From: Asterochloris sp. CNOR1 | Lineage: Eukaryota > Chlorophyta > Trebouxiophyceae > Trebouxiales > Trebouxiaceae | NCBI GenBank assembly: GCA_963969365.1 | Contig: OZ017753.1 | Location: forward strand, 2,356,001 to 2,420,000 | Direction: 5' to 3' | DNA: 64,000 bases | Translations under genes and position numbers: made by a program | The notes under the pieces: model-generated | The model's input: only the letters and a program-made list of their open reading frames with translations | Database searches by the model: none | What the model was told of the DNA's origin: nothing | Part shown: positions 1 to 64,000 of the stretch, piece by piece | How positions within the stretch are numbered: the first letter of the stretch is position 1 | Layout: each line of letters starts with the position of its first letter

Positions 1-219
1 CTTCTTTGTCTTGCCGTCTGCAGTCACAGCTGGGTCCTGTGCAGCTGGCTGGGCGCCCTCATCATCACTGCTGACGTCTTCTGGCTCAGGAGCATCCAGG
101 TCCTGGAAATCATCATCGTCGCCGCCTGCAGCAATGTATCTGGTTGGTTCTTGTAGCATGCCTTCAACCAGTCGCACAGGAATCCTCATGGCTTTATCCG
201 TTTGACACTTGCCAGACAT
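1..219 (-). CDS. N-terminal exon of an unidentified acidic protein (partial)
   Basis: An open frame runs leftwards from an ATG at 217-219 and leaves the window at base 1 without a stop, giving about 73 residues. It starts MSGKCQTDKAMRIPVRL, continues with a short ordered-looking segment (residues 15-32), and then becomes strongly acidic (runs of D and E, with SSDDE) before a lysine-rich end. An alternative start lies at 187-189 (MRIPVRLVEG). I do not recognise the family from this fragment; acidic/lysine tails like this are common in nucleolar and chromatin proteins, but that is only an analogy. It is divergent from the CCA-adding enzyme gene, 177 bp away, so the two probably share a promoter region. 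Confidence 0.5.
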   Translation of the reverse strand, partial: MSGKCQTDKAMRIPVRLVEGMLQEPTRYIAAGGDDDDFQDLDAPEPEDVSSDDEGAQPAAQDPAVTADGKTKK

Positions 220-396
220 CTCTACCCCGGAGAGGAGCATCACCCACCAGCTGCAAAATGTGCGGCAGGCTGCTCCTTTGTCCGCTTCGGCTTTTTGTTG
301 CCCATGTTAGCTGAGTTTCGTTGACAGGTAATCACTTCAGCTGCAGCACATGGGCGGTCAAGTCAAAGCTGACCTAAAGCACATCTCACAGTCCTC
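220..396. promoter_or_regulatory. Short divergent intergenic region, probable shared promoter
   Basis: Only 177 bp separate the start codons of the minus-strand acidic protein and the plus-strand CCA-adding enzyme, so both 5' leaders and promoters must lie here. No TATA box or other named motif is evident. The assignment rests on geometry alone. Confidence 0.4.
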
Positions 397-3300
397 ATGC
401 GCAGCATCGCTGCCGGTAAGATTGGCAGATTCAGATTGTACTTGACACACCGCACCCAGATCTGCCTGAGGCATCACAGATTGGCCACTTCGTGCGCCAT
501 GCCGGTGCACCTGCAGCAGGTGCAGCTGAAGGACTCTGAGAAGGAGCTCTTCAGATTGCTCAAGAACACCCTGCAGCATGCCAACCTGAGGACAACTCTA
601 AGATGTGCGGGTGGATGGGTCAGGGACAAGTTGCTGGGGAAGGACTCTGTGGACATCGACATTGCGCTGGATGATATGCTGGGCACACAATTTGCAGAGC
701 ACCTCAACGCCTACCTGGAGTCCCAGGTTGGCAGAGCATCAGTCTGTCAGCTATCAGCATCCATGTCAAGTGTACAGTCAGCTGTAAGTGGCTGAAGGCT
801 GCAGCAGGGCCACCAAGCAGAATTGTCCAGTCAGCAGCCGCCTATGAAACACTGCTGTGCCCCTAAGCACTGACCCTGGCACTGCAAGGCAAAGCTAACG
901 AAACACTGCCGTGCCCCTGAGCACTGCCCCTGGCACTGCAAGGCAAAGCTACCCTTGCACCCCCCTGGTGAAGCATGCTCCCTGCCTGGCAGAGTTAAAT
1001 GGCTGCACTGCCCTTGTGAAGGTTGTTTTCTCCCGGACCACTGCAGGGCACTGCCAGTGGCCAAACTGCCCTGCCCTGAGCCCTGCCCCTGACACCGCAA
1101 GGCAGAGCTGGTGGCTGTGCCGTTAATATGAAATGCACTGACACTGCAGGGCACAATCAGAGACCGCGCCTCCACCATAAAGAGTGCTCTCTCCCTGGCA
1201 CTGCAGGGCAAGGCCACCGGCCGTATTGCTGTGGTGCAAGCCAACCCTGAGCAGTCCAAGCACCTGGAGACTGCCAAGGTCAAGGTGAATGAGCTGGAGA
1301 TTGACCTGGTCAACCTGCGCTCAGAGACCTATGCCAGCGAAGCAGCCCACCGCATTCCAGAGATGACTTTTGGCACCCCGGAGCAGGATGCGTTGAGGCG
1401 GGACTTCACCTTCAACAGCATGTTCTACAACATCAACACTGAGCAGGTCAGCCGTCTTGTTGCTGATGCAGCATGTGGGGTGCAGCTTGTGGTTTGCAAG
1501 CCTTGGTGGAGGCATTAGCACTGGGCAGGAGAGGGCTAAGACAAGGCAGCTGCAGCCTGGAAGTGTGTGGGTGTCTCTGCTGGGGGGCCATGCATGTGCC
1601 TGACAGCGCCACTTCCTAGTCCTCTCTAGCTTGTCCCACGGGCTGGAGCAGCCTATCCTTGTAGCTCAGCTTGTTTATTGGAGCAGCAGAACTTGATGTC
1701 TTACAAGTGGCACATGGCACCTTCAACAGCTGTGCAGCACCAGAGCTGTCATCAGGCTGAGCCGAGGCTGCTACTCATGACATGCCATGTATGCTGCAGA
1801 GGCAGCTGCTGCCTGGGTTGCGTGACGCCTGCAGGGGTAACCCTGCTCCCATGATACCCTGACTGAGGCCTGACAATGCTGCCCTTGCCCAAGTCAAGCT
1901 GGGGTCATGAGTCAGTCAAGGTATCTGCTCTGTGCCTGTTCCTGCAGCAAGTGCTTTTCACACTACAGGTCGAAGACCTGACAGGCAAGGGGCAACAGGA
2001 CCTGGCTGATGGCATTGTGAGAACACCGCTGCCGGCACACGAGACGCTTCAGGATGGTGCGGTGCTACTTGTCACTCTACTGCAGCTGTGCTGGTCCCTG
2101 CTTGTCGCGCCTTTTGCAGCATTTGAGCCCCAGTCCCCCTGCACGTGTAGCCTAGTCACTCTTGCAATTAACTAGCCTGGTCACTAAATAACCATTGGGA
2201 CATGGTTTGCGGGGCATTCCAGCACTCCAGTCTTGTGCATGACCTGAAGCAGATTGTTGCACTTGGGGTGCAGTCCTGACAAGGCGGCCTGCCATCTGGC
2301 ATGCCACCATGCCAGGGTGGTGTGGTCTGTGTGGCCCCCCGAGAGTGCTGTGCGAGGTGCGCTTTGCAGCGAGGTTTGGCTGAGCCCCAGCCTCCTCCAG
2401 CCATGGCTCAAAAGCTCCAGCAGCGGACTGGCTGGCTTGGCCATCAAAGGAGCGCTTTGTGTGGCTGCAGACCCCTTGAGAGTCCTGCACAGGTCGGCTT
2501 TGCAGCGAGAGTTGACTAAGCCCAGCCGTCTAAGGGAGCCCTGCGCATGGCTGCAGACCCCCTAAGAGTCCTGCGAGCGGTGCGCTTCGCAGCGAGGTTT
2601 GGCTTCAGGCTGGATGCAGAGCTGGAGGCCGCAGCTTCCAGCCCTCAGGTAAGCTCTGCTGTCTGTCAGCTCCTGGACTGCAGCAGGCCCTGCGGGTGCT
2701 TGTAGGCAGCAGCAGCATCAGCCTGCTCCACTGGTCCATGAGGTTGCTGCTTCTAGCAGGCTGCTGCGTGGCTTGCTTACAAACTCAGAGTCAATGGGAG
2801 GGGATGTGACACGCCCGCAAAGAGAGCAAGCATGCCATGTGGGTTGGTTATGCGTGCTGGGCTCGGTACAGCAAAAGGTAGGCCATGTGCCAGTCCCCGC
2901 CGCCTGAAAGGCTAGGAATCTCCTCCTCCTGCACATGGATTCAAGGCACATCAGACTGCATTGTCCCCTCAGCATTGGGCTGTATTTGTGCTGCAAAGTG
3001 ATGCCCACAGCTCGTCCCTACAGGGACAAGCTGTGGCTATTATGTGGTGCACAGTGACATCGAACAGATGAGATTGCAGGCAATGAGCTGTGGCAAACAC
3101 CTTGAAGCTGAGCTGTGGCACATGCACCTCGTGCTCATGCAACCCTCTCTGTGATATGTGGTGGCACCCCAAAGCATCACCTTGCGGGGAATGAGCTGAT
3201 CGTCGTCAAACTGGACCCAGCTGCCATCGTCCTGCTTGACCCAGGAGACGTAGTGCCCCGAGTCTGCACTGCGCCCCTTGTGGGTCAGCACAGCGCACAG

Positions 3301-6300
3301 CTCGTACTTGCCTGCAGGCCGTGCATGCAGCATAAGTGCCAGGCCTGTGAAGGCAGTGACATAGTGCCACTTCGGCGCTGCGCTCCTTGTGGGGCAGCAC
3401 GGCGCACAGCTCAACTTGCCTGTAGCCGTGCATGCATCTGAAGTGCCATGGTTCAGCTGATATATGCTGTACAGCAAGAAGCTTGAGGCGGGGCTTGCAG
3501 GCACGTCAAAGAGACATATACACAGAGTCTTTATTAGGGCAGAGCTGGCAGGTGCCTGCTAGACTGCAGACACAATTGCTGCAAGCGAGCTTGACAGATG
3601 TCTGAAGCAGGCAGAGGTCTCGGCAAGTTGTCATACTACCTTGAGCCGGGCTTGCGACAGAATGTTGCAGTGCTGTGGCAAGGCAGACTGGTCTACTGCC
3701 CTCCAGCCAAGCCTCCAGCGCTTGGCTGGACAGGCACATTCTCAGTGCTGCATTCGCGATAATCATCCCCATCATCCTCATCATTGCAGCCCACCTGTGA
3801 GCTTGCCAGCATGCTTGCCAGCATCGCTGCTGCTGGGCCCAGCACCAGCATCCTGCATGGCCACATCGCCATCCTGATCCTTCTTTGCTGCTTCTGGGGC
3901 ACCCGTTTGGGCTGCAGGCGCCGGGGTGGCAGCTGCAGTTGCGCTTTCGGCAACTGGCTTGCTGTCAGGCTGAGCACCGCTGCTGGCTTTCTTGCCCGCT
4001 TTCTTGCCTGCCTGCCTGTCAGATTCCTGCACCTGCGCCTCCTGCATCCGGCACAACACCAGTTGTTGGCCTTGGAGACAGGTCTCTAAGGTGCATCAAC
4101 ACCAGGCCAGCAGTGATCAAGCCTCTTGCACCAAGTGCCCACTCTGTGGTGGGCCCTGTCTGCATGTCTGCTTCTTCCCCAGCTGGTAGCACACAAAGCC
4201 GACCTAAGCGCGCAGTGCACAGACCCAGCTCTGCCTGCTATGCCATTGCCTAGCACAGACTGAAGCCTCCTGCAGGACTGCCAGCCTGCCCCATCTAGGC
4301 TGTTGCATGCTTGTGCTCTGTATGTGTGCACCTGCTTGGCTCGCTTGGCTGCTTTCTTAAGGCCAGCCTTGCGATCCTCCTCAGCTGTGAGAGCCTCCCG
4401 GGGGCCGTCCAGGTCCCTCTTGTAGGCATCTGTGCACAACTCGTATGTGTCCAACACAAGAGGGAAGACCACCTGCAGGGGCATGGGCAATTGGGTGGCA
4501 CTGCTGCACAGGGACACTGCTATCAACATGCAACGCATCCATCAAGGCATGATGCAGGGGTTTTGTATACACAAGTTGTTGCCAGGGCCATCACAGCATG
4601 TGCATGGCAGACCATTGCTGATGGCCACCCAACGCAGTCAGCAGCACCAGGGTCTGCTGGGTTGATGCATATGCTCTGCACCTTGCGTACACTAAGCCCT
4701 GCCCCCCCAGACTGATCTCAGCACAACAGTCTTAGGCCCTGGCTGACCTTTCTAAGAATCTTGGCCTTCTGCTGCACATCTGCCTTGTAGTAGAAGCGTA
4801 CCATCTGCACCGTCAGGTAGGGCGGCAGCCTGCTGATGGCGCTGCTGCCAGCAAAGACAACTGTGCGGTTCAGCTGGGCGCTGTGCTTCTCGCGGTCGTC
4901 TTTCAGGCCCAGCTTGATGCCCTCGGTCAGGTGGTTGACCTCCATATTTATGTTGCACTTGAGCGTGTAGCCCACTGTGTCTTCCTGTAATGCATGTAAT
5001 GCTTGGCGCATTACTCAGGCAGCCCCTGACATGTGCAGCACCAAGCAATCAGGGTGCGCAGCCATGACAGCATCCAGCACGACGTCGAAAAGTGAGAGGC
5101 CAATGTGCTCAACACAGGCTGGCCCAAGGATGTGACTTGTGCTAAGGGTGTGGTACCAACACACAGGCTTTGTCAGCCCATGCTGCTACCACTGCAAACA
5201 ATGACGCCAGCCCAGGCTTCGATGATGATGGCGCACCAGGAGCCCACCTCTATGGTTTCCTGGCTCTCCTCGTTGGTTAGCCTGGTGTGGAAACCAATGC
5301 CCATTGTCTTCTGAATGATGGAGTTGGCGTCACCCTCGCCCTCCTGCAGTGCACCAGTGAGTGGCACTGCTTCAGCAAGGGTGGCGGTCTGCAGTTGCTG
5401 ACTCTAATGTGTGCAAGAGACGTGTGTTGCTCCTGTGGTAGTTGCTAGCAGAGGTGCTGTTGGAAGCTGCCACTGTGGCCTCAACTCATCTTGTCTGGGG
5501 GCCCTCACCAGGGGCTCCCCACCTCCAGCAGTGGAACATCTGCTTGGGTGCAAGGCAGCATGCAGGAACAGCTGGGTTCCCACCCTGAGCTGGCCCCTGA
5601 GGGCGGCGACCAGGTGGGGGCAGCTGTACCCGTGCATTTAGCATGGTCAATATGCAGCTCCCTCAACCCTACCTGTCCGGGGGCTGCCCCTGCGGGTGTG
5701 CACCAGCTAGGTCCACATGCACATGCATTCATCAGGCGTGGCACCTGCATGCTGGGCCTGCTCACCGTGAGCTGCCCCCAAAGGAAGTAGATCAGCTGTG
5801 CATGCATCATTCAGGCGGGGCAGTTACTTGCTAGGGCTGCCCACCTTGAGCTGCCCTCTGAGCGTGTACACCAGCTGCGACCAGCACTCCTCGGCGTCCT
5901 GCTGGGAGTAGTGCCCCTCCCGCCCCTGCTGCGCAAATTGGGGAAAGGCCTCCCGCAGCATGAGCAGGAAGCGGAAGGGGTGCACCGGCTGCGCACTGCG
6001 CCGCAGGTCACCAAACAGTCCCTTGGCTGCCACTGTCAGCTTGTGGGCTCCCTGTTGGGCCATGGTCACGCTGGTGGCCCCACCCTCGGGGTAGGTCTGG
6101 AGGGCGGTGCGCAGCTCAGGGATGCGGTACAGGCACTGCAAGGCACCAGAGGAGGATTGGCAGGTGTTTTCAGCACTACATTGCAGGGTGCCAGTGGCTG
6201 GTCTGGCAGGGGGGCAGTGAGCAGCAATGGGTGTTTGGGGCAGCATGAAGATGGGCACAGGCACTGCAGGGCACAGAAAGTGACTTCAGCAGGGGATTCA

Positions 6301-9300
6301 AGGGGTTGCTGGGTGCAGCTTGAGGGTGCAGGACATGCACTGCAGGGCAGACTCCCAGTACTCTGAGGCTTGGGTTGTTATGAGTGCAACAGCATGCCCG
6401 GTGCAGGCAATGCAGTAGAGAGCTTGCAGATATCTGTGATTCGGGCACTTCACGAGCAGCACACCATGGTGCCGTTGAGGGTGCAGCTGAGAGTGGGCTT
6501 CTGGGTGCTTGGCGTGCTGTACATCGCTTCCCCACAACGCAGCATGGCGGTGACTGCCAGCCCTGCATGCTGCGGGCACAGCTTGCAATGCGGTTCTGCA
6601 CCTGAAGCGTGCTGTTCATGTAGCAGGTGTTGCCCAGGTTCTGCAGCCCTGCGCCATACTTGGCCAGGCCTGTGATGTCCTGCTCATCCTCAGGGAGATC
6701 TTCCAAGAACACTGAATCAGCAGACAGCATGGTGCAGTCACGATCTGACAGAACTCAGTATGGGCGGGGTGGCCTTGATGTGGCATGGCAATGCAGGGTG
6801 CTGCTTCTTAGCAGCAGAGAGCCCTGCTGGGGAGTTGAAGTGCACAGCATGGGGGCTTGCTGCAGTCAAACATGGCACCGGCATCTCTTGCATGCCCACT
6901 TAGCCATCAGCCTCTGGGAGCCATGCACAGGCCTTGAACTGCATATCCTGTGCACTGCCCCCATGCTGCGTGTCCTGTGCGCTGCCCCCATGCTGCGTGT
7001 CCTGCGCTCTGCACAAGTGGGCCAGGGCAGGGTGATGGGGCTGCAGGCACTGCCCGTGACCCCGCATGTCCTGTGCTTTACATGCACGGCCCAGGGCAGA
7101 GTGGATGGGCTGCATTCTGTGCAAGGGCGCTGACAGCATACGGGACAGCTCTCACCCTGCGCTGTCGTGGGCGCCTCTGGCACCTTGTCAGCAGTGCCCA
7201 TCATCATGAGCTTGGCGCCCGGCTTGATGCCCAGCTTGTGCCAATCGGCATCGTCCTTGAGCATCCCTCCCTTCACAGAGATTTTCTGGCGCTCGGCTGG
7301 CACCCCGGTCAGGCTGAACATCTGCTGCTTGAATATGCTGGGGGGCTGGTCCTGATCGATTTCAACATCGTAAGTGTTCTTTTGCCACTTCACCTGCACT
7401 TTCATGATGCTCCCCGATTGCTGGGCTCACCAATAGGTGAAGCTGGCTTGGTTGGTGTTCTAATGGGCTGCTTGATTCACCAATGGACACACTAGAAAGT
7501 GGGTGTCTGACTGCAAAAGTCGTTCATAAGAGTCGCCAGGGAACCTGAAATCTTCGGCCTGCTTTCTTGCTATCTCACATCAGCTTGAACACGCCTTCCA
7601 CAGAAATGCTGATCTGAGCTTCAGATGCCTGCTTGCAGGTAAAAGCTGCACTGCTGAAGAAGGTGAGTCGCGAGAGGGTGGGTACAGAGCTGGAGGGGAT
7701 GTTCAATGGTGAGGCTCTGCACCTGCCAAGATCTACACAAAGGCTGGCTTGACATGCAGCATACAACTACATGTGGCATGCAGAGGCTCATTGCCATCCC
7801 TCAGTGGTGCTGCCTGTCTAAAGCCTGGCCTGATGTGCAGCATGCGCTCACATGTGCCATTCAGATGGCTGTTGCCCCATCTTGCTGCTGCCTGCTATGG
7901 GCCTGCCTTGGTATGCAGTCTGCATCCAGAAGCATCCATTGAGAGATCTCATTTCTGCTGCAGGCCCAGCCCCTGTCAGAGCCATGCGGGACATAGAGCG
8001 CCTGCACCTCTTTCCCGCAGTCTTTCCGGTGTCAGAGGCTGCTGCTGCCAAGCTGCCAGAGGACTACGGCAGGCCTGGTGTCCACACCATGGCTGCTGCT
8101 GCAGCCATTCTGAAAGGCACCTGGCGGCCCCAGGTCAGCATCAGCATGGTTGAAAGTGGAGCCCGCTTGCTGCAGGCAGTCTGGCCCTCACTGGTGGCTG
8201 GCTTGTCATCCAGTGGCAGTCTAGCATGGGCAAACGCAGCCTTGTTCACCAGGGCGAAGGGCACCGCTGTGCGCCATGTGCTCAGCTGCTGAGCTCTTGA
8301 ATGCTTCCCCTGAGGCGGGCAGCTGGCTGTTGCTGTGAGCCTGGAGCATTGCTGCCATGCCACTGCACGCCACAGGAGACCTCTGCTGCCCTTCAGGAGC
8401 TGCAGACAGCAGAGGTGGCAAGGCTCACGCTACTGGCTGCTCTGCTGCTGCCCCTGCGGAGCTGCCAGGTCCAGGACAAGAAGGGCAAGCAGCACCCTGT
8501 CACAGCCGAGGTGGTGGGGGAGGGCATGAAGTGGCCCAAAAAGATGGCCAGCAACACTGCTGCCCTGCACGCTGAGGCGCCTGGGCTGCTGCAGACCTAC
8601 AAAGCCCTGCAGGTGAGGCAACACCCCTGCTGCATGGCCTTCCCCTTCATTGGCCCTGTGGCTGGATGTACTTCAGCTTGCAGCATGCTTGGGAGTCTGA
8701 GCAGCCCTGCACGCAAGGCACGCAGATGCTATTGCTGCATGGTGCACCTCAGCAGGCTGTGGGATATGCACCTAGCTCCCGAGCACCACTGTGTCCCAGA
8801 ACCAGCAAGTACCGGTTACCCTGTCCCAGGGATGTTGATGATGTTGCGTCCCCTCGACTCATTCATGTTGCAAACAGTTCATTCAAGTTGGTGCAGAACT
8901 GCGTATGCATGTTTCTCCTTCTCACCTCACAGCCTGTGGCATGCCCCGTGCAGGATCTAGGCTCTGAGTGGGAGCAGCAAGCCCCCAATGAGCTGCGTTC
9001 TCAACTGGGCTTGGCCGTGCGGAAGCTCAAAGACCTGTGGCCAGCAGGTGAGCGCGCTCACTGGCTTGCACCTGTGGCTGTGTTCTGCTGTCCACAGACT
9101 TGCCACACCCTCGCACAGACGTGAGGTGACAGCGGCTGATTGCCACAGGATATGACCTTCAGCTCTGGTGTTGGAGGTCTTGCCGCCCGTGCATTGTGTG
9201 CCTTCCAAGCATTGCTGGCCTGCTGCAAGGTGCTGGGGGGTGGCTGCTGGTATTGCCGCCACCCATGCAGTGTGTGCCTGGCTGCTTCAGAAGGCCACTC

Positions 9301-10246
9301 ATATCATGCCGCAGGTCTCGCGCTGCTGCTGCCGCCGCCCATTCAGCGTGCACCTGCCAGGTGGGCTGGGCAGCAATGCTGCGTGCGGGCTGTCCGGTCC
9401 TGCAGCACAAACATGTTCAGTGCCCGATCCAGGGGCCGGCAGCTGGGGACTGAGCAGGTTCCGCCCTGTGCTGCAGGTTTGGTGCTGGCATCGCTGCTGC
9501 CAATGCCAGAGGCGCGGCAGCTGGGGGTGGATGCAGCGCAGGCAGACTCCCAGTCAGCAGATGATGAGGCTGGCTCTCCTCAGATGCAGTTGGGACATGA
9601 GGACGCCCTTGCAGCCAGGTGGGGGGGCTGATGTATGAAGACACAGGTGTCCGCAGGGAACATGCGCGGTGGTGCTGCCTACGTGCTGCTCTTCCGAGGC
9701 ATGGCTCTGCTGAGCAGTCCTGCTTTGTGACTACATAAGGCCAGAAGTGTGAGGTGCTAATTTGTCAACACACAGCCCTATGGGGGCAATGGCGTCGATG
9801 CTGCTGTTTGGGAGTGCAATGGTGTGTGGGAGCCATCATGACCACAGCTTTCACTTCATTGCCAGTGCATTCACAAGTGCAGCATTGGCTGAAGAGATGC
9901 GGCTGTCTGACGGCAGCAACCTGCTTGCCCTGCAGGATAGCGTGCTGTACAAGGCTTCAGGCTGCTGTCCACGCCTTTCGGCTTGAAAAGTGCTGGCCAC
10001 CAGACTGGCAGCCGTTGCTTGATGGAAAACAGGTGAGACACTGCTGGGGTTGAGCTGATCAAGGAGCTACCCGTGCAGGAAGTGCATGTTCCTATCATGC
10101 AGATTACAGGCCTCACTGGCGCCAGAGGCCCACAGATTGGCAAGCTCCAACAGCAGCTTCTGTCTTGGCAGCTCGCCCATCCAGATGCCAGCAGGACACT
10201 GGCAGAACAACTCATGAAGCAATGGGCATCCGCAGCAAAAGTTTAG
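397..10246 (+). CDS. CCA1: CCA-adding enzyme (tRNA nucleotidyltransferase), 11 exons, host of a nested gene
   Basis: Adds the 3' CCA to tRNAs. Exons: 397-726, 1207-1446, 1969-2056, 2557-2648, 7639-7708, 7964-8133, 8376-8612, 8954-9047, 9477-9618, 9936-10032, 10103-10246. All junctions are GT-AG and all phases agree, giving 567 residues, normal for plant enzymes. Residues about 70-90 hold the class II nucleotidyltransferase core (AGGWVRDKLLGKDSVDIDIAL, with metal-binding DID); RRDFTFNSMFYNI lies in exon 2, DPLRVLRAVRFAARF in exon 4 and SRERVGTELEGMF in exon 5. The C-terminal part (LPLRSCQVQDKKGK, LAVRKLKDLW) matches plant/yeast family members. Intron 4 (2649-7638, about 5 kb) contains the whole UBP6 gene on the other strand. 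The first ATG gives an Arg-rich extension, MRSIAAGKIGRFRLYL, suitable for organelle import; a second in-frame ATG at 499 starts at MPVHLQQVQ and would give a cytosolic or nuclear form, as known for yeast and lupin enzymes. Confidence 0.93.
846..1165 (+). repeat. Boundary-echo repeats of the exon 2 acceptor in CCA1 intron 1
   Basis: Two adjacent 54-bp units (846-899 and 900-952) differ at few positions and each ends in GGCACTGCAAGGCAAAGCT. Weaker copies occur near 1090-1116 and 1139-1165. The true exon 2 acceptor at 1198-1222 reads GGCACTGCAG|GGCAAGGCC, so the units are relatives of the splice junction itself. The AG of the acceptor is changed to AA in the two good copies. Confidence 0.7.
2331..2520 (+). 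repeat. Two decayed copies of CCA1 exon 4 start inside intron 3
   Basis: The real exon 4 edge lies at 2547-2606 (CTGCAG|ACCCCCTAAGAGTC and onwards). Related copies lie at about 2461-2518 (CTGCAGACCCCTTGAGAGTC) and 2331-2381 (GAGAGTGCTGTGCGAGGTGC). The nearer copy keeps the CTGCAG acceptor. Both have lost a usable reading frame. Copy spacing is about 88 bp and then about 130 bp. Confidence 0.8.
2848..7405 (-). CDS. UBP6: Ubiquitin carboxyl-terminal hydrolase UBP6/USP14, nested in the CCA1 intron
   Basis: Proteasome-associated deubiquitinase that trims ubiquitin from substrates docked on the 19S particle. Exons, in gene order: 7156-7405, 6602-6744, 5845-6135, 5248-5343, 4748-4984, 4332-4472, 3795-4041, 3181-3311, 2848-2928. 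Every phase closes, giving 538 residues. Residues 1-75 form the N-terminal ubiquitin-like domain (MKVQVKWQKNTYDVEI). The Cys box is GLQNLGNTCYMNSTLQ with the catalytic Cys. QQDAEECWSQLVYTLRGQL is the QQDA motif. The His box is GRSADSGHYVSWVK, followed by WVQFDDDQ. The last catalytic residue sits in SGGGDWHMAYLLLY. A Lys/Ala/Gln-rich linker of about 80 residues (exon 7) makes it longer than plant UBP6 (about 480). A TGTAA poly(A)-type signal lies 67 bp past the stop (2777-2781). The whole gene is antisense inside one CCA1 intron. Confidence 0.93.
3357..3439 (-). repeat. Decayed copy of UBP6 exon 8 start in intron 7
   Basis: Bases 3247-3329 (the upstream part of exon 8 plus its acceptor) are repeated at 3357-3439, exactly 110 bp further on. 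The shared core includes GCGCACAGCTC on the plus strand. Small indels break the frame in the outer copy. The copy includes the acceptor region, now TACAG instead of TGCAG. Confidence 0.8.
5487..5799 (-). repeat. Array of decayed copies of the UBP6 exon 3 end in intron 3
   Basis: The real exon 3 donor end is 5839-5877 (plus strand CCCACCTTGAGCTGCCCTCT). Related segments begin near 5762, 5672, 5579 and, weakest, 5487, a spacing of about 77-93 bp. Each repeats the pattern of donor, then GAGCTG or GGGCTG, then a C-rich run, then ACCAGCTG. Divergence rises with distance from the exon. Confidence 0.75.
6942..7014. repeat. 27-bp minisatellite in UBP6 intron 1
   Basis: About 2.7 tandem copies of a 27-bp unit containing CATGCTGCGTGTCCTG. 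The second and third copies are nearly identical and the first is shortened. It is intronic, with no sign of coding use. Confidence 0.8.
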
Positions 10247-10618
10247 AAGATAGTTTACAGTGGACGGGACAATTTGATGAGGAAGCAAAAGAATTGGTCG
10301 GAACGGGGACCATAGCTGCACCAATATGTTTGTCCTCAGAGGATTGGTTGCTGCCATGCTTTGTGATGCAGTAATGCAGGTGACACTTAAAGGACATGCT
10401 TGCACAACAAACCAAACATGGACAGCAGTGTGGACCTGGTGGGAGCAAAGGCAGCCCAGCACGCATGAGGCATGCTGTTAAGGTCCAGTTCAGCAGTGTG
10501 CCAGGGGGCCCAGATGCTGACATGACAGGCAAGACGCGGGAGTTCCTCCAAGCTGATCTATAAGAGGTTTCTTCACAGCCTGTGAGTGGGCTGAGGCAGC
10601 CCAGTCAACCAGACAAAT
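10247..10618. other. Convergent 3' intergenic region
   Basis: These 372 bp lie between the stop codons of CCA1 (plus) and the ACR11-like gene (minus), so they hold both 3' UTRs. The stretch 10247-10400 is noticeably more A/T-rich than the surrounding exons, as expected for 3' UTR sequence. No gene is visible. Confidence 0.5.
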
Positions 10619-13228
10619 TTAGTAAGACTCCTCTTTCTCGACGTCTGATAGACTGAGGGTGTACTGCAGGGTGTTGGTGACAAGCTGCACCATTGGGGGG
10701 TTCAGGGGCTCCCCATGATAGGTCACGTAAAACTTGTCAATGGCGCGGCTGCCCTCAGTGTCCACCTGGGGCAGGCCGCAGTACACTGTGTCAACATGCT
10801 GGGCAAGGCCGAAACGCAGAGTAGCTGCTATGAAGAGCCCTGAGTGACGGCTGCCTGGTTGCTGAGGCTTCAATGCAGTGCTGCTAAATGCAGTCGCTGT
10901 CAAGATAAAGCAGACACTGACCTCTATGGCCCTCTCGGCAGTGGGTGTAGCCCCACTGAAAGCCAAGGAGCTTTGTCTCAAGACTGTGGTTACTCTGCAG
11001 CGGCTCACCTCGGCGGCTACCACATTGACATTCAAGTCTTTCAGCGTCTGCACGATGGTGGTCAGCAGGCCAGCGCGGTCAGCTGTCTCCACAAAGACCT
11101 CAGAGTGGTCGCCATTCTCGTGCTCCAGCACTTGGACCATGGTGCTGATGGCAGACCTGCAGGCGGAGGCATCTGATTTGAGTATGTTGCAGCATTGTCA
11201 AACTGTGCAAGGAGAGGGATGGCTTGCTCTGCCATGGGCCAGCAATGAGGCAGGCGTTTGTGCAGTTTGACTTGATCCTGATATGTGCAGCAAGGTCCGC
11301 ATGTTGGTGGCGATGGCAGACCTGCAGGCAGGCAGCACCCATGAAAGAAAGACAGCACTTGGGGGCCTGCAAGGTCTGTGCACCATGGTGGTGACAGCCG
11401 CCCTGCAGCAGCAGCATGTTGCCTGGGCTGGCAGCCCTTGCCCGCCTTTCGTCCCATTCCAGGCAGGCAGTTACTGGCAGTAAGGTGCTACATGATGGGA
11501 AGCCAAGGGAACAAATGACTCAGAGGGGGATGTTGACACATCAGCATGCACATGGCTGCCACAGCAAGCATGCGACTTCAAGCACCAGCCAGGGCACTTC
11601 ATGGTCGGATACGCACATTGCCCCCCCAAGGTGCGCAGTCCAACATGCTTGTACAGAGTGCAGCAGAGGCTGCGGATCATCCCCCACAGAGCCTGAGCCA
11701 AAGTGTACGCATATTGTACAGGCCCAACAGGAGATGTGAGGGCCCGCCAGGCTCCCAGCATGGCGCATGCAGCCGCGGGTGAGCGTGGGCAGAGGCCCTC
11801 TCTCAACGCACCTGGAGCGAGGGCCCAGGAATGAGCTTGTGGGCCAGCCTGCCCCAGGCGTTTGGGCTCTGGCACCCCAGCCAAGCTCCTCCTCTGCCTC
11901 TGGGTGGTACAGCATGAGATTTGAGAAGATGGTGGCCTGGATCTCCTGCAGCCACAGACAGTGCAGCCTCACTCCACATGACCCACATGAGTCAAACCGA
12001 GGCTGGACGTATCATCAGACTGGGGCGGTGCCTGCGGCCGCACACTTACTACAGCACGCAGGCAATGGGAAGATTGCCTCCAGTGCTGCATGGCTGCCAG
12101 CACGGGCTGCCTCTGGACACCCACTTGGGGGTGGTGATGGGGCAGGGCAATCATCACGACCTGGTGTGCTTACTTGCAGAGCCTCAGCAGGCGCTCAGGG
12201 GGGCATGCAGGCACACAGCTAACCAGCACTGCAAGTGCAGGACTCGGTGGCTGCGCATGCTCAAGCCGGCAGGCTGACATTGCACTTAGCCACTGCGCAG
12301 GCACATGTGCAGCAATGTCACACAGCTCCGAGCAGGGTCCCCACAGCCACTGCTCCTGTGCAGCTGAGCCAGGCTGACCTGCAGCCTGGCTGACTTGACG
12401 ATCTTCTCACTGCTCTTCTGGTCTGTAATGTAGAACTTGTTAGTGATCTGGTCGCCCTTGCGGGCTACCTTGGCTCGCCGAATGTTCAGCCCCAGGTTCC
12501 TCAACGCAGCAGTCTGCACGCAGAGGTCAAGGACTTAGCAAGACCTGCAATTAGCGCTGCTAAGTGCCACAGCCGCATCACTGGGTGGGTTACATCCAGG
12601 CCGTGCAAGAGCACCAACCAAAGGTCTATTGCAAGCACAAAACAACATTTGGATCGAATGTAGTCCTTACAATGCTACACTAGGATGCCTGCAGTCACCT
12701 GCTTTGAAAATGGCCAGACTCCTTTACCGGCACGCCTAGAGTCTAGGCTGCTGCTCCGAGCATGTGCAAGCGCAGGCTTGCAGGCCGCCACAGCATGAAA
12801 GGAAGGCCCTTGCGCACCGCTCACCGTATCAAGAAGCTCGCCCAGCTTGTCACCATACTTGATGCTGACAACTGTGGCAAAAGGGTCTGTCTGGTTGTCG
12901 ATCTTCACGCTGGGCTTGGGGGGCATGCTCTGCGCAGAGTCGGGGGTTGACTGCTGCGCGGCCTTGCCGCTCCTCTCCACCTCTGCTGGCGCTGTGGCAC
13001 TGCAGCAGGGCACACACCATGTCTGTTGGTGAGGAGACACCTCATGGCAGGACAGATTCTGGCCGGATGTAACAGCCGTGGCGTCTACCGCTCGATCCAC
13101 AAGTGGCCGAAATTAGACAGCAGCCAGCCGTTGCCGGAGCAGCCTACCTGCAGGCTATCCGCAGCTTGGCTGCGGCCCTGGTGCTCCCTAGCCTTCTGCC
13201 GGAGGAGAATCTGCAGCCAGTGCGCCAT
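10619..13228 (-). CDS. ACR11-like ACT-domain protein, probably plastid
   Basis: Exons seen: about 12825-12997, 12379-12513, 11812-about 11942, 11009-11156 and 10619-10765 (stop TAA). They encode, in order, an ACT repeat (DPFATVVSIKYGDKLGELLD then NLGLNIRRAKVARKGD and NKFYITD), a linker with IQATIFSNLMLYHPEAEEEL, and a second ACT repeat (FVETADRAGLLTTIVQTLKD, then AIDKFYVTYHGEPLNPP). The IFSNLM(L/Q)YHPE linker is the signature of plant ACR11/ACR12, plastid proteins related to the uridylyltransferase ACT repeats; ACR11 is reported to bind and stimulate plastid glutamine synthetase. The 5' end is unresolved. An ATG exon at 13148-13228 (MAHWLQILLRQKAREH, ending CAG|GTAGGC) is a candidate but its phase does not match the next exon as I read it. 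An alternative is a start at 13100 within the next exon's frame. Confidence 0.8.
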
Positions 13229-14168
13229 GTTAGCCACTGCACAGTTGAGCACCTAGCTCGGCCCTACAGCACCCGAAATTACCTGCAGGCCTGAGGCGGA
13301 GGCAGGGCATTGCAGCGGATTGCTTTAAGCTGCAGGAAGGGCTGCGAAGAGGACAGCATAGCTGTGTCCATCAGAACTTGAGCAGGGTCTTGACCATGCA
13401 GCGAACTGACAGGTCAGCTGGAAGCTGGAAAGCAAGTGGGTATATTAAAAAGTGTGGTGACTCAATGCTAAAGACTAGGCCCAGCAGCAGCAGCCAAATG
13501 GAGACTACCAAAGTGTCGGCATGCAAGATGTTCACTTTTATGTTGCTGGGTAATCCTACTGGGTCCAACTAATTTCATGGCATCATGTTCCTGCTCTGGC
13601 CATCTCATGGTAGACAACAGATATTGCTGCGGCTGCAGCAGTAATGTGATGCAGTACATGCTCTTGGGAAAGGGTCAGCAATGAATGTGGCTGCAGCAAG
13701 CAAAGGGCGGGCTAATGTCACAGTAGGCTTGTGGCAGCCCAGCCTGTGGGGATCCTCTACTGCTCCTCTACCGCAGTTCCAGGCGCTTGATGCCTGTCCT
13801 GTCCATGACCACACATGCCCTGCAGCAGCAGTCGGATCTTGCTGTGTGGGCAGCAGGCCAGGTGCAGATTGGTGTGTTTAGAACTAGCCCTGCACTGCAC
13901 AATGGACAGGCAGTAGCTGGGCGGCAGCAAACGCTGTTGCAGGTGATGCCTGTCCGATTCAATTGCCGTACACGCCCTGAGCAGCACCCAAGTCTCACAG
14001 CAGCTTGGTTATGGCAGACATGCTTTTAGACGATCATCAGTGCAGTCCACCAGGCGTCGCCTACGTGGCTGACACACACCAGCTCCAGGTGCTGGCTGAT
14101 GCTGTGCCATGCCAAGGACAGGCTGGTTCGGAAGGCATGAAGAAGTCCAGAAGGCCGGACACATCAGC
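13229..14168. other. Intergenic region without a convincing gene
   Basis: About 940 bp between the 5' side of the ACR11-like gene and the stop of the next minus-strand gene. It must contain the ACR11-like promoter and leader and the 3' UTR of the membrane-protein gene. A 65-codon minus-strand ORF (13371-13568) has one hydrophobic stretch (VSIWLLLLGLVF) but no splice partners and no family match that I can name, so I do not call it. Bases 13400-13570 are more A/T-rich than average. Confidence 0.5.
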
Positions 14169-17100
14169 TCACTTCTGCAGCTGCGTGGTGGCTCCTGCAG
14201 GGGCCTCTGATTGGACCTGTAGGACAAGATGCAGCCGATAGGCACGCGAGCACTCCACCTCCTCAACCTTGAAGCGGCCGCCGCCATCCCTCAGCACCCT
14301 GCACGCAGCACGCCAGCAGTCAGGGCTGTGGTGGGTCTGAGGTGTTCACCTCCACCTTGAAGTGGCCACCACTGCCCATCTGTACCCTGCACAGCCTGTG
14401 GAATGGCAGTCAGCCTGCAATGCAGGCTCAAAGGTGACAAGCTGGCACCCCTCAGCACCCTGCACACAGCAGGACAGGAGTCTGGTTGGGCAGGCTTCAG
14501 GCACCCCACCTCCTTCCCCTTGAAGTGGCAGCCACTTTCCCTCGGACAACCATCACGACGTCCACAGTGCAGCTGCATCTACATCTCCTGGCTTGTGTAC
14601 AAGACACATTCAGCAGCCTTCATTGACCTGTCAGGGAAGCCCAGAAGGGCACTACTGGCTGGCAGTGGTCTGGGACAGGCAGCCTACCTGAGTGGGTGGG
14701 GGGCCTGCTGGCCTTCCAAGCTCCCAGGGCTCACCCTTTCAGGAGGAAGCAAGCAGGTGGGGCAGGCAGGCAGGTGGTGCAGGACGCATAGATTCAATGC
14801 CCAGAGTAGCGCCTGTCACGAAGAGTGTCACCTGTAGTGTGGCTCTGCCTCTGGCTGCATGTGGCGACATAAGGGGCTGAGGTCAAACTTCATGGTGTCG
14901 TCAAGACCAACTTGCGGCAGGCCCTGCAGCTGGCGCCACCGCACCTGCATCTTTTTGCTGCAGGCAACAGCACACTTGTAATGAGAGGAGTGATCGGGGC
15001 TGCCACAGCCAGCCCCTGGCAGAGCACGCTGACATAGTTACCCTTGATTGCGTGTGGTGCCCACACCAGGAGCATGCTGCAGGGCCCCCACAAGCAGTAC
15101 CTGTGCAGCCGACCTCAGAAAGCTGCTGCAGGCGAGGAGAGAGAGAGAGGGGGGATAACAAGCAATCAAGTAACCCCGCCTGAGCCGCACAGACACGCCG
15201 CCACATTGTCGCTGAGCGAGCTGGGCTGGGTGCCACCCACCTGTAAACCATGACGAGCTCTGGCTGCAGCTCCTCAGCACTGGGCAGCCACTGTGGCCCC
15301 TGGGGGGCAACATGCCTCAGCTCACGGATCTTGGGATTGACGCTACGCTCATCAATCACCTGGAGCGCAGCACACAATGACAGCATTGGTGTGATTTCTA
15401 CAATGGCATGCGTCTGCAGGGCCAGCTTCACGCATCATATGGAGCGTCTGCTGCTGTTGGCCAGCAGTAGCAAGCTGACAGGCCATCTCTGAGAGCAGCT
15501 GTGTGCAGATGAGCATGCATGCAAGTTATCACGGGATCTTCAGCACCACTTGCTGAGAGCAGTGAAGTCTCTTGGGCCCATCCCAGATGCAGCACAACAT
15601 GTGCGATTGTTGTGGCCAGGTACTCAGTAAGGGGACAGCACTGCACACGAGTGCAGGCTGTGAATACCAATTGCCACACCAACCTGGCTGGCCCAGGCAT
15701 GTGCTGGCCTTGGCTTGGAGGCTAGCGGCAGTGTGTAAGTCATCTGGTTCGGAGGTGACTTCATGAGTGCATTGCTATAAGACCAGTATCAGAGAGATTG
15801 TAAGGTGCATTATTGTAAGGTGCATTGTGGAGGATGGTGGTTGGCCTGCACACCTTGCAGTCTTCCTTGCAGCTCCCAACCACAGCGCTGTGATGATCCA
15901 GGAGCTCAATGACCCTATCAGGAAAGTAGACACCACAGCGCTTGGCTGCCGGCCTAAGGTACCTGCACACACATCTGTGCACATCGGCAAGGGAGATCAT
16001 GGTGCCTCTGGAGGGAAAGCATGCAACATGATGGCCAGGGCCTACTGATCCAAGAGCTGTTGCCACTGGTGACATATGGACCTGGGTGTGTTGTAATCCT
16101 TCTGCTAAAGCACTCACCTCTTGCCGAACTCCTTCATCCTGTCCTTGATGACATACCCCACGATGACACACAGTAAAAATACAGGTGCGTATAGCTACAG
16201 AAAAGGGAGTTTTCTGAGAACCTAGAGCCGGTGCTTGAGGGCAGCCAAGATGACTCCCTTACTTTGATGGGAGGCACTGGTACCTGGTTGGGCCCTGTAT
16301 GGAGGTTGACACCAATTAAACGCTGACCAATGTAAACACTCAGTATGGCCCACCCCATGGCGATGGCGGCCACGCAACTGCCAACGACATCTGCCAGAAG
16401 TTGGCTTGGAGGCCTGACCTGCAGACAACCAGGTGTAGTGGTCCTGAGCAGTGCCGTATAGAAAAGGGGGGTTCATCATGCAGCATGTGCAAGCTTGCAA
16501 GCTTGCAGAGGAAGGCTGGCACCTGTCAGCTGAGCCAGCAGCAGAGGAGCAGACTGACTGCAGGGCAGTAGCATGTTGCAGCAGCAGCAACCCTGCCACT
16601 CCCTGGACCCACATCATACAAATTTGGGCGCTGCCTGATGGAACATGGGCAGGAAGGAAGATCCTCAAGGTCCCTTGCTCAGACTTGGTCACTTGACGAG
16701 GATGGCAAAGTGCTGGGACCCACCTTGGCTTTCAAAGACATCGCAGACTTTACACTGCGCTTCAGGTTCTTGAGCCACGTTGTGTATTGCTCAGTTGCCA
16801 GGCTGTCAGTGCTCTGCAGATTGCAGCCAGCAAAGCCCATCTGTCTGCTGCGCTCCTGCATGCCGGCCAGATACACAGGTTGCCATGACTGAGCGCTTCA
16901 CTCTAGAGCAAGGCACCAGATGTGCTGTGGTGAGGACTCCAGGGCATTCAGCAGGCCAGGAGAGCAAGCTGCCTGCACCTTTGCTGCACATGTGATGCAG
17001 GCAGGCCAGCACCTGCAGGCTGCAGATGCTGGCCCCAACAAGGCAGCCTTCATTGCATGCTCGATATAGGCACGCTGTCCCACCTGCAGGCTGCAGATGC

Positions 17101-19181
17101 TCTCCCCCACCAGCCGCTGAGCGTTCTGCATGTCAGGCGCCTCCATCAGGGCCTCGCTCCCCCACAAGGCCCTGTCATGAGAGCCAGCCTCACTGCTGCG
17201 CCATGTTTCTGCTGGCACCCCCTGACTGGTTGGGGCTGCAATCTCCCCAAAGACTGAAGATCTGCTGTCCCTGGATGTGCTGTTATGAGATGGGGTGCTG
17301 GAGGAGGGCCCATCGTCAAAGAGCAAGGGCATCCTCATGTCCAGGGGGTGCTTCAGGCGGAGCCTGCAGGGACACAGCAATGTAAGCAGAGCAGCTTGGG
17401 GCTGCACGCTTTGAGAGAGAACAAAACCTCTGCAAGTGCCATACAATATATGCGCCACATGAGGCACATGAGCGGTAGCCATCACCAAGCAAAGGTCCTC
17501 GACACTTGAAAGTAAGTCGCCATGAAGGGATGCTCGAGGTGACTCACGTGCTGCGCACTGCAGCCACATGGGGCCGTGAGGAATCCCGCAGGTCCTGCGA
17601 AATCTTCCGCACGGAGCCTGCCTGCGGCTGGGCAGCGTTGCTCTCAGAGCAGTGCAATCCAGCCTGCAACACCCTGAGCAGGGCCTGCTCTGCCTCGTAG
17701 TGAATGAACTCCAGGCACACCAGACAGGCTTGCTGGACGGCTGCTGGCATGCCATTGCTGCAGCAGGCCTTGTGCACCTGCAGGTATGGGAAGCCTGCAG
17801 TGGATGTGCAGTCTGTAGACTTTCCTTTGGGCATGCTTATTCTGCTGCAGCAGCAGACCTGATGCACCTAAAGGAGCAGGTTTGTGCACTAATGACTTAG
17901 AGAAACCATGTGCGGGCAGGTCAGACCCGGAGCACTAGCTTGTGCATAGAGGGGTGCGGCATCTTGGGGCTGCAGTGTGGACATTCCTCATGTCACTGCA
18001 TGCTGGCAGACTGCGGCTTACGCATCTGGCCTATGTCCGGCACCCAAAGCCAAACTTTTGGCAAGCAGCCACTCACCTGTTTCAAGTTTGCCACTGCCTG
18101 TTCCAGCTGAGTGACCAGTTCCTGGATTTGGGCAGCTAGCTGATGCAGGGCTAGCTCAGTCCTGCTGCTGCCATCCTGCTGCGCCCACTCCTCCAGTGCA
18201 GCACACACTGGCTTGCTGGCACGCCGTAGGGCCGACCTGCACAGCAGGGCTGCAGGCTTTAATGCACAGCTCATGCTGTGCTGGCAGCTGTTGGCACAAG
18301 TGCAGGACACTGGCTTGCTGGCACGCCATAGGGCCGACCCCCACAGCAGGGCTGCATGCTACAATGCAGAGCTCATGCTGTGCTGGCAGCTGCTGGCAGG
18401 GGCCTCACCTGTAGATGCAGGCATGCAGGCGCAGCTGCTGCACCAGCGCCTGCTGCAGGCGCTGGATCTCTGCAGTGGCCTTCTGGCTGCTGAACCATGA
18501 GCACTTCCCCTGGGCCGCCTGCAGCAGGGCAGGCAGTGTGAGCGGGCATGGAATCTGCACCTAGCTGCTTGAACAAACACTGTGCCATGCTTCTGCATGC
18601 CAGATGTACCTTGAGGTCATCAATCATGGTCAGGGGCAGTGCTGCTGGACCGTGCTGGCATGCCAGTGCTTCGAGGGACACCTGCATGCACCAAGAGCCA
18701 GCCTGAGCTGAACCTGACAGAGACATAAGCTCAGGCTGATTGCGTGAAGGCCTTGGCTGCACTTTCCTCAGGTGATCAAGCCAGGGTGCACACAATGCCA
18801 GAGGTGCCACTGCAGCAGAGATGCATCGAACTTGCCTTCTGGGTGTGCAGCAGGACGCTCTGCCATATTCTGCCCCAAAGATCCATGTGCACCGGGGACA
18901 ATTCCGCTGGGTACCACAGATACAAATTGAGCTTGTAAGTCGTCTTGGCTGAGTCAGGCTCGGTCTTGTAGGACACCCTGACACCTGTGGGCGGGAAAGC
19001 AGGCTGCCGCAGCCAGGCACAGCAAGGAATCGAGCTTGATGGATGAGCACTCACTCAGCTGTTCCTTGTCCTTCACTGAAAGTGCCCAGCTTGTAGGCTG
19101 GCCCTCCTGTGCAACTGATGGCTGCCATAATTTCTTGAGCACCCAAATGGGATCCAGGAGACGGTTCAAAACCTGTGGCAT
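14169..19181 (-). CDS. Uncharacterised conserved membrane protein of a bacterial-type family
   Basis: Exons with agreeing phases: 19055-19181 (start MPQVLNRLLDPIW), 18984 down to a GC donor after HTQK, about 18600-18680, 18413-about 18500, 18078-18238 (coiled-coil, LAAQIQELVTQLEQAVANLK), further exons near 17560-17720, 17080-17365 and 16690-16868, then 16263-16418, 16118-16194, 15854-15962, 15241-15359, 14832-14957 and 14169-14298 (stop TGA). Two adjacent membrane segments (VGSCVAAIAMGWAILSVYIG; LYAPVFLLCVIVGYVIKDR) are followed by IKDRMKEFGKRYLRPA. The tail holds the pattern FDLSPLCRHM, RFKVEEVECSRAY, RLHLVLQV. From memory this order (N-terminal globular part, paired helices, KDRIKE-like motif, C-terminal strand region) matches large uncharacterised bacterial membrane proteins. 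I know no function. Exons in the middle (16900-17800) are the least certain. Confidence 0.7.
14340..14546 (-). repeat. Decayed copies of the terminal exon edge
   Basis: The true final-exon start (about 14245-14302, plus-strand CCTTGAAGCGGCCGCCGCCA then CAGCACCCTGCACGCAGC) is echoed at about 14345-14402 (CCTTGAAGTGGCCACCACTG then TACCCTGCACAGCC), 14430-14470 (CCCTCAGCACCCTGCACACA) and 14507-14546 (CCCTTGAAGTGGCAGCCACT). All lie in the last intron. Confidence 0.75.
18206..18398 (-). repeat. Young tandem duplication over an exon acceptor
   Basis: Bases 18206-18296 and 18308-18398 are about 90% identical over roughly 90 bp, with a period of 102 bp. The first copy includes the start of the coiled-coil exon and its acceptor (GCAG|GTCGGCCC on the coding strand). 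In the second copy the acceptor dinucleotide is lost (GTGGGGGTCGGCCC), so only one copy can be used as an exon start. Confidence 0.9.
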
Positions 19182-19467
19182 TGTTCTGCAGCTGCCTCCA
19201 CCTCAGCACGTGCGGATTGGGAGGGGGTCTGGTGTTGTGTAAAAGGACGCCGAGAGGCCTGATCTGGCCTCCATGCATGCAAGAGGTGCGGGGCAGTCTG
19301 TACTGTACTCGCAAGAGCTCTGTATCACATACACGAGCTTGCACGTTTCCCATAAACGCTACACTATACTATTCATGAATTGAGTCCTGATCAGGCGTCA
19401 GTGCTGTCTCAACTTGACAGGGCAGTCTCCTTCTACTTGTTCAGTCTGCTGTTCAGTCAGCTGGGCT

Positions 19468-22400
19468 TCAGTCTGCCTTCACCTGCCGGTATATGTGCTG
19501 ACAGAACACGCTGGCAGCAAAGTGCCCAATGGCCCCCTGCATAAGGCCAATTGCTATGCAGGCTAGCAAGGAGTAGCCCAGGTAAAACGATATCTGGAAG
19601 AAGCCGCTCATCTTGGTCTTGAACAGCAGGAAGTGGATGCTGTACAAGCCCACGTAAATGCCCACGCTGGCTCCTGAGAAGAAGCTGGTCCACTTCCAGT
19701 GGTAGTTTTCCGCATTGAGCAGGAAATAGGTGGCCACCACGGTCACGCAGGCCGTGACAATGGCCAAAATCAAGAACACGAGCAGCATGAAGCCATAAAC
19801 GTAGTAGACCTTGTAATTCCACAGGCTCACCTGCAGCAGGCAGGTGCTGCTCAGCTAAAGAAGTGCAACATACTGTCTGGCTTGGAAGCGGAACGTGCAG
19901 CTGTCTCAGACGCACAGCATGGCACCGGGGCAGCCATACGTGCAGCTGCAGGCTGTAATCCAGAACAGAGCCCACCCAGAGCGCATGGCTGCCGCATGAT
20001 ATCTTCCCATGCCCCTGATATCTGAAGAGGGGCTGGGCTGCACTCACCCAGAGAAAGTACATCTCAATGAAGATGCTGCCAAATGGTAGCAGGCCGCCCA
20101 TGATGCTGATTACTGCGGGGCTGAGGTACCACTTCTTCTGGGGAATGGGTGAGGGGATACGCTTCACCCTGCAAGATGTAACAGGGCTTCACCAGCAATT
20201 CGAGCCTGCTCTATGTAAACACAAGCTCTCAATCATATGCAAACACACAGCAGACCAGCAGTAGATCTGCTGAAGACAATGAGGAACTGGTGAGATGCCC
20301 GGCTATCTGTTCAATGCACAACCGTCAGCACAGCTCAGCTTTGCAACAACAGCAGACCTGCAGGGGTTGTTGGGCACGCCTGCCCAGTTCCTGCCAATGA
20401 CGGTGCCAAACAGGCACAGGGGCAGGGAGATGAACATCCAGATGAGCAGCAGAACCACGATGCTGCCGAAGGGCACCTGCAGAACAGACACCATAGTCGG
20501 TTGCAATCAGGTCTGGCGATGATGTGATGTCACTGATAAGGGCTGCACTCAGCTCCAGACCCAACCTGAGGCAGCAAACCCCTGTGGCAGGCTATCTCAG
20601 GGAGGCTGCAGGCCGAAGTGGCCTGCTGTAAAGCACCAGTGTCTGCCTGCACCCAGGATGATGCCCAGCTGCCACCACATGATGTCACTTTGGGCGGCTG
20701 CTAAGCACCAAGCATAGGAGCCCACACTGTAGAGTTTGCCAATGCATTGCCATGCAGGAAGCTATGAAAGTAACTTTCCCCAATTAAACTCACCGCTGCC
20801 AAGCTGTGGTACACGATGGCGATGGTGTTCAAGATGGAGGCAATCCCAAAGAACGTCAGGGGGAACACAGTGGCTGTGGCCACCATGGCCTTGATCCAGT
20901 TCTTGCCGTCATTGCGGGCAAAGTAGCCGCCCGAGACGTAGCCGCCCACAAACGATGTGAGGGCATAGCAGACAATGAACACGGTCATGATGCTGCCACG
21001 CTCCTCAAACAGGGTGCCTGCAGAATGTGACATTGCATGTCAGGGACAAGGAGACAGCAGACAGGCGGCATGCAGTCAGAGTGCGGCACTCCTCACAACG
21101 GTGCCTGCAGGGGTTCATGCTTCTGGGCAGGGAAAACAACAGTCATGCAAGCAGGCATGAGTTGGTGCATGAAACAATGGTGCCATGCTCCTCACAGAGC
21201 ATGCCTGAGCGCTGTGTCGCATTAGAGACTAGCACAGTGGCAGACTGCACTACAGCAGCCCTGCAACCAGCCAATGGAGCCCTGCCAGCATAGTGCTGCC
21301 AATGACAATGGACAAGCAGGCTGATGCCTGGTAGAGGCTTTGCAGCGTCAAGCAAACTTTTACTCGTGAACAGGCTGTGGCTGGCCCCAGCCCCTGCTTC
21401 AAAACACAGCTGAAGCTGGCCACTGCCTGCCACAGCTTGCTCGCCGTATCCCACAGGCAGGCTGACCTGCAGTGATACCAATATGCTGCTGAGCACCAGC
21501 AGGGCCTGCTCACAGCATGTTGACACGCTCAGACTCTGCCTGCCCACCACAGTCCTGTGCCTCACAACTCCAGCCGGTCCCTGCCAGACCCTTGGCATAG
21601 TGGCTGATCTTCAGTGGTTACCAAGTTGGTGCAGCTTACCAGCTAGGCCAGCAAGCAGCGCATGCTCAGCAGGTCAGCTCTGCTATCACTCTGGAGCTCA
21701 GGCAGGCTGAGCTGTAACGGTGATCAAGATAGTGCTGACGCAAGAGTGACTGGCTTCCAAAACCCATGGCGCATGTCGCTCCCACCACTACCACAGACAG
21801 CCAAGGCATGTCGAGGCCATGGTGTTGAGGCTGCTGCCTGGGGCAAGAATGGCCTGCACTCCTGATATGCTCAGAAACGTCAATGAGCGACCAGCCAGGC
21901 TGACCGGCAATGGTGATCAAGATGGTGCTGAGCGCCAGCATGGCCAGCTGCACCCCCGTGCCCAGCAGTGCAGACAGCAGCCACAGATGGCGCGGCGCCC
22001 GGAACACATCCCCATGGACCAGTTTCCAGCCAGACTCCTCGCTTATGTCGCGCTCCAGCGACTCCAGGTCGTCATCGTCGCGGGTGTACTTGGCGTAGTC
22101 ATTGCGCAACGTGCGCAGCAGGATCATGGTCACCAGTCCTGCAGGGGCAGCAAGAATGTGCAAGCTTATGGGAGATCTGAGGCGATTGCAAACTGACAGC
22201 CAGCCTGCTGATTGGAACTGCAAAGGGTTGGGGGCAGCAAGCGGTACCAGCAGAGGCCTGCACTGCAGGCGTGCAAGGCCAAAGGACAGGTAATCAGCGC
22301 TGACCAGCAGGGTGGCTGGAGTCTTCTGTCAGCATGAAAGTGCTGCCAGAGGAAGGGGCCGGGATGGCCTGAGTGGTATCAGTGTGCATACATGGCACCA

Positions 22401-24767
22401 TAAGTGCAGGAAGGCACCAGCAGTGCAGGTCAGGACCACCTGAGGATGAGCAGCTATCGACGAGCACTGTTGAGTGTGCTCCGTTGCTTCAACTGTGACA
22501 TGCTGGCAGTGCAGGTGCAGCTCTATGCTTGCCTGTCAGGAAGATCACCATCATGAAGGAGTTGAAGATCGAGAACCAGTGGATCTGCAGAGGGCAAGGC
22601 AATACCCTTTCAATACTTCTGGCGGCATGAAGCAGGCGGATCTTTGAAACAATTGTGTTTCAGACAAGAGATGGCAGCAGCCCATGGCGCAGGCTGCCAC
22701 AGGCATGTTGCTGCCAGGCACATCCTGTCCAAAAGGCCAGCAGGTGTACCTGGGAAGGCTTTCCAGAGCGATCACATTGTCACCTCTTCACCAAGCCATT
22801 GCTTGGAGAGTCTCAAGAGCAGCTCACACTGGCGTCTACACACGCTACAACTGCCCTTAAAGCAGCAGGCAGGCAGCATAGGCTAGGCTATGCAGGTTTC
22901 TGTGCTGAGGCAGCTGAGTGGCTGCTCAGTTGCCCCTGTCCTGCAGAGATATGCACCTTGTACTCAGCACATCTCCGTCGAGAGTTGTTTGCCCACCTGG
23001 TGCTCGAAGAAGTTGTAGTCCAGGTAGCGCTCAAAACGCCGATTGAAGTGCACAGTGGTGGGTGTCCACTGCACTGAGTAGGTGTAGTCCACCTTGGTGC
23101 CAGGGGCCAGTGGCTGGGGGTTTTCCGAGGTCAGGTTGACCTGGATGATCTGCAGGCAGCACTGAAAGCTTGACCTGGAGTTGTTGTGATTTGTACAGAC
23201 CTAGGACGTTGCCTGCGTGACAGCACGCCTAGTGCAGACCGTCCTCAGCTGGCAAGCACAGAGGCAGACATCAGTATGGAGTATACTGCTCCTCAAAGGC
23301 ACAGCAAGCTCTGGACTGTCCCCCAAGGCTGCTGTTGCAGAGCGCAAGCTCACGACATGCAGCCCCTGGAGGCCTGGCCACCGAGGGCCATGCCAGTGAA
23401 AGCAGTGGCAGGAAGGGCAAGGCTGACTGTGGGCGCACCCTGTTGCCATTGTAGTTGATGTCAAAGCTCTTGTGGGTGTAGATGTAGATGTTGTCGGCCT
23501 CCTTCGTCTCCTCAGGCGGCGGCCCCACAAAGCCCCACACTGGCAGCTCATCAATGAAGAGCTCGTACCTGCACACAGAGCACCGCAGTTCTTCTTCTGA
23601 GCCTCAACTGCATGCCCCTGATGATAAATCTATACAGTGGGCTGCACTTGGGTGCGGGCAGCAGCTGCAGCATGCTAAGCAGGACACCAGCAAATAGTGC
23701 CTGAAGGTGCGAGCCCCTCTATCATTGGAGTTGCCGCCTAGCGGCAACAGGTATCCCTGCTGCCCTGACCGGGAGTCAGGCAGCCACAATGCTATGCAGG
23801 ATGTGTATGCACTGCTCACCAGTAGTGGCGCTTGATGGCCATCCCAAACACCTCTACCTGCTTCTCTGTCAGTGTGTCCTCGCAAATCAGGGTTTTGGGG
23901 ACATCGGCTGCAGCGGAGAGGCATCAGGCAGCATCAGCAGGCAAGGTTCTGTACATTGGGTGGACAACAGCGCTGTTGCGTTGAATGCAGCATTGTAGCC
24001 CCACAGATTCCAAATATTCTGGCATTTTGCAACCTGGTGCAGCACTCATGCTGACAGTCCACAGAGTGCAGTGCATGCAGCCAGGCATGTGCAGCTGTCA
24101 GCTTGTCACTGCTCCACATGCTGAAAAGGAATGCAGCACTGACTTCTGAATTTGACATCCAGCTGGCTGTCTATGAGCTCATTGCCCTGCAGGACCTCCC
24201 CCAGCCCTCCCCACTTGTGCTTGGGCTTCCCAGGCACGTTGGGCTTGCAGAAGGGGAGGTAGTAATAATTGTATGTCTCCTGAGGGCTGCAGACAGACAA
24301 GGCCCCATGTTGGATTGGGCTGCCACAGCTCAAGCATGCCCATCAGCACCAGATTGCATTGCTGCCTTGCAGGATGCCATCAACATATGGCAGGCACGCG
24401 GGCTGCTCCTGTGCGCCCGCCTGGACAAGACAGACATGCTCCAGCAACGCCGGCGCCATGTGCATACAGGACGCTTACTTGTTGTAGGGCCCTGCCTTGT
24501 TGACCCATATCCGCACTGGCTCCGCAACAGCATACTGCATAGGACGGGGCAACGCCACATGATGTGTCGATGACGAGCGGCAGTGCATACTGTGCTGTTA
24601 GCAGGTTCCAGCAAAGCGGCGTGCCTTGCCAGCATGCACATCTCTGTGCCCAAACCAGGCCACACCTTGTGGGAGCGCTCATCCGCAGCTGCAAGGCAGC
24701 ACAGCGCTGCAGCTAAGCAGCAATACAGCCCTGCCCTCCAGCTCTGCCCAGACATCTGAAATGTCAT
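19468..24767 (-). CDS. TM9SF3/TMN-type nonaspanin (endomembrane protein 70 family)
   Basis: Nine-pass Golgi/endosome membrane protein of the EMP70 family. About 12 exons run from 24666-24767 (signal peptide, [18 protein letters not shown]) to 19468-about 19832 (stop TGA). The lumenal domain holds [64 protein letters not shown] and [11 protein letters not shown]. The membrane part holds [16 protein letters not shown], the acidic loop [40 protein letters not shown], and the last exon [16 protein letters not shown] to [17 protein letters not shown]. It ends HIYRQVKAD, the KXD-type COPI Golgi-retention signal of the family. Sequence around the KTKMSGFFQ loop favours the TM9SF3-like branch. ATG at 24753-24755 is a second possible start (MSGQSW). 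It lies head-to-tail with the membrane-protein gene, 286 bp upstream of it. Confidence 0.93.
21080..21211 (-). repeat. Echoes of a TMN exon acceptor
   Basis: The exon edge at 20986-21025 (plus-strand GATGCTGCCACGCTCCTCAA then GGTGCCTGCAG) recurs at about 21080-21118 (GCGGCACTCCTCACAACGGT then GCCTGCAG) and 21175-21211 (TGGTGCCATGCTCCTCACAG then GCATGCCTG). Spacing is about 95 bp. Confidence 0.75.
21288..21745 (-). repeat. Echoes of another TMN exon end
   Basis: The true exon end at about 21905-21940 (plus-strand CAATGGTGATCAAGATGGTG then CTGAGCGCCAGCATGGCC) is echoed at 21717-21742 (CGGTGATCAAGATAGTGCTG), 21472-21510 (GTGATACCAATATGCTGCTG then AGCACCAGCAGGGCC) and faintly near 21288. These lie in the intron that follows the exon. 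Confidence 0.65.
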
Positions 24768-26207
24768 GCCTGGCACCTCTCCAAGGATGATTTGCTGCTC
24801 TTTGACAGTGCCAAAACGGCCCAAATCCTAAGGGCTGAATGCAATCAGCGATCTGAGTTTTTTGGGGACCGCCACAGAGGCTTGTGCAGTGTTCAAGCCA
24901 GCATCAGACCTGATGAAGGGAGGCAAGGCAGGCGGCAGCAGTGCTTGAGCACAAGTCTTGGCTGTGAGTTGAGTGACAGGAGGGCATGGGAGTTGTGCAG
25001 GTCATTTTTGAAAACAACCTCTAGAAGAGGCCTCTGTAAGTGGGTGCCCATTGCAGCTGGTGATGGACTCCAGCTAGAGTTCATCGGGTTCGCACAAATG
25101 TGTTGTAAACAACACCTCTGATTGCCACTCCTGCATTCCAGGTGCACCCCTGGTGCTGTTCAGCAGGAGGTTATGCTGGAGCAGCGCTACACGTGAGCGA
25201 GAATTGGCATCCGAGATGGTGTTGAAGAGGGCAGTCAATGTCTGCTGCAGAAATCTTCACAGAACCACAGCGCTGTGGCCCTGCGAATAGGTGGCTGTGG
25301 CAGGACGGGAGGCCAGCAAGTGTGTGGGCAGCGCAGCAAAATTTTTCCATTGTCAAACCAGGTGCGGCAAGTGCAGTGATTGCCTCGCACAATCTTTTCA
25401 TCTACAAGTGGTGGCTGCTGCATCTTTTGCTGGCAAAAGACCTGCGCAGGTTGTGTCAAGTGATGCAGGATGAAGCGCTCGGGGCAGGTGTTGCGCTGTG
25501 TAAGAGAGCCTGAGCATATCATCTTGCACCACTTGCCTGACCTGTTCAGGGCGGCAGACATGCAGGTGTGCCCTGCTGCAGCCAGGGGAAATTAGCATTT
25601 GACCCTGACAAGACTGAGTGCAACTGTCTGTGCCACCCACCACCAGCTGCCACCCCCCCCTTCACCCAAATCTGCAGGCAAGCCAGGGTCTCACGGGATA
25701 TTTGCTGAGCATGTGCACAGGTTACACCAGCATTGTGAGGTGTCCCCTGGCAAACCTGGGGACTTCTGGCTGCTCATGGTGAAGGGCAGCAATCCCAAAT
25801 AACCACGCTTGCATGCGGCTGGAGGGTGGCATCAACAGCTGGTGGAGGCTGGTCTGCAAAGCTGCAAACCACTCGGTTTCCAGCCTGCGTCAAAGAGTTT
25901 GGCAATGTGTCTTGGAGCGCACAGCCATCCGCCACCTCTGCTGCATTGTTGAGCTGGTGTGACATCTGAGGTCGGTCCGGGCCATTCCATGACAGACTGT
26001 GATCGAGCTCTAGCCACCACCCATTGCAGTGCACTCAGGCATGTGTACGGTCCAGACAGCTCTCTAAAAAGCCCTCAGCAGAACTTGCTCTGACTGCAGC
26101 CCGTTCCCTGCCGTCTCTGAGGATCCTACCTGCTGCTTGCTGACTAATGGGGGGAATAGATAAACCCTAGATATCTGCTGAACAGCAAATCGGCAGCAAT
26201 CAACGTG
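24768..26207. other. Divergent intergenic region between TMN and the sigma factor
   Basis: About 1.4 kb that must contain both promoters. Open frames of 60-110 codons occur on both strands (for example plus 25238-25513 and minus 25235-25561), but they overlap each other, lack splice-phase partners and resemble nothing I can name. A telo-box-like AAACCCTA lies at 26162-26169, about 40 bp before the sigma-factor start. No RNA gene is recognised. Confidence 0.45.
26162..26169 (+). promoter_or_regulatory. Telo-box-like AAACCCTA before the sigma-factor start
   Basis: AAACCCTA lies 39 bp upstream of the ATG at 26208. Telo boxes (AAACCCTAA) are known promoter elements of plant growth and translation genes. 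A single 8-mer could be chance. Confidence 0.25.
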
Positions 26208-29200
26208 ATGGCGTACGCAAGCGTTCACGGGGTGCCAAGCCTGGTGGCTCCCATTGGAAAGAGGGCACCACGCAGGCCGAGACAGCCAGATTCTTTCCCA
26301 TCTCGCAATCCTGGTGCCCTGGCTGTACTTGCAACACTGTATCAAGAGTCAGGCACCTCTGTCAGCGAGGAGGAGCGACACAGACTAGAAGAGGCATACC
26401 TCCAGCAAGCGCCCAGTGCAGAGGGCCATTTGGATGCTGTTGATCTTGAGAGGATCTGGTTATCAAGCCAGGCCAGCTCATCAGCCAGCGCAAGAGGCGG
26501 AACACTGCCCAGGGTAAATAGCGGCAGATCGCCGCGAGGCAGCAGGGCGAAGGCCAGGCAGTCAGTGAATGCAGCCGCGGGCCAACGCAGTCAGCGACGC
26601 TGGCAAGCAGAGCCTCAAGCTGTTGAGAGTAAGCGGCAGGTGCCAGCTCGCAGTGAGGACAGGCTGACGGACGCAGAGTTCATTGAGATGATGCTCGAGG
26701 AGATGGAGGCCAATCATCAATCAAAGCGCGTCAGCAGGTAAGCACTAGCTCTGATGCTCCTGTTGTTCACGCCACTATTCATGCACGTTTTGCGCTGCTG
26801 TTGTTGATGCTCTGGTCTGCGCTGAGATCAGGCGCTGCTATGGCAAGAGCCGCGGCAAGAGCGGCTCATGCAGGCTGAGACATATCTTACCAGCTTTTCC
26901 TTTCAGGCAGGCATTCCCCACACAGCACGGTAGCCACACCTGCTGAAGCTGACAGTGCTCTTCTCTGCAGGCGGGCGGCCAGTCACAGCTCAGTCAGCAT
27001 GTTCCTGCGGGACATGGGGGATTTTCGCGTGCTCACTCGGAGGCAGGAGGGCCGGCTTTTCCAGATATACCAGCGGGGCAGGCATCTGGATGCACTGGGG
27101 AGACAGCTCTCGGCTAACGAGCAACAGGTGGGCCGGGGAGGCGGTGGCAGGCGGGTGCAGGCTACAGGTCCTGCTTGTTCAGCATGCTTTGGCTGCACTG
27201 AGCTGTTGTGACAGCCACGAGCAGCACATGCCAGGCACGGACGTGGTAGCAGCTACAGAGCACAGCCTGTCAGGCTGGGGCTGTGACTGCGATCATGTCC
27301 TGTGCCAGCTCAACGTGATGGGGCATGTGATGAGGCAGCAGCCTTGCAGGGTTACGCAGAGGCCTTGCTTGACCTGCCCTGCCCTGGGCAGAAATGGATT
27401 TGCCTGAGCACACGGCGTGCTGGCTGCCACCTCGTTAGGCGCAGGTGCTGCAGCCAAAACTTGTGTACAGCTGGTGACATGGCATGCATGGCTTGATTTG
27501 GCATTGAGTCTGTGCCCTGACATGCATCGTGTGTGCCTGTGCAGCTCCTGGCTCTCAGTACGAAAGCCAATGGCCTTCTGGTGGCGTTCAACATGCGCAT
27601 GGTGTTTGCGATTGCCAGCCGTACGGGCATGAAGGATGCTGCTCTGGATGACGTGCTTACCTGTGGCATGAAGGGGCTTCAAAGGTGAGCCCCGATAGTT
27701 TCTCCAGGCCTGCAGCATTACAGCATGTGGACCCAGTTTGTGCAACATGATTGTCCAGGCTGCTTTTCATGTGTTGGCAGCCAGCATCTGGCTCTTTCCA
27801 GGCGGCATGCAGGGCGTGCATGGCCCTGCAGTCCTCTGCTCTCAAGGCTACTTCCAGCCAAGACACTCAGCCCTGGGTTTTCGACTGCACACCCCCTCTC
27901 CTAGGACTTGAGCTTTATGTCTATCCCTGTGCAGGGCACTGGACAAGTTTGAGGTCAAGCGTGGGTTCAAGCTGTCCACCTATGCGCAGTGGTGGATCAA
28001 ACAGGCCATCTACCGGGGCGCCCAGTCTGGGGCTGTTGTCAGGATCCCAGAGTACATCACCCAGTGGCAGGTGGGCCATGCTGAAGCTGTCAGCAGCACA
28101 TATCTGTCCAGGGAGAAAGCCACTCTGCTGGCCTGCATCAATGAGCCGTGCTGGCTGCACGCAAGCTTGCTCTGCATGCTGGCTCACCAGCAGCACAAAC
28201 CCACTGCCACCCTATGTGCTGGGCTGCTAAGACTGCATGCAGCTGACAATCCCTGTTCCTGCCCAGGACAGCCAGGCTTGCACTGCGCAACACGCTGGTC
28301 GGCAACCTGGTCTGTCTGGGAGTTGGGCCACAGCCGCATGCTTGCCAACTGCCTGTGTGGCACGGCAGATGTGCCACCTGCTGACACTGCACAGCAAGCT
28401 AGTGACGCAGGCCAGCAACCCTTCCTGGGCTGGCAGCCTGGCCCCATCTGCATGCATGCCGCTTGCACAGGCCCAGCTTCATGGCACAGCAAGCTGATGA
28501 CTCAGGCCAGCAGCCCGGCGTGGGCTGTCAGGCCACGCCTGCAGGCACAGCTCTGCCTGTGCTGCACAGCAACACTGCCACTGCACCCCCTGCAGTAAGG
28601 GCGTGCCTGCAAAGGTCATGTTCCATGGACCTGCCTGCGCTGCAGAGCAAGATCCGCAGGGCGCGCTCAGAGCTGCTGCAGGAGAGGCCCTCGCAGGACC
28701 CCTCGCATGACGAGATTGGTGCGCGCCTGGGACTGAAGGGCGCCAAGGTGGCTGAGTTGACAAAGATCGGGCGTGTGCAGTCCCTGGACGCTCCCCTCCA
28801 GGTCAGAGCCACAGCCTCAAGAGACTGGAGACATGCTACACAGCTTGACCACAGGCTGGATCACCCCAGAGCTGAGACCTTTGGAGATGGGGAGTGTTTG
28901 CATGACAGATGTCCAGCATCCGTCTCTGTCAGCCAGACAGTTTTGCTAAGAGACACTAGTGTTGTCAGGGAGGCTGCTGCGAGTTTGCAGCATGCATGAC
29001 TCTCCTGTCTTCACGGCTGCAGGTGGAGAGCGCCGACAAGGTGCACAGGGAGACTTTCTTGGCAGAGGTCCTGGTGGGTGATGCCAATGAGGGGGGGGCT
29101 CAGGACAGCGAGCGCCAGGAACACATCAAACAAGCCATCAACACGGGTGGGCCTTGCTCCGGCTGCATGGTGTAGTGCAGGGCCCTGCACAGTCACAAAT

Positions 29201-29692
29201 GCTGCAGTGCTGTGCAACTCAGAAGCAGCATTTCTGCCTCGCTGCCTGCCACCGGCAGCAGGCAGCCCACCATCCTGTCTGCTCATGTGGTTCTGGAGCG
29301 CCACACAGGCTGCAGTGCTCTCAGCTTGACTGCCTGCTGCCTTGCAATGCTGCCTGCACCCTCGCCACATCTGCCTGGAGGCTTGTCTGCACGTGGTCCT
29401 GGACCAGCTCCTGCTGGCACATGGGCCCCTGTGTTGCTGCAGTCTGAGCAGCCGGCCTCACAGCCCTTTGTTCATGCTTGCAGCTCTGCAGGCGCTGCCA
29501 CCCCGTGAACGCAACGTCATCAGGCTACGGTTTGGCCTGCATGACCGCGGCAACGGCCTTCCCCTGCACGACATCGCTGCCGCATACGGGCTGTGCAAGG
29601 AGCGGATCCGCCAGATTGAGGATGCCGCTCTAAGCAAGCTCCGCAGCTCAGGCGTCAGGCACGGACTGTTAGGCGACATCGAGACGGCTTAA
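26208..29692 (+). CDS. SIG: Plastid RNA polymerase sigma-70 factor
   Basis: Nuclear-encoded specificity factor for the plastid-encoded RNA polymerase. Seven exons: 26208-26737, 26971-27127, 27545-27684, 27935-28070, 28646-28801, 29023-29146, 29484-29692. All phases agree, giving 483 residues. The N-terminus (MAYASVHGVPSLVAPIGKR) is basic and hydroxylated as in plastid transit peptides, followed by about 150 low-complexity residues. Region 1.2 is SVSMFLRDMGDFRVLTRRQE. Region 2 runs over exons 3-4, with FNMRMVFAIASRTGM and the core/promoter-melting segment GFKLSTYAQWWIKQAIYRG. Region 3 is in exon 5, and region 4 in exon 7 has LPPRERNVIRLRFGL and the helix-turn-helix LCKERIRQIEDAALSKLR. The ATG at 26208 is the first methionine in frame. 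As in most green algae there may be only one SIG gene, but this window cannot show that. Confidence 0.95.
28387..28530 (+). repeat. Decayed copies of the SIG exon 5 acceptor
   Basis: Exon 5 starts CTGCAG|AGCAAGATCCGCAGGGCG at 28640. Related segments sit at about 28387-28430 (CTGCACAGCAAGCTAGTGAC) and 28482-28526 (GCACAGCAAGCTGATGACTC), each followed by a TGGGCTG-rich stretch. Spacing between the two copies is about 95 bp. Confidence 0.6.
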
Positions 29693-29778
29693 AATTTGTT
29701 GAACCTCCCCTTCCAAGTTTGGTCCATGAGAAGAAGCTTTGTTTAGTATGGCATTACGCATGAAGCCCTCCTGCGCAC

Positions 29779-31229
29779 TCACAGTTCTGTGATCTCATCA
29801 TTGGAATTGATAAATTGTGCATGCATTATGTGCAACAGCTCCTCATCAGCCTTCCTGGTCAGAGATATGCGTCCTGCAAGGCAGGCTGCCATGTGATCAT
29901 GCTAAGCTGTTACAAGCCTGGCACACACAAACATTGCTCTGCACCTTTGAGTCCTTGCTTGGCCAGGATCAGCATTATCTCTGTGGGCAGCAGGGCAAGG
30001 TCAGGTGAAAGGCACCATGTAACTGCCAGGCTATGGGGACGATGGCATCCCACCCTCAGGGTCATTCTCTGGGACTGTCACAAGAAAGAAGTGGCCCATA
30101 GGCGCAAGCAAAAGTGACACCTGCAGTTCATGTGAAGCTGGACGCGCTTCCGCCTGAGGTCACCCCAAGGCACAGGCCGTCCTTAGGGCGAGGCAGTGTG
30201 CCAAGGCTGCCTTCAGCAGGCAGGTGGCCGCAATGCGCCTACGCGGGCTTTCAGAAGACAGACTGTGAATGAGCAGGTGAGGAATGCGCTATCTGTGGCA
30301 CTGCAGCACAGCTCACGAGAGGGAGCAGGCTGTCCAGCACGTTGCGCCCGCGATCCCCGCCAGCCCATGCTGCTGCTATATCACCCCGAGAGACCTCAGC
30401 CTCAGGTGTGGGCACGTAAGGCGGATTGCAGACCTGCAGGGCCACAGTGGGCTGCTGTATAGAGCTGCTGGGTGCAGAGCACACAGTAGACTCTTGAGGA
30501 CGTACCAGCAGGTCAAACTTCCCTGCCATTGCTGCCGTGAGGCAGCTCCTTAGATCGCCTTGCATAACATCCACTGTGGCCACCTGTAGGCAAGCCGTGC
30601 AGCAGTCAAGGAGCTGCAGTCCAGCACACACAGCCGTTTGCCTCACGATCATGAGCATCAGGGTGCTGCGTGTTGCCTCCACAGCATGCATTTGTCAAAA
30701 CCCTGGCAGCACTAGCAGGCATGACAGCCTGCCTCATAGCATGTGCCCGAAGGGGCACACTTGCATTCACTGCTTGCAGCCAACACCCTGGCAGCAGCAG
30801 CTGCTTGCCTCACATCATGTGCTAGCAGGGTGCCGCATGTAGCCTCCACAGCATGCTCGCTGATGTCTACAGCCAGGCCGTGGCTCCTGATGAGAGCGTG
30901 CTGCAGCATGAGTGCTACCGAGCAGCAGACAAACCCACTGCCGGAGCCCACCTCCATGAACCTGCATAAAAAGACGTCAATTGCGTGCTCCTGGACACAC
31001 CACAAGAGGAGAGCAACTCAAGCTACCTACGTGCAAACGGGTCCAGTGCACCAGCTGTCCTTATCTTGCTCCAGTGCATCCACCAATGCAAAGCTGTCCT
31101 GCAGGATGTGTGGAGAGGTCTCACCATGGCTGCAGGGTGAAGTCAAGCATTGCAGCAGCAATGCTTTACATCTGAGGGTTCATAGACACGGCCGTTGTAG
31201 CATGTCTTCTTGACATCAGCCTGCAGCAT
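29779..31229 (-). CDS. MTQ2: HEMK2/N6AMT1-type eRF1 glutamine methyltransferase
   Basis: SAM-dependent N5-glutamine methyltransferase expected to modify the GGQ loop of release factor eRF1. Exons include 31170-31229 (start MLQADVKKTCYNGRVYEPSD), 31052-31098 (DSFALVDALEQDKDSW), a SAM-binding exon with FMEVGSGSGFVCCSVA (from about 30964), an exon with VATVDVMQGDLRSCLTAAM and KFDLLV, an exon with the catalytic CNPPYVPTPEAEVS and AAWAGGDRGRNVLDSLLPL, then LLAPMGHFFLVTVPENDPE (about 30041-30117), EIMLILAKQGLKG, and the last exon ending EELLHIMHAQF before TGA at 29779. VYEP(S/A)(D/E)D, NPPY and AAWAGG distinguish HEMK2 from the bacterial/plastid PrmC type. The gene is convergent with the sigma factor; the two stop codons are only 86 bp apart. 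Confidence 0.9.
30639..30858 (-). repeat. Copies of an MTQ2 exon end
   Basis: Plus-strand segments at 30806-30858 (CACATCATGTGCTAGCAGGG then GCCTCCACAGCATGC) and 30639-30692 (CACGATCATGAGCATCAGGG then GCCTCCACAGCATGC) are clear relatives, with a third shorter relative at 30730-30762. Both longer copies can be read as HAVEAT followed by a Thr-Leu pair, so one is exon and one is an echo; the copy joined to VDISE (30806-30900) is the more likely exon. Confidence 0.7.
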
Positions 31230-32320
31230 TTATTGCAGCATGCCAGGCTCTGCTGGAAAACAGAGCTCCTGTGCACAATCACGTCAGATAGAAGCAACCA
31301 GGTCACCCAGTCCAAACAGAAATGTTGCCACTTAGATTGCCACCTTGCAGGCCTCGGACTCGAGCCCCAGCAAATGATAAGGATCTCCCAGAGAGGCATG
31401 CGAACACCTTTGCAAAACAGCTGGATCTGTGATTTTGGCAGAGCCATGCACTTGTATGCCATGCTTCAAGTCTGAACACTAGGTGCACTCCTCAGCTATG
31501 CGCCAGGCTTGATGGAAGCTGACATGGTGAGGCATATTGTTGTGCAGGCCGCTGCAGATGTCTGGCAGGATCAGTTGACGTGTGCGGTGCCTATCGCCCT
31601 TTCACAAGGTGCACCGACTAGTATGGACAAGGCTCAATGGTAGCTGGCTTAGGCATGCTGGCCCAAATCAGCATCAACAAGACTGCGAAGGCCCTGGCTT
31701 TGGCTGAGCCAGCCAATTACATCCTGACACAAGGTGCAGCCTTCCAGCACAGACCAGGCCCAAAGGTGGCCAATGCCCAGCTGAGGCACACCAACACTCA
31801 TTCAGCTGTCTTGAAGGCTGTTGCAGGCGACAAGTGCCCTGATTCTGGTACAGCTGGCCAGTCACGTGCTGCATTTTTGTCTGAGGACACAATCAACCCT
31901 TCCATTACAGACTAGGCTCAAAGTCAGCTTCTTGATAAGGCATGTCACCGCCCTTCTAGCCTTCTCGTGGCTGGATCATTCATTCCTCCGCATCGATTTC
32001 AGAGCAGAAGTTCACCGGCCCACTGGCTTCGGCTGTCAGGGCTAGCATGACCCCACACCAGACTGCGCTGGGCAACCCCGTCAGAACTTGAGCAAAGTGG
32101 CCGGTCAAGGAGGGCCCGACTTGACATGCTCTTAAGGAGGCATTGGCACCTTTGCTGTGCCTGCCATATCTGATGCTTGCCCCTGCACAGACAAGACAGT
32201 CCTTGCCACATGAAATGGCAAAGCAGATAACAGCACCTGCAGCAATGCTCAGGTCAACCCACCTGTCACAAGAGATGCAGTGCAGAGCCCACAGGACTGT
32301 GACCTGCTTGTGCAGCTGTC
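31230..32320. other. Intergenic region, nothing recognised
   Basis: About 1.1 kb between the start of MTQ2 and the stop of SMG7, both on the minus strand, so it carries the MTQ2 promoter and SMG7 3' UTR. Frames of 60-114 codons on both strands overlap each other and have no recognisable motif. A GGCTCGAGTCC on the minus strand near 31355 resembles a tRNA B box but has no A box or cloverleaf around it. Confidence 0.5.
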
Positions 32321-35300
32321 TCAAGTGTTGCCCTCAAGTTGGTCCAGCCAGCTCCAGTTGTCCTTAGCAGGAGGCTGCTGCTGGAGCTGAGCAGCAGGGG
32401 CCTGCCAGTCGCTAGGCAGGTAATTGTTAGGCGGGTTGTCGGCAGGGGTGCTGGTGAAGAGGCTGCTGTTCATGCCTGCAGAACAGGGCAACAAAGGGGG
32501 GTTCAGGCTCAGTGACAAGCATGCTGCCGTCATGGCTTTAAGAGGGGACAGCTCAGGTGGGGCAGGCTCTCAGCAATACAAGTCTTGAGCGAGTGTCGCC
32601 ATTTAATCGAACAGCAATGGCAATCGGGCTGCTGTTGCAGCATGCATCACAGGAGACAGCAGAAGCGGTAAGGCTGCAGCACTGGTGCATGCCCCAGTGG
32701 ATGCAGCAATAGTTGCAGCCACACCTCCTGCATGGCGGTACCCTGCGAACAGGTCATGTCCCAGAAACCCTCCGTTCCCATTGAGAGCGGCCAGCCCCGC
32801 ACTCTCCCCAAGAAGGCGTTGCTGGTCTTGCTGTTGCTGCAGCTGCAGCACAAGCGAAGCTGGGGCTTGCCTGCCATCAAACAGGGATGCCTGCTGCTGG
32901 CCCCAGGGGTGTTGCATGCCCTGCCCCTGCTGCTGCTGGAGCTGAGGGTGCTGCTGTGGGGGACCCTGCGGCTGGCCCAGCCCAAACAGTCCAGCACTGG
33001 CTTGCTGCTGCGGCACCTCAGGCATGGCACCTGAGAATGGCCCAGCCTGCCACGGCTGCTGCTGCTGCGGCAGCCGCGCCTGAGGCATGCCCATTGGCCC
33101 GGGCGTCCAGCCCTGCTGAGCGCCAGACACCAGCGGTGCGCCATGGTGCAGCAGCTGGACATGCCCAGACTGTTGCTGCTGGGGGCTGTGCAGGCCCTGT
33201 GGCGGTGGAGACACCATCAGCGCAGCGGCAGGTGGCGCGCTGCTGGCTTGTGCAGGAGCCTGCTGGAGCAGCACTGCTGATGTGGAGCCTGGTGGTCCTC
33301 CAGCCTGCTGCTCGGGCAGCCACTGAGCCTGCTGCTGCCCAGGAGGCTGCTGCAGGAGACCCAGTGAGAAGGGTGCTCCCACACCTCCAGCTGGCTGGCC
33401 GGCCTGCCACTGCTGCTGCGCAGCTGGGCGTTGCAGAAGCCCCACCGATGACGCAACCTCTGCAGGAGCCTCCGCAACGCCAGCCTCCTGCAGTGGAGGC
33501 TGCTGTCCAGGCGCATGCTGGACAAGCCTGCCACCGTTTGCCTGCTGGTGGGCCTGCCACTGAGTCTGTTGCTCAGGTGCCTGCCCCTGGAACTGCCACT
33601 GAGGCTGCTGCAGCTGCAGAGGCACGCCTGAGGGGGCCACCCCTGTGCCAGCAGCCTCCTGGTGCGGCAGCCACTGGGGGGGCTGCTGCTGAGGTTGCCT
33701 CTGGGCCTGCCCAGGCTGGTACAGTATCTCCTCCTCCTCCTCCATCACGTCTGGCTGTTGCTGCTGATCTGCCACAGGGTCGGGCCGCTGTGCAGCCCCA
33801 TGTGTTGCTGCAACAGAGGTACGGGGAGCCACAGGGCCTGGCAGCTGCTGCAGTCCTCCGTTGGCAGCGGCCGGCCCCTGGTGCAGTCCGCCATTGGCAG
33901 CAGCCTGTCCCTGGCGCAGAGTGGCGGTGATCGCCGCTCCTAGGGAGAGGTCATCATCAGTGGCGTCCATTGCCCCCAGCAGCTCCCCACCTCCCTGCTG
34001 CTGCTCAGGGACAGGCACCCAGGGGGCAGCACTCTCCTGTGCACCCCCCGCAGGGACCGCGCAGGCTGCCGCCAGCTCCTGCCAGGCGGCCCTCAAGCCA
34101 GCGTGCCTGGTGGCGTGCTGGGGGTGCTCGTGCCCTGCAATGGCGGCAGCAGCGGCCAGCAGGCGCTCCACGCGGAGCCGCACATGGTCCTACATGCACA
34201 ACGAGCGACATAAGCAATGAACCAGGGGCACTAAAGACAGTAGGACGCCGTTCCAGCTGCATTCATGCTTGTGCATGCCCAGGTGCTACCTTTCACCTGT
34301 GCAGGTGATCATTTGCAACCTGCCTGCACACCCAAGGGCAATGAAACATCTCATTGGAAATGCAGCAGCTGATGCCCCTCAACGGTGTGGGTGCGGCTGT
34401 GGGCTGTCTGCCAGGCCGGGACGATCAGACAGCGGCCACACCTTTGGAGCTGCCGGCTCCTGCATGTTGAGGCGGCTGTGGGCTGTCTCCAAGGGTAGCA
34501 GGCCCCGCAGCTGCAGATCCTCAGGAAGCGCTCCAGCTGGGGCAGCCTCGCCGCCAGGGAGCGTCCACCCCTGCTGCTCTGCATGGGCAGCCAGGGGTCT
34601 GGCCAGCCCTGCCAGGGCGCTTGCGAAAGCAGTGCGCACCTGGGCATCTTCATCGCTCAGCTGCTGGGCATCAGGCACCCTGCAGGGAGTCGAGGAACGT
34701 CTCAAGCACAGGTTCAGGCACTCCACCCCTGCGCATCTACTCCAGCAGCTCGCAGCTGCCCAAAGAGGTTGTCAGAGGGGGCTACTGGGCCAAGTAAACA
34801 TGCAGGGGGCTGAAACATGCTGTGTGCAGCTGCTGCAAGTGCATGATTCTGCACTCACTTGAGAAGATGCCTGACAGTACTTTTGACCTTCCATGCAGTG
34901 CAGCGTCAGCAGGGGCCGGCAGGTGCTACAGGTCTGAACAGCACACAGCCAGTTGACATGAGATGCTGCCCGCCAGGTCACCTGAGAAGGTCTGGCACTG
35001 TCACCACCCAGTCCAGCAGCTGAGCTATCACGGGCACCAGGGCATGTGTGGCGGCCCCCTCAGCGCTGCTGCGCTGCACAATGGTGGCCAGCTCGCCTAC
35101 TGTCGTCAGGGCAAGCAGGCTGCAGTGCTGCACCAGCACAGTGCGGCGAAGGACCTCCGAGAACCTGCAGTTGCCAAAAGTACATGGACCACAAGAGCTT
35201 TGTTGATGGCATTGTACTACACAAGCAGCACTACTCTCTGAGGATCATGCCATACAAAGGAAGCCCTTGAGGGCCGCCTCGAAGGAAGTTCCAGATTGAC

Positions 35301-38300
35301 GCACTGTCTGTTGGCATCAACTGCGCTGTGCTCATCCCTCACATCCTAGACAATTTGGGTATCCAGAACATCTGCAGACTGCCTCAAGCCTGCAACAAGC
35401 GTTTGCGAGTCGACTTCACACATGCGTGAGCCACATGGCGGTGCCAAACAGCTCACCCAAGCTTCTGCCCCTGGGGCTGAAGCATACAGTTGTGGTAGGC
35501 AGCATACATCATCACAGTCACCATCTGTAGCAGGTTATCGGGTTTCTGCTCTCCGCTGGTGGTGCGCAACATAGCCTGCATGGTACCCTGCCTGCAGAAC
35601 ATAGGGAATTGTACGCATCTTGGGCTGCAAAGCGCTTCAAGAGGAAAATGGAAAATGAATCAGCTTTGGCAGCTATTCAGTGATCATTGCATGAGCAAAC
35701 ATTCAGCAGGAACTTCCAGGACTTCCAGCAGCCCTTCAAGCCCAGCAACTGCTCCAGGAAGGCAGGCATCTTTTGGGCCAGGCGCTTGTGTCACAATGAT
35801 AGCAGCCTGATAGTGCAAACACATTGCAGTCAACATCATTGCTAAGCACCTACCTTGCAAAGAGGACTCTGAGCAGGGGCAGCAGCTGCTTGAGAACAGC
35901 TGGGAAGGTGTCCACATCAACCTTGGTGAATAAAAGGCCTGCAGGATGATGATAAATGTTGCGCTCACACAGTTCTATCACTCAGCACTGGAAAGGCTGG
36001 CATGTGTCGACGCAACACCTCAATGGACGAATCGCAGCCCTTGTGCAGTACAAGTAAGCAGAGTTGCGCTGTGAGGTTCCAAGGGCCACCAGAGGAGGCT
36101 ATTTATTGCTGCCGATTGCCGGCCCTGTGAGTCAGGCAGGCGTGCTCATGCTGCCTCAAGCAGACAGGCAGCTGCATGCCACCCAAGGACTCAGCAAAGG
36201 CGCACCGTGCAGATGGATGAGCCGCACAGTGAACTCCTGCAGCAGCAGGTTGACGGGCTGCTGCTGCATGGCCTTCATGAGCTTGTCCAAATCTGGGCCC
36301 CTGCGCGGCGGCAGCCCCTCAAAGCTCACGCGGTTGGCCTCAAACAGCAGCAGCAGGTTCTCACGGGCGATGCCAAAAGGCACGGCCACGGCCAGGCTGC
36401 GAAAGTAGAAGTAGACTGCGCTGAGCTTGTCATCGGCCAGCGTGGCCAGCACCGCCAGCTGGTTGTAGGCATTGCCACCTGCATGGGAGTGACACACATC
36501 TGGCTGCTGCCAGGCAATTGGGTTAAGGCTTTGCTTCCTGCTGCAGCGCCAGAGTAATGAGCCCTGCAGAAGTGCCAGGAGGCGCCTGACAGCAAAATCG
36601 GACAGCACATACATGCAGGGACCTCATCAGAGCGGTGAGACGCGCATCAGCATGGCAGCAACCTGAATGCTGCAGGCTCCTTCATCAGTCTCAACATGCT
36701 CAAGCCAAAATCGATGCCAGCCACCAACTCTGAGGAGTCCTACCTGAAGGGAAGATTTGCTGCGCCTGCCGGTAGTATCGCCCTGCGCCCATCCAGTCCC
36801 TGCTCTGCCGCTCCTCCCCAGCAGCCGCCTCATACCTGGCAGCAGGGGTGTGTGTTTGGCTCAAGCTGACGGCGAACCATGCACAGCGGGCCATCACACA
36901 CGGCTGGGGGCAAAGCGGCAACACGCAGACCAGGGCCACCAGCAAGCCCTACTCAAGGTTGGGCCTCATGATGCCCCTGGTGTGTGATGCACTGCAATGA
37001 ATGTCCTGAAAAGTACATAGGAACAGCCTCAGAGTAAGTGTGTTCCCCAACCCCAGGGTGCTCCAGCGAACAACGCAGCAATGCACATAGCCACGGGAGG
37101 CAGCCGTTGAGAGGAGCCGCCAGGTAAGATGGCCCCCGTCTTACCATGAAACCCACAGCTGCCACCATCACAGCTGCAGTCTGGAAATTGTGTTACAGTG
37201 CATCAAGCTACAACATAGCGGTTGGTGACCGGCAGCAGGCTACATGACCCCACACAAGCCCCCTGAGTGCTGCCCGGTGAGTTGTCAATGAAGCGGTTCA
37301 AGAGGGCGCAGCAGATCGCGGCGCCCCGTTTGACCAGCACAGCAACATGTCGCCTGAACATATGGACAACTCCCACGCACACAGTCCATCTGGCACCAGG
37401 CTGCCACACAGCACAGAAACCATGCGGAGAACATTGCGTCTTCCTCTGCTGCTCCATCATCTGCCCAATTGAGGTGACACCTCCCTCCTCGCACATAGCA
37501 GAACCATGCCCACCTGGCCAAATCACCCAGGCACACCAGGCAGCGGTACACCGAGATGCGGCAACCCTCCGCGCCGTCCCCCGCAGCCAGCAGCCCCTGC
37601 TCAATAACCACTTGACCACCCAGGGCCAGCACAGCGCCGACATCCCCCTGCTCCTGCTGCAGGCGGATGATCAGGTCCTTGTAGAAGGCGGCTGCGTCTG
37701 TCAGGAAGGCCCTGAAGGTGCCCTTGACCTGCAGGCATGGTGAGGCACTGCTTGCAGCAGTTTGGCATCGGTGCCGGCAGCAATGCAGGTGCGGCTTGGG
37801 CAATCTGAACCGCCATGAAAGCAATTGAACATGCAGACAGCAGCTACATCAAATGGAAAGGCAGGCAGAACTTCAACAGCCACTGGGACAGATGGGTTGC
37901 GGCCACTTGGACAGCAGTTGACCAGAGCAGCTGGGCTGGATAGCAGGTGCCAGTTGCCTGCAGGGACCCAAGAGGAATCCAATGCACAGACTTAGAACAC
38001 CTGGAGCCTGTGCTGTGTGCGCTGTGCATGCAACAGAGCCTGCCATGTCAGCATCAAGCACAGCCATTGAGATCAGCAAGCGGCTCAGTGATCACAGTGT
38101 GTAAAGTGCTCTGCTGTCCTTCAGGCTTTGCTGCTCCCCCAGGCCGGTCCCCTTCCAGAGCTACAGCCCCGACATGATGTGTGCCTGCTTGCCTTCCTGA
38201 GCAGCTCCGTCCCCTTCTCTCCCAGCCCAGCAGCCTGCCTGATGCGCTTGCGAAACTCCTCGATGGGCTTATAAAAGACATTCTTCCACAACGCCGCTTC

Positions 38301-38667
38301 AACATCGCGCTCCTGTATGTACTGGATGGTCTTGCTTGGGCATGCCGCACGGGAAGCTGGGTGATGCCTGATCCCTCATTCGAGCTGCCTACACACTGAT
38401 GCAACACCTGCAGATGCTACTTGATCATGCGTCAAGCACAGCATTGTGGTGCCTGCGGCGCTTGCAGGATGTCCCTACCTGCGCAACAGCGTAATGCTGC
38501 AGCAGGACAGCCTCATAAGCGCTGCAGAGCTGCTGCCTCAGCAATCTGACAGAGGGCTCATAGAAGTTTTTGTCTCGTAGCTCCTGCCTCAGGCCCCTCT
38601 CCAGCTGCAGGCAGGCCTGGTGGGCCTGCTCTGCCATGGCCTGCAGGTTTTGTAGTGAGGAACACAT
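32321..38667 (-). CDS. SMG7: SMG7/EST1-family nonsense-mediated decay factor
   Basis: Phospho-UPF1-binding factor with a 14-3-3-like/TPR N-terminus. The start is at 38667 (MCSSLQNLQAMAEQAHQ) or the internal ATG near 38637 (MAEQAHQACLQLE). Exons encode LRDKNFYEPSVRLLRQQLC; YIQERDVEAALWKNVFYKPI (38200s-38320s), the EST1 W..(F/Y)Y signature; TFRAFLTDAAAFYKDLI and VYRCLVCLGDLARW (37500-37730); YYRQAQQIFPSGR; GNAYNQLAVLATLADDKLSA and AVYFYFRSLAVAVPFGIARE (36190-36480), the most diagnostic block; GLLFTKVDVDTFPAVL; MVTVMMYAAYHNCML (35456-35590); RTVLVQHCSLLALTTVGELA (34982-35166); and LPEDLQLRGLLPLETAHSRL (34430-34680), the family's second landmark. One long exon (about 32670-34188) is Gln/Pro/Ala-rich and disordered, as in plant SMG7 tails. 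The last exon ends DNWSWLDQLEGNT. It is divergent from PDK across 271 bp. Confidence 0.92.
35175..35430 (+). other. Unidentified decayed coding-like insert in an SMG7 intron
   Basis: The 286-bp intron between two well-defined SMG7 exons (about 35167-35455) reads, on the plus strand, almost entirely in one frame over about 85 codons. It has a composition unlike the surrounding introns (A/T-richer, no GCAG runs) and a protein-like residue mix: KYMDHKSFVDGIVLHKQHYS in the first half, IDALSVGINCAVLIPHILDN and LPQACNKRLRVDF in the second. The frame is interrupted and has no splice partners. I cannot name the family; it may be a fragment of a mobile or virus-derived element or of a host gene. Confidence 0.4.
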
Positions 38668-38938
38668 CAGTATGCCAACAGAGGTGGACAGAGCAGTTTA
38701 GCAGAGACCTCACAGTGCTTGAAAGTGGTCGGAAGGCATGGCATCATGCACCTACCTTTAGAAGCGCTCAAGCTTCTGCACAGATCATCTTATGCTGTCC
38801 CGACATCCCGAGATCCCTCACTGCGGCCAGTCCGCTGTGATTTTTAGCATGGCTGCCGCCTCACGTTTCCCCCTAGGCTTTGACTGGGCAGCTGAGTGGG
38901 CAAGTGATTGACCTGCCATTGTATATGCTCAGCATGCC
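38668..38938. promoter_or_regulatory. Divergent SMG7/PDK promoter region
   Basis: 271 bp lie between the two start codons and must serve both genes. A short ATG frame at 38849 (MAAASRFPLGFDW, closed by a stop) is either an upstream ORF or a first coding exon of PDK whose donor I could not place. No TATA box is evident. Confidence 0.4.
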
Positions 38939-41825
38939 ATGTTATCCCAACAAAAGTCTGCATGTGTTGCTTGGCTCAGGCACATTCGATCTGTGTACTC
39001 AGAGGCTGCCCCCTCTGTCATTGAGCACCAGCAATTCTACTCCAATGTGGTCCAGAAGGCAGCCATGCAACCAGTGGAAACACTATCACTGCGTCAGGTG
39101 GGACACAGGAGATGCACTGCCTCCAATGTTGAAACAAGCCACCAATGCATCCATTGCCCTGCAGATGCTGCAATTTGGACGTGCAGCGATGTACAATGAG
39201 CGCCTCCTGCTCAAGAGCGCCAGGATGACACAGCGGGAGGTCAGGTGCAGGGCACTGAAGCTCACTTGCTGGACGCGTCTTTGTGCAGGCTGGCAGCACA
39301 TGTCTCTCAAGCATTGCTGCTTGCTGTGCTGCAGCTGCCCAAGCGCCTTGCACGCAGGCTGATGGACCTGCAATTCCTGCCACATCTGGTGGTGATCAAC
39401 CCCCACATCAAGAAGGTCTGAATTTGTCAGCACAGCTTGCATTGTGCTAGGTGATTGTCTTTGTTTCTTCAAAAGTCCTGCCAGACAGAGTGCAGCAGGT
39501 CAAAACAGCACTCATGCCTGTGCCTTGTTCGTTTAAGGGACATGGTGCTTGTGTGATGCGGCGTGTCTTCATCTTCTTGCAGGTTTATGATGCATACAGC
39601 CACGCCTTTGACACTCTGCACAGCATGGCCCCTGTGCAAACGATGGAGCAGAACGCCGAGTTCACAGTCCTGCTCAAGCGACTAGTGGATGACCATGGTG
39701 CGCACCAGCATGGCCTGTTTTGACGAACAGTCCGACAGCAACACCCGCCAGGCTAGAACGCTGCTCAGTCATCATCAGTTTGTCGCATGCCCACTTCAGC
39801 CAGCAGCCTGCCTGCGCTGAGTGTGGCCGCTTCGAACATTTCATGCGCCATGCTGTCGGCTGCGCCTTCTTTGCATCGCTTTCCTTGCATTTAGGGATGC
39901 GCAGACAGGCCATTCAATACTGCCTGCTCCCCTCTGTGGCTGGACACCTTGCTGCCTGCAGCGCCCATGCTGGACGCACTGGCAGCTGGCCTCAGGGAGT
40001 GCGCAGACAAGCCGCTGGTGGGGCCCAAGCTGCAACTGGACGGATTCCTGAACAACATGCTGCGCTCCAGGATCAGCCGCCGCGTGCTGGCTGAGCAGCA
40101 CATCAACCTGGCCAACAAGAGGTGCTTGATGCTGTGACTCTGCTGGTCACTGCTGGCCAGTGTGTCTGCTAGCAATTGCTGATGCCTCCTGGCGCAGCAG
40201 CACATCAACCGGGCCTTCCAAAGCTGCCTGAAACCGTGTGCCATCAGTTGTAAGCTTGCCGACATGAGGTCGCAATCATTTTGTCAACACACCTCTCGGG
40301 GTGCCTAGCATGCTTGCTCAATTTGCACAGAGCGACCTTGCAGTGGCTTGATAACTCAAATGCTTCCTGCTGCACCTCTGCAGGCCAGGCTTCATTGGCG
40401 TCGTGGGGACGGACATCAATTTGTATGATGCCATCGACTTCGCTGCCCAACGAGCTCAGCAGGTGGGCCTGTGCATGATGACCTGTATACATTATTGGTG
40501 CGTAGCCTCAGCAGCATGACTGAACCAGGCTGCGTGCCCCTGCAGGTCTCCACAGAGACGTACGGCAGGGCAGCAGAGGTGGAGGTGACGGGCGACATCC
40601 AGTGCTTGATGCCCTACATCCCCTCCCACCTGGATTACATGCTGTATGAGCTGCTCAAAAATGCCCACAGGTGCATGTGTGTGTGGAGTAGCTGCAGACA
40701 ACGCAAAGCTGTGTTATGTTTCCCCAAGCATATGTCACCAGGTGTTGGCAAGGGCAGCCACGCAAGCATCAGACCCTCAGCTGCTGCAGCCAGCAGCCTG
40801 TTGATGCACAGGCGGGCAACTCCTGTGCAGGCTCCCATCAGCTTAGCTGCTGCGTCATGGCAGACCTGCTATGCTCCCTCCAGTGAAGCCCATTGCGCCA
40901 GAACAGAGACTTGGCTGCTGCTGCAGGGCAGTGGCAGAGCACTTTCCCAGTGACAAGGCCCTCCCTGTCATCGAGCTGCGCATATGTCAGGCAGATCACG
41001 AGGTCAATGTTAGGTCAGGCGTCCTGCTTGTCTGTTAAAGCCTGCAGCATCCCATTTCAGTGCCCTCATCAGTAGAACCCCAGTGTGCAGCACCCTTGCT
41101 GATGTGCAGCTGCTCGCGACATCAGCTTGGGAGGCCATTGCCCAGTGTGCAGAAGGTCTGCTTCTCTGGCAGGCCCCCAGAACACGGCATTGAGGGGGCC
41201 CATGCCGTCATGCAGGATCTCTGACCAGGGAGGGGGCATTGCCAAGGCTGACTTGGACAAGGTCTGGAGGTAAGGGCACTTGAACCCTGCCTTGTGCCTG
41301 CACCCAGCTGGGTTCAGCCAACTTCTTGCAAATGAGCAAGCAGCTGCATGCTGCCCACATGTCTCATGCAACCATCGGCTTCATAAGCTGAGCTGGCAAC
41401 ATTCAGCTGACCCCTGCATGCCGCTTCTGGTGTCTTAGTGGGCCGCTGCTCACAATGCAGATATGGGTACACGACTGCAGCCAGGGTCCCAGAGGAGGCA
41501 GGCTGGAGCGCTGCCCATGGCATCACTGCTGCTGGGGAGGCAGGGGCGCAGTACAAGATGGGTGGCCTGGGCTTTGGGCTGCCCATGAGCCGGCTGTACG
41601 CAGAATACTTTGGTATGTTCAGTCTGTGAGGTGCAGTCACACACCCTGGTGGTATGAGCTCACAAGACCCCCATATGTGATGCAGGGGGCAGCCTGCAGC
41701 TTATATCCATGCCAGGATATGGTGTGGATGCTTATCTCAATCTGCAGCGGCTGGAGGGTGACTGGGAGGAGATGGTGGAGTCCGAGCCTCCTGAACACCA
41801 TAAGCCCTCAGAGTCTCCAGCATGA
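38939..41825 (+). CDS. PDK: Mitochondrial pyruvate dehydrogenase kinase
   Basis: GHKL-fold serine kinase that phosphorylates and inactivates the E1-alpha subunit of pyruvate dehydrogenase in mitochondria. Exons spell MLSQQKSACVAWLRHIRSVY (amphipathic start), QPVETLSLRQ, MLQFGRAAMYNERLLLKSAR, LARRLMDLQFLPHLVVINPH, VYDAYSHAFDTLHSMAP, LRSRISRRVLAEQHINLANK, GFIGVVGTDINLYDAIDFAA, then the N box PSHLDYMLYELLKNAHRAVA, the G1 box RISDQGGGIAKADLDKVW and the G2 box MGGLGFGLPMSRLYAEYF, ending GGSLQLISMPGYGVDAYLNL. The SHL..M.YEL.KN..RAV and ISM.GYG.DAYL patterns match plant PDK rather than branched-chain kinase. The G1 and G2 exons join in phase (41210-41272, 41460-41612, last exon to 41825, stop TGA). 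The N box has His where plant enzymes usually have a hydrophobic residue. The N-terminus is the least certain part. Confidence 0.9.
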
Positions 41826-41934
41826 GTAACAAACACAGCCTTGCTCAGTCACTTGACTTTGGCCACCGTCAAAGGTTACGGACGCGAACTGTTCAGATGT
41901 CACTATTTATGCATGCCAAAATGAAGGGATCATT

Positions 41935-44900
41935 TCAATTTAGAAGGCAGCTGCGCAGAATTCTGTTGTCATTGATTGCTGTTGTGATGTCATCTTCTGG
42001 CACCTTGAGAGCCACCCTGCGGCGCCTGTCCTCCTTGGCAGCAGAGACAAACAGCAGGCCCTGGTCTGCCAGGGTGCTGCACGTTGTAATGAACTCCCCA
42101 TTGTTAAGGGGGCGGAAGGCGACCTGCATGGCCAACACCAGACCTGCTCAGCCCTGGCAAAGGCAGCAGCCCTTGCAATAAGCAGCTTCAAACAAAATGA
42201 CTGACCCGCCTGCACAGGCTGATGTACATATCGTGCAGCTGCCCAAGCAGGCATTCCCGCACAGCGCTCTTGGCAGGGCTCATGGTGCCCATCCTGCTGT
42301 AGGAGCCCAGGCTCTCACGCGGTCCCTGCAAGCAGCAGACACACCACAGCAGTTGAGTTGTAGCTGCAAACTTTCCTGATTAAGGCGAGCACGCTGCACC
42401 TTGGCAAGCAGGGCATGGCAGCTCCCCAGAGCAGCAAGCACCATCCAGCCGATCAAGGAAGCTCTCACATCAGTCCAATGGCCTCTCGGAAAACCCAAGC
42501 CTACTGCACCTTGGCCTTCTTCTGAGCAGACTGCGGCAGCTGTAGGCTGTTGGTCAGGCTCTTGAAGGGCGTGTCCCCTGCGCTGCCAGTCTCGCTCAGC
42601 AGCCTGGACGCGGCACACACGACCAGCTGCTGCTGCTGGGGCAGCCCCTTAATGGACTCCACTGCGATTGATGATACGCCCACACCTGCGGGGCAGGCAG
42701 GGCTTTCAGGCAGCACAGTCGGTGTCCGGTCACTTCACTCACCTTGCCAGAGTGACTCAAGACAAGCATGGTGCATCTGCTCATATGGTCCTCATGCCAT
42801 ATGCTTGGCACTATCTACATGCAAAGGCTCTGGCAGCACAATGCATCCAGAGAACAGGCGATACCCATGCATGCAGTTCTCACCTCCAGCCACCCTGGTC
42901 ACTGCTGAGCACATGTGGCCAATGCCCACAAGCTTGGATGAAGCGCTGCTGACACCAGGGGACCCTGCAGGAACAGCGGGAGGTCAGAGCTACCCTAGCA
43001 GACTATAATTTGGTAGGTGACGCGAGTTGCCTCCCTATGGCATGCCAGCATGACCTATCCATCATGAACTGAGCACTACCCTGGCTGGTCCCAATGCTGA
43101 GAGATAGGCAGGGTGCTGGGAGCAAGAAGGCTCATCCAACACACAGGCCTAGCACAGCTGATGCCATTGTCGACAGTATTGGCAAGCTGTCCTGTCCTGT
43201 GTCACCTGCAGGGCTTGAGCACAGCTGATGCCACTGACGCTGACGTAGGACGCGGTCTGCAGATCTGTCCATGGACAGGCAGCACAACAGACCTGCAGCG
43301 CTGCCGTCCTCCAGGCTGCGAGCCATGCGCTCTGCCTCCTCGACGGCGGCCTGCTGTGCACAGATGTCTGCAGCTGTGCTGACAGCCTCCAAGACGCGCC
43401 GCATGTCCCCACTGGCCGCCGCCATCTGCAGGGGCACGTGAGGCAGACAGCTTGGTGTGCTGGACTTGGTGCAGCAGGCCTGGCAGTCTGGCAGATGCAT
43501 GCGGAGTGCTGTCGTAGGTTGACAAGCACCGGCAAGCATCTGAGCGCTGGCAACATGGGACTGCATGCTAGGCAATGCAGCATCAGGACAGTGCACTGAC
43601 ACCAGGAGGCAGGCCAGCAATGCCGCCGCCTGCCTAGCAACTGCCTGGGGCACCAGCAGCCTCACCACCCCGGCATGCCATGCTCACCAGCGCCGCAGAC
43701 ACACAATGCTGCCAACCGAAGCTGCCAACACCCTGGCAGGTGACCCAGATCCGCAAACACCACAGGTACCCACCTTCCTTGCACAGAACTCCAGCGCCTT
43801 TGTCGCAAAGACCGGCCCCGGCAGAGTGTTCAGGCGCTGCTGCAGGATGGACAGGATCTGGCCGCGAGAGTAAGCGGGGAACTGCAGCAGCTGGGGGCGG
43901 CACCCCCGCGCATGCAGCTCGGGCAGCCGCCGCTCTGTCAGATCCAGGCTGTTGGCCACGGCCACCAGCACCAGGCGCGAGCCAGGCAGCTGCAGGGAGC
44001 AGGGGCGCAGCACCTGTGAGTGCTGGCCAGCAGCAGAAGGCAAGGGCAGTTGAGTTGCTGAAGGTGTAAGGACAATGCTTGTTGCTATTTATCCGCTGAG
44101 CAACAAGGTGGGCACGACCAACAGGCACTCTCATAAGGTGTGGCAGCGGACATTTATGAGTGGTGCTGCTGCTGTGCAGCTGAGTATGCAAGCAGGCCCA
44201 TGCAGCCTGCTCGGTACCACCAAATATGGCATCACAGGCAGCAAGCACAGCGTTCCACAGAGCATTGCCCTGGCAAGGCACTCAGGCTGTTCCCATCCAA
44301 AAGGTGGCAATCAGCACCGAGAGCAGGCCAGCACAGTGACAGCTTGAGGAGGACACGCGGACTATGCAGCACGGGTCAAAAGGTGAGCTTGGGACCACCA
44401 TGGGGTTGAGACCAGCCAGCACAGCACGTCATGGCCCACACAGCAAAGCTGCCCCAGCAGAACCATCCCCCCTGCGGCCCACCTTGGTGAGGGCAAACAG
44501 TTCGTACAGCACCTCCTGGTCCTGGGATGCCAGCTGGTCCACCTCATCGCAGATCACCACCAGCATGCCCCGCCGCTGAGCTCGGCGCTTGGCCGCAGGG
44601 GTAGTTCTTTGGCTGCTGCCTGCACAGCAGAGGCAGTTTGAGCAGGCTACCCTCCTTGGGTGTCTGCAGCCGGAGAGCAGGCTGTGCCTGAAGTCACATC
44701 CGGCTGCTCTGCTGCATTGGTTCAGACTTGGCACTGGTCCGGATCATTGGTTGGCGTGCAGCACATTGAGTCAACAGAGCAGACCCCAACCCACCTGCTG
44801 CTGCTGCACCGGCAGCACTGCCCAGAGGCAGTGTGACTTCCTTGCGAAGTGCCTCCAGTGCTGTCTGACAGCTGGCATGGGGGTCACCCCCTGGCGCTGG

Positions 44901-47839
44901 GTAGGTGATGCGGTCCCGCGCTGCGCCTGTAGGCACAGGCAGGACCTATAGCAGACAGGCAGCTTGGCCCTGCCCGCGCATGCTGTGCGGCTGCATGCGC
45001 CTCATGAAGCACCCTTCCTGCGTGGCTGAGCACTGCCAACGCAGTCTAGCATGCCCTGCATTTAGCTCTGTAGCCCAGAGCTAGCAACACACCTCACCTG
45101 CAATAGCCTGCTTATTGAAGGATACAGCTCCCCTGCCATATGTCCAGTACCAACAAACAGTGAAGACAACTGATACACAGTCATGCTGGTGGTGCACAGC
45201 GCATTTCGCCCACATGGGGCTGCAGATGGATCCCCTGCGAGGCCGCACTCTCCTGCACTGGCACCCTCATGCCCCTGCAAAGGTACGACTGCACCGACTG
45301 CAGCCCTGCAGGAGATTGCTCTGCTGCCTGCAAAGTAGAGGGCACCCAGAACGCCCCCTGATACAGTAATCTGCATTCTGCAGTGTGCCTTCTGGAGAGG
45401 CCCTCACCGTCGCACACAGCCTGCTCCAGCCCGTCCAGAAGGCGCTGGAACACGTCCTGTGGAGCTGCCAGGGACATGCAGTTGATGCTGATCACGGCGG
45501 GACGGCAGGGGCAGGCGCTGCCAGCCAGCAGCTGCTCATCGCGGGCACATGCCAGCGCCACCTCGTGCACCGTCAGGGACTTGCCTGCAGCAGCGCAGCT
45601 TGTTCTGCAGCGATGCACGGCAGGGTGGTCGCTCACGTGGGCTGGCAGCAATGGGTGTCCTGCAGCTGGTGCCAGTGTGGGGGCAGCAAAAATCATGCAC
45701 TGCAGGACGCCTGTCTGCAGGAGATTAATAAGCTGCAGTATTGGACCAGTGAATGAGTAGACACATGGGCTTTGCTGGTTTCACAGCAAGCCACCAGGCC
45801 CCACAAGGATGCTCCACATATGACACAACCTCTCTCAAGTTCGAACGAAACCGCAGGGCAGGAACTCAGGTGCAAGCTCCAACCTCACCTGTGCCTGGCA
45901 CGCCGCTGACATACAGCGCAGCCCCAGCTGCACGCTGCAGGCCACCCCGCAGCAGGTCTCGCACCGCACCAGCCTGTGCATCTCGGCACATCAGGCTGCT
46001 CTCCCCAGACATTCCTGCTGCATGCAGCACTGCCTGGACCCGCCGCACCTGCAGCCACACCCACACTGTGTCTCTGTGGAAGCGAGCCTACGGAGACCCA
46101 ATCCAGAGCTGACAGCCTTTCCCATTCTAATTTAGCCAGCAGCATGCTACAGCTTTGACATGACGGTAGGCTGCGACCCCTCTTGCTTGGCTTACATGCA
46201 GCTTCAACAGGGGCCTCAGCAAAGCAGAGCTGTGAATCTGCATGTAAAGACACCAGTTACCAACACTTGCCTTCTCGGCGTCCAGAGGGTTCCACCAGGC
46301 AGGGTCATAAGTTGGAGAGCTCCACTGCTGGCCGGCAGCAGCACTGCTGCTCTGGTGGTTGGTGACCATGTCGCCTAGGGCCGCTGCTCCTGCCCCTGGC
46401 ATCACCAGCTGCTTGCAGGCTGGTGGGCGGGAGCTTGCAGGCCTGGCCACGGTCAAAGCAGCTGGCGCCACAGCACTGGCAGCTGGGTCTGGCTGCAGGT
46501 GCGCCAGTGCTGCTGCTGTCCGCCCCGGCACGGCTGCCTGGCGCGTGGGGCTTGCGTACAGCTGCCTGCTGGCGCCGACAGCGACAGCACCAGCACAATT
46601 GCCTGGGTCCAACCGGGGTGAGGCCTGGGTCACCTGCTGCTGCGCACTGCCTGGCTTTGCCTGCTGCTGCTGCTGCCCCGGGGAGGCAGCCACGCCAAAC
46701 TCTGCTGCAAGCTCATGATGGGATGCAGGGCTGTGCCTTCTGGACCCAGTTGTGGCAGGCTTGGGGGAGAGAGCTCCTGCAGCTGTTGGTGCTGACCCTG
46801 CCCCGTCAGCAGGCGTCTTCCTCGAGAAGGTCATGGGCACAGGCTGCTCCCCTGCTGGGCTGGCACCAGGCTCGGCAGGGGATGCCTGAGCAAACCTCTG
46901 CCCTGCTTCACGCTTGCTGCTGGCCCTGCTGGCTGGTGTTGCTCTGCTGCTCTGCTGCTCTGCATTGCCATCTGCAGCCTGCCCCTCCACGGCCCGCCCT
47001 CTGGACCCCCTCCTCCCATCTCTGCCACGACGCCCTGCCTGCCGCGCGTGTGCACCAGCAGGGCTTGCCTCAACAGCAGCAGGGGCCCGTGCCCTGCCCA
47101 CTGCCTGGCTGCTCGCCTCAGGCACCTGCTGGCCTGACTCATCTGCAGCAGCTGGTGCAGCAGCAGGGCGCTTCCTCGTGCTGCACACCGCAGGAGCTGT
47201 ACCCAGCAGATCTGCATCTCCTGGCCTAGCAGCCTGCCCAGCAGCAGCAGCGGCGGTGGTAGCACGCCTGCCAGAGCGCCGTGAGCTGTGCGGCTCAGCC
47301 TTGGCCTCTGCCCGCGGCTGGCGCTGCTCCCGAGTGGCTTCAGATCCAGCCCTGCGCCTCTTGGCAGGCTGCACCTCCCCACTTCCTGCAGTTGCGCTGT
47401 CTGGGGCATGCCGCTTGCGGCTGCCAATCTGGGTGGGCGCAGCGACCCTGGCCTCAGCAGCAGCAGCCGGGCGGATGCTAATGCCAACATGGCAATTGCT
47501 GCGACTAGGCTGGATTGCTGCGTAGGGGGGCTGCTGCGCGCTGGTGCTTTGTGGCCGGGTCACTGTCGCCCTTGTCTGCCGCGCAGCGTGGGCCAGGGCA
47601 GGTCTGCGCTGTGCACCTGTTGGGGACTGCCAAGCTGGCCTGGGAGCTGGTGCTGCTGCACTGGGCTGGGATCCTCCAAGCTTCTGCCTTAGCCTGGAGG
47701 AGCTTCTGAGATTGGCATGCTGTTCTGCTGCTCGGGGATTTGCTTCCTCATCTGACTCCGAGATAGCATCAGCAGGGCCACAAGCGGGCCCATGAGCACC
47801 CTTGCCAGGCAAAGCACGCCGAGAGGCTTTGCGTGCCAT
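41935..47839 (-). CDS. CDC6: CDC6 replication licensing ATPase with long disordered N-terminus
   Basis: AAA+ ATPase that with ORC and CDT1 loads MCM2-7. The first exon (about 46287-47839, start MARKASRRALPG) encodes roughly 515 residues of Ala/Ser/Pro/Gln/Arg-rich disordered sequence with many S/T-P sites (for example SPTR, SPKP, SPASHH, SSPTYDP) and an early RRAL cyclin-binding-type motif, then WWNPLDAEK. It ends at a GC donor (AAG|GCAAGT). Next come VRRVQAVLHAAG (about 45889-46050) and Walker A split over two exons (YVSGVPGTG / KSLTV), followed by VISINCMSLAAPQDVFQRLL, Walker B LVVICDEVDQL, sensor 1 LVLVAVANSLDLTERRLPEL, PAYSRGQILSILQQRL, sensor 2 region, and a winged helix ending SCLLN before the stop at 41935. 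Absence of a BAH or PHD domain and the NSLDLTERRLPEL wording favour CDC6 over ORC1. It is convergent with PDK; only 109 bp separate the stops. Confidence 0.92.
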
Positions 47840-48426
47840 GTCAGACCTGCAAGTCAAACCCACAGCATGCTAAGGTGTTGCTTCGGGACTGACCACAGAG
47901 ACACAGGTGGTAATCAACCTGTTTTGATCTCGCAGTGTTCTCTGCAACAAGAAAGAGAAGATGGATCAAAGCCTACCTGACCAGCAATGTCACAACACTT
48001 TCAAGCAGCAGAAGGGCGATGCTGTCCCCAAAAGAGGGCTGCGAGGCGCATCTTGTGTCACGACACACCATGAGCCAGAGGGGCAGGGACCAGATTGCGG
48101 GCAGTCCAGATCCATTGAGTAAGTCGCTTGCATTCCCAAGGGGACGTGACATGTGCGGCCACTGAAGAGGGCCTTCTGGCTGTCACAGCAAGACATCTGC
48201 TGCGCAAATTGTCCAGGGCAAGACCTTGCAAGGCATGGCGCACTCATCTGGAGGGTGCCATAAACTGAGGTGGAAGCTGCTCACATAGCACCTGAAAAGT
48301 CGGGTGAGCTTCCTGCATCAATGTTGTGCCCAGAGAGAATGGGCATGTTCATGCTCTGTAGCACAAAGCCAGGTCTGGTGGAGCATACTGTTCATATCAC
48401 TGCCAAAAACTTGGGGTTTCCTGTGT
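47840..48426. other. CDC6 upstream region
   Basis: 587 bp between the CDC6 start codon and the tRNA gene. It holds the CDC6 promoter and leader; a 3' splice-like TTGCAG just before the start codon (coding strand) makes a 5'-UTR intron possible. I saw no E2F-type TTTSSCGC element. No protein gene is evident. Confidence 0.45.
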
Positions 48427-48528
48427 CTCGATGTAGCTCAGTTGGTAGAGCGCCCGACTGTAGACGTTGTACACATTTATCGGATGGTCACCTCCCTGAG
48501 ACCCATGGTTCGATTCCGGTCATCGAGA
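48427..48528 (+). tRNA. tRNA-Tyr (GUA) with two putative introns
   Basis: Acceptor stem CTCGATG (48427-48433) pairs fully with CATCGAG (48521-48527), with A73 at 48528; the C1-G72 pair is the eukaryotic tyrosine identity element. The D arm is GCTC/GAGC with GG in the loop; A box TAGCTCAGTTGG at 48434-48445. The anticodon GTA is at 48460-48462. Intron 1 is 48464-48478 (15 nt after position 37) and contains TAC able to pair with the anticodon, as is usual for tRNA-Tyr. Even so, 14 nt remain in excess, inside the T stem: removing 48492-48505 (or 48493-48506) gives ACTGG (or ACCGG) pairing with CCGGT and a loop TTCGATT. GGTC (48486-48489) can pair with GACC (48500-48503), leaving 3-nt bulges ACC and CAT at the cut sites, a bulge-helix-loop like tRNA-splicing substrates. 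The mature molecule is then exactly 73 nt. One C27-A43 mismatch remains. Confidence 0.85.
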
Positions 48529-49039
48529 TATTTTGGCCCTTTGATAGACAAACACCTTGGGTGCAACACCCTGTTGGCCTCTTTTGCAAAACAGCAACAT
48601 GGATGTGGGGGCTGCCAGCATTGATGCCACGAGATTGGCAGAGCACTCTGTCTTGAGGAAACTGACAGCAGCGAGAGTGCTGCCATGTTTGTACATATGT
48701 GCACCTCAAAATCCCCAGATTGAGTTGGACCATGCAAGGTGATGCACCAACTTGTGCTGAGGGAGGGCTGCTGCCCGCAGGCTGCGTAAGCAATTCCGCC
48801 AGCTTGAACCCAAGATGCACATACACAGACAGCATTCAAATTGCAACATCATGCCACCCTCTGTGCTGAGGCGGCCGGTCAATACCCCTGTTTGACCATG
48901 ATGACAAGTCTGGCAATCAGGTTCCTCAGAGACACATTGCCTGGCCAGCAGAGGGTTTGTGAGTAGTGTGCAGCTTGTCAGCGGGAGGTGAGCAAAGTGT
49001 AGTGACGATGCTGCATGAGTTCCTCAAAACAAGCTGCAC
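48529..49039. other. Intergenic region after the tRNA gene
   Basis: About 500 bp to the first candidate start of the next plus-strand gene. It should contain that gene's promoter. No motif or gene is recognised. Confidence 0.45.
48531..48534 (+). terminator. RNA polymerase III terminator TTTT
   Basis: Four T residues begin 2 bp after the discriminator base of the tRNA-Tyr gene, the expected minimal Pol III stop. Confidence 0.7.
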
Positions 49040-51082
49040 ATGGACATGTTGCTTCCCATGCCAGCCATCCCACCTTGCCCGTCCTTTACCTGCGGATCTG
49101 GTGCATGCAGCTCCCTAGTCACCAGAGGGAAGGCGGCGCTGACGACCCCATCACAGATGCTGGTGGCAGGCTGGAGGCAGCGCCTCCCTGCAGTGCTTGC
49201 CGCAGTTGGCAACCAACACGGTGCGCTATCCCTGGCAGCACGCAGGCCTGCCCCTTGCTCCAGGAACATAGCCGCCTGGGACACCAACAAGGAGACTGAG
49301 CCAGACGCAGTGCTGACCAGCACCACTGAGCAAGGCGTGTACACCCTAGGGGCGCTGCTTGACGGTGCTGAAGTGGGGGATGTCTACCAGGTGCCCAGGT
49401 GACTCTGCCGCTGGTCAAAAGCGTCAATCAACATGCTTCCAAAGTAGCTTTGTGTCTGTCTGGGCCTGTGCATGAAAGGTCTGCTTTGTGCCCAGGTGAC
49501 TTTGTGCTTTCAGAAGCGGTGCTCACCATCCCTGTCTGCACACCATACTGCCGCAAGCTGTCATGGGATGTCCCTGAGGGTGCCAGGCATGCAGACCTGA
49601 TCATGCAACTGTGCTTTCTACCCTTTTCAAGTCGTCCAACATGTGCAATGTAGGCCGACCGTGCAAGTGCAGGCTCTGTTGGGCAGGCACAGGGGATCGG
49701 CAGTCCACCCCCTGCTTGGACAAGACGCTTGACTCTGAGTTCTTCAGGGGTCAAACACCGGCTGTCATCACACGCATTGGCAGGTGGGCATCTGTGGCTG
49801 CCTGCACTGACAGCAGTCTAGTGCGCTGACTGTGCAGAGACCCTTCAATTGCAAAGCGTACTGTTGCGCAGCCACCAAAGGTGTACTCTCAGCAGAGTAG
49901 TGCCCTACAGTACCTTGACCCTGTCACGCTGCGGGGCACGCTGTTGCGCAGGCAAAGCAAGTTTTAACGACCCATCCCTCTTCCTGTTTCCCTGCAGGTC
50001 CGGCGACATGCGCATGGTGCCCCTGAGAGCTGCCGAGCCATCACTGCCAGAGCAGATGCGCGCTGAGCACCTGGGGTGCCCTATGGTTGAGGTGGGATGC
50101 TCAGTGGCTGATGTGGGGCTCCTTTGCTCACTGCATCAGAAAATAAGCTTTGGTCAACCCCAGCAGCCAGAAATCATGCCGCTGGCAATGCCTCTCAACT
50201 TCCTAACGCTGACTGCACCAAATGCTTTGCTGCTGCTGTGCAGACCATGATGGACGGGCAGCTGTACTGGGTGGACCCCACGTGAGTCTGTAAATGCTCT
50301 CATGTCATGGCTTTGCAGTTTGTGTGCTTTCAGAGCTGAGCAGCTCGGAATTGCAAACAGGCACTTTGCCATCATCCATCACTTGAGAGCCTCTGCTGCT
50401 GCAGCTGCGACATTGAGGTGAGGCAGCTGTGTCGTGGCCAGACTTTGGGAGCTCTGGGCGGTGGCCATCACAGGGCAGCCATCACCTGTGCAGGTGGATG
50501 CTGAGTTCCAGATGCCAGCCAGCAAGGACAATGCAATTGCGGCGCCTGTAGAGAACGTGGGCTTCTGTGGCATGCTCCAGAATGACAGAGACTATGATTG
50601 GAGGGACGTCGCCATCAAGGTGACTGGTGACTGTGCTAATGTCTGCTGTGCTCACCTGAGCTATGTGCTTCATGCCTTCAGGCTTGCTGGGTTTGTCACT
50701 GCAGGATAGGTGAGGCGGCTTTGCTGCAGGCCCTGCATTGTGCCAGGCTTAGGCTGGTCTTACACCTGCTTGCTGTGAGGTGATACATGGTGCTGTACAG
50801 GCAATCCCTGGCGAGTCTGACTGCCTATTGCTGTGAGCCTGTTCAAACACTGGATGTGCTATGATTGCATTTTTTGTTAAGGTCAGATGGTGTCGGAAAC
50901 AGCAAAACAATTTGCCACAACGGCAGGTCTTCAGGGCGTTGAGCATGCTTGTGGGGGCCTCCTTTGTACATGTCATCTTCCCACCAAAACATGCAAACTT
51001 TCAATGTGCGACATTGGGCCGATCAGGTTACAGATCTTTCATGACAACGAGCATGCGCAGTGCGCTGGCCTGCATCATCTGA
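49040..51082 (+). CDS. Unrecognised multi-exon gene with one C-terminal hydrophobic segment
   Basis: At least six exons join in phase. An exon ending near 49390 holds RNIAAWDTNKETEPDAVL, TEQGVYTLGALLDGAEVGDV and a TACCAG|GT donor. Next is about 49700-49782 with DSEFFRGQTPAVITRIG, then about 50000-50090 (SGDMRMVPLRAAEPSLPEQM), about 50245-50280 (TMMDGQLYWVDPT), about 50495-50620 (AEFQMPASKDNAIAAPVENV, then NDRDYDWRDVAIK) and about 50926-51082 (VFRALSMLVGASFVHVIFPP). The stop TGA is at 51080-51082. The 5' end is uncertain: the first exon is open from ATG 49040, and an internal ATG near 49160 gives an Arg/Ala-rich, transit-like start (MLVAGWRQRLPAVLAAV). I do not recognise the family and propose no function. 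Only 38 bp separate its stop from the exportin-T start codon. Confidence 0.55.
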
Positions 51083-51120
51083 GCTGTTCTTGCACATGTG
51101 AGCTCTGTGACACGCACAAG

Positions 51121-54100
51121 ATGGCAGATGATTTAGAGCGGGCGATCCTGTTCACGTTCGATCAAACGGGCAGGGTGGATGCCCAGCTCAAGGCCAAGGC
51201 TGTCAACTACTGTGATGAGGTCATCCAGAATCCAGCGTGTATGGCATTGTGCATTGAGCGCTTTGGCAGCAGCTCTTATATGGAGGTCAGGTTCTGGTGC
51301 CTCCAGACGCTGCACGAGGTAGGGGCAGCTACCAGGCTATTCAAAGCCAAGAAGGCAGCAGTTCTGTCAGGAGCTGCCCTCCTAGTGACAGCCTCCGCCT
51401 GCAGATTTTGGCCAATAGATACACACCATTGGACAGGACCAGCCTCATGCAGGTGAGCGTCAGGCTGCTCAGAGGAGTGTCAATGCTGGCACAGCATCAG
51501 GGCTGCAACACGATTCCATTATGCTATGCTGCAGATTCGCTCTGCTGCAATGAGCTGGGTCAAGGAGCCAGGTGCTGAGCACCAGACCCCAGTGTTCCTG
51601 CGCAACAAGACTGCACAGGTCGTCAGCAAGCTGGTGCAGGTGGGCTGCACTTGCATCCTGCTCAGCATGTCATCGGCTGGGCACTATCGGCCGATGCGTG
51701 AGGCCTCCAGTGGCGGGCCATGTTGTCCCGCCTGCTTCTTTTCGCTGAGCATACACAGCCCACAGCAATGTTTGCAGCCAGCCCTGCCACTGCTCTGGAC
51801 AGTAAGCACCCCTGCTCCGCCCCATTGATGTCTCGCCCTGCACTATGAGCGCCCAAGCGCTGGCCTGCCCTCTGTGCTATGTTGTTGTCTGGGCATGCTG
51901 TGAGGCCTGTCGCCGCTCTGCAAGCCCCACACTTGTACATGATGTCACCCTGGGCAAATGTCCTGCATGCAGAACGAGTTCCCCAAGCACTGGCCCACCT
52001 TCTTTGATGAGCTGCTGGCCATGCTGTCGGAGGGGCATCGCGCGGTTGACATGTTCTGCCGCATCATGAACAGCATCGACGAGGATGTCATTTCACTCGA
52101 CATATTCAGGTATGCTGCAGTTGCTCCCATCAAGACATGTCTTTGCCAGCGCCTTTGATGTGCCCAACAATCTCATGAGGCCTGCTGCCCGAGAGCTTGC
52201 TGTGCTGTCACGAGCGCTTCACCCTGCATGCCATGTTGCTGGCTGGACAACAAGGAGGACCGTGTCCTTTCTGCTGCTGTCGACTGACAACACTCTCTCA
52301 GTCTGACAAAGCTCACTCTGCCACTGCCGTTGCCTGCTGGTGGTCAGTAGAGGTCCTGCTCAGTGACCTCCCCGTCTCAACAAGCAGCCTGGCCCACGGT
52401 GGCCCTGGCCTCCTGCAGTGCTGACAGCAGTGGTCCTGCTGTCTGGGCTCCACCTCTCAACAGGCTGCCTGCTGCTCACGGCTGCCAGATGCTCACACCC
52501 TGCCCTGCCCTCCCTTGCTGCAGGTCCCAGGAGGATGTCAAGCGCAGCATGCAGCTGAAGGACGCGATGCGCGAGACCTGCATCGGCCGGGTTGCAGACA
52601 CCTGGATCTCCCTGGTGGCAGGCCTGCAAAGCAGCAGCCCCACCCTGGCAGCCATGGTGCTGCTGACCATGCAACGCTTCATCAACTGGATCGACATCAG
52701 CCTGGTGGCCAATGACAGGTGACCCTGCCTGACAGCGGTTGACTGCCTGACAGCGGTTGACTGCCTGACAGCAAGGTTGACACCAGCCTGGTGGCCCAGC
52801 CTGGTGGCCAATAGAAGTGACCCTGCCTGACATCCTGACAAACAGCGAGTGGGCATAAGCCAGGTTGGCGTCAGCCTGGTGGCAAAATCGCAGGTGATTA
52901 TGTTTGGCAACCTGGCTGAGCTCCGGCCTGGCAGCAGCAAACTATGGACACCATGTCCAACAGTGCTTTGTGTGCACTCGCTAGCCCGCCTGACCACACT
53001 TTGCACCAGAATCTTTGCATTGATTTACGTCAGAGGGTTGGGCGTCAGCATGCTGGTTCCTGCCTGACAGCCTGCTGAGGACTTTGCCTGACAGCTGGAT
53101 GCTGCCATTGACAGGGGAATGTGCATATGCAGAGTGCACAACAAGTTGAACATGCAGGCTCTACCAACTTGCCCCTCTGCACAGCACCTGCCACCGAGCT
53201 GACCCGTTCCTCTGCCATGCCTTCCCTCTCCAGCAGCAGCTGATCCACCCTGCATTGCCCTGCAGGCTGGTTTCCCTGCTCTTTGCCATCCAGGCCTCTC
53301 CAGATGAGGCCCTGAAGTGTGCAGCTGCGGATGTGCTGACAGAAATCATCAGTAAGCGAATGGAGGCTGAGGCCAAGCTGCAGCTCATCCAGCAGCTCAA
53401 CATGGGGCACACCTTTGCACAGTGGGCAGGGGGTCTGCCTGTTCAGCCAGACGAGCAGGACCTGGCGGGCAAGTATGCTAAGCTGCTAGCTGCCATTGCG
53501 ACAGGTAAGCTGCCATTTTTGAAAAGAAGTGCCTTACGCCTGGCATCACAGGCGCCAACTGTAGCTGTGGCGATCAGAGAGCATTTCCTGTTTTCTGCGG
53601 GCAGCAAGGTCTATCTGGTGACGATGCCACACTGGGCACAGGCACTGCTGCCTTGTGCCACAGCTTCTTCAGCAGCCCCACAAATTGCCTGCTGCTGCTG
53701 CGGAAGGCTTGTGCAATGAGAGTGGGGCTTGGCATCCACACATATGCGTATGCTGCAGCAGGTCAAGCAATTGCAGCTGCCCCGCAGAGACGCTGGATGC
53801 CTGGAAGAAGCTGGAGAACCACGTCATCAGCCTGTCAGCGGTTGGGCTGGCCATGGGAGAAGAGGGCCTGCAGGTCAGCTGTGCTGCGCATGCTTGAGTT
53901 GCTCCTGGATAGAGCAGGGGCGGCCATGTTTCCTGAAGGGTGCGCTTGGTCTCCGAGGCCAAGCTAGGTGCTGCGACCACCGCAGCTGCATCGGTTTGTA
54001 CTTATCTGAGGCTGACAGCTTGCATCCGCAGCTGTGGGCACCATGTAGATCTCAGCCTGCTTGTGCACATGAACAGCATAGGCTCAGCCAGATGGGCCCA

Positions 54101-57100
54101 GAGCACCTTGACCTTGCTTCTTGTGGGGCTGAGCGGGAGGCCAGGCTGCTCAGCTGGGGACTGGCCACACACTGCAGAGGGTGATGCCCTCACATAATCT
54201 CGTGGCAGTGCTGGAGCTCTGTTCTGTTGCCCTGGCGAGGTCCTGGCTGCCGGCATAGAGATGGATCTGACAATGCAATGGCTGCATCTTCCCTGTGCAC
54301 ATGGCATGATGATTCGAGTCAGTCTCTGGTGTTTCCCTGCAGGAGGCCCAGGCTGCCTGCACTGCGGGGCAGCAGATTGTGCAGCAGCTCCTCCCAGCTG
54401 TGCTGCGCTGCCTGTGCAGCGACCTGGATGAGGTGTCCCAGGCAGTGCTCCCCTTCCTCAACAGCTATGCCACCAAGCTGAGGACCACTGCCAAACGCAA
54501 TAGGGTGCTAGATGAGGTGGGGCCTCATGTTCGTGTTGGCTGCTGTCTTGTGTGTACCGCCATGCTTGCACAGCAGCAGAGGATGCGTGATGAGGTGGGC
54601 GCCATGCCTGATCGGGGCCTGCTGTCTTCCACATTCTGGTCAGTAACCTAGCACAGGCACAGCACCTTTCAAGTGCAACAAAAGCTTGTTTGGACAGGTG
54701 CTGGGCGCGGCGCATGTCCAGTGCTAAATCGCAGGGCCGGCTCTGGGGTCTGCATCAGTGGAGCTCTGAGTTAGAAAAGTAGTGCAGCTTGTGCACACAC
54801 AATCACTGATGGTGCAAGGGGTCCTGTGGTAGCACTGCATATGAAGCTGCCTTGGCCTTCCTGAATGCCAAAAGCGCGCCTGCGTCAGGCATTCCACAAA
54901 TGGTCTGCACATCACATATCCACCTGTTGTGCCCTGCAGGTGCAGAAGCAGGAGGTGACTGCCATTCTGGATTCTGTGGCCACAGCTGCGCAGTACCCAG
55001 ATGACTCTGAGCTGACACCAGACAGTTCCTCAGACTCTGTGGCTGTACAAGAGGAGGCAAGCCATGCATGCAATTTCATGAGGTTCACCCTGCTTGGGGG
55101 AGGCATCCCTGAGTGGCCGGCCTTTCCATTTAGAGTCTGTCACAAAGCATTTGCAGGCCTTGACTCACACAGCTGCTGGCCAAGCTTCAAGGCACCATGC
55201 TGGGAGCTGCTGCACGCTGCCATAATTATGTCCGCCAGACCAACCCTCCACCATGTAATCCCTGAAGGGACTGCCCCCTCTGCATGACAGCCATTGCCTG
55301 CCTGCCCTCTGCTCGCTTCTCCCACAGCCCATGCTCGCTGCAGGTGACTGCAGTCCAAGACAAGCGCCAGGAGTTGTTTGTGCTGTTCCGCAACCTGTGC
55401 AAGCTGTGCCCTGACGAAGCAGTTGCCTTTGTGCGGCAGCAGCTCCAAGCTGTGCTGGATGGGCAGCAGACGCCCGAGTGGCAGGTCTGCAAAGCCCTAT
55501 GAGCCGTCTCATGCATTGTGGCCACTCTGTGCTCACCGGGTAGCAGGCGCCCACTTACTATATGGGCGCCTGCTACCCATTGAGCAAATGGGCACACACT
55601 TTCAAGCCGTCTCTTGCACTGTGGATGGTCTGTGCTCAGTGGGCGGCAGATGCTTGAGGTGGCACCTGCAGCTGGAGCTTCCTGCACTGCGACTGTGATT
55701 GCTACAGCCGCTTACCACAGGTTTGGCTGAAAGCATCACGCTTCTCACTCTATCTCGAAGGGCTGCCCTCACATTTCCCCTCGATGAGGCACCCTGCCCA
55801 GCAAATTCCTTTTGGCACCAAGTGCTTGTGCACCCTGCAGGCAGTGGAGTGTGCTGTAAACCTTCTTTACAACCTCGGGGAGGGCGCTGCCGAGGAGCTG
55901 CTGCACCCCAGCACAGGCTCCATAGCGCAGCTGGTGGCTGGTGCGTCTTCAATCGTGCTGGGACTTGATGCCTGGCTGACCCTGCAAACATATACAGGCC
56001 TGATGGCAGGATCAGTAGATTGCCCATCGCCTCTCAAGCCCATGGACTATCCTGATGCAGCAGAAAGCCACCCTGCCACCTGAGTTGGGAGCACTGACAA
56101 GCTGCCATGTGTTTAAGTCTGCACAGCTGAGCCCAGCTTGGTCAAAGCATGAGCAGCCTGCAGTGTCTGCAGGGCTGCAGTCTGCGGCCCAATGCGGTCT
56201 GCAGGCGTTCCTGGCAGCTGGTCCATGCTCAAGCTCATCTGGGCTCCCATCGAACACCTGCTGATGCCAGTGATGCTTCCCTGTGCAGGCCTGCTGCAGG
56301 CCGAGGTGCCCTGTAGCAGCCATCGCCTGGTGGCACTCATCCTCATGGAGAGCTATGTGCGCTACTACAGGTGCACTTGAGGCTGGACCATTCAACTAGC
56401 AGGGCAGTGTGTGTTGCAGCTCATTGGTTGCATGGCAGGCTCTGGGGACATGACGGTTTGCAATGTCTCCCGCATGGCAAAGCTTCTGCAGAAGCCATTG
56501 TTGTCAGATGCACAAGAGTGTGACCAGGCATAGCACTCTGTTCTCAGCCTGGCGTTAGCATGTGTCTCTTGAGGGAACTCCTCGTTGCCAGATCATTTCC
56601 TTCCATAAGAGCCCTGATTGAGTGTGTCGCTCCCTGTAGGGTGGTGCAGCAGCACATGCAGAATGCTCCCAAGTTGCTGGCCCTGTTCCTAGGGGATTCT
56701 GGCATGGGCCATCCAGACGAGGTGAGTCTGATACGGTGTGTGATCTTCAGGTGATCCACACCAGTATATCATCATTATCATAGCCTTATACCTTGAGATC
56801 TTGCTTGAATCTGTTGGGCCTCTAGGACACCGTAAGCACAATGCTGGGCCTGTGCTTCCTGCTCTGTTGCAGCGCTTGCTGACTGCTCAAGTCTGCTTGG
56901 TAGATATGACTAGCGCTCATATCGCCTGGAAGGGTGTGGCAGCGTGTGCGTGATGCCTGCCATGCCGCCTTCCTGCCAACTTCTCCCATCGAGAGCCTGG
57001 CGTGCCCTGGCCAGTCTCTGGCAGAACGTTGCACCCCATGCATGTGCCCCCCCCTCGGTGGAGCTGCCGCACATGCTGCCACACATCCCGCAGCTGTCTG

Positions 57101-60100
57101 GACAGCGGCTGGCCTGCCTGCAGAGTGTGGCATCCCGCGCCTGCTACCTGCTGTGCCGCGCGGTCAAGCTGCTGCGGTCCAGCCTGCGGCCCCTGACCTT
57201 TGACATCCTGCGGGGTCTGCAGCGCCACCTGGGCACCATTGCTGCCAACCCCCAAACCCAGGCTGCCACCGCCAGCAAGATGGCTCTATCCGGGCGGGGC
57301 GGCGCCCCGGGGAGTCTCCCTGCCGCCACAGATGACAGGTGCAGCAGGGATGCTGCCACCTCCGGCAATGGTCACGCTTGGAGCAGCCAGGGCCTGTTGG
57401 CTGCAATCACGGTGGTACTGCGCACAACAAATGCAAGCCATGGTGCTGCCGCAGCGCGGGCTATGCTTTAGCAGGGGCTGCACTGCAGCACTGAGGACTC
57501 TCAGATGCCCCTGTGGGTGTGGCCCTGTCTTCAGAAGGAGCATTAGCTGCGCAGGAACTGCAGCAGCAGAAGCAGAAAACCAGTCTCAGGCTTGCGCCCT
57601 GCACCTGGCCCGCACTCCCATTGCGCTTAATTGCTGCCCGGTTCCCCCGCTGCCAGGCACATGTCTGGGGCTGCTGGCCTGCTGCTGGGGCAGCAAGGGG
57701 CAAAGCAAATCCTTCGCCACATGACCCTGCAGGCTGTGCCTTGTTGGAGATGGCCTGCCTGTCCTCCCTGCTGTGCTGTCCCGAAAGTCCCTGCTCCAAT
57801 ATGTCCCAGTGCCTTGCAGGCTGTACGCATTTGAGGCGGCTGGCCTGCTGTTGGGGCAGGAGGAGCTGCCGGCAGAGGACCAGTATGCCCTCCTGGTGGC
57901 GTTGCTGCAGCCACTCGTCCAGCAGATTGAGCGGGGCTTGCAGACCTCAGGAGCCTCAGGTGAGCACAAGCGATGGGGATGAGTGTATGCAAAGCGCGCA
58001 GCTGTGCACCACAGGGGTTATGCATGTGTGCGCTGAAAGCTGGGCGGCGACAGCAACAAGCCTGGGGCTGGGGCCACAGGCTCAGGTCGCACAGTGATGA
58101 TGTCAGTGCATGAGTTGCATTAGGGTGAGTGAGGGCTGCAAAGCTCAGGGGTGCAGGTCTGCACGCCCATGACTGCAGTGCGTGGGGACGGAAGAGGGCA
58201 CATGTCGGACACGCTGGGGCTGTGCATATTTGCCCAGGAAGGTGTGACAGCGGATGCCGACGGCACTGGCAGCACTCAGCGGCAGGGTCTGATGGGAGGC
58301 AGCCCTGCCTCAACTTGGCACCATGGTGGAACCTGCCTGGTATCTGAGCAAGTAACTGCAACACCTCCGAGCCAATGGCGTTGTGCTATGCAGCTGGCTC
58401 TGCCCATGTTGGAGGCCCAGGGGGTGGCTCCAAGGCTGGTAAAATGCTGCCAGGCCCACAGCAGCGGGCCAAGATCCAGCAGGCGCTGGACGCCATTACA
58501 CGGGTCAGCAAGGGCTTCAATTCAACGCTATGCATACGAACGCGTCCCCAGCTCGGTGAGTGGCTGTGGACGACACTTTAGATGGCAGCCCACACCTGCG
58601 CATGACACAAGCTGTAGCTCTGCAGCGAACAAAATGTGCTGGATCTGCAGCGTCGTGGTGTGAACTTGGAGTGTGGCTGCTGCCCTGGAGGCAATGCCTT
58701 GTTGGTCATCCAAAGGGCATCGCCTGTTCAGGGAACATCTCAGCTCCCCTCACAGGCATCACATGAGCGCAATCAGCAGTCCATGGCTGCCGTCAGCGGT
58801 CACCCCATGCAGCTCTGCCTCAAGAAACCCCAAACCCCAGCTCGAGAGACAGGGCCTGCACTATCAGGGATTGCAGCCCTGCTGCAGCTGAAGCCATGCC
58901 CTGATTCTCCACTTTGTCCTGAACCCTGGCTCTGCACAGTCCAGTGGCTGGGCATGCCGCATGTTGGCTGTGTGGAGTCAAGCAGCTCAGCATGATCAGT
59001 CCGCCCAGCTGCATTCTGCTGCTCCCTGTGCAGGCAAGCTGCTCGCCAGCGTCATTGAGACGGCCATCCTCGTCCCCAAGACCCTCCCTGGGGACCGCAC
59101 CCTGCGCGGGCGCTTCATCTCACTCTTCCATCGCATGGTGAGGCTGCTGCTGCCAAGAACCAGTCTGCACCAGCAGATTGGGTCCAAGCACTTGTCGCAT
59201 GAGGGCTGCATCTGCAGGATTGCTTCTTCTCGCATCTGCAATACTTCATTGAGGATGCTGCATCTTGTTGCCAGGTGCATGAGATGAGCATCTGCACAGT
59301 TGTCCTGGAGCTGATAGTGCTGAGGCTACGCCTCATGGGTGGCTGGGCGTGCATGGACAAGCAGACTTCCCCACGCAGGACGCACTGCTGCGCTTCGCTC
59401 AGGCAGTCACACCTCCTGGTTCTGTTGGGCTCACCATGCCACAATGGTGGCATAGGTGTCGGAGCCAGAACCTGCAGTCCCATGGACTTGGCAGCGCACT
59501 GAGGCAGGCCCAGGCCCAGGGCCGACCTGTTGCATGCCATGACGCGCTGTGCGCCTGTGACCTGCACCCATGCATGCTGCAGTTCATCGTCCGGGGCTGG
59601 ACCTGCTGCTCTACTTTCTGTGGCGCTGCAAGCACATCCCTGGGCCACAGTCTGCAGGCCTGTGCAGATCTTCACCCATCTGCGCTGCAGATGTGGTGCC
59701 TCGGCAGAAATGTGAAGGACAAGATCGTGCTGCAGATGCATGTCAGGGCGCCTCGGCATGCATCACGATGCACGTTGGCTGACCATTGTGATGAGCTGCA
59801 GATGGGGTGCCTGGGGGCACTAGAGGTGCAGATACACCACTCACAGCCTTTTGAGGCTTGCCTTCTGACGCAGCGCTTAATGGGCTGCAGATCGAGTGCC
59901 TGGGGCAGAATCTCTTGCCCTGTGTCCCTCCAACTCTGGAGGTGCTCATGCATGCCGACTGCGATGCCCAGGATTTGGCTGATGTGGCCAACCTGATCTG
60001 CCAGCTCATCCTGCGCTATAAGGAGGCCCTCAGAGGCCTGCTGGCTGGCGCAGTGCCGGTGTTTGTGGCAGCCGTGCATGCCCTGCTGCCAGCAGACTGG

Positions 60101-61983
60101 GACTGGTCTGGGCGGACTGGGCAGCCCCAGACTGCAGCCTCAGGTGCGTTGTCACTTCTGGTGTGTGGGTGTTGCTTGCTGACTGGCGCAGTCAAGTGGT
60201 TGTGCCCCCGTCTGGGCAGGTGGCAATTAGCCCAAGAGTGCTGGCGCATGTGGGCTGCTGACTTTCCAAGTGCTGGCACAGTGGCAGAGCGCAAAATTCA
60301 ATGTGACAGGACCGCCACTGTATTGGCTGACCAGGCAGCCCCACGCGGCAGGTGGACCGCTCCTTTGCTACGTGGGCATCGCGATATATGCTCTGCCAAG
60401 TGACACGTGAAGGCCTGCTCCTGGACTCTGGTCAGCCGAGGACCGGAGGGTTCAAGTGGCGTGCGCATACAGTGCACTGCAGGGATGCTATCGTGCAAGC
60501 AGGTCAATGAACAGCTATGGTCACATGCCACACAAGCCTGGAGCCCCGCGCCAGTGGCAGCTCCGGAGTGGTTCTTCATGAGCATGCAGCCTCTAGACAG
60601 CTTGCATCTCCTCGCAATTGGAGGATGCTGGCAACCATTTCACAATCTGCAGGTCCCAGCCTTGAGCCCCGCGCTAGTGGCAGCACCATTGAGGTAGCGC
60701 GAGAGCAGGGAGAGCTGCAGCGAGCCTACTACTCCCTCTTGCACCAGGTTAGCGGAAGGCTGGAGAAAGTCACATCGTGCGCGTTGCCAAAGGGTGGGCA
60801 CAGTTGCCAGGCAGCAAGACATAGCCTATGTGTGGTGCAGTATTGATCCGCTGATGTTGGCCCACTCTCCACCTCTGCCTCTCCTAGCTACTCCAGTCTG
60901 CACCCAGTCAGTGGCAGGTACAGGTGCTGCTTATGAGCAGTGCTAGTGGTGGCTCATCTCAGCAATAGCCAAATGCGCACTAGCCACAGGCTTTGAACCC
61001 CTCGCAATACCAGCGCAGCCTGTCTGCTGCTCAGAGTGAGACCAGCCTGGTCATCTGCACCATGCAGGTACCCTGCAACACTAGCGCGTCTAGATGCAGC
61101 ATAGACACCCGCCATTGTCCTGTGCTTTGCTGGCATCGCCACTTCTCAATACTGCTGCAGTGGCTGTGCTCTGCCTGGCAACATCTGACAATTTGTCTGT
61201 ACACACAGGCAATGACCCATGGCCTGGCGGACGTGGTGCTGGGGGCCCAGCCTGAGGCGCTGCAGGCTGTGCTGGGGGCCCTGGTGCGAGGTGGCAGCCA
61301 GCATGTGGACCCTGCTGTGCGCAAAACCTGCGCCCAGGCGAGTGCTGTTCAAGAGAGCAGCGCCTACTGCTGCAACACCGTTGCTGGTGCCTTGGCGCAT
61401 TGTGAGGAGGAGAATGGCTGTGAGCACACTCAGAGGCTTTGTGAGAGCACAGGTATCCCAGGGCTGGGCTCGATGGCATGTTGTGCGAGTTGGGATTCCT
61501 GCCTCAACCGGTGCTGTTGTGTTGCCCAGGCTCTGTGCCCAATGTTATCGAATAGCGGGGCCAAAGTTTTGAGCTGCCTGATACAACAGGCCCTCAGATG
61601 CTGTGCAGGTGATGCAGCAGATTGTGGCAGCCGCTGCCAAGGGCGCCCCACAACTGGCCGGGGCTCAGGGGTTCATGATGTCCCAATTTGGGGGGATCGT
61701 CTGCATCAAGGGTCTTCTGGAGGGACCGCTGAGTGGGCAAGATGCTGCCACCAACTCTCTACTGACTGAGCTTTCCCAGCTGCTGGTCAAACTCTATGCC
61801 CTATGCGGCGAGGACCTCCTTCAGCATGTCTGCTCAAATGATCTGCCAGCTGATGTTCAGCAACAGGACTTTGCAGCTGCAATTCGTGGCAGTGACTCCA
61901 AGCAGGTCAAACTTTGTCTGCGTGGCATGATGCAACAGAGACAGAAAGAGCAGCAGGCAACTGCCAAATCAAAACGACAATAG
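51121..61983 (+). CDS. PSD: Exportin-T (PAUSED/LOS1), nuclear tRNA export receptor
   Basis: Karyopherin-beta family receptor that carries mature tRNA out of the nucleus with RanGTP. About 20 exons. The start MADDLERAILFTFDQTG (51121) and MEVRFWCLQTLHE match plant PAUSED. Later exons: ILANRYTPLDRTSLMQ; FPKHWPTFFDELLAMLSEGH (51992-52109), VDMFCRIMNSIDEDVISLDI; VADTWISLVAGLQS and FINWIDISLVANDR (52525-52721); LVSLLFAIQASPDEALKCAA (53267-53505); ETLDAWKKLENHVISLSAVG; QQIVQQLLPAVLRCLCSDLD (54344-54514); ELFVLFRNLCKLCPDEAVAF (55344-55484); AVECAVNLLYNLGEGAAEEL; SSHRLVALILMESYVRYYR; ASRACYLLCRAVKLLRSSLR; LYAFEAAGLLLGQEELPAED; LDAITRVSKGFNSTL; LFHRM; IECLGQNLLPCVPPTLEVLM (59891-60147); ELQRAYYSLLHQ; DPAVRKTCAQ; and the final exon 61606-61983. 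Two introns use GC donors (after 55060 and 61343) with matching phases. Boundaries around 56930-57340 and 59274-59500 are approximate. Confidence 0.9.
52735..52898 (+). repeat. Echoes of an exportin-T exon donor
   Basis: The exon end and donor at 52688-52732 (CATCAGCCTGGTGGCCAATG then ACAG|GTGACCCTGCCTGACAG) recur as CACCAGCCTGGTGGC at 52781-52795, CCTGGTGGCCAATAGAAGTG then ACCCTGCCTGAC at 52799-52830, and CGTCAGCCTGGTGGCAAAAT at 52870-52889. The short phrase CTGCCTGACAGCGGTTGA is also repeated in between (52726-52770). In the copies the donor AG|GT is altered or displaced. Confidence 0.85.
57662..57720 (+). repeat. Decayed copy of an exportin-T exon start
   Basis: GGCTGCTGGCCTGCTGCTGG then GGCAGCAAGGGG (57668-57702) resembles the exon at 57835-57870 (GGCGGCTGGCCTGCTGTTGG then GGCAGGAGGAG). 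The copy lies about 165 bp upstream in the preceding intron. Confidence 0.6.
59681..59822 (+). repeat. Two echoes of the IECLG exon acceptor in exportin-T
   Basis: The exon starts GGGCTGCAG|ATCGAGTGCC at 59882-59900. Upstream copies are GCGCTGCAGATGTGGTGCCT (59683-59702) and GAGCTGCAGATGGGGTGCCT (59793-59812), at spacings of 110 and 90 bp. Both keep the CTGCAG acceptor, so they could act as cryptic splice sites. Confidence 0.8.
60536..60570 (+). repeat. Echo of an exportin-T exon start
   Basis: GCCTGGAGCCCCGCGCCAGT (60536) repeats the true exon sequence GCCTTGAGCCCCGCGCTAGT (60659), with about 80% identity over 36 bp and a 123-bp period. The true exon joins in phase to the preceding exon (TCA G|GT CCC); the copy lacks an acceptor. 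Confidence 0.8.
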
Positions 61984-62160
61984 TTGTGGTCTGAACCCAA
62001 TCAACACAAATGCGGACAGCATGCATTTATCTGAATTCTGCCCCTGCAGTCTGACTGCTGTGGTGCCATGGTGTGGTTGCCAAATGGCATGTGGAGAAAG
62101 GGGCACAGTCAACTTTGTTGGACCAGAGATGACCTGACGTCTGGAGACAGCATAACTAAT

Positions 62161-64000
62161 CTACATCTGCTTCTGAGAGCTTACGCTTCTGCTTCTTCTT
62201 TGGGGGCTTGCGACCAGAGCCTTTGCTCTCAGGCTGCGGTACTGCAGAGACGTTGTTGTTCTCGCCTGTATGGCAGATTGTAAGGCCTATTTCCTGTTGA
62301 TACATATGGCAGCTAAGCCTTGATGGTTTAATACGGTCAAGGACAAACAGATGCTTGGCTTCTGGCTTTACTAGTGCAAGCTTGTGCTACTCACCTCCTC
62401 CAGCAGAAGCTCTTGCTTTGGTGGCCTTGCCACCCCGCCTATGGGTGGGGCACAGCCACTTGCCTCGCGGCACATCATCCAGGCCAGCGCAGTGCACGTG
62501 CATTGCTGTGGTGCAGCCTGCCTTGGCCTGCAAGCAGCAGTGACTTCTTCATGGGGGCCTCAAGCATGGCTCTGCCAAGACTGGTGTTGGCAAAGCCGAT
62601 GAGACTGACAAGGCAGGCAAGCCAGGCTCACACATGCTAAGATAGGTGCAATCTGGTGCAGACTGCCCCTTTGCTGCATGCGTCAACCCTGGCCAAGGGA
62701 ATAGCAAGTCCACCCTAAGTCCACCCTTTGCAAGAGGCTGCATGGTACTTGCAACCAGGCCTGGCGCCTACATCTCGGATCAATTGTCTTAAGCACAGCA
62801 CAGCAGATCTCACCTTTCAAGGTCTTCTTACCCAAATTCTGGTCTTCTTTACCAAAACGGGTTTTACATTTCACCCCCCTCACAGCACAGCAGGTGTGCC
62901 ACCGTTTCCATGCTTCCCCGACAACACAGCAGGCCTCACTGCCCCCGCCTCACAACAGGAAGATCCCATTTTTCTTTACACAGCACAGCAGGCCGCACTG
63001 TTGTCACGTCCCCACAGCACAGCAGGCCCCACACTGTCTCCACTCACCTCGCAGCACAGCAAATCCCCTGGCAGCCCGCACACAGCGCAGTCAGCGTCCC
63101 AGTCATCCTGGGGTGGGGGGGCATCGCTGCCCGCCCCATCTGTCTCCTCCGGGTCAGGAGTGCCCCCCCGCACGCCAGCGTTGCCCAGGCGGATCTTGAG
63201 CTTGGGGGCGGGCCCCTTCACCGCCTTTGCGCTAGCCCTGCAGGCGAGGAGGAACTTGGAGGAACAGTTACTTGGGGCTGCAAAGCTCTATGGCATTCCC
63301 AAGGCCACTGACGGCCCACTAAAGCAATGCTGATGCTGACAGGCTCTGGGCAGTGCATGCGGCTGTGCAATTGCATGAAGGCAAAGGAGGCACCCACCTT
63401 GAGCGCTTCTTGGAGCTGGCAGGCGGCTCAGCAGCCTCGACAGCCGCAACAGCTGCAGGAGCTGCCTCGATCTCCCGCTCCCGCTTGGCACCCGAAGCCT
63501 GCACCATCAACGCCGCCACATGAGCGCGGCAGGCTATGCTTTCCAGATTGCAGTGCTGCAGACAAGATAAACCCGCAATGGAACTAACGACATTGGAGCA
63601 CGGGATAGTCGAGCCTTTGCTTCAAGTCCAGCCTTGTTCCCTTGTGCAGGAAGGCTCCCACCTGCTTGGCCAGCTTAGCCTTGCCTCCCTTGGCAGCTGC
63701 CTTTAACGCGGGGGCGATGGGGTCGGCATTCTTCATCTGGCGGGCTCGCCGGTTGTTCAGGCGCCGCAGCAGGGGCAGGGCCCTGCAGACATGTGCAGCC
63801 AGTCACAAGGTGTGTCGGGGTCTGTCACACGGGTGCAGAGCCATACAGCGCAGTCTGTGAGGGCATGGGGATGCTCTGGCAGACGGCAGCTTGCATGGGA
63901 AGCTGTGCCTTGCCCCACAGCTTGGCACAGTTGGCCAGCACATTTGCTGCACTGCCCACCATTGATAAGACACGGCCTGCTGGAAGCAGGCCAGAAGGTC
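62161..64000 (-). CDS. PHD-finger protein, C-terminal part (partial)
   Basis: The gene enters from the right edge and ends at TAG 62161-62163. Exons in gene order: a candidate near 63850-63975 (VLSMVGSAANVLANCAKLWG); about 63662-63784 (LPLLRRLNNRRARQMKNADP then AKLAKQ); about 63400-63500 (GAKREREIEAAPAAVAAVEA, SSKKRSR); about 63053-63240 (PAPKLKIRLGN, DDWDADCAVCGLPGDLLCCE); about 62394-62538 (TTAMHVHCAGLDDVPRGKWL, CPTHRR); and 62161-about 62258, with a nuclear localisation signal (RKPPKKKQKRK). The CxxC...LLCCE and HxxC...P.GKWLC halves form one C4HC3 PHD finger split by an intron, so the protein probably binds histone tails. The specific family cannot be decided without the N-terminus. It is convergent with exportin-T; the stops are 177 bp apart. 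Confidence 0.8.
62882..63050 (-). repeat. Four echoes of the PHD exon end
   Basis: The exon end DLLCCE and its donor lie at 63044-63072 (plus-strand CACCTCGCAGCACAGCAAAT). CAGCACAGCAGG-type copies occur at about 62882, 62925, 62982 and 63016, at spacings of 34-57 bp, each followed by a short C-rich tail. This is the tightest array of this kind in the window. Confidence 0.75.

Follow-up and report, generated by a model that had tools for sequence, protein, structure and literature searches.

Some introns in one stretch of the Asterochloris sp. CNOR1 genome carry degraded copies of the sequence that straddles their own exon-intron junction, which raises the question of whether splice junctions are themselves prone to duplication or take part in a more general process. 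The stretch analyzed, called the window below, comprises the 64,000 nucleotides of contig OZ017753.1 from position 2,356,001 to 2,420,000 (G+C 58%), in a genome of 56.4 Mb and 21 contigs. The lichen alga Asterochloris glomerata is described as having a 56 Mb genome, with a G+C content of 56-62% across 98% of it and 9 introns per gene (PMC6652019).

The window was analyzed together with 200 kb from elsewhere in the genome (twenty 10-kb stretches of contigs 1-10), for a total of 264 kb, and a further 50 kb from contigs 11-15 was held out. Genes were modeled with a purpose-written hidden Markov gene finder self-trained on the 264 kb, and the models contain some fused genes and tiny false exons. 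They yield 666 introns with a median length of 194 bp, 153 in the window and 513 in the sample. The splice signals learned, donor CAG/GTGAG and acceptor CTGCAG/G (slashes mark the junction), are both strong. The acceptor is very strong in these self-trained models of window and sample, with T (91%), G (92%) and C (98%) before the AG, and the third intron base at the donor is G in 79%. Pfam matches span the whole profile for UCH in UBP6 and EMP70 in TMN, and include PolyA_pol in CCA1, sigma-70 regions 2 and 4 in SIG, Xpo1 in exportin-T, a PHD-type finger in the last gene of the window and, barely above the cut-off, MTS in the MTQ2-like gene. The gene at 18236, taken as the membrane-protein gene of the first-pass annotation, has no Pfam match. 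Score thresholds vary by test (90, 100 or 110), and each count below carries its own.

Exon edges and their own introns

Up to 80 exon bases and 30 intron bases from each edge were aligned to the remainder of the same intron, and introns of other genes trimmed to equal length and non-adjacent introns of the same gene served as controls. The test took 339 of the 666 introns, those of at least 90 bp with both flanking exons of at least 40 bp. Own-intron matches scoring at least 120 were found for 19 of 339 donor edges and 20 of 339 acceptor edges, compared with 0.27% of 3343 (donor) and 0.15% of 3330 (acceptor) other-gene pairings and 0.08% of 1256 same-gene non-adjacent pairings on each side. 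At score 60, own and control pairings did not differ clearly. As the first-pass annotation had proposed, exon edges in these introns do resemble their own intron beyond both kinds of control.

Such copies are less common than that annotation, with its "introns full of" them, had suggested. An own-junction copy at score 100 is present in 35 of 666 introns, where 22.4 are expected by random placement given the pairs (these counts and the placement counts at score 100 skip junctions of exons shorter than 20 bp). Above score 100, the affected introns number 12 among the 153 of the window and 23 among the 513 of the sample, and repeat copies occupy between 6.4% (score 110) and 8.8% (score 90) of intron bases. 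The unit does span the splice site in the 12 window introns, as had been claimed; SIG, one of the genes originally named, has no such copy above threshold and contributes intron-intron copies plus one edge match of score 80. Copies had also been said usually to worsen with distance from the exon, but at five multi-copy junctions identity falls in one, is equal in one and rises in three. A mitochondrial dehydrogenase-kinase gene (Pfam BCDHK_Adom3), absent from the genes first listed, has an own-junction copy as well.

Window features with junction copies and other local repeats. Periods are in bp, percentages are identities, and the second column gives the junction with an own-junction copy.
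Gene and site	Junction	Coordinates	Strand	Description
CCA1, first intron		846..1229	+	Young 54-bp tandem pair, 846-897/900-951
CCA1, first intron	1149	880-1069/1039-1229	+	Older pair, extends to acceptor at 1149
CCA1, exon start (from 2557)	2556	2320..2604	+	Two decayed copies in preceding intron: farther 2335-2381 (85%), nearer 2440-2517 (78%); unit single in genome
UBP6, acceptor side of exon 3181-3311	3311	3247..3448	-	Intron copy 86%, period 111; unit single in genome
UBP6, donor side of exon 5845-6135	5844	5722..5877	-	Intron copy 74%, period 79
UBP6	6135
Unnamed gene	9270
Unnamed gene, acceptor side of exon 18077-18236	18236	18205..18398	-	91% copy, period 102; AG of decoy altered; unit single in genome
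TMN, donor edge of exon 21905-22138	21904	21454..21973	-	Three intron matches: periods 192, 296, 438; 68, 72, 82%
SIG		28389..28531	+	Intron-intron pair 28389-28436/28484-28531, period 95, without exon bases
MTQ2-like, donor edge of exon 30814-30900	30813	30631..30856	-	88% intron copy, period 167; decoy donor intact; unit single in genome
Large gene, glutamine-rich coding stretch		33240-33919		Exon-exon repeats
Mitochondrial dehydrogenase-kinase gene (38849-41629), donor edge	40121	40082..40238	+	75% copy, period 102
Exportin-T, donor edge	52718	52693..52883	+	Copies at periods 86 and 99
Exportin-T, intron		52725-52809		Perfect 18-bp minisatellite and a 13-bp one beside copied donor edge
Same gene model as exportin-T		60535..60735	+	Exon bases 60658-60735 copied in intron, period 123
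PHD gene, donor edge	63047	62871..63061	-	Weak copies, score 102, short-repeat-rich

Local direct repeats and their units

Direct repeats were scanned for at offsets of 12-512 with low-complexity sequence masked, and at control offsets of 1000-1500, 2000-2500 and 3000-3500. Laxer gap costs gave long random alignments at the control offsets, so stricter scores and masking were adopted. In the 264 kb, 125 diverged pairs score at least 110, compared with 0 in all three control bands; at score 90 the counts are 205 and 3.7-7.8. The overall excess was replicated in the held-out 50 kb, with 44 pairs at score 90 versus 0, 2 and 1 at the control offsets.

These matches almost certainly do not come from a dispersed repeat family or from plain low-complexity sequence. 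Short repeats are abundant in the PHD case and in part of the exportin-T case, yet the excess above was obtained with masking applied, and all four units searched are single in the 56.4 Mb, in a search that passes over simple repeats and very common words. The first-pass annotation had named two outcomes that would count against it, exon edges matching no better than introns of unrelated genes and a single dispersed element family, and the observation passes both tests. Insertion of introner-like elements or transposons needs many similar genomic copies and is refuted for the four units, each being single.

Repeat periods lie mainly between 60 and 130 bp in the 264-kb scan; they cluster, as had been noted, over a broader range than the 80-125 bp first given. 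Among 192 pairs (held-out set included), 76 have an alignment that covers 70% or more of their spacing and can be called clear tandems. In these tandems unit size peaks at 50-90 bp, with 72 of the 76 below 130 bp, in line with duplications made by break repair (mostly smaller than about 125-200 bp). Old units shorter than about 40 bp fall below the score threshold and are under-detected. In nine of ten young tandems the match stops at the unit end, which suggests, for this small number, that flanking microhomology is absent; in the other it reaches five bases further, and some of the ten have a few unmatched bases between the copies. In the remaining 116 pairs the alignment falls short of 70% of the spacing; simple tandem duplication predicts this only after erosion, and it counts against the explanation favored below. 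These pairs may represent tandems worn by erosion or, alternatively, short templated copies. Some are highly identical, for example 30631-30689/30798-30856 in the window.

Placement relative to splice junctions

Duplications are not confined to junctions. They occur in all compartments at frequencies near those of random placement, with a moderate excess at junctions. The 125 pairs divide, with random expectations in parentheses, into 32 intron-intron (32.5), 14 exon-intron (16.1), 10 exon-exon (8.6), 40 junction-intron (28.0 ± 4.7), 14 junction-junction (9.8), 7 junction-exon (13.4), 7 intergenic (11.7) and 1 intergenic-junction (2.3) pairs, and other classes are empty. At score 100 (155 pairs), a junction-crossing copy has its partner in its own intron in 42 pairs (23.0 ± 4.5 at random) and in its own exon in 4 (14.0 ± 3.6), while 73 pairs include any junction-crossing copy (58.6 ± 5.6, P 0.013). 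These results keep their direction at scores 90, 110 and 140, with P 0.04 at 110 and 0.087 at 140 for any junction-crossing copy. Random duplication combined with selection against added coding sequence predicts both the own-intron excess and the own-exon shortage. The moderate excess of junction-crossing pairs overall goes beyond that prediction and remains to be explained.

Exon-exon pairs at score 90 are mostly in frame, the start offset being a multiple of three in 14 of 17. Two features of the placement count against the favored explanation: some exon-exon pairs come from one glutamine-rich stretch near 33.2-33.9 kb, and intergenic pairs fall below random expectation.

Exon and intron columns of the pairs differ in conservation. 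Across the 32 pairs in which both types of column were numerous enough, and with splice-core columns left out, exon columns are 76.5% identical and intron columns 71.7%, the exon value being higher in 21 of the 32 (p = 0.011). Pairs with an exon twin are expected to stay recognizable longer, since just one copy decays freely, and in a simple simulation junction-crossing units were 1.15-1.65 times more detectable, the factor varying with exon conservation and with the exon share. Most of the junction pattern can be accounted for by selection and by the longer time for which a copy next to a conserved exon stays detectable; the own-intron excess, at 1.8 times random, exceeds the simulated advantage, which counts against this account.

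That surplus is one reason to consider junctions as true duplication hot spots, where nicks or RNA-DNA hybrids linked to transcription and splicing might, for instance, provoke duplication. The excess of pairs with any junction-crossing copy points the same way, both in the main set and in the held-out set (20 versus 14.4 ± 2.8). We nevertheless consider hot spots unlikely: intron-intron pairs alone are already as frequent as random placement predicts, conserved exon twins yield part of the junction excess, and donor and acceptor sides are alike (24 and 18 own-junction records at score 100). Also in the held-out set, pairs of a junction-crossing copy with its own intron (6 versus 4.7 ± 1.9) are not significant alone, and own-exon pairs number 0 versus 1.9 ± 1.3. 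None of the 35 held-out edges on each side reaches score 120, and at score 100 the counts are 1 of 35 and 4 of 35, versus 2 of 475 and 3 of 475 in controls.

Fate and origin of the copies

The splice dinucleotide is retained in 29 of 42 own-junction copies, and their five splice-core bases are 83.5% identical, compared with 77.0% for pairs overall. Such retention would be expected if the duplicated splice sites or exon parts served alternative splicing. This reading is improbable, as six kinds of non-splice words in the copies are nearly as well kept (74.1-83.4%) and identity by codon position shows little pattern (78.1, 75.7 and 75.0%). That lack of pattern gives no indication of alternative exons in the intron copies, nor, by codon-position identity, of the coding constraint in an extra copy that marks mutually exclusive exons. 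Faster loss of decoy splice sites is likewise unsupported, given the core and word values above. Decoy sites, many with an intact core, adjoin real ones, which calls for caution from gene predictors.

Introns might also originate when a piece of exon bearing AGGT is duplicated in tandem (the Rogers-Hellsten route), in which case donor and acceptor flanks of one intron should resemble each other. A test that took 416 of 646 introns found a slight excess of resemblance at score 60 (22 versus 13.9 and 19 versus 15.2 expected) and at score 80 (3 and 1 versus 0.6 and 0.6). At score 100, 0 of 416 introns matched on either side, and birth by duplication is rejected for nearly all of them. The rarity of donor flanks that are like the acceptor flanks of the same intron indicates few if any newborn introns, and we regard this origin as highly improbable for the introns. 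Intron gain by tandem duplication has been described (PMC4974935), with cases in Drosophila (PMC2891723), and in potato RdRp an upstream intron-exon structure was duplicated (PMC4974935). The present copies share with those events (Hellsten 2011; potato RdRp) a tandem duplication that involves splice signals, but here an existing intron is lengthened and no new intron is made.

We conclude that the intron copies are most likely ordinary remnants of small tandem duplications that occur genome-wide and survive best inside introns. Break repair as their source, with selection sorting the products at junctions, is the probable explanation. Short tandem duplications with units of about 50-130 bp would probably arise during fill-in and rejoining of staggered DNA breaks, and many would span a splice junction because genes are dense and introns short. 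An extra copy that can be spliced out would leave the protein unchanged, and the duplication could persist; one that adds exon sequence would mostly be removed by selection unless in frame. The intron copy, presumably neutral, would then decay freely, and its conserved exon twin would keep the pair recognizable longer. This order of events is reconstructed from one genome. Tandem exon duplication followed by decay of one exon also leaves a worn copy of an exon part in the next intron. The algal cases are alike in that respect and differ in their units, which are fragments of about 100 bp containing a single junction rather than whole exons.

The break-repair mechanism is suggested for this alga by likeness to duplications in rice and mouse. 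In rice, tandem duplications are reported as 70% of small events, declining above 125 bp and falling to 5% by 200 bp (PMC7971508); in mouse stem cells, short tandem duplications are reported to stem from breaks with protruding ends that are repaired by end joining (PMC5730883), and Pol alpha-primase has been named in connection with such duplications (PMC8355091). As in patch-mediated or staggered-break repair (rice, mouse cells, and Arabidopsis as cited there), the duplications are mostly under about 130 bp. Like the break-repair duplications described in PMC7971508 and PMC5730883, they have little flanking microhomology when young, are genome-wide and are subject to selection within exons. 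Unlike in rice and mouse, they are decayed copies read from one genome, not polymorphisms or repair products.

The proposal of tandem duplication across junctions, with one junction used while the other copy decays, fits these data; its extension to a habit of junctions that known intron-growth routes do not predict has weak support. Duplications lie in all compartments and close to random placement, and short tandem duplication, a described common source of insertions (PMC7971508, PMC5730883), does predict homology to the neighboring exon. No description of exon-edge copies in green-algal introns appears among the open-licence literature matches listed (titles and abstract openings). The first-pass annotation recorded a real footprint that is not restricted to junctions and whose cause is probably of a known kind.

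A broader reading, that intron length is supplied chiefly by short tandem duplication and not by transposons, with introns as sinks for break repair, junctions over-represented and exon edges as conserved references, is doubtful at present. If it is true, duplication rate and decay would be measurable from one genome. Copies anchored to exons might assist in dating intron growth. On the favored explanation, a common error of DNA repair can shape gene structure, and splice junctions sort the resulting duplications: those that place the added copy in the intron are harmless, and those that place it in the exon are harmful.
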